Source of the DNA: a virus
DNA: 52,047 nt
Strand: one strand, 5' to 3'
Virus record (IMG/VR): IMGVR_UViG_3300044633_001177
Span: 1 to 52,047 of that record
Shown: positions 1-52,047 of the stretch, piece by piece
Position numbering within the stretch: the first letter of the stretch is position 1
Layout of the letters: the number at the start of each line of letters is the position of its first letter
The notes under the pieces: model-generated
The model's database searches: none
Told to the model about the DNA's origin: nothing
Seen by the model: the letters and a program-made list of their open reading frames with translations, nothing else
Program-made: the position numbers and the translations under genes

Positions 1-42
1 TGACCTAACCCGACGACCCCCACCCCAACCCACAAAAACCAC

Positions 43-726
43 ATGAGCCAAAAGCCCACATCCCCCACCCAAGAAAACGAAGACGAAGACGGCGGAGACT
101 ACGCCACCAAGCAAATCGCCCGTGACCGGGAATACCGCGAGGAATTCGCAAAATGGACCGCCACGATGGGACCGGCGGAACGCGACCAACTCCGCCGCTC
201 CGGGATCGAAGGGGCGCACCTCGACAGTCAAGGCGTGGGTGGCCCGGAACTGGACGCCTCCCGCCTCGCCGCCCCGGTGATCGAGGAAGCGGGTGAGGGC
301 GAGGGGGAGGACTTTGATTCCCGCCTCATGGACGCGGCCACCATCATGGTCCGTGCGATCGTGGGGGAACTCCTGACCGCCACTAACAAGTCCCTGACCG
401 TGGAGTGCTTCGCGCTCATCACTGGCGTGGCTTACATGGGGATGAGCCAAACGGACATCGCCGCCCGCCACGGTGTGACCCGCGCCGCCGTCTCCAAGCG
501 ATGCGTGGAACTCGCCGACAAGCTTGGGCTTCCGCCGTCCCGCGCCATGAAGCGGGCGGAAGCTCGCCAATCTTGCGCCTTGGCCCAACACCGGCACCGC
601 GCCGAAAGCCTCCAATTCGAGAATTGGGAAGACGCGGACCGGGCGCACCGCGCGGCCATGGAAGGGGCTGACCGGGAGAAAGACTTGGAAGATGCGCGGG
701 CCGCGGAAAGCTCCGGGGAGGTTTAA
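43..726 (+). CDS. Helix-turn-helix protein of unknown role
   Basis: 227 aa. The first 90 residues are charged and low in complexity (acidic runs near residues 11-18 and 81-90). A compact domain follows, with a clear helix-turn-helix at about residues 135-165 (SQTDIAARHGVTRAAVSKR), of the kind found in sigma-70 region 4 and small terminase or regulator proteins. The C-terminal tail (165-227) is rich in Arg, Glu and Ala and probably helical. The start follows a C/A-rich leader with no Shine-Dalgarno. DNA binding is inferred from the motif; the target is unknown. It could be a regulator of the rightward operon. A terminase small subunit role is less likely because a better candidate lies at 7220. 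Confidence 0.75.
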   Translation: MSQKPTSPTQENEDEDGGDYATKQIARDREYREEFAKWTATMGPAERDQLRRSGIEGAHLDSQGVGGPELDASRLAAPVIEEAGEGEGEDFDSRLMDAATIMVRAIVGELLTATNKSLTVECFALITGVAYMGMSQTDIAARHGVTRAAVSKRCVELADKLGLPPSRAMKRAEARQSCALAQHRHRAESLQFENWEDADRAHRAAMEGADREKDLEDARAAESSGEV

Positions 727-739
727 TTTAAACTTTCCC

Positions 740-766
740 TTGCAATGCGCATCTAATGCGTATGAT
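740..766 (+). promoter_or_regulatory. Promoter with ATGCGCAT motif before 776
   Basis: TTGCAA (740-745) and TATGAT (761-766) with a 15-bp spacer containing ATGCGCAT and a second ATGCG. The ATG at 776 is 9 nt past the -10, so any leader is only a few bases long. The same layout, with near-identical bases, recurs at 48513-48539. Confidence 0.6.
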
Positions 767-775
767 GGCGCACCA

Positions 776-1135
776 ATGAACCACCCCGACCCAGACCACG
801 CTTGCCCCGGATGCGGGAGCAAGGGCACCCCGATCGGAGCAGAGTGCGAAGAGTGCGCCGCCTTCGCGATGGAACTGGATGAGCGCCACCGCGCTCTCTT
901 GGCCGCCATTCGCGGGACAGGTGGAGGCGGCTTCGATGACTTTGACGAGCAACTCCGGACGGCATCACCCCGCCGCCGTGGGCGATCACCCTTTACCGGC
1001 TCCACCAATGGAGAGCACTTCGCCCTTGGGTGTGCCTCGCTCATTGCCGCGGTTTTCATTTCCTTGGCGGCCTTCATTGCCACGGTGACCGCCGTTGCCG
1101 GGATTGGTTGGTTAATCGCCAAACTCATCGCCTGA
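776..1135 (+). CDS. Zinc-ribbon protein with C-terminal membrane segment
   Basis: 119 aa. Two CxxC pairs (residues 10-13 and 24-27) form a probable zinc ribbon. A helical, glycine-rich linker follows, then one long or two short hydrophobic helices at about residues 83-117 ending in Lys-Leu. The protein is probably anchored in the inner membrane with a cytoplasmic zinc ribbon. An in-frame extension back to 692 exists, but the ATG at 776 is chosen because a promoter ends only 9 nt before it. No family recognised. Confidence 0.7.
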   Translation: MNHPDPDHACPGCGSKGTPIGAECEECAAFAMELDERHRALLAAIRGTGGGGFDDFDEQLRTASPRRRGRSPFTGSTNGEHFALGCASLIAAVFISLAAFIATVTAVAGIGWLIAKLIA

Positions 1136-1170
1136 CTCACCCCACCCACGTTGACGCCAACAACCACCAC

Positions 1171-1923
1171 ATGAGCCTAAGCACCATTACCGGGACCATC
1201 GAAGACTCCGGGGCCGCCATCACCATCACCGCCAACGGAATCGCCATCGTTGGTGAGCCTTCGGAGGAAATCGTGGAGAGGACCATGGGGGAGTTCGCCA
1301 ACGCGGGCCGCTCCTGTTCCTTCGTGATCGGAGACCTGATCAACTACGCCGCCACCACGTGGGGCGAGAAATACGCCCGTTGGATCGAGGTGACGGGGCT
1401 GGAATATGGGACGCTCCGGAACTACGCTTCCACCTGCCGAAGCGTTCCCATGGAGCGCCGCCGCGAAGGGCTTTCATTCTCTCACCACAAGGAAGTCGCC
1501 GCCCTCTCTTCGGACGCTCAAGAGCGGTGGCTTGGGGAGGCGGAGGAACGCGGAATGAGCAAGGCCCGGCTTTCCGCTTCGGTGGCGCTTGGCCGCCCGG
1601 CCACGCCCGCTGACATGAAGCCAGCGCAAGCTCTTGCGCTCGCCACTTCGGAGCTCGCAACCGGAGCCACCAGCACTCCGGCGGAGCCACCGGCCATTGA
1701 AACCGTCCACCCCTACGTGAACCGCCTTTCCATCTTCCTTGGCAAGTTCGCCCGCTCCGGGGCTTATGAGGAAATGAATGAGTCCCAACTCTACAACCTC
1801 CACCGCGACCTCATGCCGGTGATGACTCAACACGGGAACCTCATCCGCCAACTACTCCGCCACGCCAGTGACTCCACCCGCGCCCTCGTCATGAATGACA
1901 TGGCCACCGCGCTCCGTGGGTGA
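1171..1923 (+). CDS. DNA-binding protein of ParB-neighbour type
   Basis: 250 aa. The central part (about residues 45-135: FVIGDLINYAATTWGEKYAR, then GTLRNYASTCRSVP and LSFSHHKEVAAL) matches a helical domain common in phage and plasmid proteins beside ParB-like genes, where it resembles the KorB/ParB helix-turn-helix. The C-terminal part (165-250) is helical. A TTGAC lies 20 nt before the ATG; an in-frame extension to 1030 runs into the previous gene and is rejected. The next two ParB-related genes suggest a shared role in modification, partition or regulation. That role is inference. Confidence 0.65.
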   Translation: MSLSTITGTIEDSGAAITITANGIAIVGEPSEEIVERTMGEFANAGRSCSFVIGDLINYAATTWGEKYARWIEVTGLEYGTLRNYASTCRSVPMERRREGLSFSHHKEVAALSSDAQERWLGEAEERGMSKARLSASVALGRPATPADMKPAQALALATSELATGATSTPAEPPAIETVHPYVNRLSIFLGKFARSGAYEEMNESQLYNLHRDLMPVMTQHGNLIRQLLRHASDSTRALVMNDMATALRG

Positions 1924-1966
1924 GCCCATCCGATCCCGGGACACTCTAACACCATCACAAAACGCC

Positions 1967-2596
1967 ATGAAACCCATCAAGATCATCGCCAACCAAATCG
2001 AGTTGGTGGACGTGGACGACCTCATCCCCTACGCCAACAACGCGAAGAAGCACCCGGCCGAACAAATCGCCCGGCTTTGCGGGATCATCCGGGAATTCGG
2101 ATGGACTCAACCGATACTCATCGGGGCGGACGGCGGAATCATCGCCGGTCACGGCCGCGTCATGGCCGCCCGCAAGCTGGAGATGGATCGCGTCCCTTGC
2201 ATTCGGGCCACGGACCTGACCCCCACCCAAATCAAGGCGCTCATCCTCGCCGATAACAAGATCGGGGAAACGGGTTGGGAGGTGGAGATGCTCAAGGTTG
2301 AGATTGAAAGCCTCAACGAAGATGACCCGGACCTCCTCGCGTTCATCGGTTTCAGCGCCGAAGAAATGGAGGCGCTTTGCGCGGACCTTGAGGACGTGGA
2401 GGATTTCTCCGGCGGAGACGGTGAGGCGCAAGGTGAGGCCAAGGTTTCATTCCTCACCTTCGGTTCTAAGCGGATGGAAATCACCGAAAGGGAAATCGAA
2501 GTCCTCACCAAGAAACTAGCCACCCACATGGACCTTTACGGGGTGCCCCAAGGCTTCGTCACCCGCACCCTCCTCCCGGCGGAATTCCTCGCATGA
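1967..2596 (+). CDS. ParB-like (ParB/sulfiredoxin-fold) protein
   Basis: 209 aa. The N-terminal ParB domain (about residues 10-105) has the expected LIPYANNAKKHP start, a QPILIGADGGIIAGHGR core (GHGR at 61-64) and the ADNKI segment. In phages this domain often sits ahead of a DNA methyltransferase domain, but here the remainder (about 110-209) is acidic and then unique, so the catalytic half is absent or separate (compare the gene at 3160). ParB domains bind CTP and DNA; whether this one does is not shown. The ATG at 1967 follows a C/A-rich leader. Its TGA overlaps the next ATG (ATGA). Confidence 0.8.
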   Translation: MKPIKIIANQIELVDVDDLIPYANNAKKHPAEQIARLCGIIREFGWTQPILIGADGGIIAGHGRVMAARKLEMDRVPCIRATDLTPTQIKALILADNKIGETGWEVEMLKVEIESLNEDDPDLLAFIGFSAEEMEALCADLEDVEDFSGGDGEAQGEAKVSFLTFGSKRMEITEREIEVLTKKLATHMDLYGVPQGFVTRTLLPAEFLA

Positions 2597-3141
2597 GCAC
2601 CGCCGCAATTGGCCATTTTGACCGGCCGCTTTCGGACGAATACATGATGACCGGAGCGCCACCAATGCGCCCCGAATCCGGTCTTCTCTTGCTCGTCATC
2701 GCCGCAACCCTCTTTTTTTGGAGCATCGCGGGACTCCTTCCCGGGGCCGAAGTAAGCCCCCGGGGAATTACTCTCCCGGCGTGGGACGGCGAGCGCCTCG
2801 CGCCATCCGCCGCCCTCTTCCCCTACCCTGCCACGTCTCCGGTTCCGCCCTTTTATGACCATCGAATACATCACCACCGCCGCCATTGTCTTGGGGCTTT
2901 CATGCGCCCAAAATGTTACGTTCTCATTGGTAAGCCGGGCACGCAATCGCAACCACCACGCATGGCACGCCATCGCCAGCGTCTTGTCCAATTCGGTGTG
3001 GTTCCTGACCTTTGCCTTTATGACCAAGTCCGGGTGGGGGCTGGAATTGATCATCCCCTTCACGGCCGGGACTACCGCCGGGAGCCTCATCGGCACTCAC
3101 ATCGCCATGAAGGTGGAAGTTTTCCTCAACGCCTCCGGTGA
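2593..3141 (+). CDS. Small membrane protein, probably frameshifted
   Basis: The start overlaps the previous stop as ATGA. Residues 29-51 form a strong membrane helix (SGLLLLVIAATLFFWSIAG), followed by a proline-rich segment. From about residue 87 the open frame runs through the well-supported gene at 2855 and reads as His/Arg-rich noise. One extra T in the TTTT run at 2851-2854 would end this gene as TTT-TTA-TGA, overlapping the next ATG as ATGA, the usual junction in this genome. The real product is probably about 88 aa (2593 to about 2858). Function unknown; a role in lysis is possible. Confidence 0.5.
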   Translation: MSTAAIGHFDRPLSDEYMMTGAPPMRPESGLLLLVIAATLFFWSIAGLLPGAEVSPRGITLPAWDGERLAPSAALFPYPATSPVPPFYDHRIHHHRRHCLGAFMRPKCYVLIGKPGTQSQPPRMARHRQRLVQFGVVPDLCLYDQVRVGAGIDHPLHGRDYRREPHRHSHRHEGGSFPQRLR

Positions 3142-3163
3142 AGCCCACCTCAAGAAACCATGA
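2855..3163 (+). CDS. Polytopic small membrane protein
   Basis: 102 aa with three probable membrane helices: about residues 5-25, 40-60 and 63-88. The segment VSRARNRNHHAWHAIASVLS followed by a GTTAGSLIG helix resembles a family of small phage and plasmid membrane proteins I have seen annotated only as hypothetical. It lies between a membrane-protein ORF and the ParB-methyltransferase gene, whose ATG overlaps its stop (ATGA), so it is probably co-translated. A holin role is possible but weakly supported, because holin-like proteins also occur at 34364 and 34625. Confidence 0.7.
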   Translation: MTIEYITTAAIVLGLSCAQNVTFSLVSRARNRNHHAWHAIASVLSNSVWFLTFAFMTKSGWGLELIIPFTAGTTAGSLIGTHIAMKVEVFLNASGEAHLKKP

Positions 3164-4575
3164 TCGACTCCCGCCTAGAACTCGCCGCCGACATCACCGG
3201 GCTCCACGGAGCCGAATACAACCCCCGCAAGATCGGGCAATCGGATCGCGAGGCGCTCCAAGAGAGCATTACGACCCTTGGATGCGTGAAGCCCATCATT
3301 GCGGTGAAGTCCACGGGCTTGATTGTGGCGGGCCACCAACGGACCAACGCCCTACGCGCCAACGGCATCACACACGCCCCTGTCTTCTGGCTCACCAAGG
3401 TGAATGACCATGACGCCGCCCGCTTCAACCAACTCCACAACGGGACGGACATGGACAACGGAGACGAGGGCGCAAGCTTCCCCGGTGGCTTCGATTCGTT
3501 GGGGATGCAAGTGGCGGACTCCGGCCGCCTCCAAGCCAATTGGCGGGCGAGTGGCGCGGACCTTCGCAACGCCATCGCTCGCCTGATCAAGTTGCATGGG
3601 CCATGGGGCGCTTGCGTGGCGACCCAATCCGGGGAGGTGGTCCATTGCGCCCAATACGCGATTGCCTCCGCTCTCTCACTCGACCCGCTGACTGTTTTCG
3701 TGATCGAGGATGAGCGGGCGGAAGAGTATCGGAGCCGCCTTTCCCGCGCCTATGGGGTTTTCAGCTACGACCACATCAAGCGCAAAAGCTACGTCCAGAG
3801 TGAGGCGCAAATGACGCGGATGAGCGAAAAGCGATTGAACCGCTCCGGGCTTTGGGAGCAACACCTACAACCGTGGCTCAAGGACAACCCCACCGCCCGG
3901 GTTCTGGACTTCGGTTGCGGACGTGGCGAGTATGCCCGGGACGCCATCAAGAAAGGATTCAATGTGACAATGCTAGAGTTTTACCCGCGCAAAGACGGGG
4001 GCTCTTGTTGCGGTTCCCAACGCCTTGTGGACGTGGCTCGCGCCAACTCCATGGTAACGGAAACGCTCGCCCAATTCAAAGCGTCCGGGCCATTCGATGC
4101 GGTGATTTGTGATTCGGTCATGAACTCCGTGGACTCAATCCAAACGGAAGCCCACGTCCTCAACACGCTGAATGTCCTCACGAAGATGGGCGGAACCCTG
4201 TTCATTTCCGGGCGCTCATTCGGAGAGGTGGAAAAGGGAGGCAAGCGAAAATCCGCCTCAACAGGACAGGGCGGAGTGCGCCTCACTTACCTAGATGAGA
4301 ACGGACTCACGGCAGTTCTCCGGGACGGTGCGTGGTTCTTTCAACGCTTCCACAAGCCGGAGCAAATCGCCGAACTCATGGACCGCCACGGGTTTCGCGT
4401 GGACGCCATCCAAGACGCCTCTAGCGGAAGTTGGCGGAGGCGCGTCACCAAGATCGCGGAGCCCTCTCACGAAGACACCCGGGCCGCCCTTGCCCATGAG
4501 TTCGACATGCCGCTAAACGACACCGGCCGAACGCTTGGCCGGGCTAGTGATGCGATTTCGGTAATCCTTCCTTGA
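3160..4575 (+). CDS. ParB-domain / SAM methyltransferase fusion
   Basis: 471 aa in three parts. Residues 12-80 are a ParB-type domain (YNPRKIG, GLIVAGHQR with GHQR at 58-61). Residues 100-205 are a linker domain. Residues 245-425 are a class I SAM-dependent methyltransferase with motif I VLDFGCGRGEYA (248-259), an acidic residue after strand 2 (LEFYPR) and a downstream VICDSVMNSV segment. Phage ParB-methyltransferase fusions are generally thought to modify DNA. No DPPY/NPPY-type motif of a classical N6-adenine enzyme is visible, so the substrate may be a modified base, RNA or protein. It overlaps the preceding gene by 4 nt. Confidence 0.8.
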   Translation: MIDSRLELAADITGLHGAEYNPRKIGQSDREALQESITTLGCVKPIIAVKSTGLIVAGHQRTNALRANGITHAPVFWLTKVNDHDAARFNQLHNGTDMDNGDEGASFPGGFDSLGMQVADSGRLQANWRASGADLRNAIARLIKLHGPWGACVATQSGEVVHCAQYAIASALSLDPLTVFVIEDERAEEYRSRLSRAYGVFSYDHIKRKSYVQSEAQMTRMSEKRLNRSGLWEQHLQPWLKDNPTARVLDFGCGRGEYARDAIKKGFNVTMLEFYPRKDGGSCCGSQRLVDVARANSMVTETLAQFKASGPFDAVICDSVMNSVDSIQTEAHVLNTLNVLTKMGGTLFISGRSFGEVEKGGKRKSASTGQGGVRLTYLDENGLTAVLRDGAWFFQRFHKPEQIAELMDRHGFRVDAIQDASSGSWRRRVTKIAEPSHEDTRAALAHEFDMPLNDTGRTLGRASDAISVILP

Positions 4576-4600
4576 CTATGCGCATTAAATGCGGTTAAAT
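4572..4600 (+). promoter_or_regulatory. Promoter with ATGCGCAT in its spacer
   Basis: TTGACT (4572-4577), 17-bp spacer, TTAAAT (4595-4600). The palindrome ATGCGCAT (4578-4585) lies directly against the -35. The ATG at 4609 follows the -10 by 8 nt, so the transcript is probably leaderless or has one or two leader bases. Confidence 0.65.
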
Positions 4601-4608
4601 AGGGACGC

Positions 4609-5082
4609 ATGATCCCAACGCTGGAAATATCCGACCCAAAGCACCGTCCCCAACTCTTGGGCTTTCGACATTTCTGGCTCAAGAGCGTGGAAGGCTTCAA
4701 GCAATCGGAACATTGCTATTATTGCTTGAAGGGTGAGCGGGTGGCGAGCATTACCCGCCACGATCCAATTGCGGGACCACACGCCCTTTGGTTGCCGGGT
4801 GAAATCTCCGAAGCCGCCCAACAACCGGGGGCGCTCTTCTACCTTTGCGGCGTGATGGGGCGGGATTGGTCATGCAACTTCCACCTCCCCTTCCAAGTGA
4901 CGGGGAATGAATTCGACACCGCCACCGCCAAGACTTGGCGCGGACAGGTGATCACGCTCACGGGTGCGACTCGCCTCCCCTTTTCGGCGGATGCCGCAAT
5001 TGATCGCTTTCCTGATCACGGTCCGAAATTCCTCAATTGCCGGAACTTCCAATTCGCCGCCCAATACTTTCCCGAATCCTAA
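4609..5082 (+). CDS. Conserved-looking protein of unknown function
   Basis: 157 aa, soluble, mixed alpha/beta by eye, with Trp, Phe and Cys spread throughout (HCYYCLKGE near residue 35; LFYLCGVMGRDWSCNFHLPF near 77-96). No motif that I recognise. It is transcribed from its own promoter with essentially no leader, which sets it apart from the genes upstream. That suggests an early or regulated accessory role. Confidence 0.6.
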   Translation: MIPTLEISDPKHRPQLLGFRHFWLKSVEGFKQSEHCYYCLKGERVASITRHDPIAGPHALWLPGEISEAAQQPGALFYLCGVMGRDWSCNFHLPFQVTGNEFDTATAKTWRGQVITLTGATRLPFSADAAIDRFPDHGPKFLNCRNFQFAAQYFPES

Positions 5083-5105
5083 CATCACCCAACCGCATCC
5101 ACACC

Positions 5106-5333
5106 ATGCCCAAAAACAAAGACCTGACCAAACAAATTGATTACTCGAAATATCACCGGCCATTGGTGCCGTGGACCGGCACTCATCTAGGGCGGACGTG
5201 GCGCACCACCCCGGGGCAAGATGACGACATGAAGAAGATGAATTTTGCCCTCCTTCGCCGGGGGCTCTTCGACCTCAACCCGCCCAAGGCTCGCCGCGTT
5301 GATCGCATCTTCGGGGGTGCCCTCGCGTGGTAG
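5106..5333 (+). CDS. Small basic protein of unknown function
   Basis: 75 aa, strongly basic, with an Arg/Lys-rich C-terminal half (LRRGLFDLNPPKARRVDRIF). The ATG at 5106 follows a C/A-rich leader. A longer frame back to 5037 overlaps the previous gene and is not preferred. It ends 22 nt before the endolysin start. No family recognised. Confidence 0.5.
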   Translation: MPKNKDLTKQIDYSKYHRPLVPWTGTHLGRTWRTTPGQDDDMKKMNFALLRRGLFDLNPPKARRVDRIFGGALAW

Positions 5334-5355
5334 GATTGACGGGGCGGGCTTGGGC

Positions 5356-6081
5356 ATGACAACCCAAGAATCCGCGCTTTGGCGCTCCATCCAAGAACTG
5401 CTCAACCTCTCCCATAGCATCGCGCCCGCCCTCAAGGTGGACGGAGTTCCCGGGGGGCTTACTCAAGCCGCCATCACGAAGGCGATCACGGCCGCCCGTA
5501 TCAAGGCCGCTCCGGTCAAGATCGCCGAAACACCCACCTCGCCCCCTGCCGTGCCCGTGGTGCCCGTTGTGGTGGTTGCCCCTACCGTCACCCTGTCCGG
5601 GATTGATGACCGCTCTATGGGCAACCTCACCACGCTGAACGTGAAGGTTCGCCCCATGTTCACCGCCATCCTTTTGGAAGGGAAGCGGATCGCCAAGGAA
5701 TTGGGGGCCGGTGACTACCGCCTCATTTCCGGGAATCGCACCTACGCCCAACAAAATGCGCTCTACGCTCAAGGGCGCACCACCTCCGGGCCAATCGTCA
5801 CCAACGCGAAGGGCGGATATTCCAACCACAACTTCGGCATCGCGGGAGACTTTGGCGTTTTCGGCACTGATGGGAAATACTTGGACGATACCAACGGGGC
5901 GCTCGCCTACAAGGTCCACGCCGCGGTTGCGAAATGGGCCAAGGCCACGTTCCCCGGGAAGGCCGCGTGGGGTGGTGATTGGACCTCATTCCAAGACACT
6001 CCGCACTTTGAATACAAGACAGGGCTTTCCCTGACCACCATGCGGGCAAGGGTGGCCAATGCTCAAGACGTTGTGGATTGA
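5356..6081 (+). CDS. Endolysin, M15 L-alanyl-D-glutamate endopeptidase
   Basis: 241 aa. The catalytic domain (about residues 82-225) carries the CwlK/VanY M15 signatures: SGNRTYAQQNALYAQGR (125-141), SNHNFGIAGDFG (156-167, zinc ligands H158 and D165) and WGGDWTSFQDTPHFEY (205-220, zinc ligand H217). Enzymes of this family cut the L-Ala-D-Glu or related bond in peptidoglycan stems. Residues 1-45 resemble a short peptidoglycan-binding helix pair, joined by a Pro/Val-rich linker (58-78). There is no signal peptide, so release would need a holin. The ATG at 5356 has TTGAC 20 nt upstream. Holin candidates are nearly 29 kb away. Confidence 0.9.
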   Translation: MTTQESALWRSIQELLNLSHSIAPALKVDGVPGGLTQAAITKAITAARIKAAPVKIAETPTSPPAVPVVPVVVVAPTVTLSGIDDRSMGNLTTLNVKVRPMFTAILLEGKRIAKELGAGDYRLISGNRTYAQQNALYAQGRTTSGPIVTNAKGGYSNHNFGIAGDFGVFGTDGKYLDDTNGALAYKVHAAVAKWAKATFPGKAAWGGDWTSFQDTPHFEYKTGLSLTTMRARVANAQDVVD

Positions 6082-6103
6082 TGGAAAAAATATGATTGGC
6101 CCC

Positions 6104-6136
6104 TTGTGAATACGTATTTGTTGCGCATTCTATACA
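6104..6136 (+). promoter_or_regulatory. Possible promoter before 6185
   Basis: An AT-rich break in GC-rich DNA contains TTGTGA (6104-6109), the palindrome AATACGTATT (6109-6118), TGCGCAT and TATACA (6131-6136). The spacing is irregular, so the exact -35 is unclear. A C/A-rich leader of about 45 nt follows to the ATG at 6185. Confidence 0.4.
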
Positions 6137-6184
6137 CCCACCCCGCAAGGTGCCAATCACAACCACACCCGATACCCAATCCCC

Positions 6185-6529
6185 ATGGCCAAGATCATTT
6201 CAGCGAACTACCGCAATCGCAAATCCGAATACAAGTGGCTAGTGCGTGACGAAATGGACCCTGTTCACGATGCTATTGCCTACAAGAGCGTCACTGCCAA
6301 TGGGGTGGCCTTCCGACAAGCTGATCAAGAGATTGGCTTCGGTTGCTCCATGGTGGCCATTGCTAGGGAAGCCACTGGCACGGACGCCGAACGCGCTCCG
6401 ATCAAGCTCAAAACGATTGGCCTTAAATTTGTGGTGGCAAGCTTCGTAAGCGATGGGCAAACCATCACTGAAGTGAACACCCTCACGCTTGGCGCGGACG
6501 GTTCGATGATTGCCACGGTTCCCAACTAA
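6185..6529 (+). CDS. Protein of unknown function, monocistronic
   Basis: 114 aa, compact and beta-rich by eye (KLKTIGLKFVVASFVSDGQT; VNTLTLGADGSMIATVPN). It has its own upstream AT-rich promoter-like region and is followed within 50 nt by a terminator, so it is probably transcribed alone. Such isolated units are often expressed independently of the lytic programme, but nothing in the protein shows its role. Confidence 0.65.
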   Translation: MAKIISANYRNRKSEYKWLVRDEMDPVHDAIAYKSVTANGVAFRQADQEIGFGCSMVAIAREATGTDAERAPIKLKTIGLKFVVASFVSDGQTITEVNTLTLGADGSMIATVPN

Positions 6530-6576
6530 CGAGGATTCCTTGGCGGTTGAACAACTAACGAAACCACAAAGCAAGG

Positions 6577-6607
6577 AAGGGCGACGGGTGGCCCGCTGCC
6601 CTTTTTT
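6577..6607 (+). terminator. Rho-independent terminator
   Basis: Stem AAGGGC (6577-6582) with GCCCTT (6598-6603), inner GGG/CCC pairing in the loop, and a T run at 6602-6607. It closes the transcript of the gene at 6185. Confidence 0.7.
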
Positions 6608-6694
6608 GTGCGTAGTTTCTAGGTATGATCATAAGGAATCTTTTCCCCGGGCTTCCGGTCGTGGGGGTATGTCCGTCAGGACTGAGCCGATCCC

Positions 6695-6826
6695 ATGACC
6701 ACTGAAATTTCCGTTGTTACACGTAGATCCGGGGAGAAATGTGGCCGCCGTGCGGGGAATTGGGGGCTGGCGATACCGGGACAGGCGCGGCCGGTGCCAC
6801 CGTGTGGAGAATGGGCCGCGCCCTAA
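6695..6826 (+). CDS. Possible 43-aa Cys-containing protein
   Basis: An open frame of 43 codons with two cysteines (GEKCGRR and PPCGEW) separated by 26 residues and a basic middle. It lies in the 300-nt stretch between the terminator at 6577 and the end of the leftward nuclease gene, ending 2 nt before that gene's stop. The convergent fit and even codon composition favour a gene. Its size and lack of a recognised family keep the call weak. Confidence 0.3.
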   Translation: MTTEISVVTRRSGEKCGRRAGNWGLAIPGQARPVPPCGEWAAP

Positions 6827-6828
6827 AT

Positions 6829-7221
6829 TCACTCGTCTCCGAATAAGTCCATCAAGGACTCCCCTTCCCACTTTTCGAGAAAGCGGGCGATGCGGTCCAG
6901 TGTGTCCGCGTCCAGTTGCTCACCGACGAGGCGGATCACGCGCCATCCCAAAAGGTTCGCCTCTAGGTATTTCTCAGTGTCGGCGATGAAGCCGCTCGCC
7001 CGGTTGTGGCGGCCATACCCATGGATTCCGCCCTCGACTTCGATCAAGGTCCGGCTTGGGTGGTGGACGAAATCCGCCCGCCACTTACGAGTTGGGTGGA
7101 ACTTGAATTCCTGACCCAAGGCGGGGCCACGGACTTGGCCCCACGTAATACGGAAGCGCCGCTCAAGGGTGGACTCTTTCGGTGGGGGCTTTGACTCCGC
7201 GGTTTTGGTGATTCGTGCCAT
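6829..7221 (-). CDS. PD-(D/E)XK endonuclease (DUF559/Vsr-like)
   Basis: 130 aa. Basic N-terminus, E20 in helix 1, then the core WRADFVHHPSRTLIEVEGG (D50, E61-x-E63), followed by a conserved RHNRASGFIADTEKYLEANL helix and a WRVIRL strand. This is the layout of small DUF559/Vsr-like nucleases that often sit next to phage terminase genes. Likely activity is cutting or nicking DNA, perhaps during packaging or host DNA breakdown. It is one of only three well-supported genes on this strand. Its ATG overlaps the ATG of terS in the CATG at 7219-7222, so the two genes diverge with no space between them. Confidence 0.8.
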   Translation of the reverse strand: MARITKTAESKPPPKESTLERRFRITWGQVRGPALGQEFKFHPTRKWRADFVHHPSRTLIEVEGGIHGYGRHNRASGFIADTEKYLEANLLGWRVIRLVGEQLDADTLDRIARFLEKWEGESLMDLFGDE

Positions 7222-7888
7222 GACCAAGCGCACCGTGCCAACTTTGCCCGAAGGGGCCGCCGAAAAACTATTGCAAGCGGACGCCGCGAACATCATCAAA
7301 AAGGTGAAGAGCGGACGCCCGCTTTCGCGTGCCGAACGGACGCACCTTTTGGCCATGGCTTCCGGTGATGAGGAAGTGCCAGCCCCATCAGGGATGACGA
7401 TTGCCAAGAACTTCGTGGAGTTGGCCGAAGCCTTGGGGGTGGTCAGGAAAACCCTTTACTTGTGGAAGCGCAAAAAGGGAGCGCCCAAGCCCGCAACAAA
7501 TGGCGACCATGACGTTGGGGCGTGGCGTCTCTTCTGCCGAAAGAACGGGCTCGGGGGCGGAATCGCTCAAGGTGAAACGCCGCCCGCCGGTGATGGGGAT
7601 TCCGCCGATCTGGAGGACATGGAGCGACTCAAGGCCAAGCGCCTAATCGTGGACATTGCCACCCGTGAACACGCCTTGGCGGTGCGCCGGGGTGAATACG
7701 TGGAGAGCGCCACCGTGGCGGAACAATGGGCTTTCCACGTTGGCCAAGCGATGACCCTCCTACGCTCCAAGCTGGAGAATGAACTCCCCCCATTTCTCGC
7801 CTCCGAAACGAGCGCCGCCACCATCCGGGTTGAGATGGGGAGGGTTGTTGACGAGTTCGCACGAATGCTCAACGAGGGCGGCCAATGA
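7220..7888 (+). CDS. terS: Terminase small subunit
   Basis: 222 aa. A helix-turn-helix at about residues 58-95 (TIAKNFVELAEALGVVRKTL, then YLWKRKKGAPKP) is followed by an acidic linker and a helical C-terminal part (125-222). Size, HTH-linker-helix layout and the place just before terL identify it as the DNA-recognition subunit of the packaging motor, which binds the packaging start site and recruits the large subunit. An alternative GTG start at 7169 would lie inside the leftward nuclease gene. The stop overlaps the next ATG (ATGA). Confidence 0.8.
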   Translation: MTKRTVPTLPEGAAEKLLQADAANIIKKVKSGRPLSRAERTHLLAMASGDEEVPAPSGMTIAKNFVELAEALGVVRKTLYLWKRKKGAPKPATNGDHDVGAWRLFCRKNGLGGGIAQGETPPAGDGDSADLEDMERLKAKRLIVDIATREHALAVRRGEYVESATVAEQWAFHVGQAMTLLRSKLENELPPFLASETSAATIRVEMGRVVDEFARMLNEGGQ

Positions 7889-8163
7889 AAAAAATCACCA
7901 CCGCAACACTTGGGGGCCGCCGGGCCAAAATTTCGGAGTTGCGCGTCCACGGGGAGGCGTGGCATCCCGACATGAAGGCGGGCCGGGGGAACTCGCCCAC
8001 GATGTGGATTGATTACACCCTCCGAAGCCGGGCGCGTCTGGAGACCATCATCCATGAGGCGATGCACCTCCAACGTCCCACTGCTCCGGAAGAGGACATC
8101 ACGCGGGACGCCAAAGAAATGGCCGCGCTCCTTTGGCGCTTTGGATACCGGGGGGAATCGTAA
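7885..8163 (+). CDS. Small HExxH metalloprotein
   Basis: 92 aa. The segment LETIIHEAMHLQRP (H57, E58, H61) is a zincin-type zinc site. The C-terminus (EDITRDAKEMAALLWRFGYR) is a helix with acidic residues that could give a third ligand. Similar short phage proteins are known only as hypothetical. It is translationally coupled on both sides (ATGA with terS, TAATG with terL), so it is made with the terminase. A protease or a purely structural zinc protein are both possible. Confidence 0.7.
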   Translation: MKKITTATLGGRRAKISELRVHGEAWHPDMKAGRGNSPTMWIDYTLRSRARLETIIHEAMHLQRPTAPEEDITRDAKEMAALLWRFGYRGES

Positions 8164-10064
8164 TGCGTCTCTCCGAAGTCCAACAACTTGAAGGCGCATG
8201 GCGCAACGCATGGAAGCCGCCCGACCGCCGGTCCCCGTGGGCATGGGCGGAAGAGCACCTCGCCGCCATCCCTTACTCACCGCTCCCGGGGCGCTACCGC
8301 TCCGACAACTCGCCATGGATGCGGGAACCCTTGGAAGCAATGGTGGACCCCGCCGCCAAAATCATCCAAATCATGGCGGCCATTCAAGCCTCCAAAACTC
8401 TCGTCATGGAGATTGGCTCCGGGTTCATTATCGCGAACATGCCCGGCCCAATGCTTTGGCTGGATCAAACGGACGATGACGCGAAGGACCAAAACTCCAA
8501 CCGCCTTCAACCGCTTTACGCTCACATGGAGCCGGTCCGGTCGCTCCTGTCCAAGAATCGCCACAAGGTGAAGCTGGACGCGGTTTCCTACCTCAATGGG
8601 ATGACGCAATGGCTCAAGGGAGCCCACAATAAGACGAACCTCCAACGCCGCTCCATCCGGTGGCTCTTCGGGGACGAGACGTGGCGATGGCCCGCCGGTC
8701 ACATGGAGGAAGCGATTGCGCGGACCACCGCTTTCGGGTGGTTGGGGAAGTGCTTTTTTTCCAGCCAAGCCGGAGAGGTGGACGATGACACCCACCGCCA
8801 GTTTTTGGCCGGGGATCAACGGGAATGGCATGTGAAGTGCCCCCATTGCGATGACCTCCAACCCTATGATTGGAAGCGCATGGAATGGGATAGCCACCGG
8901 CTCGAAAGCGGAGCCCGGGACTTCCGCAAGATCAAGGCAAGCGTTCGCTATCGGTGCCGGAACCACGATTGCGAGCACGCTTTCGAGGACACGGACCGGA
9001 ACCGAATGGTTCTTTCATCGCGTGGGAAGTTCGTCCCGATGAACCCCACCGCGCCCCCGGACCTTGTGTCCTTCCACTGGAATGGGCTCGCCTCCACTTC
9101 GTGGGGAACTCTCGTTGTGCTCTACCTCACCGCCAAGGACGCCGCCCGCAAGGGGGACACGGAACTGATCAAGATTTTCTACCAAAAGCGCCTCGCCCTC
9201 CCGTGGAACGATGACTTGGAAGACTTCAAGATGGAGATTGCCGCCTCCCCCTACACCTTCGCCGATGGATGGGAGCGGGAAGGGCGCATTGATCGCAAGG
9301 GGCGAATCATTCCGGCCGCCCTTCCGCCGATTGAGGGCGCACCACCGGAGGACCGGCGGGCGGAAGTTCCTCTCCGATTCCTCACGGTGGACGTTCAAAT
9401 GGATCACTTTTGGACCCTGCTCCGCTCATGGACTGAGACCGGAGATTCCCGCCTCGCTGACTTTCGAGGTGGCCGGGAGGGTGATGACTCTGTCCTCACA
9501 TGGGAGGACGTTCGCGCCATCCAACTCGCCAACGGTGTGGCGGATCGCCTCGTTTTCGTTGACGCCGGGTTCGCCTCAAGCCGGGTTTATGACCAATGCG
9601 CGGAATTCGGGTGGACCGCCCTGATGGGGCAAGACCGGGCCACCTACACCCACTCGGAGCGCTCCGCCGATGGCAAGCGGACATTCCAACGGGAGCGCTT
9701 TTATTCACCCGTTCGCCGCGTGGACCGGGGCAACGGGAAGAGCGCCCGGGTTCACTATTACTCCAACTTGAACGGCAAGGACATTCTCGACCGGCTCCGC
9801 AAGAATCAAAATCCGGAGAACGGGACCACTTGGGAAATTTGCGAGGACGCGCCCCCGGAATACCTCCGCCAGATGGACAGCGAGCGCCGCATGAAAAAGG
9901 GCAATCGCTGGATTTGGGAGCAAATCGGGAAGCGCCACAATCACGGGTGGGATTTGGAGACCATGCAAACCATCGCCGCTTGCATGATGAAACTGATTGG
10001 CCGGGAGTCCATCACGCCGCCGGAGGAAGCCGATGGCGAGGGCGATGCCGAAAAGGCCGTGTGA
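8163..10064 (+). CDS. terL: Terminase large subunit, GpA family
   Basis: 633 aa, the normal length for lambda GpA-type enzymes. The ATPase domain has a variant Walker A (AAIQASKTLV near residue 72-81, no classical GKT) and Walker B RWLFGDE (D171, E172). A zinc site follows (CPHC 226-229 and YRCRNHDC further on). The C-terminal nuclease domain has LTVDVQMDHFW and VFVDAGF, aspartates typical of the RNase H-like fold. It translocates DNA into proheads and cuts it, with terS. The start is the ATG in TAATG at 8161-8165. The stop TGA is the first triplet of the next promoter module. Confidence 0.92.
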   Translation: MRLSEVQQLEGAWRNAWKPPDRRSPWAWAEEHLAAIPYSPLPGRYRSDNSPWMREPLEAMVDPAAKIIQIMAAIQASKTLVMEIGSGFIIANMPGPMLWLDQTDDDAKDQNSNRLQPLYAHMEPVRSLLSKNRHKVKLDAVSYLNGMTQWLKGAHNKTNLQRRSIRWLFGDETWRWPAGHMEEAIARTTAFGWLGKCFFSSQAGEVDDDTHRQFLAGDQREWHVKCPHCDDLQPYDWKRMEWDSHRLESGARDFRKIKASVRYRCRNHDCEHAFEDTDRNRMVLSSRGKFVPMNPTAPPDLVSFHWNGLASTSWGTLVVLYLTAKDAARKGDTELIKIFYQKRLALPWNDDLEDFKMEIAASPYTFADGWEREGRIDRKGRIIPAALPPIEGAPPEDRRAEVPLRFLTVDVQMDHFWTLLRSWTETGDSRLADFRGGREGDDSVLTWEDVRAIQLANGVADRLVFVDAGFASSRVYDQCAEFGWTALMGQDRATYTHSERSADGKRTFQRERFYSPVRRVDRGNGKSARVHYYSNLNGKDILDRLRKNQNPENGTTWEICEDAPPEYLRQMDSERRMKKGNRWIWEQIGKRHNHGWDLETMQTIAACMMKLIGRESITPPEEADGEGDAEKAV

Positions 10065-10122
10065 AAGTATTTTCGTTTTATGCGCATAAAACACTTGCAC
10101 AAGCCGCTTGTGCATCTAAAGT
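10065..10122 (+). promoter_or_regulatory. Operator-promoter module, leaderless type
   Basis: An A/T-rich upstream element (10065-10075), the palindrome TTTTATGCGCATAAAA (10076-10091), -35 TTGCAC (10095-10100), 16-bp spacer and -10 TAAAGT (10117-10122). A second inverted repeat, TGCACAAGCCGCTTGTGCA (10096-10114), overlaps the -35 and spacer. The ATG at 10129 is 6 nt past the -10, so the mRNA should start at or next to the start codon. Confidence 0.85.
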
Positions 10123-10128
10123 GAGGAC

Positions 10129-10563
10129 ATGCAAAACACCTCTACCGCCGAACTCAAGCCCAACACCATCACCGTCCGCCATTGCGCCTTCGCCGACACC
10201 CCTTCCCAAGTGGGAGTCAGAACCATCACCTCCGCCATCGTTGGAAGTGAAACCGGGATGGCGGTTGTGCGCTTCGCTGAGTTGGCCTTTGAGCTTACCA
10301 ACCACCCCGCGCCGCCGGAATTCACGCAAGAAACCGTTGGCCGGTGCCCCTCTCTTTCCGTGGGTGACTTGGTTGGCGTGACCAACGCCACCGGGGTGAC
10401 AACGTGGTTTCTCGCTCGCTCCACCGGTTGGCGCTTCCTTGGAAGCGGACGCCTTGGCGCACTTTTCGTCTCTTCACTGCATAGCCGATGGAATGCGGCG
10501 CTTGCCGCTGACCCCTCCTCATGGAGCGCCCGCCGCTTTTGGTCTGACACCGCCGACCTTTGA
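10129..10563 (+). CDS. Cassette protein of unknown function
   Basis: 144 aa. N-terminal residues 1-20 are Thr/Ser-rich; the rest is a compact domain with many small residues and several Trp (GVTTWFLARSTGWRFLGSG; SSLHSRWNAAL; SWSARRFWSD). No family recognised. It is the first gene of a two-gene unit with its own operator-promoter and terminator, set between terL and the gpW-like gene, where lambda-like phages normally have no gap. That makes it a moron-type accessory gene; no start signal other than the leaderless promoter is present. Confidence 0.7.
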   Translation: MQNTSTAELKPNTITVRHCAFADTPSQVGVRTITSAIVGSETGMAVVRFAELAFELTNHPAPPEFTQETVGRCPSLSVGDLVGVTNATGVTTWFLARSTGWRFLGSGRLGALFVSSLHSRWNAALAADPSSWSARRFWSDTADL

Positions 10564-10600
10564 TTTTCCCCCTAACACTCACACCCACACCACCCACACC

Positions 10601-10819
10601 ATGAACACCACCACCGAAACCACCAAGCAAAGCGCCGCCATTAACCGCCTTGCTCGCCTTGGCTACTCCGTCACCTGCATGGACCCGGACGGGGAAGCGC
10701 AAATGTCACGCTCCCGCCGGGGCCAAATGCTATTGGCCACCGTTGGCGCGGATGGAAGCGTGAACGGTGAGCCGCTCGCCGAATTCATCGCGTGGCATAA
10801 GTCCCTTGCCCGCGGATAA
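10601..10819 (+). CDS. Small cassette protein of unknown function
   Basis: 72 aa. Residues 14-40 (INRLARLGYSVTCMDPDGEA) followed by a basic stretch (MSRSRRGQ) and an acidic end suggest a small alpha/beta domain. The ATG follows a strikingly C/A-only leader (10569-10600) with no Shine-Dalgarno. A longer in-frame reading from 10439 overlaps the previous gene and is rejected. It is the last gene before the cassette terminator. Confidence 0.6.
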   Translation: MNTTTETTKQSAAINRLARLGYSVTCMDPDGEAQMSRSRRGQMLLATVGADGSVNGEPLAEFIAWHKSLARG

Positions 10820-10838
10820 CCGCTCCCGGCTCCGCCGC
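10820..10838 (+). repeat. Cassette 3' repeat, copy 1
   Basis: CCGCTCCCGGCTCCGCCGC, identical to 25767-25785. In both places it comes directly before a terminator with a GGGGGCTTTT right arm and then the word TTGACGCGCC. Confidence 0.9.
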
Positions 10839-10843
10839 ACCCC

Positions 10844-10877
10844 AAGCCCCCACCGGTTCACGCCAGTGGGGGCTTTT
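10844..10877 (+). terminator. Rho-independent terminator of cassette 1
   Basis: Stem AAGCCCCCAC (10844-10853) with GTGGGGGCTT (10866-10875), 12-nt loop, then TTTTGCGTTT. It separates the cassette from the head genes. Confidence 0.75.
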
Positions 10878-10895
10878 GCGTTTCCGCCCGGAGGG

Positions 10896-10916
10896 TTGAC
10901 GCGCCCGGCTCAATAC
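10896..10916 (+). promoter_or_regulatory. TTGAC start-proximal motif (example)
   Basis: TTGACGCGCC begins 21 nt before the ATG at 10917. TTGAC lies 19-22 nt before the starts at 1171, 5356, 10917, 13019, 16007, 16772, 19451, 23524, 33942 and 34944. It is too close to the start codon to be a normal -35 box. Function unknown. Confidence 0.45.
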
Positions 10917-11177
10917 ATGGCCGCCCCCAACTACACAATCGGATTCACCCAAGCGGAGGTGGAGGCGATTCTTGCCGTCCACAAAGCTGAACTCTTGCAA
11001 TCCATGGCGTCCTTTTCGGAGTCCGGATCAAGCGTGACGCGCCTCCGAATGGAGGAAATCAATTCCATTATTGGAGCTTGCCAAACCGCCCTCCAACGCT
11101 TTGACCCGGAAAGCTACGGAACCACCAACCGCAACCGCACCGCCGTTTCCAGCGTCTCCGGACACCTTCCAAAATGA
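10917..11177 (+). CDS. gpW-like head-tail joining protein
   Basis: 86 aa. Two helices flank a short beta hairpin: TQAEVEAILAVHKAEL, then SGSSVTRLRMEEINSIIGAC, the pattern of lambda gpW, which seals the portal and provides the site for tail attachment. Length and position before the portal fit. The last residues (NRNRTAVSSVSGHLPK) are probably disordered. A longer frame from 10767 crosses the terminator and is rejected. The stop overlaps the portal ATG (ATGA). Confidence 0.75.
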   Translation: MAAPNYTIGFTQAEVEAILAVHKAELLQSMASFSESGSSVTRLRMEEINSIIGACQTALQRFDPESYGTTNRNRTAVSSVSGHLPK

Positions 11178-12646
11178 GCCTCTTTTCCCGAATTGTTGGC
11201 GCATTCCGGACACCGGATGCCGCCCCCTTGGACGCCCTACAACCGGCCGGTGATTCCGCCTCCGTCTATGAGGCCGCCAACCCATCCGCCCGCCGTGGGC
11301 GCATCCCCGGGGGCTCCCCCGCGGATCACAAGGTGGATTTGGATGACTTCACCCGCCACGAACTCGTCAAGGGCTCGCGCTACTCCCGGAAGTCCTCCGG
11401 CATGTATCGGGAGCATATTGACCTTATGCACCTCTACGCCGTGGGGCCGAACGGCATCAAGGCACAAAGCCAAGTGGAGAATCGCGACGAACGAAACGCG
11501 CTTGAGGACCACTTCAAGTCTTGGTGCCGCGTGGCCGATTTGGGCCGCCGCTTTTCATTCGCTCAAGTTCAAAAACTCGTCTCCACGACCATGGACACGG
11601 ACGGGGAAGTCTACGTCATCAAGACCCGCGACCCTCGCACCCTCGCCCCGCGTCTCCAAGTGATCGAAGGGCACCGCGTGGGTGACTTTGGCAAGGGTGA
11701 CACTTGGGACGGTCACAAGCTGAACAACATTGGCCAAACCACTCACATTCGCATCCTCCAAGACAACGGCACCACCCGGGACTTTCCGGCGGGCTCCATC
11801 ATCCACATTTTTGATCCCGAATATCCATCAAGCTTACGGTCCGCCCCGATTGGTGCCCACGCCCTGCTCCACATGCAAGACGAGGGGGAAATGCTCGCCC
11901 TCGAAAAGCACGGGGTGAAGGACAACCAAGACATCACGCGAGTCCTTACGCTTAACGCGGGAGCCCTTGAGGATGACGGGGACTTCAACCCGCTTGGCAA
12001 CACTGGCACGGACTCCGTTAGCGACCCGAAGGCGCTCCAGCGAATCGTTGGCGGGAAGCTTGTCACCGTCTACCCCGGGGAGAAAATCGAGTCCTTTGAA
12101 TCCAAGCGCCCCTCCCCCGCCTTCACCGGATTCTTGGAGCACCTCCGCCGTGATTCCTCGCTTGGAATCCTCCCCTACTCCGTATCGGTGGACGCCTCCG
12201 GGATCAACGCCGGTGCCATCCGCGTGGATGTGGCCAAGGCACAACGCCGCTTTGAAGCCCGACAAGCGCTCATCTTTGAAAAACTCATCGTCCCCGCGTG
12301 GTTCTACGTGATCGGGATCGGCATTGATCGGGCGGAACTCCCTCCCATCAAGAATTGGTGGAAGATCACCCCGGGCACGCCGCGAACCTTCACCGTGGAT
12401 GCGGGGCGGAATGAGGAAAGTAACCGCCGTGACGTAGAAATGGGGCTCAAGACTCCGGGCGACTCCTACACGGAGGCGGGCGGGGATTTCCTTGAGGCAA
12501 TGGAGCGCAAGGCGCAAGAATTGGCCGGGCTGGACGCCATCGCGAAGAAATACCAGATGGACCCGGCCCGCCTCTACCGCGAGGGACCGAAGCCCACCGC
12601 CAAGGGCATCGCCGCCACCGCGCCAAGCGCCAAGCCCGCAAGGTGA
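11174..12646 (+). CDS. Portal protein, lambda gpB type
   Basis: 490 aa. It follows the gpW-like gene directly and contains the usual portal course: an N-terminal region with DFTRHELVKGSRYSRKSSGM, a SSTMDTDGEVYVIK-like beta segment (about residues 138-150), IIHIFDPEYPSSLRSAPIG (about 210-230), and a C-terminal helix with AIRVDVAKAQRRFEARQALI. It forms the dodecameric ring at one vertex through which DNA enters and leaves, and it nucleates prohead assembly with the protease-scaffold made two genes downstream. The Pro/Ala/Lys-rich C-terminus is probably flexible. Confidence 0.88.
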   Translation: MSLFSRIVGAFRTPDAAPLDALQPAGDSASVYEAANPSARRGRIPGGSPADHKVDLDDFTRHELVKGSRYSRKSSGMYREHIDLMHLYAVGPNGIKAQSQVENRDERNALEDHFKSWCRVADLGRRFSFAQVQKLVSTTMDTDGEVYVIKTRDPRTLAPRLQVIEGHRVGDFGKGDTWDGHKLNNIGQTTHIRILQDNGTTRDFPAGSIIHIFDPEYPSSLRSAPIGAHALLHMQDEGEMLALEKHGVKDNQDITRVLTLNAGALEDDGDFNPLGNTGTDSVSDPKALQRIVGGKLVTVYPGEKIESFESKRPSPAFTGFLEHLRRDSSLGILPYSVSVDASGINAGAIRVDVAKAQRRFEARQALIFEKLIVPAWFYVIGIGIDRAELPPIKNWWKITPGTPRTFTVDAGRNEESNRRDVEMGLKTPGDSYTEAGGDFLEAMERKAQELAGLDAIAKKYQMDPARLYREGPKPTAKGIAATAPSAKPAR

Positions 12647-12662
12647 CGCGGGGCCATTGGGG

Positions 12663-12983
12663 ATGAACAACGAAGCACCCCCGCTCCCCTCCGATCCCGC
12701 CGCCCGAAAGTGCATTCCAATCGCCACCGGCTTCATTGATTATTTTCCGGACGCAATCGCCGCCGTGGCCGCTTGTTCGCGGGCTGGAAACGATCAACAC
12801 AACCCCGGCCAACCGCTCCATTGGGACCGCTCAAAATCCGGCGATGAATCGGATGCGCTCATGAGGCATTTCATGGAACGGGGGACCATGGACAGTGACG
12901 GGATTTTGCATTCCACCAAGGTGGCTTGGCGTGCCCTAGCAAACCTCCAAAAAGAGATTGAGGCGGGCCGCCCGGAATTGTAA
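12663..12983 (+). CDS. MazZ-like (DUF5664) dATP/dGTP diphosphohydrolase
   Basis: 106 aa. The run YFPDAIAAVAACSRAGNDQH followed by NPGQPLHWDRSKSGDESDAL and HSTKVAWRALANLQKEIE matches the N-terminal domain family of dATP/dGTP diphosphohydrolases (DUF5664), an all-alpha NTP pyrophosphohydrolase fold that binds magnesium through Glu and Asp residues. Such enzymes trim dNTP pools; in some phages they support 2-aminoadenine DNA. No PurZ-like gene is seen here, so pool control is the safer guess. Its place between portal and protease is unusual. A longer frame from 12492 is a shadow of the portal gene. Confidence 0.75.
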   Translation: MNNEAPPLPSDPAARKCIPIATGFIDYFPDAIAAVAACSRAGNDQHNPGQPLHWDRSKSGDESDALMRHFMERGTMDSDGILHSTKVAWRALANLQKEIEAGRPEL

Positions 12984-12999
12984 CCCCGGGGTGACAAAT
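12980..12999 (+). repeat. 20-bp direct repeat, copy 1
   Basis: GTAACCCCGGGGTGACAAAT, identical to 34890-34909. Its core is almost palindromic around CCCCGGGG. Both copies lie just upstream of a gene that starts after a TTGACA / CTTGAT sequence (13019 and 34944). Confidence 0.9.
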
Positions 13000-13018
13000 T
13001 GACAACCGCGCTTGATCA

Positions 13019-14413
13019 ATGATCGACCATCAAACGCGAGTAAACGTCCCTTGGGCCATTCAACCCGAAGCACTCAAGGCAATCGTAGGGCTTGACCCGG
13101 TGAAGTGCGAAGCGCACCCGAAGCTTGCCGAACTCTCCGTTGGTGACTTCCGCGAAAAGATCGACTTTGACCCATCAAGCGGGGTTGCGATCATTTCCGT
13201 GTCCGGTCCACTCATGCCCAACCCGGCACTTTGGGAGCGCTACTTCTACGGGGCCACGGACTTGATTCAATTGGAGGGCGCTATCCGCGCCGCCGCTCTC
13301 TCCCCGCAAGTCCGGGCGCTTGTCCTCGACATCGAATCCCCCGGCGGAACCGTAACCGGCACCCCCGAAGTTGGGAACGCGGTGGCCGCTTGCGCCGCGC
13401 TCAAGCCTGTCCTTGCTTTCACCAACACCCTAATGGCTTCCGCCGCTTACTGGATTGGGGCGAAGGCCGGTGCGATCTACGCCACCGAAAGCGCCCGCAT
13501 TGGTAGCGTTGGGGTAATCCGCCCCCATATTGACCTCTCGAAAGCCTACGAACGTGACGGGATCAACATCGAGCTTTTCACCTCCGGCAAATTCAAGGGA
13601 GCCGGAGCCCACGGGACCGCCTTGACCGAAGATCAACGGGAGCAAATCCAAGCCGAAACCATCGCCACCGGCGAGCGCTTCCGGGCCACCGTGACCGATG
13701 CCCGCCCCAACATCAAGGCGGAGGCAATGGAAGGCCAAGTCTTTTATGCCAAGGACGCTCTCGCCGCCGGGCTCATTGATCGAGTCATTGGCAACCGGGA
13801 AGAGATGATCGCACTCGCCGTGGCCGCCGCCATTTCCGGCAAGGTTGACGCCGCTGCCAGTGTTATGGCCCAACTCACCCCCGCCCAACTTGCCGCTTCC
13901 GACGCTCTCGCCGCGGAAGCATCCGCCGCCGAAGCGCTTGCCGCTGAGACTCTTGCCGCCGAAACCCTCGCCGCTGAGTCCCTCGCCAACGAAGCCGCCG
14001 TCCCCGCTGCCGAAGCCGCTCTCACCGATTCCGGTGCGGAAGGTCAAGCCGGAGCCGAAGCCGATTCCGTCATCAACGCCGAAGAAAGCGCCGCGGACGA
14101 AGTCGCCACGCTCATCGCTGGCATGACAAGCCTCGCCGCCGCCAACGCCGGGCTCGCCGCTCGCCTCGTTGTCCTTGAGGCCGAAGCCAAGAGCTTGGAA
14201 GCCCGCGCCGCTGAAATCGCCGCCCAATCCGGTGCGGACCCCGCTGAAGTGACTCCCGGAGCCACTCCCGAAAACCCCGGCGCATTCGCCAACCTCACCG
14301 GCCCCGAACTTTGGGAGCACGCCCACGGCATTACCGGAAAGGATGACGCGGAAACCTCCGCCCTCCGTCACGCCTTCTACCTCACCCACATCAAGCCGCG
14401 CCAAGGGCGCTAA
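13019..14413 (+). CDS. S49 prohead protease fused to scaffold
   Basis: 464 aa. Residues 50-265 form an S49/SppA-like peptidase, as in lambda gpC: LDIESPGGTVTGT (104-116), catalytic Ser141 in TLMASAAYW, and the SGKFKGAG lysine region (189-196) for the Ser-Lys dyad. From about 280 to 400 the protein is an Ala/Glu-rich, repetitive helical region (ALAAE / TLAAE repeats) expected of an internal scaffold, and it ends with a conserved-looking capsid-binding tail. The protease matures the prohead and destroys the scaffold. A separate Nu3-type internal start may exist but was not identified. The start has TTGACA 20 nt upstream. Confidence 0.88.
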   Translation: MIDHQTRVNVPWAIQPEALKAIVGLDPVKCEAHPKLAELSVGDFREKIDFDPSSGVAIISVSGPLMPNPALWERYFYGATDLIQLEGAIRAAALSPQVRALVLDIESPGGTVTGTPEVGNAVAACAALKPVLAFTNTLMASAAYWIGAKAGAIYATESARIGSVGVIRPHIDLSKAYERDGINIELFTSGKFKGAGAHGTALTEDQREQIQAETIATGERFRATVTDARPNIKAEAMEGQVFYAKDALAAGLIDRVIGNREEMIALAVAAAISGKVDAAASVMAQLTPAQLAASDALAAEASAAEALAAETLAAETLAAESLANEAAVPAAEAALTDSGAEGQAGAEADSVINAEESAADEVATLIAGMTSLAAANAGLAARLVVLEAEAKSLEARAAEIAAQSGADPAEVTPGATPENPGAFANLTGPELWEHAHGITGKDDAETSALRHAFYLTHIKPRQGR

Positions 14414-14505
14414 AACTCACCCAAAACCAACCCCAACCGCAACCCGAACCCACCCGAACCAATTTACCCGCGCCCTAACAAGCGCACAACTCCCAAAAAA
14501 CCATT

Positions 14506-15402
14506 ATGGCAACCAACACTCTTGGAGGTGTGAACCTCACCCGCATTTCGCAACTCACGCTTGACGCGCTCATCACGGAAGGGATTCCCCTTTCCGCCTT
14601 CACCACGGACTTTTCCGGTGACGCCCTCCCCCATGGCGAGGTTATCACCACCCGTTTCGTGACTGTCCCGTCCACTCAAAACTTCAACACGTCGAAGGCT
14701 ACCGGCAACTCCACGACCACCGCCCGCAACATCACGATGAACCAATATCGTGGCGTTTCTATCGGCTTCAAGGATACCGAACTCGCCTACACGGACATCG
14801 ACCTCAAGGAAAAGTTCATCCTTCCTTCGATTTCCGTGATCGTGGATGAAATGATCGCCTATGCGCTCGCCCTCACCACGACCGCAAACGGTTTCAACAG
14901 TCTGGACTTGGTTTCCCTCGCCGCCGACTTCGATGCGGATGACGTGGCGGACCTCGCACAACGGATGTCCACCGCGAAGGTTCCCAAAGCGCCCCGCAAC
15001 CTCATCCTCAAGCCCACGTATCATGCCGCAATCGCGAAAAGCGCCTCGGTCCAAGATGCGTCCAGCTATGCGAGCGCCGACCCGATCCGCGAAAACCGCG
15101 TCCCCCGCCTTCACGGTTTCAACGTGATCGAATACAACGGCACCATCCCGACCCATCAAGGCATGGAAGGTATCGCCCTGCACCCGCAAGCGCTTTGCAT
15201 CGCCGCCCGGACCGTGCCGATCCCTCCCGCCGGAACGTGGTATGGCAAAATTCAAAACGTGGTTGATCCCAACTCCGGATTGACCATCCAAGTGCGCGAG
15301 CATTACGACGGCGCTGAACTGGTTTACCAATTCGGTGTCCTCTACGGTGCCCAGATCGGTATCCCCGGCAAGGCCGCCCGGATCATCAACGTCGCCCCGT
15401 AA
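14506..15402 (+). CDS. Major capsid protein
   Basis: 298 aa. The gene follows the protease-scaffold and is flanked by a long C/A-rich leader (14414-14505) and a strong terminator, the layout of a highly expressed coat gene. The protein starts with LGGVNLTRISQLTLDALITE and contains a helical segment near 108-125 (LPSISVIVDEMIAYALALTT) and a beta-rich C-terminus (HYDGAELVYQFGVLYGAQIG). The pattern resembles P22-type coat proteins of the HK97 fold rather than lambda gpE. No separate decoration protein gene was found next to it. Confidence 0.85.
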   Translation: MATNTLGGVNLTRISQLTLDALITEGIPLSAFTTDFSGDALPHGEVITTRFVTVPSTQNFNTSKATGNSTTTARNITMNQYRGVSIGFKDTELAYTDIDLKEKFILPSISVIVDEMIAYALALTTTANGFNSLDLVSLAADFDADDVADLAQRMSTAKVPKAPRNLILKPTYHAAIAKSASVQDASSYASADPIRENRVPRLHGFNVIEYNGTIPTHQGMEGIALHPQALCIAARTVPIPPAGTWYGKIQNVVDPNSGLTIQVREHYDGAELVYQFGVLYGAQIGIPGKAARIINVAP

Positions 15403-15420
15403 CCCGCTGGCGACTCTACG

Positions 15421-15451
15421 AAGGGGGTGGGATGGCCCGCCCCCTTTTTTT
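15421..15451 (+). terminator. Strong terminator after capsid gene
   Basis: An 11-bp stem, AAGGGGGTGGG (15421-15431) with CCCGCCCCCTT (15436-15446), 4-nt loop ATGG, then a run of seven T. One T-G wobble only. It would allow a short, abundant capsid transcript or reduce expression of downstream genes. Confidence 0.9.
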
Positions 15452-15487
15452 CTTTCTCTCTAACCAAACCGCACGCCAGAATTCAAC

Positions 15488-15916
15488 ATGAAAAAGTGTC
15501 ACATCGTCATCGCTTGTAGCGAAGAAAACCCCGCCGGAGAAACCGTCTACTTGGGGAGCAATACCGAACTCGCCCGCGCCGCTTTCACCGCCGCCACCAA
15601 AGACCCAAAATGCACCTTCGTGGGACTGATTAAGTCCGCACGTTGGGACAAGCGCAACAAGCCAAGCGTGTCGCTCGCCCGCGAGGAAGCCCGCGAGGAA
15701 GTCCGCGCCAAGGCCGAAGCCCTCGCCCTAGTCGAAGCTGCACCCGCCAACGAAGTCCCCTACGATACCTCTGAACAGGTTGGGGCCAATGACGCGGCCG
15801 ATGAAGCCAAGGCCAACGCCAAAGCTGAAGCCGCGTTCGCCCCCGCTGAATCGGTGAACCCGGAGGCTCCCGCTGGATTGGTGGAAGCGCTGAAGGGCAA
15901 GGCCAAGGGCAAGTAA
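15488..15916 (+). CDS. Head accessory protein of unknown function
   Basis: 142 aa. Residues 1-60 are a small folded domain (KKCHIVIACSEENPAGETVY, then FVGLIKSARWDKRNKP). Residues 65-142 are an Ala/Glu/Lys-rich helix-prone tail ending in Lys-Gly-Lys. Its position between coat and head-tail connectors matches that of lambda FI, which also has a charged alanine-rich part and aids DNA packaging, but no sequence match is claimed. Terminators lie on both sides. Confidence 0.6.
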   Translation: MKKCHIVIACSEENPAGETVYLGSNTELARAAFTAATKDPKCTFVGLIKSARWDKRNKPSVSLAREEAREEVRAKAEALALVEAAPANEVPYDTSEQVGANDAADEAKANAKAEAAFAPAESVNPEAPAGLVEALKGKAKGK

Positions 15917-15941
15917 GCCACCGCTTTCGTGTGTGTGTCCG

Positions 15942-15974
15942 AAAGGCTCGCCCCTTAGAAAAGGGCGGGCCTTT
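15942..15974 (+). terminator. Hairpin terminator
   Basis: AAAGGCTCGCCC (15942-15953) pairs with GGGCGGGCCTTT (15963-15974), with one T-G wobble and an A-rich loop. The T run is short (TTT), so termination may be partial. Confidence 0.6.
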
Positions 15975-16006
15975 CCATTGGTGCCATTGACTCCGCAGCA
16001 TGGGAA

Positions 16007-16324
16007 ATGCCAAACGCAATTCAAGCCGCCCTCGCCCGATACGCACCCAAGACACTCGCCCTTGTTGGCGTTTCAATTGGATGGAAGGGCGGAACCTACA
16101 CCGCCGGAGCGATGGACGCGCAAGCCATTGCCGAATTGGAAACCGGGGGCTTTTCCGTCTCCGGTGATTTCGTCCTCAAGATCCCCCGCGTTGCCTTCGC
16201 GGCCGGAGCCGGACCCTTCCCCGCCATCAATGACCAAATCACGATGGACGGAAACACCTACCGCGTGACCTCCGACCGGCAAAAGCCGGGGAGCGCCTTC
16301 ATCCTCGTCCCTATCGAATCATGA
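16007..16324 (+). CDS. Head-tail connector (FII-like)
   Basis: 105 aa, beta-rich: VGVSIGWKGGTYTAGAMDAQ, then FVLKIPRVAFAAGAG and DQITMDGNTYRVTSDRQKPG. The combination of an Ala/Gly-rich start, a kipr-type strand and an INDQITMDGNTYRVT segment is typical of head-closure or head-tail joining proteins that cap the gpW ring. TTGAC lies 20 nt before the ATG. The stop overlaps the next start (ATGA). Confidence 0.65.
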   Translation: MPNAIQAALARYAPKTLALVGVSIGWKGGTYTAGAMDAQAIAELETGGFSVSGDFVLKIPRVAFAAGAGPFPAINDQITMDGNTYRVTSDRQKPGSAFILVPIES

Positions 16325-16746
16325 CATCAAACGCCGAATTCGGGCTCCAAGAGTGGCTCCAAAACGCCCTAACGGACCCGCCCGCAATCCACACCGGGCT
16401 GACCGCCGAAGTGATTCCGCCGGAGAGTCAGGTAATTTCTTGCTACGTGGAGCGATCCGAACGCGCCGCGGGGCCGCTTTACCGCCTCTTTTCGCGCCTG
16501 ATCGTCTCCACGCCCTCCCATGAAGGCGATGACGCTGCCGCCGCTCTCGCCTCCCACAAGGCAATCGTGGGGGAAATCCGGGCGCTCTTGGAAAACCCAG
16601 ACGCCACGGACATCGAAACCGATTTCAACACCGGATCGGGCCTCACTTGGAAGGGCGGGTATTTCCGGGGCGAATCGGAAGGGATCGACTCCGGGCGGTG
16701 GATCACCACCTTGGATTTCATCGCGGGCATTTCCACCGCCGCCTAA
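16321..16746 (+). CDS. Minor tail / tail terminator-like protein
   Basis: 141 aa. The order connector, this gene, two small tail genes and then the chaperones places it where lambda has Z and U. The protein has an N-terminal helix (EFGLQEWLQNALTD), a beta segment with SCYVERSERAAGPLYRLFSR and a closing ISGRWITTLDFIAGI-like strand (DSGRWITTLDFIAGIS). This alpha/beta layout resembles tail terminator proteins that stop tube growth and join the head. No sequence match is claimed; the call rests on position and fold impression. Confidence 0.5.
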   Translation: MTSNAEFGLQEWLQNALTDPPAIHTGLTAEVIPPESQVISCYVERSERAAGPLYRLFSRLIVSTPSHEGDDAAAALASHKAIVGEIRALLENPDATDIETDFNTGSGLTWKGGYFRGESEGIDSGRWITTLDFIAGISTAA

Positions 16747-16771
16747 CGGTTGACACTCCGCTAAGTTTACT

Positions 16772-17089
16772 ATGTCCGCCCATTTTGGAGTCACCCTTGG
16801 AGACGTTTCCCTGACCGCACCGGCGGGAGGTTACGTCAATGAAGCATCAAGCGAAGAAACCATCAATGTCGCCGAAGTGCGTGACGAGGACGGCAACATT
16901 GTTGTGGCGGTTCCAAAACTCATGGTGACGGAAACCCAAACGATCAAAGGCAAGGGTGATCCGGTCATCTCCGCCGTGGTGGAGGGTGCATTCACCTCCG
17001 GGACGGTCAAGATCACCTCCGCCAAGGGATCGGAAAGCAATGAAGAATTCCCCGATTTCGAGATCACCGGGAAAAAGTTCTCCGGTTGA
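16772..17089 (+). CDS. Small tail protein, unknown
   Basis: 105 aa, almost entirely beta-prone (FGVTLGDVSLTAPAGGYVNE; IVVAVPKLMVTETQTIKGKG; FEITGKKFSG). It sits at the place of tail tube genes, 22 nt after a TTGACA. Its small size makes it a doubtful tube subunit by itself; it may be a tube, tube-cap or tail-completion component. Together with the next gene it forms a pair of short beta proteins before the chaperones. Confidence 0.5.
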   Translation: MSAHFGVTLGDVSLTAPAGGYVNEASSEETINVAEVRDEDGNIVVAVPKLMVTETQTIKGKGDPVISAVVEGAFTSGTVKITSAKGSESNEEFPDFEITGKKFSG

Positions 17090-17140
17090 TCGCCGCCCAT
17101 TTCGCTCGCCTGATTTTCTCACCCTGACCCCCTCTTTCCC

Positions 17141-17476
17141 ATGCCCGTAAACTTCACCGCCCCCGGTATCCAATCCCACTCCGCAACCCTCCTTGAGTCC
17201 CTCGACTACGAGAAGAAATTGGAAGAGGCGGTCATGGTGGCCGCCAACTCCGGCTTTGGTCACGCTGAAGCCTTCAACCCTACGGTTGATTGGAACCTCA
17301 AGGGTGGCGGTGACACCCCGGCGCTCGCCGCCGTTGGCATCGCCGCCGCGGTTCTAAATATCACGGGAGTGACGGATGGAGGCGGAACCAATATTTGCAA
17401 GAGCCTCAAGCGCAACGAGACGAATACCAACTTCAACGGGTGGGACGCCTCCGGGACTTACTACCCGAACGCATAA
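17141..17476 (+). CDS. Small tail protein, unknown
   Basis: 111 aa. An N-terminal segment (FTAPGIQSHSATLLESLDYE) and helix (KLEEAVMVAANSGF) are followed by a Gly/Asp/Asn-rich beta part (DWNLKGGGDTPALAAVGIAA, NITGVTDGGGTNICKSLKRN). The gene is followed directly by a hairpin terminator, suggesting a defined and perhaps abundant transcript, as expected for a tail tube or decoration component. No family recognised. Confidence 0.5.
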   Translation: MPVNFTAPGIQSHSATLLESLDYEKKLEEAVMVAANSGFGHAEAFNPTVDWNLKGGGDTPALAAVGIAAAVLNITGVTDGGGTNICKSLKRNETNTNFNGWDASGTYYPNA

Positions 17477-17495
17477 CATGACCGCGTAAAGCTTG

Positions 17496-17540
17496 ACCCG
17501 CCCCGCCTCTTAACAATGCGCAATAGGGCGGGTGTTTCTT
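17496..17540 (+). terminator. Hairpin terminator
   Basis: ACCCGCCC (17496-17503) pairs with GGGCGGGT (17526-17533); the loop is 22 nt and a T-rich stretch (GTTTCTTTT) follows. Confidence 0.65.
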
Positions 17541-17598
17541 TTCCATAGCGGACACCCCGCACCGTTTCCCCACCATCACCCCACCCCATCACAAATTC

Positions 17599-18054
17599 AT
17601 GAAACGCGGCCAAGTCTTGACCTTTCTCCGGGACGACAAATCCCCCCTACAATCCCCCAACACTCGCATCGTTGCGGGGGCGCTCATCGCCGGGGCAAAG
17701 TTCGCAAACGAACGTCCCTTGTTGGACGTGATCGAGAACACCGAAGCCGGACCCAAACGGACGGTCACTTGGGTGATGGACGGTTCCAAAACCATCGAAT
17801 TCAAGCCCGACTTTGAGGCGGAGGAAATCGGTTTCGAGGAATTCAAAGAACGCTTTGAATCGCTGGAATGGTGCGAGGCAAACGCTGACCACCCCATCGC
17901 CTACATGCGCGGATTTTCCGACATGATGAACCGGCTCCGCGAAAAGGTCCAGACCATGAAGCCCATGCTATTGGTTCGCCGCGGACGCCGCACCGCTCTC
18001 ATTCCCGCCGACTCTACCCCGGACCGCAAAGCGGAGATTCTCTCCATGCTCTAA
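17599..18054 (+). CDS. Tail-region protein of unknown function
   Basis: 151 aa. Residues 1-70 include VAGALIAGAKFANERPLLDV and a RTVTWVMDGSKTIEFKP beta hairpin; residues 75-115 are an acidic then aromatic helix region; the C-terminus is basic (LLVRRGRRTALIPADSTPDR). It lies between the small tail genes and the assembly chaperone, with C/A-rich leaders on both sides. Function not recognised. Confidence 0.5.
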   Translation: MKRGQVLTFLRDDKSPLQSPNTRIVAGALIAGAKFANERPLLDVIENTEAGPKRTVTWVMDGSKTIEFKPDFEAEEIGFEEFKERFESLEWCEANADHPIAYMRGFSDMMNRLREKVQTMKPMLLVRRGRRTALIPADSTPDRKAEILSML

Positions 18055-18099
18055 TCCGGGCACCACCTTTCCACCTATCACTACCAAAATCATCACACC

Positions 18100-18543
18100 A
18101 TGAACTCCGACGAAACCACCGCTAAAGAACTCCGACAAGCCCAAGTCACTGACACAATCCTTGACGGGCCGCGTGAGGTGGCTGGCTACAAGCTCCGCCC
18201 CTTTGCCTTCGGCACCAACACCCAAGTTCGCAAGATGGGGCTCACCATGTTCTACATGCCGGAAGACGAATTGAAAGAGATGGGAGGGCTTTCCGATGAT
18301 GAGCAACTCCGCCAACTCGTTTCATTCTTCTGGCTCCAAAGCGAGCCCATCGAAACCGTCCTCCGTTGCATCAATTCCGGAAAGTGGAGTGAGGCAATCG
18401 AATTTTTTGAAATGGGAATCCCCCTTCACCACACCGCCGAAATCATGGCGGAAGTCCGCCGCATCTCCCTCCTAGCCGCCTCCAATGCGGTGGAGGTTCA
18501 CCCCCGGGAGAACAGCACCGAAGAGGGCGCACCGGGAAACTGA
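18100..18543 (+). CDS. Tail assembly chaperone, G-type
   Basis: 147 aa, mostly helical, with the position before a slippery site and the tape measure that defines lambda G-like proteins. It ends ...GAPGN-stop, and the last sense codons GGA AAC sit in the heptamer GGGAAAC (18534-18540), giving a -1 frameshift product with the next frame. The G and GT forms bind the tape measure and help tube polymerisation, and are absent from the mature virion. Only a minority of ribosomes should shift. Confidence 0.85.
   Translation: MNSDETTAKELRQAQVTDTILDGPREVAGYKLRPFAFGTNTQVRKMGLTMFYMPEDELKEMGGLSDDEQLRQLVSFFWLQSEPIETVLRCINSGKWSEAIEFFEMGIPLHHTAEIMAEVRRISLLAASNAVEVHPRENSTEEGAPGN
18534..18540 (+). other. Programmed -1 frameshift site GGGAAAC
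   Basis: The heptamer fits X XXY YYZ in the reading frame of the upstream gene (G GGA AAC) and is followed directly by its TGA. Lambda uses GGGAAAG at the equivalent place. After slippage, reading goes on at CTG (18540) in the -1 frame to the stop at 18810-18812. Confidence 0.85.
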
Positions 18544-18812
18544 TTGAGCCACCGGGGGAAGGTTCATTCCTTTTCACGTTGGCCGGGAATCGCGCTCCTT
18601 CCCGCGAACAGGAGCAATGGCTATTGTGGGGGCTTCCGCTCTCCCGTGCCCTGCTCTATTACCATTGCGCTCTCCGCAACGCCGGGGCGTGGACGGTGCC
18701 GCCACTGGATCGCCGCCAGCGTCTCCGTGAAGCCGAAGCCGCCCTCGCCAAGATTGAGGCGGAGAACTTCGCCGCCATGGCTGACCCGGAGACTGACTCC
18801 ATGCCTTGGTAA
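18540..18812 (+). CDS. Tail assembly chaperone, T extension
   Basis: 90 codons reached only by the -1 frameshift, giving a fusion of about 237 aa with the upstream protein. The frame is open through the slippery site and has no good ATG; a TTG at 18579 is an alternative but weak start. The sequence includes REQEQWLLWGLPLSRALLYY and a C-terminal helix REAEAALAKIEAENFAAMAD. Its stop TAA shares bases with the next ATG (TAATG). In lambda the T part contacts the tail tube protein; a similar role is inferred. Confidence 0.75.
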   Translation: MIEPPGEGSFLFTLAGNRAPSREQEQWLLWGLPLSRALLYYHCALRNAGAWTVPPLDRRQRLREAEAALAKIEAENFAAMADPETDSMPW

Positions 18813-19432
18813 TGCGAGCATATTTCACCGGCAGGGGGTTCACCTTTGGATCAAAGGCCGCCGCGCTCATCACCGCCCTCCACACGGAGGCGGAGGTTGC
18901 CCTTATGGCCGCGGCCAAGGAACACGTCGCCGGAATGGATGAGGCCACGCCACCGCGAAACAGTGGGGCCGGAATTGGCAAGATTGCCAAGGACATTCTC
19001 CAAGTCCTCAAGGGAGTCCCCGGACTCGGTGAAGCGTCACCGAAGGCCGCCCATGACGCCGCCCGGGACTCATCCGGGCAAACCTCACCGAAGTCCCCAA
19101 AGGTGAAAGTGAACCGCATCGCCCTGATGAGGCACCTCCGGCGGAAACAACGGGGGAGTGGAAAAGCGAAGAGCGGGTGGAACCCTGCCAAGCGAGCCCT
19201 TGGGCTCCCCATCGCCTCCCACTTGGCCCGCCATGGTAACGGAAATGGCTCATTCACGATGGCCCGGACGCCTGATGGACCGGTGGCTACTATCCAAAAC
19301 TCCGTGAAATACACCGTTTTCATCAGGCAACTCCGCTCCGCCATCCCGGAAAGCCGCAGGCGTGCCGCTGAATCGCTCCAAGAACACGGGGCCAAGGCGA
19401 TCAAGCGCGCCCTTCGGGCCGCCGGATTTTGA
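18812..19432 (+). CDS. Minor tail protein of unknown type
   Basis: 206 aa. Starts at the ATG of TAATG. Basic throughout, with an N-terminal FTGRGFTFGSKAAALITALH segment, a disordered Ser/Pro/Lys middle (about residues 75-110) and a C-terminal helix (SRRRAAESLQEHGAKAIKRA). HK97 gp10-like or virion morphogenesis proteins have a comparable shape, but this position between chaperones and tape measure is unusual for them. The TGA of this gene lies within the TTTGACA that precedes the tape measure start. Confidence 0.5.
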   Translation: MRAYFTGRGFTFGSKAAALITALHTEAEVALMAAAKEHVAGMDEATPPRNSGAGIGKIAKDILQVLKGVPGLGEASPKAAHDAARDSSGQTSPKSPKVKVNRIALMRHLRRKQRGSGKAKSGWNPAKRALGLPIASHLARHGNGNGSFTMARTPDGPVATIQNSVKYTVFIRQLRSAIPESRRRAAESLQEHGAKAIKRALRAAGF

Positions 19433-19450
19433 CAACCGCGTTTGATTGTT

Positions 19451-21652
19451 ATGGCTGGAATCACCGAAGAGCTACGCCTTGAAATTGGGCAGTTTACCGC
19501 ATCGCTAAACTCATCCGTTTCGATGGCGCAAAATGCCGTTGCAAGCATCAATTCCATGGATGGCGGCCGGTTCCTTTCCGCCGGGCCTTCCGCCGCCAAG
19601 AACTTTGAAAAAGCCAATTACGCCGCCGCCTCCGGTGTCCGGGCGAACGCCGCCGCAATGCGCCAAGGCTCCGCCGCCGCCGAAAGCATGGGCTCCAAAT
19701 TCGTCCGCGCCGCTCAGATCGCCGGGACCGTTGGAACTGCCGTCGTGACAATTGGCCCCGCTATGCGTGTCCTCATTTCTGCCGCCCGCGGCATCCCCGG
19801 CATCGCCGCTCACTTCCAACGCTTCCGCACCGCCGCGGCTTCCATCATGGGACCGCTTGCGGCGTCCGGCTCTAGCATGGGCCGCTTTCTCGGGACTGTC
19901 AGGCGATTGGCTCCCATTCTGGCGGTCACGGTGGCGGGCATTTGGGCCGCGAAGAAAGCATGGAACGCGCTTGCCGGGGCCAAACCCCCAAACCTCAAGA
20001 TCCCGAAGCCTTCCGGTGGCGCTTTCGGTGGGGCCGCCCTTGGCGGGCTCATTGGTGGTGCCGGTGGGGCCGTGATTGGCGGGTTTATCGTCTCCGCCGT
20101 GCGTGACGCTTCCGCGATCATCAAGGGGACCGTTGGCGCTGCCCTTGGCGCGGCCGTGAGTGACGAGTCTCTCAAGATCCGCATGGACGTCTTGGTGGGT
20201 GATCCCGCCAAAGCCACAAAACTAATCGAACAACTCAAGACAAGCGCCGCCAACACCCCGCTGGAATTCGGGGACATGGCCGCCGCCGCCACGCAACTCT
20301 TGGCATTCGGTGAGGCCACAGAACAGGTGAACGAGACCCTTTTGCGGGTGGGTGACATCTCCACCGGGGTTTCCGCTCCAATCGGTGAAATCGCCGAAAT
20401 TTATGGTAAAGCTAGGGTGCAAGGAACCCTCTTTGCGGAAGACATCAACCAACTCACCGGCCGGGGGATTCCCGTAATCGGAGAGTTCGCCAAAATCCTT
20501 GGCGTGAGTGAAGGCGAAGTGAAGAAACTCGCCAGCGAAGGAAAGGTCACGTTCCCGATGCTTGAACAGGCATTCAAGAACCTGACGGGCGAGGGCGGGC
20601 GCTTTGAGGGCATGATGAGCCGCCAATCCCTGACGGTTGCGGGCAAGATGTCTACGCTCAAAGACGCAATCACGGAGATTTACCGCGCCTTTGGTGCGCC
20701 GGTGATTGATGCGCTCAAGCCCATCCTCGACATGGCAATCGCCAAAATATCGTCCATGAAACAACTCGCCGCTGATATTGGCGCGAAGGTTGCCGATGGC
20801 ATCCTTGCTATCAGTGCCGCGGTTTATGTCCTCTCGCAAATGGACTTTGCAACGCTCATCCGGACCATCACCCTGCCGCTCCGGATTGGCTTCCAAGAGG
20901 CGGTCAATTTCCTTTACGCCGGACTCGTTGGAGTGGGTGCCGTTGTTCAAGCTGTCTTCAAGGGGATCGGGGCGGACCTCCAGAACATCCTCATCGCCCT
21001 GATCATCTTCGTGATGACCGGCCTTCACAACGCCTTTGCCTTCGTTGCCCACTCTTTCGTTGCCGTCCTCTTGAGTGGCATTCACTCCGCCATCGCCTCC
21101 GTGATTGACAATATCCCCGGGGCCAACTTAGTCCTTGGCGGACTCGCCTCGGCCACGAAGGCGGCGGCCGCGAACCAAACCGGGAAGGCGAACAACGCCG
21201 ACGCTTTGATTGATAATGCCGCCATGGGCCTTTCGACCGCCATTTCGGAAATGGGCGTGGGCATGGACACCCTTGGAAAAGCATTCACTGACGGGCGGAA
21301 GGGGGCCAAAGAGATTTTCAACACCTCAGAAGACCGCGAGGAATTGGCCGGGGTGGTGAGTGACGTTCGCACCGCATTCAACAATGCGAAAGAGAACCTT
21401 GCCAAAAAGGGCGCGGAGACCCCTGCCGGTGACGGCACTGGCACCACCGCGGAGGGCGGATCGGTAGCACTCCCCGCTGCCGCTGGACGCCTCGCCGGGG
21501 CAATCGCCACCATCACGGGCAAGGCCGCCGGATCGGTCCTCCAAGAGAAAGCTAACTCCCTACTTCAAACCATCGCCACCAACACGGCACCCAAGCCGGA
21601 TGCCAACCCGCCCCGCGGGCGGGCCGCTGCCGCCATGGGCACGTTCTCCTAA
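19451..21652 (+). CDS. Tape measure protein
   Basis: 733 aa. Contains the tape-measure N-terminal domain (TIGR02675-like) at about residues 240-430: ASDESLKIRM-like start, TPLEFGDMAAAATQLLAFGE, EIAEIYGKARVQGTLFAEDI, NQLTGRGIPVIGEFAKILGV and LTVAGKMSTLKDAITEIYRA. Long Ala-rich helices precede it (1-120), and membrane-like segments lie at about 470-560, as expected for a protein that also aids DNA entry. Tail length scales with it; 733 aa predicts a tail of roughly 110 nm. The ATG at 19451 is preferred to a TTG at 19442; TTGACA lies 22 nt upstream. Confidence 0.88.
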   Translation: MAGITEELRLEIGQFTASLNSSVSMAQNAVASINSMDGGRFLSAGPSAAKNFEKANYAAASGVRANAAAMRQGSAAAESMGSKFVRAAQIAGTVGTAVVTIGPAMRVLISAARGIPGIAAHFQRFRTAAASIMGPLAASGSSMGRFLGTVRRLAPILAVTVAGIWAAKKAWNALAGAKPPNLKIPKPSGGAFGGAALGGLIGGAGGAVIGGFIVSAVRDASAIIKGTVGAALGAAVSDESLKIRMDVLVGDPAKATKLIEQLKTSAANTPLEFGDMAAAATQLLAFGEATEQVNETLLRVGDISTGVSAPIGEIAEIYGKARVQGTLFAEDINQLTGRGIPVIGEFAKILGVSEGEVKKLASEGKVTFPMLEQAFKNLTGEGGRFEGMMSRQSLTVAGKMSTLKDAITEIYRAFGAPVIDALKPILDMAIAKISSMKQLAADIGAKVADGILAISAAVYVLSQMDFATLIRTITLPLRIGFQEAVNFLYAGLVGVGAVVQAVFKGIGADLQNILIALIIFVMTGLHNAFAFVAHSFVAVLLSGIHSAIASVIDNIPGANLVLGGLASATKAAAANQTGKANNADALIDNAAMGLSTAISEMGVGMDTLGKAFTDGRKGAKEIFNTSEDREELAGVVSDVRTAFNNAKENLAKKGAETPAGDGTGTTAEGGSVALPAAAGRLAGAIATITGKAAGSVLQEKANSLLQTIATNTAPKPDANPPRGRAAAAMGTFS

Positions 21653-21656
21653 CATT

Positions 21657-22343
21657 ATGTCAAAATCACCCTTTCAAATGTCCGGGACGAAAGGAGCCCG
21701 GGACAAAACCGGACTCATCACGTTGAGCATCCCTTGGTATGTGGATTCCCTCGCCGAAGTCCTTACGGTTTCGCAAGAGGCACCGCTCGGCCTTGTGGAA
21801 ATCAATCGCGATTGGACGGACATCGAAGGCGCGGGCTTTGAGGTGCTCATTGATTACGAGGGCTTAGAAGAGGGGCGCGATGAGGGGGAATTTGAATATG
21901 ACTTTGATCCTTCGTTTTCCGAAGAGCCAATCGAAACTCACCCGCTCATTTCCGCCCTTGTCTCCCGCTATGACGGGCAAGTGGACCCGCAAACCAAAAA
22001 GGTGACTTTCGGCCCAACCATGGAGGACAAATCCGGCGGACTCTCCGGGGGAGCCGGGACCGAAAAGCGCAACCCGCTCGCGGGGCTTACCACTTACATC
22101 TCCCTCCGCTCAGTCTTCCGGACCACCTATTCAACCCGCGACCTTCCGGGGAGCATCTTCAAAGATATTGGCACCATCAAGAGCAGTCTCCCGAAGCAAT
22201 TCCCCACACCCCAAGGCCGTGATTGGTTGGTGATGCCGCCGAAGGTCACGCAACGCGGGAACGCTTACCAGATCACGGAAGAACTCATGATGAGCCCGCC
22301 CGGTGGATGGCCGAAGAACATCTATAAACTGATTGAGACCTAA
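21657..22343 (+). CDS. Tail tip-region protein
   Basis: 228 aa. Directly after the tape measure, where distal tail or minor tail proteins are encoded. Beta-rich N-terminal half (LITLSIPWYVDSLAEVLTVS; GAGFEVLIDYEGLEEGRDEG), a Gly/Asp loop near 120-135 and a C-terminal part ending in SPPGGWPKNIYKLIET. No enzymatic motif seen. Likely structural. Confidence 0.6.
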   Translation: MSKSPFQMSGTKGARDKTGLITLSIPWYVDSLAEVLTVSQEAPLGLVEINRDWTDIEGAGFEVLIDYEGLEEGRDEGEFEYDFDPSFSEEPIETHPLISALVSRYDGQVDPQTKKVTFGPTMEDKSGGLSGGAGTEKRNPLAGLTTYISLRSVFRTTYSTRDLPGSIFKDIGTIKSSLPKQFPTPQGRDWLVMPPKVTQRGNAYQITEELMMSPPGGWPKNIYKLIET

Positions 22344-22345
22344 CC

Positions 22346-22948
22346 ATGGCAATCCCCCGACAACTCCGGGCGGTGAAGGGGCAAAAAATCCTCCCCGTCC
22401 TCTTGGCGTTGCTTAAATACATCGACGGAACCGGGATCGTTCGCGGTCCGGGGGTTCGCATGATGTCCGGGCCACATGGGACGCAAGTTTGGGCGGACTC
22501 GCAATGGAACCCATGGGACCACCCTTTCCGCACCGCCAGCGTTGGAGACATGATTGAGGTTCGCCCGGGGACGGTGGGTGGAGTCTTCCCCTACATTGGG
22601 GAGGTGAATATCTCCGGAGAGGATAAAGACGGCGAACCCGTGCCCATCCCTCGCCTCAAGATTGAACCGCTGGGCGGCCTCTCTTCTTACGTTGCCCTTG
22701 AGGTGATGCCCTCCGAAGCCGATGGCGTCCTTGTGGACCTTCCGGAGTCCGTGCGGATCGTCCACGCTCTCGAAATCACCCCGTCCGCTGATCGCGTCAC
22801 GCGCTATCCGCTTGCCCTGATCAAGTGGACGAGCAAGGGGAAAATCCGGAGCATTTTCCAAGTAGTCCACCACAACCTTGGCCATGCGTGGCAACCGGCG
22901 GAATCCGCCAAGGGCACGCCCCCGCGTCATTTGTTTTGGGCCACCTAA
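22346..22948 (+). CDS. Tail tip-region protein
   Basis: 200 aa, two bases after the previous gene. N-terminal helices (VKGQKILPVLLALLKYID), a loop rich in Gly, Pro and Trp (QVWADSQWNPWDHPFRTA) and beta strands (MIEVRPGTVGGVFPYIGEV; VALEVMPSEADGVLVDLP). No family recognised. It is the last tail gene before an operator-promoter module interrupts the late operon. Confidence 0.6.
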   Translation: MAIPRQLRAVKGQKILPVLLALLKYIDGTGIVRGPGVRMMSGPHGTQVWADSQWNPWDHPFRTASVGDMIEVRPGTVGGVFPYIGEVNISGEDKDGEPVPIPRLKIEPLGGLSSYVALEVMPSEADGVLVDLPESVRIVHALEITPSADRVTRYPLALIKWTSKGKIRSIFQVVHHNLGHAWQPAESAKGTPPRHLFWAT

Positions 22949-22961
22949 CGGGCCGGAGGGT

Positions 22962-23014
22962 TTTTCATTTTATGCGCATTAAATCCTTGCGCTTGCGCAT
23001 TGCGTAGATATTGT
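22962..23014 (+). promoter_or_regulatory. Operator-promoter module, leaderless type
   Basis: A T-rich element, TTTTATGCGCATTAAA (core ATGCGCAT at 22972-22979), -35 TTGCGC (22987-22992), 16-bp spacer, -10 TATTGT (23009-23014). An ATG follows after 6 nt at 23021 and opens an 8-codon frame. Confidence 0.75.
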
Positions 23015-23020
23015 AACGGC

Positions 23021-23047
23021 ATGAGAAACAAAACCGCCGCCGCCTGA
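23021..23047 (+). CDS. Eight-codon leader peptide
   Basis: ATG to TGA encodes MRNKTAAA. It begins exactly 6 nt after the -10, as in the other leaderless genes, and its TGA overlaps the ATG of the next gene (TGATG at 23045-23049). A terminating ribosome could restart on the overlapping ATG, so this may be a loading device for the gene at 23047. Confidence 0.55.
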   Translation: MRNKTAAA

Positions 23048-23244
23048 TGTCTCCCCTCCAATACCGCAAAGAACTAGCCGCCATCCTCCCCGAAGGGTGG
23101 ACAATCGAAATCCGCCGATGCGGACACCTCGCCCTTGTCGCCCCACATGGCGGGAAGGTATTTTGCGCCGCTTCCGCCTCCGATCATCGCGCCATCAAGA
23201 ACATTCAACGGGACGTGCGACGGGTGGCCGCATCCGCTCACTAA
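23047..23244 (+). CDS. Small HicA-like protein
   Basis: 65 aa. The pattern ILPEGWTIEIRRCGHLALVA, then PHGGKVFCAASASDHRAIKN, resembles small phage proteins with the HicA/dsRBD-like alpha-beta-beta-beta-alpha fold; the GGHL-type histidine of HicA toxins appears here as CGHL. HicA toxins cut mRNA, but no HicB antitoxin gene is adjacent, so toxin function is doubtful. The start codon overlaps the stop of the leader peptide. Confidence 0.6.
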   Translation: MSPLQYRKELAAILPEGWTIEIRRCGHLALVAPHGGKVFCAASASDHRAIKNIQRDVRRVAASAH

Positions 23245-23292
23245 CATTCCCGCGCCGCCCACGAATTTTACAATCCCAATCCATCCCAAAAA

Positions 23293-23508
23293 ATGACACG
23301 CCCCGCCGCCCCGTTTGAATCAATCACCATCCTTGGCCACCTTGGACTCTACCGCGCAAGTTGCCGGGTTCTCTACGGAGACACCCCCCACGTCTTCGCA
23401 ACCGCCGAATACGACGAGGCGCATGACGCGCTTGCCGCCGGGCTCCGCCTTTCAATCCAGAAAACCGAAGCGCTCCGGTTGGACGCGGTGCCAGCCGCTG
23501 AACTTTGA
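23293..23508 (+). CDS. Small cassette protein, unknown
   Basis: 71 aa, alpha/beta by eye (SITILGHLGLYRASCRVLYG; YDEAHDALAAGLRLSIQKTE). No family recognised. The ATG follows an A-rich stretch. Its TGA lies inside TTTGACGCGCC, the same word found after the two terminator-bearing cassettes. Confidence 0.5.
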   Translation: MTRPAAPFESITILGHLGLYRASCRVLYGDTPHVFATAEYDEAHDALAAGLRLSIQKTEALRLDAVPAAEL

Positions 23509-23523
23509 CGCGCCGCCCTTGGC

Positions 23524-24621
23524 GTGATTGGAATCCTCCAAAACGTCAAGGCGCTCATCCGCAAGTATTCCATTCTCCGCTCCGTGGACACGATCCCGGC
23601 GGAGGATTGGAATCATGCCGTTGAAACCTACGCCCAAAACCGGCCCCTGATCATGGGCGGCCGCCTCCCGGGACAATGGTTGCATCCGTGGGAGATTTCC
23701 GGCCATTGGGATCATAAGCGGGACGCTTGGCGCTACTCGATCAATCCGGGCTTCGTGAACGGAGTCTCGCCAGTGATCACCATGGCCGCTGCCGATGCCC
23801 CGGAGGAGTTCGCCAAGGCCGCTGACGTGACGCCTGAGGCGCGCTTGGACGTGCCGCTTGGTGAATCCCCTCAACCGATCATCAAGGCCGCTACGTGGCG
23901 AGCCTTGGGGGAAGACGCCGCACCCACCGGGGCCGTGAGTGATACGGAGTCACTCGCCTCCCGCGTCACCTTTGAGGACGTGCCGGAATTCTTCCAAGCG
24001 ATTGGCGTGGGGCGTCCTCCGGTCCTCTCCGTTTCTTCAACCGGGGGATTCTCCGAAGAGTTGGACGGTCCCGGGAGCCCCGGCCGCGACCTTCGCCGGT
24101 TGCTCCGTGCGTGCGAGGTGATTTTGCGCCAGCCCCGCGCCGCCCTTCGCGCCGATGTCACGATTGGGAGCCCGGACGCCGGAAGCTTCGCTCAAATCGA
24201 CTTTATCACGCAAACCCCGCTTGATCGCACTCCGCGAATTTCCGCGTCGAAGACCTTCACTCCGGCGGAAGACGTGGACCCCTCCGGAATCCTGTCCGGG
24301 CAATTTCTGGATGAGCCGGAAGACACCCTCCACCTTGCCACGCTCTACGTGGTGAGTCCACGGGGAGCGGAGCCGGGAAGCGTGCCCGATGAGACTTGGC
24401 AATTTCACGCGAGTCACCACGTTTTTTGGAGCTTGAACCACGACACCAACAACATCCCGCCGATCACCACTCAACCGCCGCTCACCTTCCCCTTTCCGCT
24501 CGCCCTTGGCGTGGGAACCTCCGCCATCAATGCCGGGCTCGCCGTGGTCAATGACAACGCCGACTTGGCGCTTGAGGCGATCCGGGCCGGGAGCCTCCGG
24601 GGCAAATTCTGGACAATCTGA
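23524..24621 (+). CDS. Tail protein of unknown function
   Basis: 365 aa with a GTG start 19 nt after the TTGAC of TTGACGCGCC. No ATG occurs near the start; the next in-frame Met is well inside a conserved-looking region. The protein is rich in Trp, Pro and Asp (LPGQWLHPWEISGHWDHKRD; HASHHVFWSLNHDTNNIPPI), suggesting a folded structural protein of the tail tip or a hub. No motif recognised. It resumes the late operon after a small-gene cassette. Confidence 0.6.
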   Translation: MIGILQNVKALIRKYSILRSVDTIPAEDWNHAVETYAQNRPLIMGGRLPGQWLHPWEISGHWDHKRDAWRYSINPGFVNGVSPVITMAAADAPEEFAKAADVTPEARLDVPLGESPQPIIKAATWRALGEDAAPTGAVSDTESLASRVTFEDVPEFFQAIGVGRPPVLSVSSTGGFSEELDGPGSPGRDLRRLLRACEVILRQPRAALRADVTIGSPDAGSFAQIDFITQTPLDRTPRISASKTFTPAEDVDPSGILSGQFLDEPEDTLHLATLYVVSPRGAEPGSVPDETWQFHASHHVFWSLNHDTNNIPPITTQPPLTFPFPLALGVGTSAINAGLAVVNDNADLALEAIRAGSLRGKFWTI

Positions 24622-24624
24622 ACC

Positions 24625-24771
24625 ATGAGCCTAAACAAAGCCGAACGACTCAAGGCGAAGCGCCGCAAGGCCCGTGCGAATAACGAAGCGAAGCCGCTGA
24701 ACCCGCCCTTCCCGTTTCACGTCCTCGCGTTTGACCCTGCATTCCTACGGCTGGACGGTGCCGGGAAGTGA
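24625..24771 (+). CDS. 48-aa basic protein
   Basis: A short frame 3 nt after the previous stop: a basic N-terminus (MSLNKAERLKAKRRKARANN) followed by a Pro/Phe-rich half (LNPPFPFHVLAFDPAFLRL). Spacing and composition support a real gene co-translated with the tail gene. Function unknown. Confidence 0.5.
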   Translation: MSLNKAERLKAKRRKARANNEAKPLNPPFPFHVLAFDPAFLRLDGAGK

Positions 24772-24790
24772 GGCGGTGTAGGGCTTGTGA

Positions 24791-24847
24791 GGTTTTTTCA
24801 TTTTATGCGCATAAAATACTTGCACAATCCGCTTGCGCTTGTAAAGT
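24791..24847 (+). promoter_or_regulatory. Operator-promoter module, leaderless type
   Basis: A T-rich element, perfect TTTTATGCGCATAAAA (24801-24816), -35 TTGCAC (24820-24825), 16-bp spacer, -10 TAAAGT (24842-24847). The ATG at 24854 is 6 nt downstream. The -35 and -10 are identical to those at 10095-10122. Confidence 0.85.
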
Positions 24848-24853
24848 GGGGAC

Positions 24854-25075
24854 ATGCAAAACACTACAGAAAAGCCCGTCAAGGTTTCCTCCTACAGGGG
24901 GGAGACCATCTACACCTACAAGGGACACCGCATCTACACGGAGAGAAAGACTGAGAGGACTTACTCCTGCGGGCTTTGCCGCTCAACAAGCTGGACCTCA
25001 ACCCACGTTGGAAGCAAGGCAATCAGTGGCGGGTTGAAGGACGCGGTTCGACTGATCAACGCGGGTAAAATTTAA
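24854..25075 (+). CDS. Small cassette protein, paralogue of 38450
   Basis: 73 aa. The start PVKVSSYRG and the end GLKDAVRLI align with PIKVSEFRG and GIRDAVRKL in the 74-aa protein at 38450; both have CGL and a TSW/TTW segment in the middle. This copy has CGLC in a short finger-like loop. Both genes are first in line behind the same leaderless promoter module, so gene and promoter were probably duplicated together. Function unknown. Confidence 0.65.
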   Translation: MQNTTEKPVKVSSYRGETIYTYKGHRIYTERKTERTYSCGLCRSTSWTSTHVGSKAISGGLKDAVRLINAGKI

Positions 25076-25100
25076 GCACCACCCAACCAACCGCCACCCC

Positions 25101-25406
25101 ATGAAACTAGACATCGCCGACACCATCCTCGCCCAACTCGGGGGCAACCGATTCATCGCCATGACCGGAGCCCGCAACCTCGCCGCGGATGAAGACTCCC
25201 TCACCTTCCGCCTCCCGGCCCGCTTTGCGAAAAGCGGAATCACCCACGTAAGAGTCACCCTTACCCACGCGGACCTTTACCACATGGAGTTTCTCAAGGT
25301 CCGCGGCACCGCCGCCCCCGTGACCGTCTCCGAATTCGCCGGGGTCTACAACGACCAACTCCGCGCCATCTTCACCAAGCAAACCGGACTCGAAACAAGC
25401 CTTTAA
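25101..25406 (+). CDS. Phage protein of a widespread unknown family
   Basis: 101 aa. ILAQLGGNRFIAMTGARNLA, then LTFRLPARFAKSGITHVRVT and LTHADLYHMEFLKVRG, is a pattern I recognise from many phage and conjugative-element hypothetical proteins; the ADLY and GVYNDQLRAIFTKQTGL segments are typical. No activity is established. Second gene of the 24.8-25.8 kb cassette, after a C/A-rich leader. Confidence 0.65.
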   Translation: MKLDIADTILAQLGGNRFIAMTGARNLAADEDSLTFRLPARFAKSGITHVRVTLTHADLYHMEFLKVRGTAAPVTVSEFAGVYNDQLRAIFTKQTGLETSL

Positions 25407-25475
25407 TTTTCCCCTCCGGCCCCGTTTTCTTAAATGGGAAAATGGGCCACCGGAGGAAACCCACCCACCAACGCC

Positions 25476-25766
25476 ATGAACATTGACCGCCACGGAAACC
25501 TAATCGAAACCGCCCCGGATGGCCGCCGCTATCTCGCCGGATTCTACCGCCCTTACCAAGTAATCACCACCGGAGGGCAAAAGATCGTCTTCCATGGCCG
25601 GAGCCGGGAAGAGGCGCACGGCCACGCTGAGTCTCGACTCCGCGAAGCTCGCGAATGGGCGGATTCTCGCGGGTGGCACCCGCTCAACGAGTCCGTTGCA
25701 TCATGCGAGGCGCTCCACCCGGAAAGCTTCCCGCACACCCCCGTGGGGCAAGGCGTCACCCCCTGA
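25476..25766 (+). CDS. Small cassette protein, unknown
   Basis: 96 aa from the ATG at 25476; an in-frame ATG at 25434 would add 14 residues. Alpha/beta appearance: RRYLAGFYRPYQVITTGGQK strands, then a long charged helix EEAHGHAESRLREAREWADS. Last gene of the cassette, ending just before the repeat and terminator shared with cassette 1. No family recognised. Confidence 0.55.
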   Translation: MNIDRHGNLIETAPDGRRYLAGFYRPYQVITTGGQKIVFHGRSREEAHGHAESRLREAREWADSRGWHPLNESVASCEALHPESFPHTPVGQGVTP

Positions 25767-25785
25767 CCGCTCCCGGCTCCGCCGC
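25767..25785 (+). repeat. Cassette 3' repeat, copy 2
   Basis: CCGCTCCCGGCTCCGCCGC, identical to 10820-10838, followed here too by a terminator and TTGACGCGCC (25833-25842). Confidence 0.9.
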
Positions 25786-25790
25786 TCTCG

Positions 25791-25821
25791 CCCTCAACGG
25801 TTCGCGCCGTTGGGGGCTTTT
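25791..25821 (+). terminator. Rho-independent terminator of cassette
   Basis: CCCTCAACGG (25791-25800) pairs with CCGTTGGGGG (25807-25816) with one T-G wobble, loop TTCGCG, followed by CTTTTTTG. It shares its right arm and downstream bases with the terminator at 10844. Confidence 0.85.
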
Positions 25822-25881
25822 TTGTGTCCGGGTTGACGCGCCGGGATTGGGGAAACCCCCGCCACCGAATCACTCCCCGGA

Positions 25882-28563
25882 ATGGAAACTACGCTTTATT
25901 TCGACCTCGCCACCAAGGACGCATACGACACCCTCAACGGCGGGGCGCGTTTCTCGTTTCCGCCCGTCTACTACGGGGAGGCGCTCACCATTTCGGGCCG
26001 CTTCGCCACCCGCGTGGCCGGGACACAAGTGGAAGTGACCCGCAACGTGGAGGAAGTCCGCGCCTCCATTGGCCGCGTTGATGCCGCCCCGGAAACCGGG
26101 CTTGTGTCCATCAAGGTGGGACTGATCGCCGCCCCCTCCGTGGTTGGAACCAACGTCACCACGCCTCTCCCCCACAACTTCACCGCCGCCCAACTCAAGG
26201 CCGCTCTGGACGTGCTCACCGTAGTGACCGGCACGCATGGCATTTCCAGCGTCACCCCCCGGCACCGCTCATTTATCGTCTCCTTTGCCAACAACGCCGG
26301 GGCGGTGGAACTCTCCGCCGCATCCAACACGCTCTTTCCCCTTTCCTTCCTTCGCTCGCGGTCCAGCGTGATCACCGGGCAACACGTCACGGAAGCCCGT
26401 CTCATCCAAGCTCCGGTGGCGTCCACGGACCAAAGCGCCCTCGTTGTCCCTCGCGGCCCCTATTTCGAGGAAGTGCAAGCGGGCGGAAGCAATGACGCCG
26501 GTGGTGATTGGCCGGAAATCCAAAAACTCGTCATCCCTCCCACCTTCCGGGGGCTTTATCAGGTGCGCCGCGCTTTCGACAAGTCCGAAGTCCTCAAGGC
26601 CGGGGGCGAAGATGAAGACGGCGTGGAAGAAATTGCGGAAGCGGTTCTCGCCCTCGCGGACACCGGCGGAAAGTGGGTGATCACCAACCCGGAGGGAAAC
26701 TCCGCTCACTTCACCGCAACCGGGACCATGCGCGGGCTCAATCTGGACCTGCTCACCGTGGACGTGATGGACGCGCCCCAAGGCGATCTCACTTTTTCCA
26801 TCAACCTCGACACCCCGGAGCTTGCCGCCCTGCTTGCGGAAAAAGCCTCCGTGGTTCTCCCGGTGGAAATCTCCGCCGACCTTATTGACGATCAAGACGA
26901 GGAACTATCGCGCAAGCGCGTCCTCTACCGCGGGGAAATCACCATCCACCGGGAACTCCATTGGGCCGAACTCTCTACCGCCGCTTCCGTGGATTGGATT
27001 CGGCCAACGCTCCCGAAGGATTACATCCCCTTTACGCTGGATCAAGTCTCAAGCGGGCAACTCCACTACTCCACCACCGCCGGAAATGGAGTCCTTCAAG
27101 ATTTCGTGATTGACCACAACCTCAACACGGACCGCCTCACGGTGATCATTCACCCGAACTCGGCCGCCGGTGCCCCACTCGTTTACGGGACCGATTACAC
27201 CTACACCCGGACCAACGGAAACTCACTGGAGGTTTCCTTCACTGGAACCCCGACCTCCGCTCAATATCTCATCACCGTTCTGGGACTTGAGGCCACCTCG
27301 TTTTTCGATCTCCACACCCACACGATCCCGCAAATCGAATCCCTTCAAGACACGCTGGACGACTTGGGCTCGCGCCTCGCCTCCCTTGAGTCCCGGGCGG
27401 GTGGCGGGCCATTGTCCTCCAACACCGTGGAAGACACCGGAGAGAGCGCCCGGTGGACTCTCCCGGACCTCTTTGAAATCTACCCCTACAACGGGACGGC
27501 AATCGCGGACCCGCTCACCCTTCGCGAACTCGACACCGCCACGCTCACCCGCGCCCGCGGACTGCTCCCCGCCGTCCACGACACCGCCGCGGAAGACCTC
27601 CCCGGGACTCTCCCGGCCGCCGATACGGTGGCGGGCCACGTCTACCAAAACAACACCGCCGCAACCGTCCTCTTGCCCGTGGGGCTTGGCCACCGTTCGC
27701 GCAACGTGAAGGTGGGGGAATACGTGGCGAGCGATGGCCGCGTTTTCTACCCCGTCACTCCCTACGGCATGGAGGACGGTTTCACGTTCTCCACCAATTA
27801 CGCCGCCGCTGCCTCTCTCGTCACGTCTCCGGGCCACACCTTCCCCGATGGGACAAAGTTACGCCTCACGACCACGGGCACGCTCCCGGCCCCGCTCGCC
27901 CTTGCAACGGACTACTTCGCCACCGAAGTGGACGGGGACGCGGGAACCCTCAAGCTTTCCGCAACCGCTGGCGGGGCACCCGTGATCCTGACCACCAACG
28001 GAACCGGAGTCCACACCGTCACCAAGGTGGCGGAAGTTTCCTTTTACCCGGTCCAGTTTGAAAGGACGCTTTTCACGCTCTCCGTGAATGAAAAGCAACT
28101 TCGGGTTGGGAAGTCCTTGGATGTGAACTTTGCCCTTGAGTTGGTTCTTGTGGCCGCCTCCACCTCCGCCCAATGGAGCGTGGTAATTGAGCTTGGCGAA
28201 GCGGAGCAAGCCACTTCCCCGGCCAACGTGGGGGCGAACCTTTCACAACTCAAATGGCGCGGAATCCCCGCCCTTGAACAACGCCTGATCGTGACCCCGA
28301 TTTCCACCGTCCACCGCTTCGGGCTCCGGGTGGATCGCTACCTTTCCGCCTCCGTGGAAAAGCTTCGCGTCTCCCGCTTCCTCTACGGGGGGACGGAGGG
28401 CGGAATCACTCCGCCGTCTTCCGCCAACTTCGCGGTGCGAGCCCGCCTTGTCCGCTTTGATACGGAGGACGGCGAAACAGACCCGCGTGGGTTTGCCGTC
28501 CTCAAGGGGCTGACGTATGGCACGGCCGGAAACTCCACGGACGGGCTGGCGACCATCATCTAA
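25882..28563 (+). CDS. Large tail protein (tip or fibre base)
   Basis: 893 aa, the largest protein in the window. Beta-rich throughout. Residues about 478-505 form a short coiled coil (IPQIESLQDTLDDLGSRLAS). A Thr/Gly-rich module at about 645-715 (LTTTGTLPAPLALATDYFAT ... LKLSATAGG) recurs in the protein at 30492. No catalytic motif seen. Position and size fit a tail-tip, hub-associated or receptor-binding protein. A 49-nt leader separates it from TTGACGCGCC. Confidence 0.65.
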   Translation: METTLYFDLATKDAYDTLNGGARFSFPPVYYGEALTISGRFATRVAGTQVEVTRNVEEVRASIGRVDAAPETGLVSIKVGLIAAPSVVGTNVTTPLPHNFTAAQLKAALDVLTVVTGTHGISSVTPRHRSFIVSFANNAGAVELSAASNTLFPLSFLRSRSSVITGQHVTEARLIQAPVASTDQSALVVPRGPYFEEVQAGGSNDAGGDWPEIQKLVIPPTFRGLYQVRRAFDKSEVLKAGGEDEDGVEEIAEAVLALADTGGKWVITNPEGNSAHFTATGTMRGLNLDLLTVDVMDAPQGDLTFSINLDTPELAALLAEKASVVLPVEISADLIDDQDEELSRKRVLYRGEITIHRELHWAELSTAASVDWIRPTLPKDYIPFTLDQVSSGQLHYSTTAGNGVLQDFVIDHNLNTDRLTVIIHPNSAAGAPLVYGTDYTYTRTNGNSLEVSFTGTPTSAQYLITVLGLEATSFFDLHTHTIPQIESLQDTLDDLGSRLASLESRAGGGPLSSNTVEDTGESARWTLPDLFEIYPYNGTAIADPLTLRELDTATLTRARGLLPAVHDTAAEDLPGTLPAADTVAGHVYQNNTAATVLLPVGLGHRSRNVKVGEYVASDGRVFYPVTPYGMEDGFTFSTNYAAAASLVTSPGHTFPDGTKLRLTTTGTLPAPLALATDYFATEVDGDAGTLKLSATAGGAPVILTTNGTGVHTVTKVAEVSFYPVQFERTLFTLSVNEKQLRVGKSLDVNFALELVLVAASTSAQWSVVIELGEAEQATSPANVGANLSQLKWRGIPALEQRLIVTPISTVHRFGLRVDRYLSASVEKLRVSRFLYGGTEGGITPPSSANFAVRARLVRFDTEDGETDPRGFAVLKGLTYGTAGNSTDGLATII

Positions 28564-28589
28564 GACACCATCTAAAACACTCACTCAAA

Positions 28590-28958
28590 ATGCCCGATTC
28601 AACCGTTGTTGTCCCTCTCTCCGATCACAAGCTTGGCGACCCGTGGCCGGGCATCCCGTCCATTGGTCCAATCGTGATCAATGATGCCACGCCAGACGGT
28701 TTACTGACTCGCATCCGGGTGCAATTCCGCCAAGGTGGCCACGTCTTTACGTTGGACTCCGATGAGAGCGAGGACCGGGATTCCCCGATTACGATTACCA
28801 ACGCCGCCACATGGCTCGCCCTCATTCCTCCGGTTCAAAACTTCGTGACTCGCTCCGGGGAGTGGGATTTTGACATTCAATATTTCAAAGCGGGCTCAAA
28901 ATTCCGCACCCTCCACATGGGCACCCTCACCGTCCACCCTAACATTACCAAGCCTTGA
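28590..28958 (+). CDS. Small beta-sandwich tail protein (BppU-like)
   Basis: 122 aa. Pattern: PIVINDATPDGLLTRIRVQF, HVFTLDSDESEDRDSPITIT, then WDFDIQYF and FRTLHMGTLTV. This is the order of strands in phage proteins whose N-terminal domain binds the tail and that describe W/DIQ...TL.G beta sandwiches (BppU-like). Likely a structural adaptor for the collagen-like fibre that follows. Its TGA overlaps the TTG start of that gene. Confidence 0.55.
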   Translation: MPDSTVVVPLSDHKLGDPWPGIPSIGPIVINDATPDGLLTRIRVQFRQGGHVFTLDSDESEDRDSPITITNAATWLALIPPVQNFVTRSGEWDFDIQYFKAGSKFRTLHMGTLTVHPNITKP

Positions 28959-30445
28959 GCATTACCATTTTAGACGATACCATTTCAGCGCCAATCACGC
29001 TGGAAGCCCCCGACTCAATCTCCGCGCCGATTGCCGTGGTTTCTGGACCGCAAGGCGAACCCGGAACCAACGGGACCAATGGGACCAATGGGACCAATGG
29101 GACCAATGGGACCAACGGGACCAACGGGACCAATGGAACACCCGGCATTCAAGGTGATCCCGGCGAGGCGGGTGATATTGGCTACCCCGGTTTCAAATAT
29201 GACACGCGCCGGATCAACGCGAACGGCGCTCAGTATGCCCCCGGCGAAATCATTGAGTATGAGGGTTCCTATTTTATCTGCCTTGCAACAAATGATGCGG
29301 CACCCCCAACCGGCGAAGCAATAGGAGTTTATTGGAATCCTTATTCGTTCATTGGTCCACAAGGTCCACAAGGCGAACCCGGTTCTAATGGTTCGCAAGG
29401 CGAACCCGGTTCACAAGGACCGCAAGGCAACGCCGGGTCCACTGGCACAGAGGCGACTCCTATCACCAACATCTCAAATGATGGGTCCGGAAACCTCACG
29501 ATCTACACGGCCACAAGCAATTACGGTCCGTTCGCTCTAAAGGGAGATCCCGGGAGCAGTGGAGCGGACGGCAGCAATGGTGCGGAGGCGACTCCTATCA
29601 CCAACATCTCCGACGATGGGTCCGGGAACCTGATGATCTACACGGCATCAAGCAATTACGGACCTTTCGCCTTGAAAGGACCGACCGGGAACAACGGAGC
29701 CGATGGAGCCGATGGGGCACCCGGAGCGAACGGAGCCGATGGAGCGCCCGGAGCGAACGGCACCAACGGAACCGATGGAACCGATGGAGCGCCCGGAGCC
29801 GATGGCATTCAAGGCATTCCCGGAGCCGATGGGGCACCCGGAGCGAACGGCACCAACGGCACCAACGGAACCAATGGAACCAATGGAGCGACCGGGCCGC
29901 AAGGCATTCAAGGCATTCCCGGAGCCGATGGAGCGCCCGGATCTGCCGGAGCGCCCGGAGCCGATGGCATTGATGGAGCCGATGGGGCTACTGGAGCGCC
30001 CGGCCCCGCAAACGTCACGATTGCCGCGACTTCGGCGGACTTCTACGACCCGACCGGCGTGCTGTCCGACGTTTCGGGTATGTCATTTTCCGTGGCCGAA
30101 GATGAAACCATCTATGCGGAAATCAGTGGATTCCACACGTCAAGCGCAACGGGATCGGGGATCAAAATTGCGTTCACCGGACCGGCATCGCCCGTGCATG
30201 TCCGCTATTCCATCATGCGCTACACAACCCTTGCGTTGTCCCGGACGATGGAACCCGCCACCGCCTTCGGTGTGACTCTGATGGAGACGAACGGTTTCTT
30301 GGGCTCCGTCTTCTTCAGCGTAGTTCTCACGCTCAAAAATGGCGCAAACGCTGGACCGGTTCAATTCCAAGCCGCTTCCGAAACCAACCTTCTTTCAATG
30401 ACCATCACCCGCGGTGCAACAATGCGCGTCTTCCGCATCCCTTGA
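28955..30445 (+). CDS. Collagen-like tail fibre 1
   Basis: 496 aa from a TTG start that overlaps the previous stop (TTGA); no ATG is available nearby. Residues 1-30 are a short anchor; several Gly-X-Y blocks follow (GTNGTNG and GADGAPGAN repeats), separated by a YPGFKYDTRRINANGAQYAP carbohydrate-binding-like insert and two copies of an ATPITNIS-DGSGNL-IYTA-SNYGPFALKG module (about residues 165-245). The C-terminal 140 residues form a beta-rich head (about 352-496). Trimeric collagen-like fibres of this kind carry receptor-binding heads. Near-identical 9-bp units encode the repeats. Confidence 0.85.
   Translation: MSITILDDTISAPITLEAPDSISAPIAVVSGPQGEPGTNGTNGTNGTNGTNGTNGTNGTNGTPGIQGDPGEAGDIGYPGFKYDTRRINANGAQYAPGEIIEYEGSYFICLATNDAAPPTGEAIGVYWNPYSFIGPQGPQGEPGSNGSQGEPGSQGPQGNAGSTGTEATPITNISNDGSGNLTIYTATSNYGPFALKGDPGSSGADGSNGAEATPITNISDDGSGNLMIYTASSNYGPFALKGPTGNNGADGADGAPGANGADGAPGANGTNGTDGTDGAPGADGIQGIPGADGAPGANGTNGTNGTNGTNGATGPQGIQGIPGADGAPGSAGAPGADGIDGADGATGAPGPANVTIAATSADFYDPTGVLSDVSGMSFSVAEDETIYAEISGFHTSSATGSGIKIAFTGPASPVHVRYSIMRYTTLALSRTMEPATAFGVTLMETNGFLGSVFFSVVLTLKNGANAGPVQFQAASETNLLSMTITRGATMRVFRIP
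29067..29135 (+). repeat. Tandem 9-bp repeat (GGGACCAAT)
   Basis: About seven uninterrupted copies of a 9-bp unit GGGACCAAT or GGGACCAAC encode Gly-Thr-Asn triplets in fibre 1. Slippage would change fibre length in steps of three residues. Confidence 0.9.
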
Positions 30446-30491
30446 TGCGAGCGGGGCGGGTTGACGGCACCCTTTAAAACACCCCCCTAAA

Positions 30492-32291
30492 ATGGCCACC
30501 CCCGCTCCACTGATCGACTCCCGCGCCGCCCTGCTCTTGGCGGAAAAAAACTTCCCATTCTCGCACCAACCGGCCGCGATCAATGCCCCCACTTTGTGGG
30601 AGGCTTCGGGGCTTCCTCCGGGGCTCACGATCAACGCCGGGACGGGTTTGATTTCCGGAACCGCCACCGCGGCCGGGCTCTTCGTGGCCATCCTTCGCGC
30701 CTCCAACTATGACGCCCGCACCTTCACCGCGGACGCCACCGCCAACACCCTGACCTCCGCCGGGAGTTCTCTTGCGGACGCTGACTCCGTGACGCTCACG
30801 ACCACCGGCACCCTCCCCGCGCCTCTCACTACCTCCGACACCTACACCGTGCGGGATTTCGCGGCCGGAGTCCTCAAGCTTTCCGCCACCGCTGGCGGGG
30901 ACGCTCTTGACTTGACCACGGCGGGGACGGGAACCCACACCATCAAGAAAAAGCAATCCCACGAAATCACCACGCTTTTCCCGATCCCGGAATCCTCAAG
31001 CGTGGCCGCCTCCCTCACCGGGGAAATCACCGTGGAGATTGATGTGGACGTTATCACCGGCAAAGTCACCGTCCTTGGTGCCGAAGCCGCTGAATGGGGG
31101 CCGCCCTTGAATGCCCTCCGCGATGAGGGCAAGCGCCGCGCCGTCCTCGCCGCCAAGAGCGGGGACCGCTTCCCCATTTCGATTGGATTCACCCGCGGGG
31201 GCATCCTTCAAGACTTTGACCTAAACTCCCTCAAGATCGGGGCCAAGGAATTCGCGCCGGACGGGCTCATTGACCTGACCCCGGGCGGGTTTGAAAAGAC
31301 AGGCTCCGGCTCTTCCACGCGCTACACCTTGGACTTGGTTCTCACTCCCTCCGCTTGGGCCGGGGCGCTCTCCAACGCGGAAACGGATTCCAGCATCTAC
31401 GTGGACGCCTTCGGGGAAATCCAACTCCAAATGGAAATCACTACCGGGGCGCATGACTCGACTCAAACCACCGCGCTCTCCCCTTCGCTCACCGGCGGAA
31501 CCTCGCAAGCGGACGCCCTCGTATTCACCGGGCTCCCCGTGATTTCCTCCCCCGTGAATTATTCGCTTGCGGTGGACGTGGCCTTCCCGGGCCGCCCGGC
31601 TCAAGATTTGGCGCTCGCGCTCTCGCTTCCCCTTACGTGGAACGGCGCAACCTTCACCGTGGGAACCGTGACCGGATCGGCAAGCGCCACCGGACCGGAT
31701 GAGTCCGCCGCCCTCCACTGGCAAGCCACGCTTGCAAAGACTAGCATCACCGGGACCGCATCCGGCATCAACCTCGCCACCCTTGTGAGTGCTTCGGAAA
31801 TTGAGGGCGACATCATTTCCGTGCCGATTTCCACCTTTGGCATCGCCACCGCCGAAATCACGAACGTGGGCGAGCCGGAGATCTTTTGGGGCGCGGCATT
31901 TGAAACCCACGACATTTCTATCCAACGCGGGGCCGTAACCATTACCATTCCAATTGAGCAAGGGGACGAAGCCGCCGCCATCATGATCGAGATTGTGGAT
32001 CACGTTGGGGTTGCCCCCGACCTTGTGGCGGACATCTCCGACGTTTTTCTGGACGTGGCCAATCAGGCGATTGTCTTCATTCTCGCCCCCGGTCATGTGA
32101 TCGACCGCACCGAACACACGAACGAGTTCACCTCCCTTGCCGTTTCCACCTATCCGGAGGCAATCTCCGCCACCCCTCAAGCCGGGACCGTCACCGCCCA
32201 ACTTGTTGCGGCCGGTTCAATGGACTCCTACCGCAAGACTTCGGAAACCTTCATCCTTCGCGCAGAAAAGGACATGGTTCCAAGCGCCTAA
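30492..32291 (+). CDS. Tail protein with Ig-like (He-PIG) domain
   Basis: 599 aa. Residues 33-72 match the putative Ig (He_PIG) pattern: WEASGLPPGLTINAGTGLIS followed by GTATAAGLFVAILRASN. Residues 77-153 repeat a module of the 893-aa protein at 25882 (LTTTGTLPAPL ... LKLSATAGG). The rest is beta-rich with no enzyme motif. Probably a tail-fibre or tail-surface adhesion protein. It starts 31 nt after a TTGACG. Confidence 0.65.
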   Translation: MATPAPLIDSRAALLLAEKNFPFSHQPAAINAPTLWEASGLPPGLTINAGTGLISGTATAAGLFVAILRASNYDARTFTADATANTLTSAGSSLADADSVTLTTTGTLPAPLTTSDTYTVRDFAAGVLKLSATAGGDALDLTTAGTGTHTIKKKQSHEITTLFPIPESSSVAASLTGEITVEIDVDVITGKVTVLGAEAAEWGPPLNALRDEGKRRAVLAAKSGDRFPISIGFTRGGILQDFDLNSLKIGAKEFAPDGLIDLTPGGFEKTGSGSSTRYTLDLVLTPSAWAGALSNAETDSSIYVDAFGEIQLQMEITTGAHDSTQTTALSPSLTGGTSQADALVFTGLPVISSPVNYSLAVDVAFPGRPAQDLALALSLPLTWNGATFTVGTVTGSASATGPDESAALHWQATLAKTSITGTASGINLATLVSASEIEGDIISVPISTFGIATAEITNVGEPEIFWGAAFETHDISIQRGAVTITIPIEQGDEAAAIMIEIVDHVGVAPDLVADISDVFLDVANQAIVFILAPGHVIDRTEHTNEFTSLAVSTYPEAISATPQAGTVTAQLVAAGSMDSYRKTSETFILRAEKDMVPSA

Positions 32292-32332
32292 CCCCCGGGG
32301 CCGGGCCGCCTCCGCCTCCGCCCCAATACTCC

Positions 32333-32647
32333 ATGAACTTCCCCACCGCGCTCCAATACCTCAAACGGGGCACACCCATCGCCCGCTCATCTTGGGCCGC
32401 TGAACTGGACCTTGGTCCAAATCGCTGGATGACCTACTCCGGCGGGGTGGCGTGGAACAACTCGACCACCGGGCGGAATCCCGTCACGCCCATCGACATC
32501 AAGGAGGCGGACTTACGCGCCGGGGATTGGGTGATTCCTCCCCAATGCCCCCCCGAATTGCCCGGCCGCCCGAACTTCCCCGCAACGGAAACGGACGCCG
32601 CTGACACCCCACTTTTCGACGTTTTCAACCCTCCGTGCCGAATTTAA
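32333..32647 (+). CDS. DUF2829 protein, Tad2-like
   Basis: 104 aa. The start FPTALQYLKRGTPIARSSW, the central WMTYSGGVAWNN and the end PIDIKEADLRAGDWVIPP follow the DUF2829 layout (N-terminal helix with arginine, central strand, C-terminal A-x-DW). Tad2, which sequesters the Thoeris signal molecule, belongs to this family, so an anti-defence sponge role is possible. Most DUF2829 proteins are untested. It lies between two tail-fibre genes, where it would be expressed late; that is odd for an early anti-defence protein. Confidence 0.6.
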   Translation: MNFPTALQYLKRGTPIARSSWAAELDLGPNRWMTYSGGVAWNNSTTGRNPVTPIDIKEADLRAGDWVIPPQCPPELPGRPNFPATETDAADTPLFDVFNPPCRI

Positions 32648-32651
32648 ACCG

Positions 32652-33908
32652 ATGCGCCTCCCCGACGAAACCATCCGAATCATCCGCCTTGCCGCTGATC
32701 GCGTCCTTGGCTTGCTCACGTTTGTGGGCACAGGAGGGCTTACCGTCACCCGCACCGGGAACACCATCACCATTCACACCTCCGGCGGGAGCGGACCGGC
32801 GGGAGCGGACGGCATTGATGGGGTTGATGGGCTTGATGGAGCCCCGGGCACCAATGGCACCAATGGCACCAATGGCACCAATGGCACCAATGGCGTGGAC
32901 GGCATTGACGGCACGCCGGGCGGCACGCCGGGCATTGATGGAACCAATGGAATCGACGGAATCGACGGAATCGACGGAACCAATGGGACCAATGGAATCG
33001 ACGGGATTAACGGCACTGATGGAGCCCCGGGCACCCCGGGAACCAATGGCACCAACGGCACGAATGGCGTGGACGGTGTGAGTGCCGGGATTCCCTTTGA
33101 TTTTGGGAACACCACCATAAGCGGAGACCCCGGCCAAGGGAAGCTCAATTACAACCACGCCACACCCTCAAGCGTCACCGAAATTTACATTGACGCGATT
33201 GACTCCGCCGGTGTGACGGTCCGCCCCTTCATCGAAGAATTCGACACCACCGGAGGGATTTTGATGGTGAAGAAAAAGAGCGACCCGGCCGCGTTCCACA
33301 TTTTCAACGTCACCGCCGTTACCACCAACGTGGCGGGCATTCCGGCCAACTACTGGCACGCCATCACCGTCACTTACTTGGCGGGGGGCGGAACCTTCAC
33401 CGCCACTGATGACTTGCTGGTTGAGTTCTCGCCGCGTGGCAACGCGGGGCCAACCGGAGCGAATGGGACGGGTGTCATCACCGGAATGGTGATGCCCTAC
33501 GCTGGCGCGACCCTTCCCACCGGGTGGCTATGGGCGGACGGATCGGTGGTGTCACGGGCAACCTACGCCGCGCTTTTCACGGCGGTGGGCACCACCTACG
33601 GAGTTGGGGACGGTTCCACCACCTTCGGCATCCCGGACCTTCGCGGGCGGGTTGTTGCTGGCGTGGACAACATGAACAATTCCGTTGGCACCGGCGGGGG
33701 CGATGCCCTCCGCATGACCGCCGCCGCCCTCAATGGTGACACGCTTGGCGCGGCCGGAGGCACGGAGACGCACGGCACGTCCCTTAGTGTCTCGACTAGC
33801 AACAATGCCCCCAACACGGGCGGAACAGTGAAAGTCACCGCCGTGAGTGCAAGCGCGGCGTCTTCCATCCAGCCCACGATTGTCTTGAACTACATCATCA
33901 AAGACTAA
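32652..33908 (+). CDS. Collagen-like tail fibre 2 with tail collar domain
   Basis: 418 aa. Residues 1-45 are an anchor (LPDETIRIIRLAADRVLGLL). Gly-X-Y repeats run from about 50 to 138 (GTNGTNG, GIDGIDG). A beta-rich middle follows (150-270). The C-terminus is a phage tail collar domain (about 275-335): MVMPYAGATLPTGWLWADGS, TYAALFTAVGTTYGVGDGST and FGIPDLRGRVVAGVDNM, ending with a SIQPTIVLNYIIKD motif typical of the family. Probably receptor binding. It starts 4 nt after the DUF2829 gene. Confidence 0.88.
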   Translation: MRLPDETIRIIRLAADRVLGLLTFVGTGGLTVTRTGNTITIHTSGGSGPAGADGIDGVDGLDGAPGTNGTNGTNGTNGTNGVDGIDGTPGGTPGIDGTNGIDGIDGIDGTNGTNGIDGINGTDGAPGTPGTNGTNGTNGVDGVSAGIPFDFGNTTISGDPGQGKLNYNHATPSSVTEIYIDAIDSAGVTVRPFIEEFDTTGGILMVKKKSDPAAFHIFNVTAVTTNVAGIPANYWHAITVTYLAGGGTFTATDDLLVEFSPRGNAGPTGANGTGVITGMVMPYAGATLPTGWLWADGSVVSRATYAALFTAVGTTYGVGDGSTTFGIPDLRGRVVAGVDNMNNSVGTGGGDALRMTAAALNGDTLGAAGGTETHGTSLSVSTSNNAPNTGGTVKVTAVSASAASSIQPTIVLNYIIKD

Positions 33909-33941
33909 CGAAGGCGGGCTTTGACACCGCGCCCCCACTGA

Positions 33942-34367
33942 ATGCAACTTGCCTTTGACCTCGAAAGCTTTGAATGGGTGAACCCTGTTAATTTCCGGGC
34001 TGCCCTCGCCTCCATTTCCCTCCGCCGGGGGGATGCTCGGGAGTTCGTTATCATCCCAACCCGAAACGGGCAACGGGCGGAACTCCCCCATGGAGCAACC
34101 GCCACCCTGCAATTGAACGCGGCCGGGGTGGCCGGTGACGCTGGCAAGCTCGCCGACGACACCACCGCCACCGCCTTGGGCTTTGGCAACGAAAGCGCCT
34201 ACGCCTTCACGCTGGACGTTTCCGGGGCCGAAGTGGACGCGCTCTTTGCCGCGAATGAAACCGAAGTAAGCGCCTCGCTTGCGCTCCGCATTGAATCGGG
34301 GGCGCTTCGTGAGGCCACCCCCGCCCTTCCGGTCACGCTGGAAAATTACGTCATCGAAACCCCATGA
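33942..34367 (+). CDS. Fibre-associated protein, unknown
   Basis: 141 aa. Beta-rich (FRAALASISLRRGDAREFVI; GATATLQLNAAGVAGDAGKL; AYAFTLDVSGAEVDALFAAN), resembling small tail-attached or chaperone-like proteins that follow fibre genes. TTGACA lies 21 nt upstream of the ATG. The stop overlaps the start of the first holin-like gene. Confidence 0.55.
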   Translation: MQLAFDLESFEWVNPVNFRAALASISLRRGDAREFVIIPTRNGQRAELPHGATATLQLNAAGVAGDAGKLADDTTATALGFGNESAYAFTLDVSGAEVDALFAANETEVSASLALRIESGALREATPALPVTLENYVIETP

Positions 34368-34570
34368 ACCTAACCGACCTCTCCCCCGGCGATCACCTGT
34401 CTCGACCGGCCACCGACATCCTTGCCGCTTCCGCCGCTACCGCCGCGACAATCGGGGCCGCCGCGCTCAACGATTGGCTACAAAGCGCCGTCTTGATCCT
34501 GACTCTTGTTTTCCTCGCTCTTGGAATCTTCCTCCGGTTCAAAAAAATCAAGCTGGATGATGGCGATTGA
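34364..34570 (+). CDS. Holin-like protein 1
   Basis: 68 aa with one or two membrane helices: residues 17-35 (TDILAASAATAATIGAAALN) and 39-60 (LQSAVLILTLVFLALGIFLR), then a charged tail (KKIKLDDGD). This is the shape of class II/III phage holins. Overlaps the previous gene (ATGA). The endolysin lies far upstream at 5356, so lysis genes are split. Confidence 0.55.
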   Translation: MNLTDLSPGDHLSRPATDILAASAATAATIGAAALNDWLQSAVLILTLVFLALGIFLRFKKIKLDDGD

Positions 34571-34624
34571 CGCCGCCCGATAAACTCAAAGCAATCCCAC
34601 CTATGAACCCCACGAAGTAAATCC

Positions 34625-34816
34625 ATGAATCCCCCCAACACTCTTGAAGGCAGGAAAACCCTGATCGTCAACACCCTTTTCATCGTCGCCGGGTTTTACC
34701 CCCCGCTCGGTGCCTTGGTGCAAGCCTACCCAACCGAAACGCTTCAGCTTGTGGGCGTCCTCAACATCGCCCTCCGCTTCTTCACCAAAGGCAAGGTTCG
34801 CCTCCCGGGTGTGTGA
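34625..34816 (+). CDS. Holin-like protein 2
   Basis: 63 aa: a short N-terminus, then hydrophobic segments at about residues 12-30 (TLIVNTLFIVAGFYPPLGAL) and 38-52, then a basic end. Probably a small membrane protein acting with the preceding one (holin, antiholin or pinholin). A five-codon frame (34603-34620, MNPTK) precedes it with a start similar to its own. The gene is closed by a strong terminator. Confidence 0.5.
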   Translation: MNPPNTLEGRKTLIVNTLFIVAGFYPPLGALVQAYPTETLQLVGVLNIALRFFTKGKVRLPGV

Positions 34817-34850
34817 CGGAGCCCCGGAACTCCATTTCCGTCCCATGCTT

Positions 34851-34889
34851 GCGGGGCGCGTCCGATATATGGATGCGCCCCGCTTTTTT
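34851..34889 (+). terminator. Strong terminator at end of late operon
   Basis: GCGGGGCGCGTCC (34851-34863) pairs with GGATGCGCCCCGC (34871-34883) with one G-T pair, loop GATATAT, then six T. It ends the structural and lysis transcription unit. Confidence 0.92.
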
Positions 34890-34909
34890 GTAACCCCGGG
34901 GTGACAAAT
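34890..34909 (+). repeat. 20-bp direct repeat, copy 2
   Basis: Identical to 12980-12999. Here it directly follows the terminator T run and precedes the phosphoesterase gene. Confidence 0.9.
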
Positions 34910-34943
34910 ACGGTCCGATGCCTTGACACACCGGGCTTGATTG

Positions 34944-36368
34944 ATGCCCGACCCTATCGCTTTGCGCCGCGCCGCCGCTGATGCCTTCGCATCACGTGCC
35001 GCTGAATTCCTCACCACCGCCGAAGCCGGGCGGGAACTCTACCGCTCCACGGGAGTTTTCGACAATCCGGAGCAAGCCCGCCTTGCCATCTTCCGCGCCA
35101 TGGGGCGGGCTAGTTGCGAAGTGAGCGCCGGAGACACCCCGGAACCCGTCGCCGCCTCTCACGCCGCAAGCAACGCCACCGAATGGAGCGAAAACGCCGA
35201 CAAGGGAACCGCTTCGTTTCAATTCAAGGGGGCGCTTGATTCCCCCATGAAGGTGGACGAATTGCTTGCCGCCAGTGGCGTGGACCTCACCAAGTGGAAG
35301 GTGTCCGGGATCGAGGTGAAGGCGTGGGGAGTCACTTCCAAGATTCGCGAGTTCGCGGAAGGCCGCCCAATTGGCGAATACCTCCAAGCCGGGAAAAACT
35401 TTTACCTCTCCGTTAAACTCACGGAGCGCAAGGCCACCGTTGCCGAAGCGATGGCGGAGGCGGAAGGGCGGATGATTTCGCGCTTGAGTAATGAACCCAT
35501 CCGCTACATGCCCCCGGCCGATTTCCTCGCCGCCGGGGAGGACACCGCCAACCGCCTTTTGGAGCCTTGCATTTTTGACCTCCATCTCGAAAAGCTCGCG
35601 TGGGGGCCGGAGACCGGCGGGGCCGATTGGGGCACCAAGATCGCCGCGTCCGGGTGTCTCGCCGCCGCGGAAGATTTGCTCAACCATTACCGCCACTTTG
35701 GCCGGATTCTCTTACCGCTTGGAAATGACTTTTTCCATTGCGACAACATGAGGCAAAACACCTCCAACGGTTCGCACCTACTGGATGCGGACGTGAGGTG
35801 GGCGGAGGCATGGGACACCGGGTGTGACGTGGCCATCAACCTTGTGAAGCTTTGCCTTGAGTTCGCCCCGGTGGACGTTCTCATCATCCCCGGAAACCAC
35901 GACACGCAACGATCCACCTTCATGGGGCGCGTCCTCAAGGAATGCTTTCGCGCCACCGATCATGTGACCGTGGATCACTCCCCCGGCTCAATGAAGCGCT
36001 TCCGGTGGGGGCGGACACTTCTAGGCTTTTGCCACGGGAGTCCGCGGAATGAACCCTACCACAAGCTTGGGATGGAAATGATGACCCGATGGCCGGAAGA
36101 CCTCCCGGGGACCGTCCATCGCGAGTGGCACGTTGGGGATCAACACCGGATGCGCTCGCAATCAATGAACATCGAAGGCTTTGAGGAACAGTCCTTGCGG
36201 GTCCGCGTGATTCCTTCGCTTTGCTCCCCGGACGCTTGGCACGCCGCCAACCTCTACCACAACATCCGGGCCGCGGAGTGCTACTTGTGGCACAAAGAAG
36301 ATTGCTACGTTGGGCACCACTCCTACAACATCGCCCTCCGGGGCAAGGATCGCGCCCGCCTCGCGTGA
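34944..36368 (+). CDS. Calcineurin-like metallophosphoesterase
   Basis: 474 aa. The C-terminal 270 residues carry the metallophosphoesterase motifs: FDLHLEKLAWG (D-x-H), LLPLGNDFFHCDN (GND), VLIIPGNHDTQ (GNHD), GFCHGSPRNE and EWHVGDQHRMRSQ (G-x-H type). Phage proteins of this kind are annotated as DNA repair exonucleases or phosphodiesterases. The N-terminal 190 residues hold a probable HTH (DNPEQARLAIFRAMGR-like helix pair) and a SASGVDLTKWKVSGIEVKAW-type domain. The ATG at 34944 has TTGACA 21 nt upstream; a TTG at 34941 is less likely. Confidence 0.85.
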   Translation: MPDPIALRRAAADAFASRAAEFLTTAEAGRELYRSTGVFDNPEQARLAIFRAMGRASCEVSAGDTPEPVAASHAASNATEWSENADKGTASFQFKGALDSPMKVDELLAASGVDLTKWKVSGIEVKAWGVTSKIREFAEGRPIGEYLQAGKNFYLSVKLTERKATVAEAMAEAEGRMISRLSNEPIRYMPPADFLAAGEDTANRLLEPCIFDLHLEKLAWGPETGGADWGTKIAASGCLAAAEDLLNHYRHFGRILLPLGNDFFHCDNMRQNTSNGSHLLDADVRWAEAWDTGCDVAINLVKLCLEFAPVDVLIIPGNHDTQRSTFMGRVLKECFRATDHVTVDHSPGSMKRFRWGRTLLGFCHGSPRNEPYHKLGMEMMTRWPEDLPGTVHREWHVGDQHRMRSQSMNIEGFEEQSLRVRVIPSLCSPDAWHAANLYHNIRAAECYLWHKEDCYVGHHSYNIALRGKDRARLA

Positions 36369-36393
36369 TCCACTGGCATAGCGCCGCCCCGTT

Positions 36394-36443
36394 CCCCGGT
36401 GATCCCGGGGCCGTGCGAACGATTATCGGAAAATAATTTTCCG
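36394..36443 (+). other. Two hairpins downstream of phosphoesterase
   Basis: CCCCGG/CCGGGG (36394-36410, loop TGATC), and the perfect palindrome CGGAAAATAATTTTCCG (36427-36443). Neither has a long T run. They may form a weak terminator or a protein-binding site in the 210-nt gap before the amidoligase gene. Confidence 0.45.
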
Positions 36444-36497
36444 TTGTAAGTCACTCGTTTTCCGCATGTTATGCGCACACCGCAATTTTAATGCGGA

Positions 36498-36543
36498 TTT
36501 ATGCGCATAAAACACTTGCGCTCTAGCCGCTTGCGCTTATGGT
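36498..36543 (+). promoter_or_regulatory. Operator-promoter module before amidoligase
   Basis: Palindrome TTTATGCGCATAAA (36498-36511), -35 TTGCGC (36516-36521), 16-bp spacer, -10 TATGGT (36538-36543). Unlike the others it is followed by a leader of about 29 nt to the ATG at 36579. Further ATGCGC words lie just upstream (36470-36496). Confidence 0.75.
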
Positions 36544-36578
36544 TGGATCACAAAGGAAACACCAACCGAAACCACACC

Positions 36579-37457
36579 ATGCCAACCACCCCCTCCACCG
36601 CCACCAACTACTCCACCGATCGCCAGTTTGGCATTGAACTTGAATTCAAGGGCAGCGCCTACGAAGCCAACGCTAGATTGAACGCGGCCGGTATCGCCTC
36701 CGAAGTGGAAAGCTACAACCACACCACCCGTGACCGCTTCAAGTTCGTTTACGATGGAAGCGTCTCTACCAACTTGAACGTGGGCGGCGAATTGGTGAGC
36801 CCCATCCTCCGCGGTGAGGCCGGAATTGAGACCGCCAAGGCCGCCGCCAAGGCGCTCTCCAACGGTGCTAAAGTGGATCAATCTTGCGGTTTCCACGTCC
36901 ACATTGATGTCTCCGACTTCACCCTTTTCAATTTCAAGAACCTCGCCAAAATTTGGCTCAAGTTTGAAGATGTGATGGAATTCACCATCGCCAAAAGCCG
37001 CCGCGGAAGCGCTCGCTATTGCGCCTCCAACCTTCAGAACTTCCGCTCCTACCGCGACTCCGATTCCTCGCTCTCCCCCGCTGCCAATCAGTGCAAGATG
37101 GATTGCGCCGCCCTTGTTCGTGCCTTCGCCGCAATCGACGCTTGCACCACGATCGAGCAGATTGTGGAGCTCTTCCCCGGCCGCTACTGGAAGATGAACC
37201 TCCGCTCCTTCTTCCGCCACCAAACCGTCGAATTCCGCCTTCACCAAGGCACGGTAAACGCGACCAAGGTGGAAATGTGGGTGCGCCTCATGAACTACAT
37301 CGTGATGAGCGCCAAGAGCACCCGCGGCAAGGTGGCCCCTCGCAAGGACGACGGCAAGACCGGAATCGGCCGCCTCCGCTCGCTCTTCTACGGTGGCCGC
37401 GATGCCCACGTTTGCGCCTACTTCATCAAGCGTGCCAAGGTGCTCGCGGCCGCCTAA
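36579..37457 (+). CDS. Amidoligase (COOH-NH2 ligase) family enzyme
   Basis: 292 aa. Signatures of the putative amidoligase family: FGIELEF (17-23), KFVYDGSV (55-62), GGELVSPIL (69-77), CGFHVHID (103-110) and TVEFRLHQGT (217-226). The fold is that of glutamine synthetase/gamma-glutamylcysteine ligase. These enzymes are predicted to join a carboxyl to an amine with ATP, for example adding amino acids to a protein or small molecule. Nearby are two gamma-glutamylcyclotransferase-like genes (37901, 40125) that could undo or trim such links. An ATG at 36579 is preferred over the frame open from 36501, which would include the promoter. Confidence 0.85.
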   Translation: MPTTPSTATNYSTDRQFGIELEFKGSAYEANARLNAAGIASEVESYNHTTRDRFKFVYDGSVSTNLNVGGELVSPILRGEAGIETAKAAAKALSNGAKVDQSCGFHVHIDVSDFTLFNFKNLAKIWLKFEDVMEFTIAKSRRGSARYCASNLQNFRSYRDSDSSLSPAANQCKMDCAALVRAFAAIDACTTIEQIVELFPGRYWKMNLRSFFRHQTVEFRLHQGTVNATKVEMWVRLMNYIVMSAKSTRGKVAPRKDDGKTGIGRLRSLFYGGRDAHVCAYFIKRAKVLAAA

Positions 37458-37470
37458 TGCGAGCCCTTAC

Positions 37471-37490
37471 GGAGGGGCTCCGGCCCCTCC
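37471..37490 (+). terminator. Possible hairpin terminator or attenuator
   Basis: Perfect 8-bp stem GGAGGGGC/GCCCCTCC with loop TCCG, 14 nt after the amidoligase stop. No T run follows, so it may only slow transcription or protect the mRNA end. Confidence 0.4.
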
Positions 37491-37538
37491 TGCTCTCTCC
37501 ACCCTACCAACTCACCAAACGCCCCCACAACGCAAACC

Positions 37539-37850
37539 ATGAGCAAAGCCACCCAATCCCACGCGCTCCGCGCCCCCTTCATTCCGATCGCCCCGGAATT
37601 CACCACCTTGGACGGCGCACAATTCCGCGCCGCCACCGCCTTGGAATTCTGCCACCAACTCCGGGAAGCCTCCCACAACCCGGGGCGGTCCTTCGCCCAT
37701 TACCTCGCCGCCACCGCCCGCGCCGCCACGCTCTACAACGGAGCGCACCACCGGGGGGACACGGCGGAAAACCTCACGGCGGACCTGATCACCTCCGGAC
37801 TTGTTGTGGTCACGGAGGCGGTGGACCCGAACTTCCCCCGCCTCGCCTAA
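37539..37850 (+). CDS. Protein of unknown function
   Basis: 103 aa, mostly helical (FRAATALEFCHQLREASHNP; SFAHYLAATARAATLYNGAH; TAENLTADLITSGLVVVTEA). No family recognised. It lies between the amidoligase and the first cyclotransferase-like gene, so it may be a partner or a substrate of that chemistry. That is only a guess from position. C/A-rich leader. Confidence 0.6.
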   Translation: MSKATQSHALRAPFIPIAPEFTTLDGAQFRAATALEFCHQLREASHNPGRSFAHYLAATARAATLYNGAHHRGDTAENLTADLITSGLVVVTEAVDPNFPRLA

Positions 37851-37900
37851 TCCCCCGGGCCGCCCTCACTCTTCCCCTAACACTCTCCCCACCATCCCCC

Positions 37901-38386
37901 ATGAAAACGCTTTACTTCGCTTACGGTTCCAACCTCATGAAAGACCAAATGCGCCAACGATGCCCCGGCTCCATGCCGGTGGCGCGGGCGGAACTCCCGG
38001 GCTGGCGTTGGCTCATCGGCGAGCGGGGCTTCGCCACCATCGCGCCCTCCGCCAAGGCCACCGTCTACGGAGCGCTCTACGAACTCACGGAGCGCGATGA
38101 GGCCCGCTTGGACATTAGCGAAGGGGTGGCGGCCGGGTGCTATGGGAAATTCATCCTTGAAGTGTCGGTAAGGGATCGCGCCAAGGTCAAGGCCGTGAAC
38201 CGCGCGAAGCTCGCCGCGTCCAACCCGGTCCGCGCCCTTGTCTACATCGACCCGCGTGTCCGCCGCGGGGAACCATCCCATGACTACCTCCGCCGGTGCG
38301 TGCAAGGGGCGGACAAGTGGAACCTCCCGGACGAAGCCACCGAAACCATGCTTGAGTATTTCGAGGGCGGGGAACTCCCCTTTTGA
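37901..38386 (+). CDS. Gamma-glutamylcyclotransferase-like (AIG2) enzyme 1
   Basis: 161 aa. LYFAYGSNL (4-12) is the diagnostic AIG2/GGCT motif, and ELTERDEARLDISEGVAAGCY carries the catalytic-type glutamate (E74). Enzymes of this fold turn a gamma-glutamyl amide into 5-oxoproline and the free amine. With the amidoligase upstream it could remove or edit a gamma-linked tag. The large open frame that begins at 37019 is only the out-of-frame read of the amidoligase; the ATG at 37901 follows a C/A-rich leader. The TGA opens the next promoter module. Confidence 0.85.
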   Translation: MKTLYFAYGSNLMKDQMRQRCPGSMPVARAELPGWRWLIGERGFATIAPSAKATVYGALYELTERDEARLDISEGVAAGCYGKFILEVSVRDRAKVKAVNRAKLAASNPVRALVYIDPRVRRGEPSHDYLRRCVQGADKWNLPDEATETMLEYFEGGELPF

Positions 38387-38443
38387 AGTATTTTCATTTT
38401 ATGCGCATTAAATGCTTGCGCAATCCGCTTGCGCATCTATAAT
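38387..38443 (+). promoter_or_regulatory. Operator-promoter module, leaderless type
   Basis: Starts at the stop codon of 37901. AGTATTTTC element, TTTTATGCGCATTAAA (core 38401-38408), -35 TTGCGC (38416-38421), 16-bp spacer, perfect -10 TATAAT (38438-38443). Second inverted repeat TGCGCAATCCGCTTGCGCA at 38417-38435. The ATG at 38450 is 6 nt past the -10. Confidence 0.9.
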
Positions 38444-38449
38444 GAACCC

Positions 38450-38674
38450 ATGAGCAACATCAAGCCAATCAAAGTCAGCGAATTCCGCGGTGTTAAAAGC
38501 TACCGCTTCGGAACTTGGTTCATCACCGTCACTAGAACGACAGAAAGCACCCGCCAAGGATGCGGTCTCCGGCACAACGAAACATTCACGACTTGGCGTG
38601 CCAAGCATGACGATGGGCGCGAGGCGCTCGCCGGATACGGTGGCATTCGCGATGCCGTCCGCAAGCTCGCCTAA
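38450..38674 (+). CDS. Small protein, paralogue of 24854
   Basis: 74 aa. KPIKVSEFRG at the start and GGIRDAVRKL at the end match the protein at 24854, with a CGL and a TTW segment between. The second cysteine of the CGLC loop is missing here (CGLR). The leaderless promoter fixes the start at 38450; a longer frame from 38429 would begin inside the -35/-10 spacer. Function unknown. Confidence 0.7.
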   Translation: MSNIKPIKVSEFRGVKSYRFGTWFITVTRTTESTRQGCGLRHNETFTTWRAKHDDGREALAGYGGIRDAVRKLA

Positions 38675-38695
38675 CACTCCCCCCAATCCACCCAC

Positions 38696-38995
38696 ATGAA
38701 CAGGCTCACCACCGGTGCCACCGTCACCCTCACCAAATCCGATTGGACCCGCCCCGCCACCTTCACCGTGGTCCGCGTCTACCAGAACGGAAACGCCTCC
38801 CTTCGCTCCGCCGAAATCGGGAACCGGGACCGGATCAAGATCACCCCGGCGAATTGCGCCGAATTCCAAATCCTCGCTATCCATCAACGGCAACCCGATC
38901 GTCCCATGAGACGCCACGCCAACCCGCTCCCCGTTCTTTTCCTGTTCGCTCTCTACATCCTCGCCGAATCACTTCCCGGACTTCTTTTCCCATGA
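38696..38995 (+). CDS. Protein with C-terminal membrane helix
   Basis: 99 aa. Residues 1-65 look like a small beta-barrel (TTGATVTLTKSDWTRPATFT; VVRVYQNGNASLRSAEIGNR), and residues 77-99 a membrane helix (PLPVLFLFALYILAESLPGL) at the very C-terminus. Possibly a tail-anchored membrane protein. It overlaps the next gene (ATGA). No family recognised. Confidence 0.55.
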   Translation: MNRLTTGATVTLTKSDWTRPATFTVVRVYQNGNASLRSAEIGNRDRIKITPANCAEFQILAIHQRQPDRPMRRHANPLPVLFLFALYILAESLPGLLFP

Positions 38996-39267
38996 AAACC
39001 CCCAAATCCCTCCCGCTCCCCGCCCCCGGCTCCATCATCACCACCGCTTGGACCATCCCGCAAAAGTGGCATCGCACCACTTGGCGTGTGAATGACAACG
39101 GCACCGCCACCCCGATCCACCGGCAACACTATTGGTGTAGTGTTAGGGGTGCCCTTGAAGTGATCGAAAACGGCACCCCCGCCCCGATCACCCCCAAGCT
39201 CTTCCCGGCATCCGGGCGAGTCTTGCTCACCATCAACGGGGACGTGGTGGAGAACGGGAAATTTTGA
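38992..39267 (+). CDS. Small protein of unknown function
   Basis: 91 aa. Beta-rich with several Trp (ITTAWTIPQKWHRTTWRVND; RQHYWCSVRGALEVIENGTP). Starts at the ATG that overlaps the previous stop; a longer frame from 38743 is a shadow. The TGA is directly followed by the next promoter module. Confidence 0.55.
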   Translation: MKTPKSLPLPAPGSIITTAWTIPQKWHRTTWRVNDNGTATPIHRQHYWCSVRGALEVIENGTPAPITPKLFPASGRVLLTINGDVVENGKF

Positions 39268-39313
39268 AATATGCGCATAAAACACTTGCGCAAAGCGCTT
39301 GCGCATCCATATT
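39268..39313 (+). promoter_or_regulatory. Operator-promoter module, leaderless type
   Basis: Short form without the T-rich element: ATGCGCAT (39271-39278), -35 TTGCGC (39286-39291), 16-bp spacer, -10 CATATT (39308-39313). Inverted repeat TGCGCAAAGCGCTTGCGCA at 39287-39305. The ATG at 39320 is 6 nt downstream. Confidence 0.8.
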
Positions 39314-39319
39314 GAACCC

Positions 39320-39547
39320 ATGAGCAACACCTCCCCCACCGAAACTCCCGCCCTCAAATCCTTCCGCGCCATCAAATGGGATGGAAGGCGCTACCATGAC
39401 GCGACCACCTCCCCCTTTCGGGTGGCGGCCGAAAACCCCAACCCCGAACTTTTCAGCGAGTGCGCCACCCGCGACCTTCGCGGCGCTTACAAGCTTTGGA
39501 GCGAAACGAAGAGTGGAGCCACCACGGAGGTGTGGGGCTGGCTTTGA
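39320..39547 (+). CDS. Small protein of unknown function
   Basis: 75 aa. Pattern FRAIKWDGRRYHDATTSPFR, then CATRDLRGAYKLWSETKSGA and a closing EVWGWL, consistent with a small alpha/beta domain. Start fixed by the leaderless promoter. The first codons (ATGAGCAACA) equal those of the gene at 38450, so the promoter and start region were probably copied together. Confidence 0.6.
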   Translation: MSNTSPTETPALKSFRAIKWDGRRYHDATTSPFRVAAENPNPELFSECATRDLRGAYKLWSETKSGATTEVWGWL

Positions 39548-39582
39548 TCCTCCCGGCCGCAAACCCTAACCAACCACCGATC

Positions 39583-40128
39583 ATGCCCACGCCCACCCAA
39601 CCAATCCCCTACGCCACCGCCAAGAGCCTGACCGCCAACCTCACGGAGCTTTTCTTGGGCTACCGGGGAAGGGATCGCGCCACCAACGTGAGGGTGGCCG
39701 CCGGGCCTTACCCGGCCACCGTGGACGAATCCATTGATGACTCCCTCCGCTACCGCGCCGGAGTCCTCCAGCTTGTGGCGGAGTTTGCCGTGGACCACCC
39801 CTTCCGCGGGACGAACTTGGAGCGCTTCCGGAAGTTGGCCGCCCTCCATGTGGCCTTGTGTGACATCTACGGGCGCTTTCCCATCCTTTGCGCCGAAGGG
39901 CTCACGGGCGAGCATTCCGGCGGAAGTTCGTTTTCACCCGTCTCCAACACGATCACCCTCCGGGGCCGCCTGTCCGTGATTACATACCTCCACGAATTTG
40001 GCCACGCCCTCGGGAAGAATGAGGCGGGCGCTTGCCGGTGGTCACTGAACATTTTCAAGCGGGTTTTTCCCGTTGCATTCTCCCGCCTTACGGCAGTTAA
40101 TCACACCCTCACCCGCCCGCAATCATGA
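39583..40128 (+). CDS. HEFGH zinc metalloprotein
   Basis: 181 aa. SVITYLHEFGHALGKNEAGA (131-150) has a gluzincin-type HExxH (137-141) and a nearby glutamate (E147) that may complete the site; CRWSLNIFKRVFPVAFSRL follows. A helical N-terminal part with RFRKLAALHVALCDIYGRFP precedes it. Similar proteins in plasmids and phages are annotated as hypothetical or SprT-like. Its stop overlaps the start of the second cyclotransferase-like gene, which ties it to the amide-bond enzymes of this region. A peptidase role is plausible but unproven. Confidence 0.7.
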   Translation: MPTPTQPIPYATAKSLTANLTELFLGYRGRDRATNVRVAAGPYPATVDESIDDSLRYRAGVLQLVAEFAVDHPFRGTNLERFRKLAALHVALCDIYGRFPILCAEGLTGEHSGGSSFSPVSNTITLRGRLSVITYLHEFGHALGKNEAGACRWSLNIFKRVFPVAFSRLTAVNHTLTRPQS

Positions 40129-40580
40129 CCAAAGCCCCCACTATTGTCACCGTTGAAACGACACCCACCTCCCCGGCGAGGGCGGTGGAGATTTGCCCAC
40201 TCGTCTTCGTCTACGGCACCCTCAAGCGGGGCCACATGAACCACCGGATCTTGGAGCACGGCAACGCTGAATTCCTCGGGACCGCCGCCACCCTCCGGGA
40301 TCATTCCCTATTCGTGGACGGGCTTCCCTACCTTGTTGAGGGAACCCATGAAGACCCCGGCTCGCATCAAGTCCGCGGGGAACTCTACAAGGTGGACGCC
40401 GAAACGATGGCGAGCCTTGACCGCTTGGAAGGCCACCCGCGCTTCTATGAGCGCCGCCTCGCCCGCTTCGTCTATTCGGATCGCCACACACCGGATGGAG
40501 CCGCTCCCCGCGCTTGGGTTTACTACCACCCGTGGAGCCCCCAATTTCTCAACCTCACCCCCCTCAAAGAATACAAGTGA
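40125..40580 (+). CDS. Gamma-glutamylcyclotransferase-like enzyme 2
   Basis: 151 aa. LVFVYGTLKRGHMNHRIL (YGTLK at 30-34) and VRGELYKVDAETMASLDRLE (E102 in LDRLEGHPRFY) are the two motifs of the GGCT/AIG2 family, of the YGTLK type seen in gamma-glutamylamine cyclotransferases, whereas the gene at 37901 has the YGSN type. The two enzymes therefore probably differ in substrate. It overlaps the HEFGH gene by 4 nt. Confidence 0.85.
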   Translation: MTKAPTIVTVETTPTSPARAVEICPLVFVYGTLKRGHMNHRILEHGNAEFLGTAATLRDHSLFVDGLPYLVEGTHEDPGSHQVRGELYKVDAETMASLDRLEGHPRFYERRLARFVYSDRHTPDGAAPRAWVYYHPWSPQFLNLTPLKEYK

Positions 40581-40591
40581 CCACCACCGCC

Positions 40592-40786
40592 ATGAGTGAA
40601 GACGAAACACCACCCACCCCCAAGGGAGTCGCCCGCTACCTAGCCTCAATCGGCAAGCGGGGCGGAAGCTCCGGGACCGGAGACGCCAAGCGCCGGGGAG
40701 ACTCCTCCCACTACTCCGAACTTTCCAAAAAGCGTTGGGCCGCCAAGAAAAAAGCGGACGCCGCCGCCAAGCGGAATCCCGGGTGA
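40592..40786 (+). CDS. Small basic protein
   Basis: 64 aa. GVARYLASIGKRGGSSGTGD, then SELSKKRWAAKKKADAAAKR: a Gly-rich turn between basic helices, as in KGG-type stress proteins and small nucleic-acid-binding proteins of phages. The start follows the previous stop by 11 nt in a C/A-rich stretch. The TGA opens the next promoter module. Confidence 0.5.
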   Translation: MSEDETPPTPKGVARYLASIGKRGGSSGTGDAKRRGDSSHYSELSKKRWAAKKKADAAAKRNPG

Positions 40787-40844
40787 AAGTATTTTCATTT
40801 TATGCGCACAAAACACTTGCGCCTCAAGCCGCTTGCGCTTACTC
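40787..40844 (+). promoter_or_regulatory. Operator-promoter module, leaderless type
   Basis: AAGTATTTTC element, TTTTATGCGCACAAAA (40798-40813, one half-site changed), -35 TTGCGC (40817-40822), 16-bp spacer, weak -10 TTACTC (40839-40844). The ATG at 40851 is 6 nt downstream. Confidence 0.7.
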
Positions 40845-40850
40845 TCGGGC

Positions 40851-41087
40851 ATGACCAAAACCAATAACACCGTCGCCACCCTCCGTTTCACCTCCGAAGA
40901 ACGCGACACGCAAGACATCACGGAATTCATGGCGGGGCTGGACGAAAACCACCCGGAAGCCGCCGCCACGGTGGAGGGCTTCAATGTCACCGTCACCCTG
41001 ATCGCACCGCGCGGCGAGATCGAGGAAGCTATTGGCGGAGTGGAATACTTCGCCCGCGCTTGCGCCCTCGCCGAAGCGATCCATTGA
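40851..41087 (+). CDS. Small acidic protein of unknown function
   Basis: 78 aa, acidic, alpha/beta by eye (VATLRFTSEERDTQDITEFM; AATVEGFNVTVTLIAPRGEI; FARACALAEAIH). Acidic small phage proteins are sometimes DNA mimics or inhibitors, but nothing specific is seen. It is the last rightward gene before the convergent integrase, ending 15 nt from it. Confidence 0.6.
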   Translation: MTKTNNTVATLRFTSEERDTQDITEFMAGLDENHPEAAATVEGFNVTVTLIAPRGEIEEAIGGVEYFARACALAEAIH

Positions 41088-41102
41088 CCGCTACCGGCGG
41101 AC

Positions 41103-42620
41103 TCACCCGAAGTGGGGGCGGAGAATCACCGCCTCCGCTTCGGCTTCCGGGGCGAGCCCCTCAAGCTCCCAATCCCCGCCGGGCAACTCCCGCCACGTCA
41201 CCGGCTCCGCCCTGTCATGAAATTCGACCGTGAACCACCGGGGGGCATTCGATTCGGCCGTGATTCGGCGGACCGTTTGCGCGATGGCCACCGCCCGCCC
41301 TTCCTCCGTTGTCCAATCCGCCTCACTGGCGCGAGCCGGGGGCGCGTCCTCCAATAGCGCCAGCGTGGCGCGTAGCGCATCGCGCCGCACCTCCGCTGCC
41401 ATGAGTGCCGCCGTGAGCGCCTCGCTTGCTCCTGCCGCGCCAAGGGCACCCACAAGGTTGGCAATCTTCGCGTGGACTTCCTCAAGTTGGAGGCGCACCA
41501 CTTGGCCGGAATCGTCAGCGGGCTGGATTTCCGCCCGGCTCGCTTCGATCGCCACCGCCGTGAAAAGCGCCATGAACTCGCGCAATGGCCATGAGTGCCG
41601 CCGCCCGGCTCCCGCTTCCCCCGCGCTTGTCCGAAGGTAGGCGTAAAGCTTCCCGCTCACCGTCATGGCGTGGAGGTGGAAGGCGAAGCCCTCCGGGCAA
41701 AAGATGAGCCCGCGGAACGGGTTGGCCGCGGGGTTGTCCGTCCTCCCTTTCTGATGCCGCCGCCGCTCGCGAAGCCGCTGGACCCGCGCCCAATCCTCCG
41801 GGGAAATGATCGCGGGGAAATAGCCCTCAATCGGAGCGAGCGCAATGCCGCGCTTCCCCCCTCGCCTTTCGGGGCCGGACCTTGGGGTGAACTCACCCAA
41901 CACGCTCCGACCGTCCACGATTGTGGCGAGGCTTGAAACGCGCCACTTGCCACCGCGGGCCGCGGGGATGCCATCTTGATTGAGCGCCTTCGCCACCGCT
42001 GCCATTCCAGCCCCGGCGAGGACCATGCCGAAGATTCTCCGGACGATCGCCGCCGCCTCTTCGCGGACGTGCCATTTGCCCTCGCGTAGCTCAAGCCAAA
42101 AGGGGCCATTGGCGCTCATGGGTTGGGCCAACGCTTCCGCCCGCTTCCTCTCCCACGACTCCCGGCCGCGGTGCGACTTGGTGGCGCTCTCTTCATTCGC
42201 CCGCGACATGATCAAGAGAGAATACATCATCTCCATCATCATGTTCGGGGCGCTCGCGTCATAGACGTGGCCATCCGCCAGCGTGACCACGGACACCCCG
42301 GCGTTGATGATTTGGAGGAAGATCGGGAGGGCGAAGTTCACCTCAAGCCGGGAAATCCGATCAAGGCTTTCAACCACCAAGAGGGAGCCCGGCGGAATGC
42401 GTCCAGCCTCCACCGCTGCCAAGAATTCCCGCAACGCGCCCGCCGTGGAGTTCTTGCCCCGGAACGCGGAAACGCCAAGGTCACGGTAATTGTCCGCAGG
42501 GGTGGCCCCGTTGGAGGCGCACCACGAAGCAAAGCCCGCGTCCTGCCGCCTCACGGAGTCCCCGCCCGCTTGGGCGAGCGATGAAAAGCGAACATACGAA
42601 AACGCAAGGCGTGCGGACAT
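41103..42620 (-). CDS. Large serine recombinase (integrase)
   Basis: 505 aa. N-terminal resolvase domain with YVRFSSLAQAGGDSVRRQ (catalytic Ser expected at RFSS) and SLLVVESLDRISRLEVN. A recombinase domain follows (about 160-250: GPFWLELREGKWHVREEAAA, VAKALNQDGIPAARGGKW). The zinc ribbon region is reduced: FCPEGFAFHLHAMTVSGKLY has one Cys and no CxxC pair. The C-terminal part has a coiled coil (about 370-440). Catalyses attP x attB integration; a directionality factor was not identified. The start lies 6 nt after a TAACAT -10, so it is also probably leaderless. Confidence 0.9.
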   Translation of the reverse strand: MSARLAFSYVRFSSLAQAGGDSVRRQDAGFASWCASNGATPADNYRDLGVSAFRGKNSTAGALREFLAAVEAGRIPPGSLLVVESLDRISRLEVNFALPIFLQIINAGVSVVTLADGHVYDASAPNMMMEMMYSLLIMSRANEESATKSHRGRESWERKRAEALAQPMSANGPFWLELREGKWHVREEAAAIVRRIFGMVLAGAGMAAVAKALNQDGIPAARGGKWRVSSLATIVDGRSVLGEFTPRSGPERRGGKRGIALAPIEGYFPAIISPEDWARVQRLRERRRHQKGRTDNPAANPFRGLIFCPEGFAFHLHAMTVSGKLYAYLRTSAGEAGAGRRHSWPLREFMALFTAVAIEASRAEIQPADDSGQVVRLQLEEVHAKIANLVGALGAAGASEALTAALMAAEVRRDALRATLALLEDAPPARASEADWTTEEGRAVAIAQTVRRITAESNAPRWFTVEFHDRAEPVTWRELPGGDWELEGLAPEAEAEAVILRPHFG

Positions 42621-42626
42621 ATACGC

Positions 42627-42654
42627 ATGTTATCCGCGTTTGCGGGGTTGTCCA
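42627..42654 (-). promoter_or_regulatory. Integrase promoter, leaderless type
   Basis: On the lower strand: TGGACA (42654-42649), 16-bp spacer, TAACAT (42632-42627), then 6 nt and the integrase ATG. The spacer is the left arm of a long inverted repeat, so binding there would block expression. Confidence 0.6.
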
Positions 42655-42692
42655 GTTATTCGTGAATGCCTGTATAACCCCGCAAAACGCGG
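42634..42692. other. Long inverted repeat, candidate attP
   Basis: CCGCGTTTGCGGGGTT (42634-42649) and AACCCCGCAAAACGCGG (42676-42692) are inverted copies that differ by one T, 26 nt apart. No T run follows on either strand, so it is not a standard terminator. The total of 59 bp, the symmetry and the place next to the integrase start fit the attP of a large serine recombinase, or an operator for the integrase gene. Confidence 0.5.
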
Positions 42693-42705
42693 AACTAATT
42701 AAGGC

Positions 42706-43032
42706 TCAACGCTTTGCGGAGGCGGTTTTCCGCACTACCTTGCGCTCTTTCGCCGGGGGTTGGGTCACGGGGGGTTCTCCGCCAGTGAGGGCGCGGGCCG
42801 AACGGACCACCTCAACCACGGATTCCTCCATTGCCTTTTGGCGGGCGGCCGCTTGCTTGATTCGCTCCTTCGCTCCTTCGCCGAGGGATGCCATCAAGAG
42901 GCGGTTGACCATTTCGGAGACGCTCACGCCTTCGGCATAAGCTAACTCCCTCGCCCCCGTGTAAACTACTGGATCAAGGGTTAAATTCACGCGACTCCGT
43001 GCGTGATCCGGGTTCTTTCGGTAACGTGCCAT
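42706..43032 (-). CDS. Ribbon-helix-helix regulator 1
   Basis: 108 aa. RSRVNLTLDPVVYTGARELA, then YAEGVSVSEMVNRLLMASL, is a CopG/Arc-type ribbon-helix-helix (strand RVNLTL, helices 20-50). A charged helix (55-80) and a disordered basic tail follow. Such dimers bind short palindromes. Its own promoter (43139-43166) carries ATTATGCGCATAAT across the -10, so it may repress itself and the dispersed ATGCGCAT promoters, as a lysogeny repressor would. It lies 85 nt upstream of the integrase on the same strand, with a leader of about 100 nt. Confidence 0.8.
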   Translation of the reverse strand: MARYRKNPDHARSRVNLTLDPVVYTGARELAYAEGVSVSEMVNRLLMASLGEGAKERIKQAAARQKAMEESVVEVVRSARALTGGEPPVTQPPAKERKVVRKTASAKR

Positions 43033-43090
43033 GGGTCTCTCTACGTTTGGAGTTCAATTTTGGGTTCGTGGTAGGGTTTCACCCCATGGT

Positions 43091-43126
43091 TAGGGGATGA
43101 AATCTGCGGTAGGGGACGGAGTCCGC
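43091..43126. repeat. Two 17-bp direct repeats in the regulator leader
   Basis: TAGGGGATGAAATCTGC (43091-43107) and TAGGGGACGGAGTCCGC (43110-43126) differ at four transitions and are spaced 19 bp. They lie in the untranslated leader of the leftward regulator gene. Confidence 0.6.
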
Positions 43127-43138
43127 GTATCCTCTGTT

Positions 43139-43166
43139 ATTATGCGCATAATCGGCGCATTTGCAA
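43139..43166 (-). promoter_or_regulatory. Leftward regulator promoter with palindromic operator
   Basis: Lower strand: TTGCAA (43166-43161), 16-bp spacer, CATAAT (43144-43139). The palindrome ATTATGCGCATAAT (43139-43152) covers the -10. This is the most direct sign that the ATGCGCAT protein controls the regulator gene. Confidence 0.75.
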
Positions 43167-43199
43167 GTAATTTGAATTTTCAACCTTTGAAAAAAGTTC

Positions 43200-43226
43200 T
43201 TGATATGCGTATTAAATGCTTATAAT
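43200..43226 (+). promoter_or_regulatory. Rightward promoter before second regulator
   Basis: TTGATA (43200-43205), 15-bp spacer with ATGCGTATTAAATGC, TATAAT (43221-43226); ATG at 43236 after 9 nt. It is back to back with the leftward promoter at 43139. Confidence 0.75.
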
Positions 43227-43235
43227 AAGGCGCAC

Positions 43236-43451
43236 ATGATTAAATCAACGAAACCCCAACCGGCCACCGGCACCGTCCCAACACCCCGCAAACGACAACC
43301 TCTCAACCTCTACCTCGACACCAACACGGTGGGGGATACGCGCGAAATGCTCCTCAAGAGCTCGCACCCCGTGAGCCTTAGCCTTCACATCGAAGCGCTC
43401 CTCACCCGCGCAATTTCGGCCGCCAAAAAGCGCACCGCAAAACTCGCATAA
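43236..43451 (+). CDS. Ribbon-helix-helix regulator 2 (Cro-like position)
   Basis: 71 aa. After a basic, Pro-rich arm (1-22), PLNLYLDTNTVGDTREMLLK and SHPVSLSLHIEALLTRAI read as strand-helix-helix, similar in kind to the divergent regulator at 42706. It has a strong promoter and almost no leader, and precedes the replication operon. Position and size suggest an early antagonist of regulator 1. A frame reaching back to 43200 would start inside the promoter and is rejected. Confidence 0.7.
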   Translation: MIKSTKPQPATGTVPTPRKRQPLNLYLDTNTVGDTREMLLKSSHPVSLSLHIEALLTRAISAAKKRTAKLA

Positions 43452-43483
43452 TCCCAATGGAGACGCCGCCACCCGTGTCTTTT

Positions 43484-43507
43484 TTGCGGCCTGATGGCCT
43501 GTATAAC
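43484..43507 (+). promoter_or_regulatory. Promoter for the replication operon
   Basis: -10 TATAAC (43502-43507) is clear; the best -35, TTGCGG (43484-43489), is only 12 bp away, so the -35 is uncertain. ATGCGCAT follows at 43508-43515, overlapping the start. An ATG lies exactly 6 nt past the -10, at 43514. GCCTGTATAAC (43497-43507) also occurs at 42668-42678. Confidence 0.55.
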
Positions 43508-43513
43508 ATGCGC

Positions 43514-43606
43514 ATGAGTGCGCAGCATGGCCGCGCATGGGTGGCCGCCTTTTACCTCAAGAAAACAACCCCGCCAACCACACCCCCAAAGAAAAAATCC
43601 GCATGA
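43514..43606 (+). CDS. 30-aa leaderless peptide coupled to Sak4-like gene
   Basis: ATG 6 nt after the -10; 30 codons; the TGA (43604-43606) overlaps the next ATG (43603-43605) as ATGA. The peptide has an aromatic first half (MSAQHGRAWVAAFYLKK) and a Thr/Pro/Lys second half. The exact start spacing and stop overlap suggest real translation, perhaps mainly to couple the downstream gene. Confidence 0.5.
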   Translation: MSAQHGRAWVAAFYLKKTTPPTTPPKKKSA

Positions 43607-44667
43607 GCATCAAGATTGAATCCGGCATCAAGCGCCGCCCACAAAAGACCGTCATTTACGGGATCGAGGGAGCTGGCAAAACCACCCTCGCCGCCGCCCT
43701 CTCTCGCCCCATCTTCCTTGACGTGGAGCGGGGCTCCGACCACATCGACCTTGACCGGATCGTGTGTGATTCCATGGGCGACGTTCGCGAGGCCATTGCC
43801 CACCTCAAGAGCACCCCGGACCTCCCGTATGACACCGTTGTGGTGGACTCCGTGGATTGGCTGGAACGCTACCTCATCCAAGAGCTTGTCCGGGATGACG
43901 CGGACGCCAAGACCTCAATTGAGGAAGTGATGGGAGGCTTTGGCAAGGGATACATTCGACTTGCCGAAGAAATGGGGCACGTCCTCACCTTGTTGGACAA
44001 GCTCCGGCTCGCGAAAAACCTCCAAGTAGTCCTCTTGGGACACTCGAAAATCCTCAAATTCGACGGACCCGATCAACCGGCCGCCTTCGATCGCTACGAA
44101 CTCAAGCTTGAGAAAAAGACCGGCCCGATCGTGAAGGAATGGTGTGACGCCCTTCTCTTCCTTGGCTTCCAAGACAAGTCCGTCACGGACGCCAAGACCA
44201 AAAAGGTGAAGGGCGCAAGCGAAAACGCCCGCGTCCTTCACACGGAGCACCACGCCGCCCGCGATGCCAAGAACCGCCACGGACTCCCCGCCCGGATCAA
44301 GTTCGGGACTCCGGCGGAAGGCGTGGCCGCCCTCGCTCCCATCTTCAACCCCGGGGCCACACCGGCGACCAAGCCCGCGCCAGCCGCGAAGCCCGCCGCC
44401 CCGGCCCCCGAAACGAAGCCCTCGACGGACGGTGATCACGGAGACGCCACGCCAGCGGAGCGAGCCCCGGAAGCCAAGGCACACGCCCTCTTGTCCCTCG
44501 CGGACCACCTTGGGGAAGACCACCTCACCGCCTTCCTGCTCAACCGCGGGATCATCAAGGACGGCGAGACGTGGACCTCCGCCCCCGCTGACTACACCAA
44601 CCGCGTGATCGGCGCTCCTGATGCGTTCATCGGTGCCGTGCAAGCCTTCACGAAGGGAGCCGCCTAA
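43603..44667 (+). CDS. Sak4-like RecA-fold ATPase
   Basis: 354 aa. Walker A GIEGAGKTT (20-28), Walker B TVVVDSVDW (78-86), and VVLLGHSKI as the sensor strand: the phage AAA/Sak4 pattern (single-strand annealing or RecA-like core). Residues 1-250 are the ATPase; 258-300 is a disordered Pro/Ala/Lys linker, and a C-terminal domain (305-354) follows. Together with the Cas4-like nuclease and the DUF669 protein just downstream it forms the usual phage recombination set, processing and pairing DNA ends. Confidence 0.85.
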   Translation: MSIKIESGIKRRPQKTVIYGIEGAGKTTLAAALSRPIFLDVERGSDHIDLDRIVCDSMGDVREAIAHLKSTPDLPYDTVVVDSVDWLERYLIQELVRDDADAKTSIEEVMGGFGKGYIRLAEEMGHVLTLLDKLRLAKNLQVVLLGHSKILKFDGPDQPAAFDRYELKLEKKTGPIVKEWCDALLFLGFQDKSVTDAKTKKVKGASENARVLHTEHHAARDAKNRHGLPARIKFGTPAEGVAALAPIFNPGATPATKPAPAAKPAAPAPETKPSTDGDHGDATPAERAPEAKAHALLSLADHLGEDHLTAFLLNRGIIKDGETWTSAPADYTNRVIGAPDAFIGAVQAFTKGAA

Positions 44668-44668
44668 C

Positions 44669-45739
44669 ATGGGTGCGATCTTCCGACCATCCGCGCTCCC
44701 CAAGCTTGCCTTGTGCCCCGCTTTCCAAGGATCGTTCACGGCGAGCGGAGCCGCTGAACGGGGGACGCTCATGGATGAGGCTTTCCGCTTCGCTTGCTCC
44801 GGGGACACCACTTTTCTGGAGTCCCTTGACGATCGAATTGAAGCGCTCGCCGAAGCGTGGCCCGGCTACACCCCCACCCCCGGCCGTGAGGCCACGGAGT
44901 GGACGGTAGAAACCGCCATGAGGATTGATGACTCGGTCATCACCGCGGAAGAGTTGCTCCATGTGGAAATCCCGGGGCTCCCCACCGGTGGCACCGCGGA
45001 CATGCTCTTCCCCACGAAGCTGGAACATGGCGACATGAAGAGCGGCCGGGTTCGCAACTACATGGAGCAAATGGCCGCCTATTCCCTTGGCTTCATGGAC
45101 CGTTATTTCACGGACCGGTGGCGGGCTCACCTCCTGTTCTCCGATCAACGGGAAATCGTCACCCACGATTTCACCTACCGGGAGGCGGAAGCGGTGGTCC
45201 AAGGCATCCGGGCGGAGGTGAATTCCCCCATGAGGAAGGCCACGCCAAACGAGTATTGCGGGTGGTGTGTTTACTCCACCTCCTGCCACGCCCGCCAAGA
45301 ACTCGCCACGCGGGTTTTCGCTTACACGAACATCCAAGAGCGATGGGAGGCAATCAAGGACGACCCGGAAGAGTTGGCCGCCTTCCTGATGGCGGGCGAC
45401 TGCTTCGGGGATTTCCTCGCCGAAGGCAAGGCCGCCGCCCTCGCTCACATCGAAAGCGGAACCAAGGTGGAGGGCTTCAAGCGCGTCTCCAAGGTGGGCA
45501 ACGAATTCGTTGACATGGAGGTGCTGGTTGGGCTCGCCCAACAAAACAACCTAACCACCAGCCAAGTGATTCGCGCCTTCGGTAGTCTCTCCGGCTCCAA
45601 GGCGCGGACCCTCTTCAAGTCGATTGGTGCCACTGTCCCGGATCGCGTCTTCCAACGCCACGGGGGCTCCGTCTTCCTCTCGAAAAACCCCGTCAAAAAG
45701 GCGAAGGCCACACCCGAAGAAATCCCGCAAGCTGAATAA
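44669..45739 (+). CDS. Cas4/RecB-like nuclease (DUF2800)
   Basis: 356 aa. PD-(D/E)XK core: GTADMLF (D111) and LEHGDMKSG (D122, K124). Four cysteines, C16, C197, C200 and C206 (CGWC..SCHA), have the spacing of a Cas4/AddB-type iron-sulfur cluster. Family members are phage exonucleases of the DUF2800 type that resect DNA for annealing by the neighbouring Sak4-like ATPase. The start is the ATG right after the previous stop (TAACATG); a longer frame from 44621 is not needed. Confidence 0.85.
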   Translation: MGAIFRPSALPKLALCPAFQGSFTASGAAERGTLMDEAFRFACSGDTTFLESLDDRIEALAEAWPGYTPTPGREATEWTVETAMRIDDSVITAEELLHVEIPGLPTGGTADMLFPTKLEHGDMKSGRVRNYMEQMAAYSLGFMDRYFTDRWRAHLLFSDQREIVTHDFTYREAEAVVQGIRAEVNSPMRKATPNEYCGWCVYSTSCHARQELATRVFAYTNIQERWEAIKDDPEELAAFLMAGDCFGDFLAEGKAAALAHIESGTKVEGFKRVSKVGNEFVDMEVLVGLAQQNNLTTSQVIRAFGSLSGSKARTLFKSIGATVPDRVFQRHGGSVFLSKNPVKKAKATPEEIPQAE

Positions 45740-45746
45740 TTTTCAC

Positions 45747-45773
45747 TTGCTCCCTGTATTTTATGCGTATAAT
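45747..45773 (+). promoter_or_regulatory. Promoter before DUF669 gene
   Basis: TTGCTC (45747-45752), 15-bp spacer, perfect TATAAT (45768-45773), with ATGCGTAT across the -10. A C/A-rich leader of about 42 nt follows to the ATG at 45822. A separate promoter fits a protein needed in large amounts. Confidence 0.7.
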
Positions 45774-45821
45774 TGCGCACCGTTAAAGCAAACCAAACCA
45801 AACCACACCCCACCACCCACA

Positions 45822-46214
45822 ATGCCCTCATACACCCAAGGACAAGAAAACAAGCGCCCCGAATTTCTCCCCGAAGGCGTTTACGATTACGCCACCATTG
45901 GAGCCGCCGAAAAGGTGAGCACCACCGGCAACGAAATGATCGAGCTCAAGATCGAACTGATCGGCCCCGACATCAAAGAGGACGCCGGGCCAATCATCTA
46001 CGAAAATCTCGTCTTCACGGAGAAGGCGTTTTTCAAGATCGACCAATTCCGCGCGTCCATCGGTGAGGCGATCCAAGAGGGCGAGGAAGTTTCGATTGAC
46101 GCCGAAGACCTGACCGGCAAGACCGGGAAATGTCAGGTGATCGTGGAGACCTACAAGGGCAAGACCCGCAACAAGGTTGCGAAGTTTCTTGCCGCCGAAG
46201 GTGGCCCCTTCTGA
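45822..46214 (+). CDS. DUF669 protein, probable ssDNA-binding
   Basis: 130 aa. EFLPEGVYDYATIGAAEKVS, then EMIELKIELIGPDIKEDAGP and a C-terminal CQVIVETYKGKTRNKVAKFL: the beta-barrel pattern of DUF669, a phage family found beside Sak4 or RecT genes and thought to bind single-stranded DNA. Acidic except for the basic hairpin near the end. It has its own strong promoter upstream and a terminator downstream, so it forms a separate, probably abundant transcript. A longer frame from 45624 overlaps the nuclease gene and is rejected. Confidence 0.8.
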   Translation: MPSYTQGQENKRPEFLPEGVYDYATIGAAEKVSTTGNEMIELKIELIGPDIKEDAGPIIYENLVFTEKAFFKIDQFRASIGEAIQEGEEVSIDAEDLTGKTGKCQVIVETYKGKTRNKVAKFLAAEGGPF

Positions 46215-46235
46215 TTTGCCGCCCCGTGAAACCGC

Positions 46236-46279
46236 AAGGCGGGCGGGCTTGGATTACCTCCACGCTCGCCCGCCTTTTT
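46236..46279 (+). terminator. Rho-independent terminator
   Basis: AAGGCGGGCG (46236-46245) pairs with CGCCCGCCTT (46267-46276), 21-nt loop, then TTTTTC. Confidence 0.85.
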
Positions 46280-46307
46280 CTTTCCTAACACACACACGAA
46301 ACAAGAC

Positions 46308-46514
46308 ATGATCGAAGAGACACGATACGCCCCCGATAAACAAATTGGAAAGTGCATGACTTGCACCCGCCCCATTCTCGCCTCCCACGCTTTCCACGCC
46401 CGGGGCACCGTCCAATCCCGAAAGGACACCTTTGGATACTCCGCGGCATTGATCCAATGCGACCAATGCGCCCTTCACGCCGCGATGAAACTCACCACCG
46501 CCCCACAAGCATGA
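46308..46514 (+). CDS. Small zinc-finger protein
   Basis: 68 aa. Two CxxC pairs, CMTC (16-19) and CDQC (51-54), about 31 residues apart, with His residues between (SHAFHARG). Probable structural zinc site; may bind DNA, RNA or protein. It overlaps the next gene (ATGA) and leads the helicase operon. Leader: CAACACACACACGAAACA-like, C/A-rich. Confidence 0.65.
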   Translation: MIEETRYAPDKQIGKCMTCTRPILASHAFHARGTVQSRKDTFGYSAALIQCDQCALHAAMKLTTAPQA

Positions 46515-46816
46515 CCACCACCGAATCACAAGACCCCTCCGAATGGAGTGAAGCCGACATGGCCAACCGTGCCCTTGAGGCGCTCCGTGAGCGCTTCCCC
46601 ACTTTCGCCGCTGACCTTTCCGCCGTTCGCTACGTGGGCGAATCCAAGGTCATGGAAACGGGGGAGCCGGTGGCCATGTTCTCCACCTCCAACAAGGTGG
46701 CCGCCCGCCTCCTAATGATGGGCAACGAGTGCCACTTGTTCCTCAAGAGCCTGATGGAAAAGCGCGTCATGGGATGGGTTGCCAAGACTCCCCCGCCGCT
46801 CCCCGGCCAAGCCTAA
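46511..46816 (+). CDS. Protein of unknown function before helicase
   Basis: 101 aa, helical at both ends (DMANRALEALRERFPTFAAD; HLFLKSLMEKRVMGWVAK), beta-like in the middle (AVRYVGESKVMETGEPVAMF). Starts at the ATG overlapping the previous stop. Its place in the helicase operon suggests a replication or repair role, which is not shown by any motif. Confidence 0.6.
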   Translation: MTTTESQDPSEWSEADMANRALEALRERFPTFAADLSAVRYVGESKVMETGEPVAMFSTSNKVAARLLMMGNECHLFLKSLMEKRVMGWVAKTPPPLPGQA

Positions 46817-46833
46817 CGTCACCACAACGCCCC

Positions 46834-48453
46834 ATGGAATTAAGAGACTACCAACGCGAATTCGTCACCAAGTGCGCCGAAGCCTTCAAGGAACACAAGC
46901 GAATCCTTGGGGTGGCCGCCACCGGGGCGGGCAAGACGATCATCGCCGCGGAAATCATGGCGACAACCCCGGGGCGGTGCCTCTTCCTCGCGGATGCCCG
47001 GGAACTGATCATCCAAAACGCCGACAAGTATCACCAATACACGGGGGAATTTGCCGGGGTGGAACAGGGATCAAACCACGCCTTCTTGACGGATCGTGTG
47101 GTGGTCGCCACCTCTCAAACGATCCACCGCCGCTTGGACAAGTATCCCCGGAATCACTTTGATCTACTCATCATTGACGAAGCGCACCGCAACACCTTGG
47201 GCGGGATGTCCATGGACATCATCAACCACTTTGGTGATGAGGCGAAAGTCTTGGGAGTGACCGCCACCCCTTTCCGCTCCGACCGGAAAAACCTTGGCGA
47301 CGTTTATGAGACCATCGCGGTGGAGGTTGGCTTGGACCGGCTCATCCGGGAGGGTTGGCTTTCCCGCATCATCATCAAGTCCGTGCCGCTCAAGGTGGAC
47401 CTGTCAGCGGTGCGCATGACCGGCGGAGATTACCGCGCCAGTGACGTGGATGACGCCCTTGACCCGCATCTTTTCGAGGCGGCCGAACTGCTCAAAAAGA
47501 ACATGGAGGGACGCCGGGCCGCCGTGACCTTCCTCCCTCTTGTGAAGACCTCCAAGCGCTTCGCGGAGATTTGCAATTCGATCGGGCTCCCTGCCGTCCA
47601 TGTGGATGGCGAGGACCGGGAGGCGCTCCGCCTCTTCACCGCCGGGAAAGCCCGCGTCATTTGCAACGCCTCCCTCCTGACCACCGGGTGGGATTGCCCG
47701 TTCGTTGACTTGGTCTATGTTCTCCGCCCCACGAAGTCCTTGGCGCTCTACATGCAAATGATCGGACGTGGAACGCGCCGCGCCGCGAACAAAGAGAACC
47801 TCCTGCTTCTTGACCCGCTCTACCTCGCCGACGACCACCGCCTAATCCGGCCCGCTCGCCTCTTTGCCGCCGACGAACGCGAGGCGGAGAGCATCCAAAC
47901 CGCGATTGATACCATGGAAGAGGGCGGAGGGATTCCGGACCTACTGGACGCCGGGGCCACCGCTCAAGAAATCAGGGAAGCCAACCTCCGGGCGGAACTC
48001 GAAAAGAAAGCCCAACGCAAGGCCCGAACCGTGGACGCCATGGAGTTCGCCTTTGCCGTGGGTGATCCGGAGCTAATGGACTATGAGCCCGAAATGAGCC
48101 AAGAACAGGGACCGGCTTCACCGAAGCAATTGGAAGCGCTGGAAAAATTCGGCTTCGACGTGGCGAGCATCAAGAGCCGCGGGCAAGCCTCGCGCGTCTT
48201 GGACCTAATCTTCATCCGAAGGGACCGGGGACTTGCCAGCCCGAAACAACTCCGGCTCTTGAAGCGCTTCGCTCACCCCTCCCCGGAACTCGTCACCTTT
48301 GAGGCCGCGAGCGCCTTCATTGATGAAAAGATCGGGGGCGGCACTAACAAGCCCACATTCTCCGCTCGCGAAATGATCGCCTTGCGCCGTGCTGGACACA
48401 ACCCGCTTTCCCTCACCCGGGACCAAGCTGACACCATCCTTGCCGCCGCATGA
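46834..48453 (+). CDS. SF2 DEAD/DEAH helicase
   Basis: 539 aa. Q-like start LRDYQREFV, motif I VAATGAGKT (27-35), motif II DEAH (115-118), motif III VTATPF (about residue 145), motif VI QMIGRGTRR (about residue 310). It resembles the phage UvsW/RecG-like and type I restriction-type helicases that unwind branched DNA. The C-terminal 120 residues have two copies of a SPKQL(E/R)-L-(E/K)-(K/R)-F segment (ASPKQLEALEKFGF; ASPKQLRLLKRFAH), a small repeated domain of unknown role. A longer frame from 46729 overlaps the previous gene. Confidence 0.88.
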   Translation: MELRDYQREFVTKCAEAFKEHKRILGVAATGAGKTIIAAEIMATTPGRCLFLADARELIIQNADKYHQYTGEFAGVEQGSNHAFLTDRVVVATSQTIHRRLDKYPRNHFDLLIIDEAHRNTLGGMSMDIINHFGDEAKVLGVTATPFRSDRKNLGDVYETIAVEVGLDRLIREGWLSRIIIKSVPLKVDLSAVRMTGGDYRASDVDDALDPHLFEAAELLKKNMEGRRAAVTFLPLVKTSKRFAEICNSIGLPAVHVDGEDREALRLFTAGKARVICNASLLTTGWDCPFVDLVYVLRPTKSLALYMQMIGRGTRRAANKENLLLLDPLYLADDHRLIRPARLFAADEREAESIQTAIDTMEEGGGIPDLLDAGATAQEIREANLRAELEKKAQRKARTVDAMEFAFAVGDPELMDYEPEMSQEQGPASPKQLEALEKFGFDVASIKSRGQASRVLDLIFIRRDRGLASPKQLRLLKRFAHPSPELVTFEAASAFIDEKIGGGTNKPTFSAREMIALRRAGHNPLSLTRDQADTILAAA

Positions 48454-48503
48454 GTAAACGCAAGCGGGGCCAAGCGCTCTTGGTGATTTCTTCGGTTGTC
48501 TGA
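48450..48503 (+). CDS. Possible 17-codon peptide after helicase
   Basis: ATG overlaps the helicase stop as ATGA and opens MSKRKRGQALLVISSVV. The junction is the standard one here, but the peptide is very short; it may be chance. Confidence 0.25.
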   Translation: MSKRKRGQALLVISSVV

Positions 48504-48512
48504 TTATCCCCC

Positions 48513-48539
48513 TTGCAATGCGCATTTCATGCGTATCAT
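48513..48539 (+). promoter_or_regulatory. Promoter with ATGCGCAT motif before 48566
   Basis: TTGCAA (48513-48518), 15-bp spacer with ATGCGCAT, TATCAT (48534-48539): almost a copy of 740-766. Leader of about 20 nt to the ATG at 48566. Confidence 0.7.
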
Positions 48540-48565
48540 TGGGGGGCTCCAATCACACCCACCGA

Positions 48566-48883
48566 ATGAAACCAAACAAATCCGCCCGCCAACGCCTCGC
48601 CGGTGCCTTCCTTTCCATGGTGCCGAAGATCCAGCAAAACCGCGCCGCTGCCGCGCCGCTGCCACTGCCGAAGTTCGTCCCCACCGGTGAACCTCGCGTG
48701 ATCATCCAAGGCCACCCCACTGGACCGCGCCCCGCCCTCGCTCGCCTCATTGTCCCGGGTCCGGTGGACGCGGCCGGAAATCCCACGCTCCCCGTGGTGA
48801 AGTTCGTCCCCGTGTGCCGCCACCTCTCGCGCCATGTGAACACCCGGCAAAATCCGGATTACATCGCTCCCGCCGCGCATTGA
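48566..48883 (+). CDS. Small basic Pro-rich protein
   Basis: 105 aa. A basic N-terminus (MKPNKSARQRLAGAF) followed by Pro/Ala-rich sequence and two similar half-repeats, PLPKFVPTGEPRV and LPVVKFVPVCRHL. No fold or family recognised. An ATG at 48518 in the same frame lies inside the promoter and is rejected. Confidence 0.5.
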   Translation: MKPNKSARQRLAGAFLSMVPKIQQNRAAAAPLPLPKFVPTGEPRVIIQGHPTGPRPALARLIVPGPVDAAGNPTLPVVKFVPVCRHLSRHVNTRQNPDYIAPAAH

Positions 48884-48903
48884 TCCCCCGCCCCGCTGCC
48901 ACT

Positions 48904-49254
48904 ATGACACCGGAGGAAAGGTCCGCGCGTATCCAACGCGCATTGGAACGGGAGCGCCTCGCCGCCACCGCGCCACCTACTCCGGCCGAAGACTTGACGC
49001 CGCCACTTGCCCCGCTTTTTACGACGGTGGATCAAGGGGCGAGTGGCGTGCGTCTTTTGGCCACCGTGACCAAAGGCGGCGGCCGGATCACCGGCTTGGG
49101 AGTCCACCTTGGAAGGACGGAAATCTCCCTCACTAACAAGAGCACCGTCACCGGCCGCCTTTCTCTTGAGTTCATGGATTGCCCCGCTCTCCGGAGCATC
49201 CCGCGCAACGCCCCCTTTTACATCACCATAACGATTGAAGCCCCCACCCCCTGA
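48904..49254 (+). CDS. Protein of unknown function in primase operon
   Basis: 116 aa. Charged N-terminal helix (PEERSARIQRALERERLAAT), Pro-rich linker, then a beta domain (ASGVRLLATVTKGGGRITGL; SLEFMDCPALRSIPRNAPFY). This layout suggests a regulatory or accessory protein. The ATG follows C/A-rich sequence; no Shine-Dalgarno. Confidence 0.55.
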   Translation: MTPEERSARIQRALERERLAATAPPTPAEDLTPPLAPLFTTVDQGASGVRLLATVTKGGGRITGLGVHLGRTEISLTNKSTVTGRLSLEFMDCPALRSIPRNAPFYITITIEAPTP

Positions 49255-49258
49255 CACA

Positions 49259-49468
49259 ATGCCAGCCCAACCGAACGAATTCCTCACCCTCGCCATCACG
49301 GTGGGGTTCTTTTTTGTCATCGTTGCCATCGCCATCGCGGTTGAGTCCAACCTAGCGAAGCGAAGGGCCAAGAACGATGGCCACATCTTCACCAACGTCC
49401 TTGGCGAAGCGTTCCGATATAGTCAAGAAAAGCGCCGCTTTGTGAGGATCAACAACGCCGCGAAGTGA
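49259..49468 (+). CDS. Small membrane protein
   Basis: 69 aa with one N-terminal membrane helix (residues 8-28: LTLAITVGFFFVIVAIAIAV) and a basic cytoplasmic part (AKRRAKNDGH ... YSQEKRRFVRI). Starts 4 nt after the previous stop. Function unknown; it could anchor replication proteins, but that is a guess from position. Confidence 0.6.
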   Translation: MPAQPNEFLTLAITVGFFFVIVAIAIAVESNLAKRRAKNDGHIFTNVLGEAFRYSQEKRRFVRINNAAK

Positions 49469-49505
49469 CACCCCAAAACCCTCTCAAGCCCCCACTATTC
49501 CGCCC

Positions 49506-51719
49506 GTGAGAATTTACACAAGCACGGGGGCCAACCCCGCCGCACTTCCTGACACCCTGCCGAAAAGCGTTGAAGCCTACCTCTCCGTAGGCGCAAGTGA
49601 AGGCTCCCGAAATCGGACCCTCTTCGGTATCGCTTGCCAACTTCGCGACATTGGCAAGTCAGCGCCGGAAGCCGCCTCCATCCTGACCGCCCGCGCAATG
49701 GCGGACGGGCTCCCGGAGTGGGAGATTGGGGAGGTTTTCGGGAAAGTATTCTCACGCCCGGCCCGCGAACTCCCCACCGGTGCCATTGCATCGAATGGCC
49801 GCCGCGTGGGTGGTGATCAAGGCCCGATGGTGAAGGCCGCCGGTGCCTACACCATGCACAAGCGAGGGGGCGCACCAACGCGCCGTGAGGGGCGCACCGG
49901 CGGAAGCGCCATGGATCGCGCCACACCGATCCCACCACCGCGCCCGCTGGAAGATGGAGTCCGCGCCGTCCTCATGGCCGCATTCCACGAAGGTGAAGGC
50001 GTTTGCATCGCTGGCACCCGTGACGGGCAACCGGAACGTGGAGCCGCCCTCACTCGCGAGGAATGGATTGAGCGGATCGACCGCAAGGGCGGGATTGACC
50101 GTTGCTTCACCGGGGCGGATGGGCTCTTCCTTCGCGTCAATCCGATCCAACCCCGGAGCAAGTGCAACAACGAAGACGTGACCGATTTCCGGCATGTTCT
50201 CGTTGAATTCGACAATGACGAAAACGGAGTCCCCATTCCAAAGGACCGCCAGTTTGGAATGTTCTTGGCTTCCAACCTCCCCATCACTTGCGTGATTGAT
50301 TCGGGCAACAAGTCGCTCCATGCGTGGGTCCGCGTGGACGCAATGAACGCGGCCGAATATGCGACCCGGGCCGCTGAAGCTTACGCCGTCTTCACCGATA
50401 GTCACGAAGGCTTGGACGGCGGAAACCACAACCCCAACCGCTTCTCACGTTGCCCGGATGGGTGGCGAACGGAGCGGGGGCAAGTCCTTCGCCAATCCGT
50501 GATCCACCTCCGCATGGGGGCGAGTTCGTGGGCGGAATGGGAAGGGCACCGCGAAGCCGCCACCCTTGGGACGCCGCTCCGCTTTTCGGAGTTGCTCGCC
50601 TACCCCGTCAAGGACGACCCCAACAACTTGATCGGCAATCGCTGGATTTGCCGCGGGGGCTCCCTTGTGATCGTGTCCCAATCCGGCGTGGGCAAGTCTT
50701 CCATCATGGCACAACTCTCCCACGGGTGGGCGCTCGCCCGAACGGACATGACCTTTGGAATCAAGCCGGTGAAGCCGCTCCGCCAACTGATCATCCAAGC
50801 GGAGAACGACATTGGCGACATTGCCGAAGCGGTCCAAGCGGTTTCCCATGCCTTCGACCTCCATGAGAGCGCCGCGGAACTTTCGGACAGGATCGAATGG
50901 AGGCGCATTTCCACAATCACCGGGGCCGCCTTTCTAGACACCCTCTCCGGGTTGGTGAAGTTGCTCAAACCGGACGTGGTGTGGATCGACCCCTTGCTTT
51001 CCTACATCGGGGACGACATCAAGGAACAATCCGTGATTTCCCAATTTTGCGGGGAAGGGCTCAACGCCATTTCGATCGACACCGGGGTGGTTTTTGCCAT
51101 CGTCCACCACACCGGGAAGCCCACTTCCGCGGAATCCAAGCGAGGGCGCACCGCCACCGATTTGGCGTATTCTGGAATTGGTTCGTCCAGCCTGACAAAT
51201 TGGGCGCGGGAAGTCCTCGTTTTGGATCGCGTAGCCGCTCCCGAGGGACACCCGGCCACGTTCTCCCTGACCGCCACCAAGCGCCGAACACGGGCCGGGA
51301 TGCGCTCCATGACCGTAGGGGAGGACGGTGAACGGAAGATCACCGAACAAATCTACGTGCGCCACGCCACGGACGGCACCATCCATTGGGAGCAATGCGA
51401 AGAGCCGCCCGCCCCCGCCGCCAAATCTCGCGCCAGTGAGCCCGGCGGGAGTGATGGCGGTGGTGGACGCTATCGCCGCGGGAAGGCCACGGACGCCACT
51501 GGAAACGCTCCGCACCGCCCGTCCACCTTTGACGCCGCCGCGCAACTCAAGCTTGCGGACTTCCTCGCCACCCATGCCGGTGGTGACGTGCGCAACGTGA
51601 CCGGCGAAAAGCTGAACGCGCTTTGCCGCTACCTTGAGAAATCACCCCCCACGGTGCGCAAGTGGCTCTCCGAATTCGGGGCCGCGAGGGATGCCGCGGA
51701 GAGCGCCGGGGCCATCTAA
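49506..51719 (+). CDS. Primase-helicase (AEP primase plus RecA-fold ATPase)
   Basis: 737 aa from a GTG; no suitable ATG lies nearby. An N-terminal PriCT-like helical domain (SRNRTLFGIACQLRDIGK, about 34-80) is followed by an archaeo-eukaryotic primase core with VLVEFDND (231-238), VIDSGNKSLHAWV (263-275) and NPNRFSRCPDG (309-319). A RepA-like ATPase has Walker A SQSGVGKSS (391-399) and Walker B VVWIDPLLSY (491-500). The C-terminal 60 residues form a helical, HTH-like domain (ALCRYLEKSPPTVRKWLSEF). It should prime and unwind phage DNA; the repeat-rich region just after it is a candidate origin. Confidence 0.88.
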   Translation: MRIYTSTGANPAALPDTLPKSVEAYLSVGASEGSRNRTLFGIACQLRDIGKSAPEAASILTARAMADGLPEWEIGEVFGKVFSRPARELPTGAIASNGRRVGGDQGPMVKAAGAYTMHKRGGAPTRREGRTGGSAMDRATPIPPPRPLEDGVRAVLMAAFHEGEGVCIAGTRDGQPERGAALTREEWIERIDRKGGIDRCFTGADGLFLRVNPIQPRSKCNNEDVTDFRHVLVEFDNDENGVPIPKDRQFGMFLASNLPITCVIDSGNKSLHAWVRVDAMNAAEYATRAAEAYAVFTDSHEGLDGGNHNPNRFSRCPDGWRTERGQVLRQSVIHLRMGASSWAEWEGHREAATLGTPLRFSELLAYPVKDDPNNLIGNRWICRGGSLVIVSQSGVGKSSIMAQLSHGWALARTDMTFGIKPVKPLRQLIIQAENDIGDIAEAVQAVSHAFDLHESAAELSDRIEWRRISTITGAAFLDTLSGLVKLLKPDVVWIDPLLSYIGDDIKEQSVISQFCGEGLNAISIDTGVVFAIVHHTGKPTSAESKRGRTATDLAYSGIGSSSLTNWAREVLVLDRVAAPEGHPATFSLTATKRRTRAGMRSMTVGEDGERKITEQIYVRHATDGTIHWEQCEEPPAPAAKSRASEPGGSDGGGGRYRRGKATDATGNAPHRPSTFDAAAQLKLADFLATHAGGDVRNVTGEKLNALCRYLEKSPPTVRKWLSEFGAARDAAESAGAI

Positions 51720-51730
51720 CCGAAGGGGCG

Positions 51731-51925
51731 TCAAATTCCAGATATTATGGAAACTACTGTCCCGACGAAAATAAGTAATCCTAACAAAACCCCCAAAACT
51801 ATGCGCAAGAAAATAAGTGAAAGAAAGTAAGTCGCACTTACTTTCTTTCCGTGCAACTCGTTCATCTTCAATGACTTCTGTCTTATTCCAATTTTGAAAG
51901 AAAGTAAGTAAGTAAGCATGGACAC
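51731..51925 (-). CDS. Doubtful small membrane protein in repeat region
   Basis: 64 codons on the lower strand ending in a clear hydrophobic helix (LRIVLGVLLGLLIFVGTVVS). Its first half is made of the GAAAGAAAGTAAGT repeats. AT-rich DNA readily yields hydrophobic frames by chance, and codon use differs from every neighbour, so this is kept only as a possibility. Confidence 0.2.
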   Translation of the reverse strand: MSMLTYLLSFKIGIRQKSLKMNELHGKKVSATYFLSLIFLRIVLGVLLGLLIFVGTVVSIISGI

Positions 51926-52000
51926 ACGGAAAGAAAGTAAGTGCGCCCCCCCTCTTCCTATAGAAGAGAGGGGGGGCGCATAACTTACTTACTTTCTTTC
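51819..52000. repeat. Iteron-like repeats and hairpins, candidate origin
   Basis: Four exact copies of GAAAGAAAGTAAGT: direct at 51819-51832, 51896-51909 and 51929-51942, inverted at 51836-51849. A further inverted copy lies at 51987-52000. The first pair forms a perfect 14-bp hairpin with a 3-nt loop. A G7/C7 hairpin (about 51942-51980) lies between the last two. The stretch is much richer in A/T than the rest and lies directly after the primase-helicase gene. The remaining bases of 51720-52047 hold no gene I can support. Confidence 0.65.
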
Positions 52001-52047
52001 TACGGTGTCCTACTGATCGGCGGCTAAACCAACCAAAAGAGAACCCG

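Follow-up and report, generated by a model that had tools for sequence, protein, structure and literature searches.

A recurrent intergenic octamer, ATRCGYAT, as a candidate phage-wide operator in a temperate phage of Verrucomicrobia-type hosts

Palindrome-promoter modules and their genes

The window, i.e. the whole stretch of 52,047 nt of viral DNA that was analysed, carries a leftward integrase gene (41103-42620, minus strand), whose product also matches DNA invertases of the serine type. It is adjoined by the gene of a putative ribbon-helix-helix (RHH, Arc-like) protein (42706-43032, minus strand), from which a second small gene diverges (43236-43451, plus strand). A sequence-only reading had placed a palindrome directly before a -35 box at seven places, and all seven were found, its coordinates being off by 0-4 nt. 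Allowing up to three mismatches, TTTTATGCGCATAAAA had 10 matches in the window against 0.11 expected. The modules account for seven of these (10076, 22968, 24801, 36497, 38397, 39267 and 40798); the remaining ones lie in a predicted coding region (2898) and at further promoter-region sites (43138, 45759). The fixed hexamers were likewise confirmed: TTGCGC or TTGCAC stands 3 nt past the 16-mer and is followed by a 16-nt spacer and a -10 in 7/7 copies, the spacer being 16 or 17 nt at 40798. The promoters were chosen by our own scoring, and some of the hexamers include letters of the operator. In this layout, called class I here, a single A/T-flanked operator lies just upstream of the -35, near -45 (-45.5).

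All seven modules are on the plus strand, as are their genes. Module 1 (10076-10128) consists of the operator (10076-10091), the -35 (10095-10100), a second dyad, dyad 2 (10096-10114), and the -10 (10117-10122), with an ATG at 10129; its accessory gene (10129-10563) belongs to no family and has no counterpart at this place in a collinear relative of the phage. Module 2 (22968-23020, operator 22968-22983), without a clear dyad 2, precedes a gene at 23047-23244 which has a homologue in the relative. The accessory genes under module 3 (24801-24853, operator 24801-24816, dyad 2 24821-24839, ATG 24854, gene 24854-25075) and module 5 (38397-38449, operator 38397-38412, dyad 2 38417-38435, ATG 38450, gene 38450-38674) are paralogues (40% over 67 aa). 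In module 4 (36497-36543, operator 36497-36512, dyad 2 36519-36537) the start is leadered and belongs to an Amidoligase_2 protein (36579-37457, E 1.3e-34). Module 6 (39267-39319, operator 39267-39282, dyad 2 39287-39305, ATG 39320) precedes an accessory gene of no family (39320-39547), and module 7 (40798-40850, dyad 2 40821-40839, ATG 40851), with the operator variant ATGCGCAC (40798-40813), one of no significant family (40851-41087).

The genes at 10129, 24854, 38450, 39320 and 40851 each have their own promoter and are missing from the collinear place in the relative, as morons are. The module promoters would drive mostly small accessory, moron-like genes which differ between related phages. 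To call the modules at 39267 and 40798 absent from the relative would be too strong, since dyad-2 promoters are found there beside neighbouring genes at the places of both modules. The exact module pattern had no match in the viral contigs, and in 1.03 Mb of other loci nothing scored above 15.3 with the module weight matrix, which misses weak copies (within the window itself, the copy at 22968 scores 10.4 and the one at 40798 is not among the matches).

Dyad 2, with the core CAAGC-S-GCTTG, fills the spacer in six of the seven class I modules, 22968 being without it. The inverted repeat read earlier as TGCGCAA-N5-TTGCGCA over the -35 and spacer is present, but is exact only in 2/7 copies. Selection for symmetry had been argued from the copy at 10096, in which both arms have indeed changed; over 10 dyads, however (six of the seven window copies, 22968 being left out as it has no dyad, and four from the relative), the arm pairing was barely above the shuffled value (70/90 vs 66.5, P 0.03). 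In three copies the terminator scans took dyad 2 for a hairpin on the minus strand that has a weak T-run. A role as leftward terminator was rejected: terminator-like matches are rarer in the window than in shuffles (17 vs 22.0), and the T-run is lost in L103rc 14375, the one relative copy covered by this comparison. Behind the module 3 genes the scan flagged a hairpin resembling a terminator (25790-25817, plus strand), and an element similar to it, unflagged, lies after the module 1 genes (10835-10886); beyond these two, the scans revealed no terminators belonging to the module genes.

The octamer ATRCGYAT in the window and in the relative

The seven modules are part of a larger operator system. 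There are 17 copies of the octamer ATRCGYAT in the window and all of them are intergenic, although intergenic DNA makes up only 7.9% of it; many near-identical intergenic sites across a genome are what marks a phage-wide operator. Among 128 palindromes of like form it ranks first, the runner-up having 4 intergenic copies. Fifteen promoter regions of the window contain the octamer and a sixteenth carries a one-letter variant. In the relative 16 of 18 distinct copies are intergenic, several of them at matching promoters; the raw count there was 19, with L165rc 10253 and L167rc 1 being one site seen twice. The L167rc 1 copy is truncated and the -37.5 obtained for it, an artefact, was left out of the results. 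In a Prosthecobacter MAG, over 1.2 Mb, no intergenic preference was seen (12/69 vs 11.3 expected). The earlier suggestion of a phage regulon under one dyad-binding protein is strongly supported by the 17/17 intergenic sites, which give it a wider extent than first claimed.

Besides the class I modules, the octamer is found at early promoters, at the integrase gene and at the divergent regulator pair. At these class II sites it overlaps the -35, the spacer, the -10 or the start, often as a pair 10-11 bp apart. On the plus strand, the pair ATGCGCAT-N3-ATGCGTAT (745-763) lies inside the promoter of gene 776, an operator at 4578-4585 in the promoter of gene 4609 and ATACGTAT (6110-6117) upstream of gene 6185. 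On the minus strand, an operator (42621-42628) stands where the leftward integrase gene begins; its place is taken in the relative by a pair (L103rc 18832 and 18843). Two further operators (43142-43149 and 43205-43212) lie between the divergent genes 42706 (minus strand) and 43236 (plus strand), and operators occupy the same position between genes of this type in the relative (L165rc sites 391 and 440). On the plus strand follow an operator at 43508-43515, upstream of the gene starting at 43603 and with a weak promoter score, and two class II sites, an operator at 45763-45770 that overlaps the -10 upstream of gene 45822 and a pair at 48518-48536 upstream of gene 48566. Demonstrated in the DNA of the two phages are the operator, its placement and recurrence, together with the promoter layout and the differences in the module genes.

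As a point against the operator reading, only two of the four dyad-2 promoters in the relative have an exact octamer: one carries a pair at -56.5/-46.5 and in the other the octamer lies over the -10. The third has two near-octamers farther upstream, and none was seen at the fourth.

Six module copies can be aligned over 73 nt including the ATG, and these copies flank genes that differ between the relatives. The repeats could on this ground be mainly recombination or exchange sequences which move accessory cassettes, with regulation secondary. This is highly improbable, as the octamer also stands in other contexts, at early promoters, at the integrase start and in the RHH region of both phages.

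Start codons close to the -10

In the sequence-only reading the start codon was placed 6 nt after the -10 at each of a series of genes. This distance was observed at 10129, 24854, 38450 and 39320, as well as at the integrase start at 42620 (TGGACA-16-TAACAT), and it is 5 or 6 nt at 40851. Two of the proposed starts were not upheld. The ATG at 23021 opens only an 8-codon ORF, and the gene begins at 23047, as does its homologue in the relative; the ORF from this predicted 5' ATG overlaps the start of gene 23047 (UGAUG). The start at 43514 was rejected, since in the relative the homologous gene begins at the position equivalent to 43603. The gene downstream of the 36497 module (start 36579) has a long leader.

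The strict pattern TTG-N(19..21)-TANNNT-N6-ATG was found four times in the window, always in modules (23021 being one of them), whereas 60 first-order Markov shuffles gave 0.22 on average. In the related phage the 6-nt spacing is kept at only one of the four dyad-2 promoters, with a poor -10. The equal spacing largely reflects shared descent, given the 73-nt alignment of six copies, in which the ATG is included, and separate evolution of the 6-nt distance in each module was rejected.

Based on the spacing, leaderless starts are likely for 10129, 24854, 38450, 39320 and 40851, and plausible for the integrase. Leaderlessness does not define the regulon, however, because two of the seven modules are without a direct leaderless gene, the relative keeps the spacing at only 1/4 of its dyad-2 promoters, and genes of a host-type genome are enriched for it as well. 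In that Prosthecobacter MAG (one genome) a 6-nt -10/ATG peak was seen among the genes and no Shine-Dalgarno peak; the gene starts were taken from a codon-model gene finder, which replaced crude longest-ORF starts that were too noisy. In Akkermansia muciniphila leaderless transcripts have been mapped, and 10% of the starts lie at the start codon (PMC4782308). Since the spacing is enriched in the host-type genome and such starts occur in Akkermansia, the layout, which had been called unusual, appears ordinary for this host group. The Akkermansia 5' ends at start codons (PMC4782308) were measured in a Verrucomicrobiota bacterium, whereas here they are predicted for a phage from spacing. A -10 six nt before the ATG is an enriched layout in such hosts and is to be expected in their phages.

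The position of the -10 5-6 nt before the ATG in five genes and the integrase could also mean that the leaderless layout is itself a regulatory device, marking a gene class translated in a special state. We consider this very unlikely: the module copies share descent, the spacing is kept in only 1/4 of the relative's promoters, other operator promoters are leadered (e.g. that of 45822), and the layout is enriched in the host-type genome.

The candidate reader and the proposed control

The protein encoded at 42706 is the best candidate for the reader of ATRCGYAT, and a rather likely one. It matches Pfam RHH_5 (E 4e-4, 20.5 bits, below the cut-off of 26) and the PHROG Arc-like family (E 0.005), and it is 60% identical to its counterpart in the relative, with the strand RVNLTLDP identical in both phages. 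The single-chain fold model was poor (pTM 0.35); helices 21-34 and 38-49 were modelled well and no strand was formed. A Foldseek search with this model gave nothing below E 2.5, a PDB sequence search with the alignment returned 2 weak, unrelated matches only, and the protein as query had no match in the phages collection.

Among host RHH genes that share the strand type of 42706, 7/9 have ATGCGT/ACGCAT in their own promoters, compared with 1/26 for the others; the types are groups of relatives and the classes were set after the promoters had been seen, so that P values are optimistic. For this set 30 loci from the match list were examined; merging identical starts reduced 38 loci to 34 (L176, L184, L186 and L196 dropped), and with L214 added and L213 dropped, as no start could be set, the number became 35. 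At one position of the strand the phage protein has N, whereas T is found in most type A host proteins; one such host RHH protein, used as query, had no match in plasmids. That strand type goes with promoter palindrome in Verrucomicrobiota suggests that regulators may be matched to their operators from sequence.

Some Verrucomicrobiota genomes encode RHH proteins whose own promoters contain ATGCGT/ACGCAT, and a host regulator might read the operator instead of a phage protein. The chance of this appears slight, as the octamer has no intergenic preference in the host-type Prosthecobacter MAG, and close relatives of 42706 are rare in host genomes (1/286 at E 1e-4, and 6/387 at E 0.003 with a two-sequence profile).

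Lambda CI and Cro share operators. The 43236 protein, which is RHH-like by our own reading only, might similarly read the operator, or compete for it with 42706: it is encoded divergently from 42706 with operators between the two in both phages, and its strand NLYLD is unchanged in the relative. It is, however, less well supported than 42706 and rather unlikely as reader, as it has no family match, the strand type linked to ATGCGT/ACGCAT in host promoters is a different one, and it is less conserved (44% identity to the homologue in L165, vs 60% for 42706). Neither 43236 nor the amidoligase found a match as bait in the viral contigs, but these misses prove little, because the relative encodes homologues of both and the search overlooks diverged homologues.

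Taken together, a phage-wide ATRCGYAT operator read by the RHH protein 42706 as a lysogeny regulator is the probable reading, this role being suggested by the position of the gene beside the integrase. At class II sites the operator-bound protein would probably act as a repressor, blocking RNA polymerase at the early, integrase and regulator promoters. In class I, the operator just upstream of the -35 would belong to seven late-arm promoters which drive accessory genes. Five module genes and the integrase would probably start at or within 1-2 nt of the mRNA 5' end, which also seems to hold for many genes of the host. More tentatively, 42706 might be a two-way switch which works by helical placement alone: bound at about -24/-13 it would shut the early, integrase and regulator promoters, and when sitting at -45.5, which is two turns upstream and next to the -35, it would turn the moron promoters on in the lysogen. 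A second protein on the CAAGC-S-GCTTG dyad would then gate the moron promoters, and new genes would enter the regulon together with, or next to, a preformed 73-nt cassette of promoter and start codon. The two-way switch is rated as doubtful, the more so because the operator lies near -46 in only 1/4 of the relative's dyad-2 promoters. The regulation of a temperate phage from Verrucomicrobia-type hosts can be drawn as a concrete, testable map, with an operator, a candidate regulator, two promoter classes and accessory genes.

The operator system resembles already known phage-wide operator systems; its binder and its direction of control are what we infer. P22 immI has the RHH regulators Arc and Mnt and operators between divergent phage genes, as here, but those operators are local to immI and the present one is phage-wide. 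The extended start-associated sequences (ESAS) of Cluster K mycobacteriophages are 46-47-bp promoters with SigA-like hexamers and an inverted repeat, which occur in several intergenic copies (7 in Adephagia) before scattered genes and are thought to be regulator-controlled (PMC3203893, PMC11373665). The modules share with them the several intergenic promoter copies with an inverted repeat before scattered phage genes, and differ in sequence, host phylum and the inverted repeat itself; the ESAS accompany a 13-bp SAS near the start codon, whereas no SAS-like element was seen in our module alignments, and the present phage also uses a second, phage-wide octamer (PMC3203893, PMC11373665). The SPBRE of SPbeta are, like the octamer, short intergenic repeats across a temperate phage with a serine recombinase; they are 15 bp long and read by one phage repressor, the tyrosine-recombinase-like MrpR, while here an 8-bp palindrome would be read by one phage protein, the RHH candidate (PMC10516654). 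The stoperators of Cluster A mycobacteriophages are also many sites spread over the phage genome; they are asymmetric, 13 bp long, read by a monomer and also stop elongation, in contrast to the symmetric sites in promoter regions found here (PMC9283540).

Distribution of the octamer and the layout of its promoters

The virus record (G000; 52,047 bases) encodes a terminase, a portal, a head protease and a major head protein, together with a leftward integrase, which also matches DNA invertases. Long collagen-like Gly-X-Y repeats were seen in two predicted tail-region proteins (28955-30445 and 32652-33908). Of 14 terminase loci in bacterial genomes, 11 were 51-57% identical, all of them from Verrucomicrobiota; the remaining three showed 43% (Chthoniobacter), 25% (Verrucomicrobia) and 24% (Planctomycetota) identity. 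One close relative was found, in records G001 (34.6 kb, loci L020 and L103, terminase 72% identical to that of the window) and G012 (15.8 kb, loci L165 and L167). Since both derive from one sample (3300006417), run collinear with the window and have about 73 nt of tandem repeat in common at their ends, they probably represent one phage. The records meet in a short tandem repeat (L167 at the end of G012, L020 at that of G001); this repeat is the probable cause of the break in assembly. The homologue of the window's right end precedes that of its left end in G012, thus the window is probably a near full, circularly permuted genome.

The palindrome proposed from the sequence was borne out, with 10 matches in the window vs. 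0.11 expected; for ATGCGCAT the values were 11 and 0.81. The octamer ATRCGYAT occurs in 17 copies spread over 15 promoter regions, all 17 in intergenic DNA, which makes up 7.9% of the sequence, and when 128 degenerate palindromes of like form were compared, the runner-up had 4 intergenic copies. Not every gene has the octamer: 39 predicted genes have 35 nt or more of upstream sequence, and most of these lack it. The relative carries 18 distinct copies (16 intergenic), matching the window promoters at several places: in the divergent RHH region, where the integrase begins and at early genes. No intergenic preference was observed in a 1.2 Mb Prosthecobacter MAG (12 of 69 vs. 11.3 expected), and 94 related phage and prophage loci, L020 with its one copy among them, showed no enrichment of ATGCGCAT (22 vs. 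31.9 expected). The operator regulon is, with high confidence, real.

The -35, the spacer and the -10, claimed to be fixed in place, were all present in each of the seven modules (operators at 10076, 22968, 24801, 36497, 38397, 39267 and 40798, the last with a one-letter variant of the octamer). Assuming a transcription start 7 nt past the -10, the operator centre lies at -45.5 in six modules and at -46.5 in the other. At promoters of early genes, regulators and the integrase the centres are at -24.5 or -25.5, -13.5 and -4.5, with some operators paired at 11 bp. These registers, those of the modules included, differ by approximately whole helical turns; the promoters of both classes were chosen by our own scoring, and operator letters contribute to some of the hexamers. 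The 43508 promoter scored poorly. Further centres in the relative are -15.5, +5.5 and -2.5.

The second dyad, CAAGC-S-GCTTG, is confined to late-arm promoters. Its exact copies are intergenic in the window (2 of 2) and in the relative (3 of 3), none occurs in L165, L167 or L020, and the one in the host stretches is coding; co-variation of the two arms was weak (P 0.03). Octamers are arranged differently at each of the relative's four dyad-2 promoters: a pair at -56.5/-46.5 in one, two near-octamers (GTGCGCAT, ATGCGCAC) lying farther upstream in another, a copy over the -10 in a third and none visible in the last. The tight module of the window is therefore not a fixed layout.

The module-driven products are mostly small proteins without family; those of 24854 and 38450 are paralogues (40% over 67 aa), and an Amidoligase_2 protein is also under a module, with a GGACT-like gene farther downstream. 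Within the late arm, this Amidoligase_2 protein is joined by two GGACT (gamma-glutamyl cyclotransferase-like) proteins, the genes lying in 36579-38386 and 40125-40580. The search for counterparts in the relative covered the collinear place and found none there for 10129, 24854, 38450, 39320 and 40851. Where the window has 22968 and 36497, the relative has dyad-2 promoters too, and two more precede its homologues of 40577 and of 39583, which follows 39320. Such differences in module genes are moron-like.

Start-codon spacing and the habit of the host

The sequence-only reading placed start codons exactly 6 nt after the -10. This held for 10129, 24854, 38450, 39320, 40851 (5 or 6 nt) and the integrase, and failed for 23021 and 43514, where the wrong gene starts had been taken; it is also absent at 36579, the gene after the 36497 module. 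Gene prediction from codon usage and start type alone, blind to promoters, set starts at 10129, 24854, 38450, 39320 and 40851. Since six of the seven modules are aligned copies of a single 73-nt sequence, start codon included, the spacing is one inherited layout. In the 22968 module the predicted 5'-terminal ATG (23021) opens an 8-codon frame, whose UGA overlaps the true gene start (UGAUG; 23021-23049). This overlap could permit translation coupling, possibly as a leaderless leader peptide with coupled reinitiation.

The host start-layout data (LEADERLESSNESS) comprise Akkermansia and one Prosthecobacter MAG, with 441 ATG-starting genes that have 50 nt or more of free sequence before them. In these 441 genes TANNNT peaked exactly 6 nt before ATG (13 vs. 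a background of 2.87; 35 vs. 11.5 at 6-9 nt), and TTG stood at the -35 place in 8 of the 13 peak genes vs. 57 of 441 overall. Shine-Dalgarno tetramers 5-9 nt before ATG fell below background (2-3 each vs. 4.6), the sole high tetramer count near the start being 11 at 1 nt. C directly precedes ATG in 65% of the 441 genes (L105-L164). By Cappable-seq, 10% of Akkermansia muciniphila starts are leaderless vs. 0.4% in E. coli (PMC4782308), and Akkermansia species rank as SD-scarce (PMC10783764). In this host group, phage genes with no leader or almost none are therefore expected, and the leaderless part of the reading is ordinary there. Since the -10 to ATG distances at the relative's dyad-2 promoters vary (6, with a poor -10, CACCAT; 12, 12 and 20 nt), the leaderless trait is not tied to the regulon.

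Candidate reader and known systems

The product of 42706-43032 (complementary strand) is RHH-like (RHH_5 E 4e-4, below the cut-off; Arc-like PHROG E 0.005). The homologue in the relative shows 60% identity and an unchanged strand RVNLTLDP, which, by RHH structures, we take to be the DNA-contact strand. The gene adjoins the integrase and is divergent from 43236, with operators between the two genes in both phages. It is likely the operator reader, as far as sequence can tell; its structural model is too weak to decide this. RHH genes of Verrucomicrobiota genomes (35 promoters of 100 nt; L170-L207, L214), many of them inferred to be autoregulated antitoxin genes, gave an independent view. ATGCGT/ACGCAT was found in 7 of 9 promoters of the R[VI]TLT-like type vs. 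1 of 26 others (P 4e-5), and the exact octamer in 5 of 9 vs. 1 of 26 (P 0.002); in the method control, TACGTC was present in 7 of 7 KLTL[RH]-type promoters vs. 0 of 28 (P 1.5e-7), all these P values being optimistic because the types are groups of related proteins and the classes were set after the promoters had been seen. GCACA occurred in 5 of 5 KNITL-type promoters, yet also in 7 of 30 others, so this pairing is not specific. The N-terminal strand type tracks the motif of the own promoter, R[VI]TLT with ATGCGT/ACGCAT and KLTL[RH] with TACGTC. One RHH gene, at L168/L190 (G096:C35), shares 40% identity with 42706 across 55 residues; its promoter contains ATACGCAT, and an open frame overlapping or adjoining the gene may encode a PIN-type toxin.

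Among open-licence titles and abstract beginnings, none that links RHH proteins to lysogeny and serine integrases, and none on Verrucomicrobia prophage promoters, describes this system. In its mode of working the system most resembles SPBRE/MrpR of SPbeta and, in Cluster K mycobacteriophages, the ESAS promoters. The window's system was classed as neither, because SPBRE differs in site and protein type, and ESAS is accompanied by SAS, which was not seen in the module alignments. The regulators of P22 immI are RHH proteins, like the candidate of the window.

Follow-up and report, generated by a model that had tools for sequence, protein, structure and literature searches.

A predicted zincin-like protein family accompanies amidoligases in phage genomes

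Amidoligases are annotated in many phages, though to our knowledge none has a known substrate. Clusters of a phage amidoligase, a class II glutamine amidotransferase and AIG2 proteins are reportedly linked with Iyer et al. 2009. In phiEco32, the LUZ24-like phages (UFV-P2) and Arthrobacter phages of cluster AL, Amidoligase_2 is linked to AIG2/GGCT, and the same holds for the window, by which we mean the whole 52,047-nt stretch of viral DNA analysed here. The initial annotation of this DNA pointed to comparative genomics that had noted amidoligases near AIG2-type proteins, and amidoligase plus cyclotransferase is indeed a known phage pairing. Clusters of the phiEco32 type contain a class II glutamine amidotransferase, as do most relatives that carry the zincin-like family described below. 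In contrast, the window lacks a glutaminase (no GATase_6 was found in its record), has two cyclotransferase subtypes, and adds both the zincin-like family, recognised by an HEFGH motif, and a small open reading frame (ORF) at 37539. The HEFGH family is the new part of this arrangement, the amidoligase–cyclotransferase pairing being known already; no published description of the family or of the 37539 ORF was found in the searchable literature.

The cassette (36579–40580) forms an accessory region of a temperate siphophage and adjoins its serine integrase. ORFs and family searches place a glutamine-synthetase (GS)-fold amidoligase, a GGCT-type cyclotransferase, the HEFGH-motif protein and a GGACT-type cyclotransferase at 36579, 37901, 39583 and 40125, where the initial annotation had located them, and the residues key to the predicted activities are all present. 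The overlap it described is also there, the ATG of the 40125 gene and the stop codon of the HEFGH gene sharing 4 bp. A search for relatives of the region at nucleotide level in phage records gave no match, and the window integrase, used as a control, likewise found no relative. The features are as follows.

36500..36545, + strand: module 1, precedes the amidoligase; exact match to the seven-copy module
36579..37457, + strand: amidoligase, Amidoligase_2, glutamine-synthetase fold, 292 aa; PF12224, phrog_2443
37539..37850, + strand: conserved small ORF, 103 aa, between the amidoligase and the first cyclotransferase; homologues at the same place
37901..38386, + strand: predicted GGCT-type gamma-glutamyl cyclotransferase, 161 aa; AIG2_2, phrog_2520
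38400..38447, + strand: module 2, ends in a -10-like TATAAT, 6 nt 5′ of the ATG at 38450
38450..38674, 38696..38995 and 38992..39267, + strand: three small ORFs; no family match; absent from L016, the closest relative
39270..39319, + strand: module 3, precedes the 39320 ORF and the HEFGH gene
39320..39547, + strand: small ORF, 75 aa, probably not core; no family match; absent from L016
39583..40128, + strand: HEFGH protein, 181 aa; zincin-like family, co-occurs with amidoligases
40125..40580, + strand: predicted GGACT-type gamma-glutamylamine cyclotransferase, 151 aa; PF06094
40592..40786, + strand: small ORF with a basic product of 64 aa; conserved downstream of GGACT in L016
40801..40847, + strand: module 4, the downstream boundary of the cassette

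The operator-promoter modules that had been noted over the region are real: TATGCGCAYNAAANNCTTGC occurs in seven exact copies in the window, against none expected by chance. Each of the seven modules precedes phage genes and three lie inside the cassette; the copies at 36500, 38400, 39270 and 40801 are in or beside the region. Module 1 combines an operator-like palindrome, TATGCGCATA, with a TTGCGC -35-like box and a GCTTGCG repeat. Equivalent modules precede the amidoligase gene of L016 and stand directly 5′ of its HEFGH gene. An in-frame upstream ATG at 36501 was rejected as the amidoligase start because it falls within an operator-promoter module.

The temperate lifestyle of the phage and the integrase beside the cassette would suit lysogenic conversion: by attaching a peptide or amino acid to the host cell wall, or to a polymer at the surface, the ligase would exclude other phages, with the cyclotransferases and zincin trimming wall peptides. 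For amidoligases of the phiEco32 type, a wall or surface role was proposed earlier (Iyer et al. 2009, according to the citing passages of PMC10580990, PMC11318856 and PMC11253131). Inspection of the cassette, however, revealed neither a signal peptide nor a membrane protein, and the operator-like elements before the genes may suggest repression rather than constitutive expression in the lysogen. We consider envelope modification rather improbable.

The amidoligase matches PF12224 well above the curated cut-off of 22 bits (E 1.3e-34, 120.6 bits) and phrog_2443 at E 1.9e-39. In a Foldseek search its AlphaFold (AF2) model (pLDDT 90.7) matched YbdK, GshF, glutamine synthetase and Dop (E 2e-5 to 8e-4), with gamma-glutamylmethylamide synthetase also among the fold matches. 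Searching viral contigs with the single amidoligase sequence returned no close relative, and alignments were required. Alignment with 52 relatives shows E20, E22, D59, S61, E71, H106, N207, E218 and R220 to be invariant, and none of the catalytic residues is lost. The model thus presents a predicted GS-type fold with conserved acidic and His residues at the metal and ATP sites, and by sequence and modelling the protein is an intact GS-fold carboxylate-amine ligase. It shares its predicted fold with the pupylation enzymes PafA/Dop and with YbdK but is only 9–12% identical to them and much smaller, and no Pup-like tag was identified. Among its best fold matches are ligases that act on peptides or proteins, as well as the depupylase Dop. 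An ATP-grasp ligase, a linked partner in amidoligase clusters of the phiEco32 type, had no match in a general scan of 30 window ORFs.

The two cyclotransferases appear to belong to different specificity classes, each with its catalytic glutamate. The 37901 protein matches AIG2_2 (5e-12), GGACT (4.5e-9) and phrog_2520 (1.3e-20); among solved structures it is closest to human GGCT (2I5T/2PN7), with which its YGSN loop (Y8 G9 S10 N11) and catalytic Glu74 align. The 40125 protein matches PF06094 (E 4.1e-22, 79.4 bits; cut-off 22.8), and its best solved relative is human GGACT (3JUB/3JUC, E 8.5e-14). It carries a YGTL loop (Y30 G31 T32 L33), Glu102 (the equivalent of Glu82) and Tyr108, following the GGACT residue list in PMC2954230, and the catalytic residues are intact in both enzymes. 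Human GGCT (C7orf24) and human/mouse GGACT (A2LD1) are therefore the nearest solved relatives, sharing the YGSN/YGTL loop and catalytic Glu, whereas the window enzymes are phage-encoded, linked to a ligase, and of predicted activity. With families assigned and catalytic residues in place, the idea that this linked gene set would both join and break amide bonds is well supported.

These enzymes could instead serve a small-molecule pathway. The amidoligase would then place a gamma-glutamyl or amino-acid group on an amine metabolite, to be taken off again by the cyclotransferases, much as polyamines are used via gamma-glutamylputrescine or as butirosin synthesis employs a gamma-glutamyl protecting group; the zincin would process a peptide precursor or be an accessory. 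The ligases among the fold matches YbdK, GshF, gamma-glutamylmethylamide synthetase and glutamine synthetase all act on small molecules, human GGCT and GGACT act on small gamma-glutamyl compounds (PMC2954230), and a role in nitrogen or amino-acid metabolism was proposed for phage ZRK32 (PMC10945688). Such a pathway leaves unexplained why the peptidase-like family is restricted to ligase records, and biosynthetic or transport genes are absent beside the cassette. We regard it as unlikely, though worth serious consideration.

The HEFGH protein had no match in Pfam, PHROG or NCBIfam. An alignment of 23 family members, from which L116 was left out, shows L136, H137, E138, H141, E147, W153 and S154 to be invariant and so contains HExxH (H137, E138, H141) together with a third conserved ligand residue (E147); L116 has lost the HExxH motif. 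In the AF2 model (pLDDT 90, pTM 0.87), H137 and H141 lie in helix 132–142 and E147 stands at the start of helix 147–161. IrrE/PprI and other minimal zincins (Peptidase_M78, SprT) likewise place HExxH in one helix and open the next with a conserved Glu. Yet none of the 23 aligned members has a Pfam match to these families, and the model has no significant fold match: the best PDB match of the model was PprI/IrrE (E 0.8, TM 0.20), and a family sequence search against solved structures gave chance matches only. None of the 23 members matched the Peptidase_M78 profile, even at E 1, or the SprT profile, and MPTase-PolyVal matched once (E 0.015). A metzincin-like reading of HEFGHALGKNE (HExxHxxGxxE) was also considered; L015, L030 and L031 carry 2–10 extra residues before the Glu, which disfavours a fixed metzincin spacing. 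Judged by sequence and predicted structure, the HEFGH protein represents a divergent zincin-like family, undescribed so far, and offers a name-worthy group for proteins that are currently unannotated.

The family is closely tied to amidoligases. Searching genome contigs with the HEFGH protein gave no hit at first, and alignments were required to recover its 26 distinct loci. A GS-type amidoligase (PF12224 or PF14395) is encoded in the same record at 25 of these, within ~3 kb of the zincin gene at 21 of the 25; the 26th is a 4.7-kb fragment that begins inside a glutaminase gene. L015, L017, L019 and L025, which have no nearby amidoligase, were examined as possible rule-breakers, and a whole-record search found an amidoligase in each. 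The two genes lie far apart in the L017/L019/L025 clade and in GR1. Neighbourhood searches show that the families of the cassette co-occur in many other phages. The earlier suggestion that the HEFGH protein might be a peptidase gains weight from its divergent zincin-like family and from the confinement of that family to amidoligase-encoding records.

The zincin appears to be an optional addition, since it was present at none of 80 sampled phage amidoligase loci with GGCT, within the flanks fetched. On the amidoligase tree, divergent ligases at several positions are partnered by the family; zincin-linked ligases need at least five changes, of which well supported branches force two, implying repeated gain or loss of the partnership. 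Among 392 genomes of Planctomycetota, the phylum of L113, one further genome carried the family, weakly (E 8e-4), and the family is therefore chiefly viral.

That these are unrelated cargo genes, gathered in an accessory region and having no joint function, would fit the small ORFs inserted between them (38450–39547), but we consider it highly improbable. The order amidoligase, small ORF, GGCT, HEFGH, GGACT is conserved in the diverged relative L016 together with the regulatory modules, at only 43–66% protein identity; the zincin–amidoligase association recurs on the amidoligase tree; and all 25 judgeable zincin records encode an amidoligase. Co-occurrence largely refutes the cargo reading.

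A third partner varies among these loci. Some relatives have the class II glutaminase and no GGACT; the window, L016 and L029 have GGACT and no glutaminase; L014 and L021 have both; and in phage C75C1 the two are fused. From these patterns, class II glutaminase and cyclotransferase can apparently replace one another. Such an exchange suggests that both enzymes handle a gamma-glutamyl amide, and this would make the chemistry directly testable by mass spectrometry.

We tentatively favour a system that modifies peptides or proteins through amide chemistry and comprises four linked enzymes plus a small helper ORF, a reading that seems quite possible if short of probable. The only pointer to a peptide or protein target is the peptidase-like partner, whose restriction to amidoligase-encoding genomes narrows the search towards such targets. 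The zincin would cut or trim the substrate, exposing or removing a group, and the ligase would join an amine to the substrate's carboxyl group. The cyclotransferases, or in most relatives the glutaminase, would open a gamma-glutamyl amide, either supplying the amine to the ligase or erasing the modification. Operator-controlled phage promoters would yield at least two transcripts, amidoligase-37539-GGCT and 39320-HEFGH-GGACT-40592. In a more specific form, which we hold to be doubtful, the zincin would be a new zinc-peptidase family and a dedicated partner of phage amidoligases that cuts and caps: the carboxyl end left by the peptidase would be capped by the ligase, using an amine that a glutaminase or gamma-glutamyl cyclotransferase frees from a gamma-glutamyl donor, the two amine sources interchanging across phages. 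As a counterpoint, the role may be non-catalytic in at least one phage, because L116 has lost HExxH. The set points to an unexplored phage chemical modification of something in the cell; it is compact, preserved in diverged relatives and transferable to a laboratory host.

Two other targets bear on the neighbourhood. Eleven zincin-bearing contigs have ParB-like and ABC-ATPase/GNAT neighbour genes in common, which recall DNA-modification clusters and could indicate that phages use amide chemistry to hypermodify their own DNA or nucleotides. These shared neighbours may come from one phage lineage only, and the window cassette has no such neighbours and no identified base-modifying enzyme; we judge this very unlikely. 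An anti-defence or host-takeover role, with the enzymes inactivating an immune protein or signal of the host, would suit the accessory position beside the integrase and the patchy distribution, and modification of host proteins has been proposed for R2K-type peptide ligases in phages (PMC4431377). PADLOC, however, matched neither the four window proteins nor the 37539 ORF, and no neighbouring defence or anti-defence gene was recognised; the chance of such a role is very slim.

The small ORFs, of which the initial annotation had grouped those at 37539 and 38696–39547 with the enzymes, divide into two sets. Those of 38450–39547 are missing from L016 and probably lie outside the module, the three within 38450–39267 probably being an insertion rather than core genes. 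The ORF at 37539–37850 is conserved and retains its place as a module member: its homologues occupy the equivalent position in L016 and L029 only, and its third codon position is the most variable. Its product is small and linked to the ligase; compared with pupylation tags, which end in Glu/Gln, its C terminus is not conserved and ends in another residue.

The window record, a 52-kb IMG/VR virus, is a temperate siphophage encoding a terminase, portal, head protease, capsid, tape measure and tail fibres, along with a serine integrase, a Sak4-like annealing protein, a helicase and a primase. The cassette (36579-40580) is bordered on either side by:

34941-36368, phosphoesterase/DNA-repair exonuclease-like gene
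41103-42620, minus strand, serine integrase

Between them lie an Amidoligase_2 gene, a conserved small ORF, a gamma-glutamyl cyclotransferase (GGCT)-like gene, four small ORFs, the HEFGH gene, a gamma-glutamylamine cyclotransferase (GGACT)-like gene whose start overlaps the HEFGH gene by 4 bp, and a gene for a small basic protein. A relative, L016 (IMGVR_UViG_3300006417_000090), keeps the same order from phosphoesterase through amidoligase, small ORF, GGCT, HEFGH, GGACT and basic small ORF to integrase; its proteins share 43-66% identity with those of the window, and third codon positions vary most. Homologues of the small ORF at 37539 turned up in L016 and locus L029 alone, again between amidoligase and GGCT. 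L016 lacks the ORFs at 38450-39547, which resemble an insertion with promoters of its own.

The HEFGH protein (P0003) matches nothing in Pfam, PHROGs or NCBIfam, and all 23 aligned members of its family stay below Pfam cut-offs; their weak Pfam matches are to putative metallopeptidases (DUF4344, DUF6782 and MPTase-PolyVal). Across this alignment L136, H137, E138, H141, E147, W153 and S154 are invariant. In the confidently predicted structure (pLDDT 90, pTM 0.87), H137 and H141 share one helix and E147 starts the next. Fold searches with this model returned nothing significant, the top PDB match being PprI/IrrE (E 0.8), and among its weak viral fold matches are IrrE-like, SprT-like and metallopeptidase proteins. 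The family appears to be zincin-like, with zinc binding and cleavage predicted. One member has lost the active site (L116:5440-5970, LHAFTAARG), and another carries an apparent frameshift (L119:5955-6629).

Family-alignment scans of viral and genome contigs gave 26 distinct zincin loci (L028 duplicates L014, and L024 duplicates L025). In 21 of these, among them the window and L030, zincin and amidoligase are no more than about 3 kb apart; the ligase of L030 is a PF14395 COOH-NH2 ligase. In four more (L015, L017, L019 and L025) a PF12224 amidoligase is encoded farther away in the same viral record, and L022, a 4.7-kb fragment starting inside a class II glutaminase gene, is too short to judge; zincin and amidoligase thus occur together in 25 of 25 records long enough to judge. 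For comparison, tblastn with the window amidoligase finds it in 44 of 50,697 phage records, an insensitive lower bound for the base rate. The converse association fails: the fetched flanks of 80 sampled amidoligase loci contained no zincin, and 54 contained a GGCT.

The window amidoligase scores 120.6 bits against PF12224, and its AlphaFold model (pLDDT 90.7, pTM 0.90) matches YbdK, a bifunctional glutathione synthetase, glutamine synthetase and the depupylase Dop in the PDB (E 2e-5 to 8e-4). Gly18, Glu20, Glu22, Asp59, Ser61, Glu71, Ser74, Gly104, His106, Asn207, Glu218 and Arg220 are invariant among 52 relatives. In a phylogeny of 94 amidoligases, the minimum number of label changes needed for the zincin-linked members is 5 (shuffled mean 18.4), and well supported branches force 2 of these. 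The zincin-linked members comprise a clade of 12; the window with L016; L014 with L021; L029; L031; and the long-branched L114.

Several zincin loci have further features. In the clade of L017, L019 and L025, the zincin gene (two tandem copies in L025) is far from the amidoligase; its neighbours encode another protein, which has a HEEAH motif, and an RNase H-like protein. A ParB-like gene and an ABC-ATPase/GNAT fusion recur near the amidoligase cluster in eleven zincin-bearing contigs (L005, 4598-6261, with neighbours in L018, L020, L023, L026 and L115-L119); the fusion weakly matches MADS proteins in PADLOC (mad3, E 3e-10). A bacterial contig from a Phycisphaerae MAG (L113:5222-6602) holds amidoligase and zincin pieces that run into other reading frames, possibly a decaying prophage.

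The initial annotation was right to call the two cyclotransferases different, as their best solved relatives and retained residues differ. The protein at 37901 is closest to human GGCT (E 4e-5), with YGSN and Glu74 retained. That at 40125 is closest to human GGACT (E 8.5e-14), and its YGTL, Glu102 and Tyr108 are the counterparts of Tyr7-Leu10, Glu82 and Tyr88 listed in PMC2954230. In the majority of zincin loci the partner is a class II glutaminase domain (GATase_6) protein, which has kept its N-terminal Cys in nearly all cases, and GGACT is absent. The window, L016 and L029 have cyclotransferases and lack GATase_6; L014 and L021 have both glutaminase and GGACT. The two domains are fused in one protein of phage C75C1 (L006:9708-10601), and in Arthrobacter phage Shrooms GGACT, amidoligase and glutaminase adjoin one another. 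Since class II glutaminases and cyclotransferases both open the gamma-glutamyl amide bond, they may play a related part here, either freeing an amine that the ligase uses or taking off a gamma-glutamyl group.

Conserved together in this cassette are a ligase, enzymes that open amides, and a ligase-dependent zincin-like protein. The favoured reading is a peptide or protein substrate, which the zincin would prepare or trim. A small-molecule substrate is also conceivable, as is envelope modification, the published guess for phiEco32-type amidoligases (Iyer et al. 2009, as cited in PMC10580990, PMC11318856 and PMC11253131). The anti-defence role once suggested for the region found no support. An amidoligase adjoining AIG2/GGCT, with or without a glutaminase, was already noted in phage ZRK32, in UFV-P2 and LUZ24-like phages, in Arthrobacter cluster AL, and in prophages of Clostridium and Terrisporobacter. 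The open-access papers searched contain no account of a zincin family linked with amidoligases, so this link appears to be new.

The repeated element TATGCGCAYNAAANNCTTGC occurs exactly seven times in the window (0 expected):

10079, 22971, 24804, 36500, 38400, 39270 and 40801, plus strand, operator-promoter modules, exact matches

By inspection, most copies lead into a -10-like hexamer, which an ATG follows after only 6-11 nt, a spacing so short that it suggests nearly leaderless mRNAs, putatively under one regulator. In L016, modules with the same parts stand in front of the amidoligase and HEFGH genes. Module and first gene at 24804-25072 and 38400-38674 are diverged duplicates, with promoter-region DNA 89% identical and small proteins (24854 and 38450) that look alike, as if promoter and small gene had moved as one unit.
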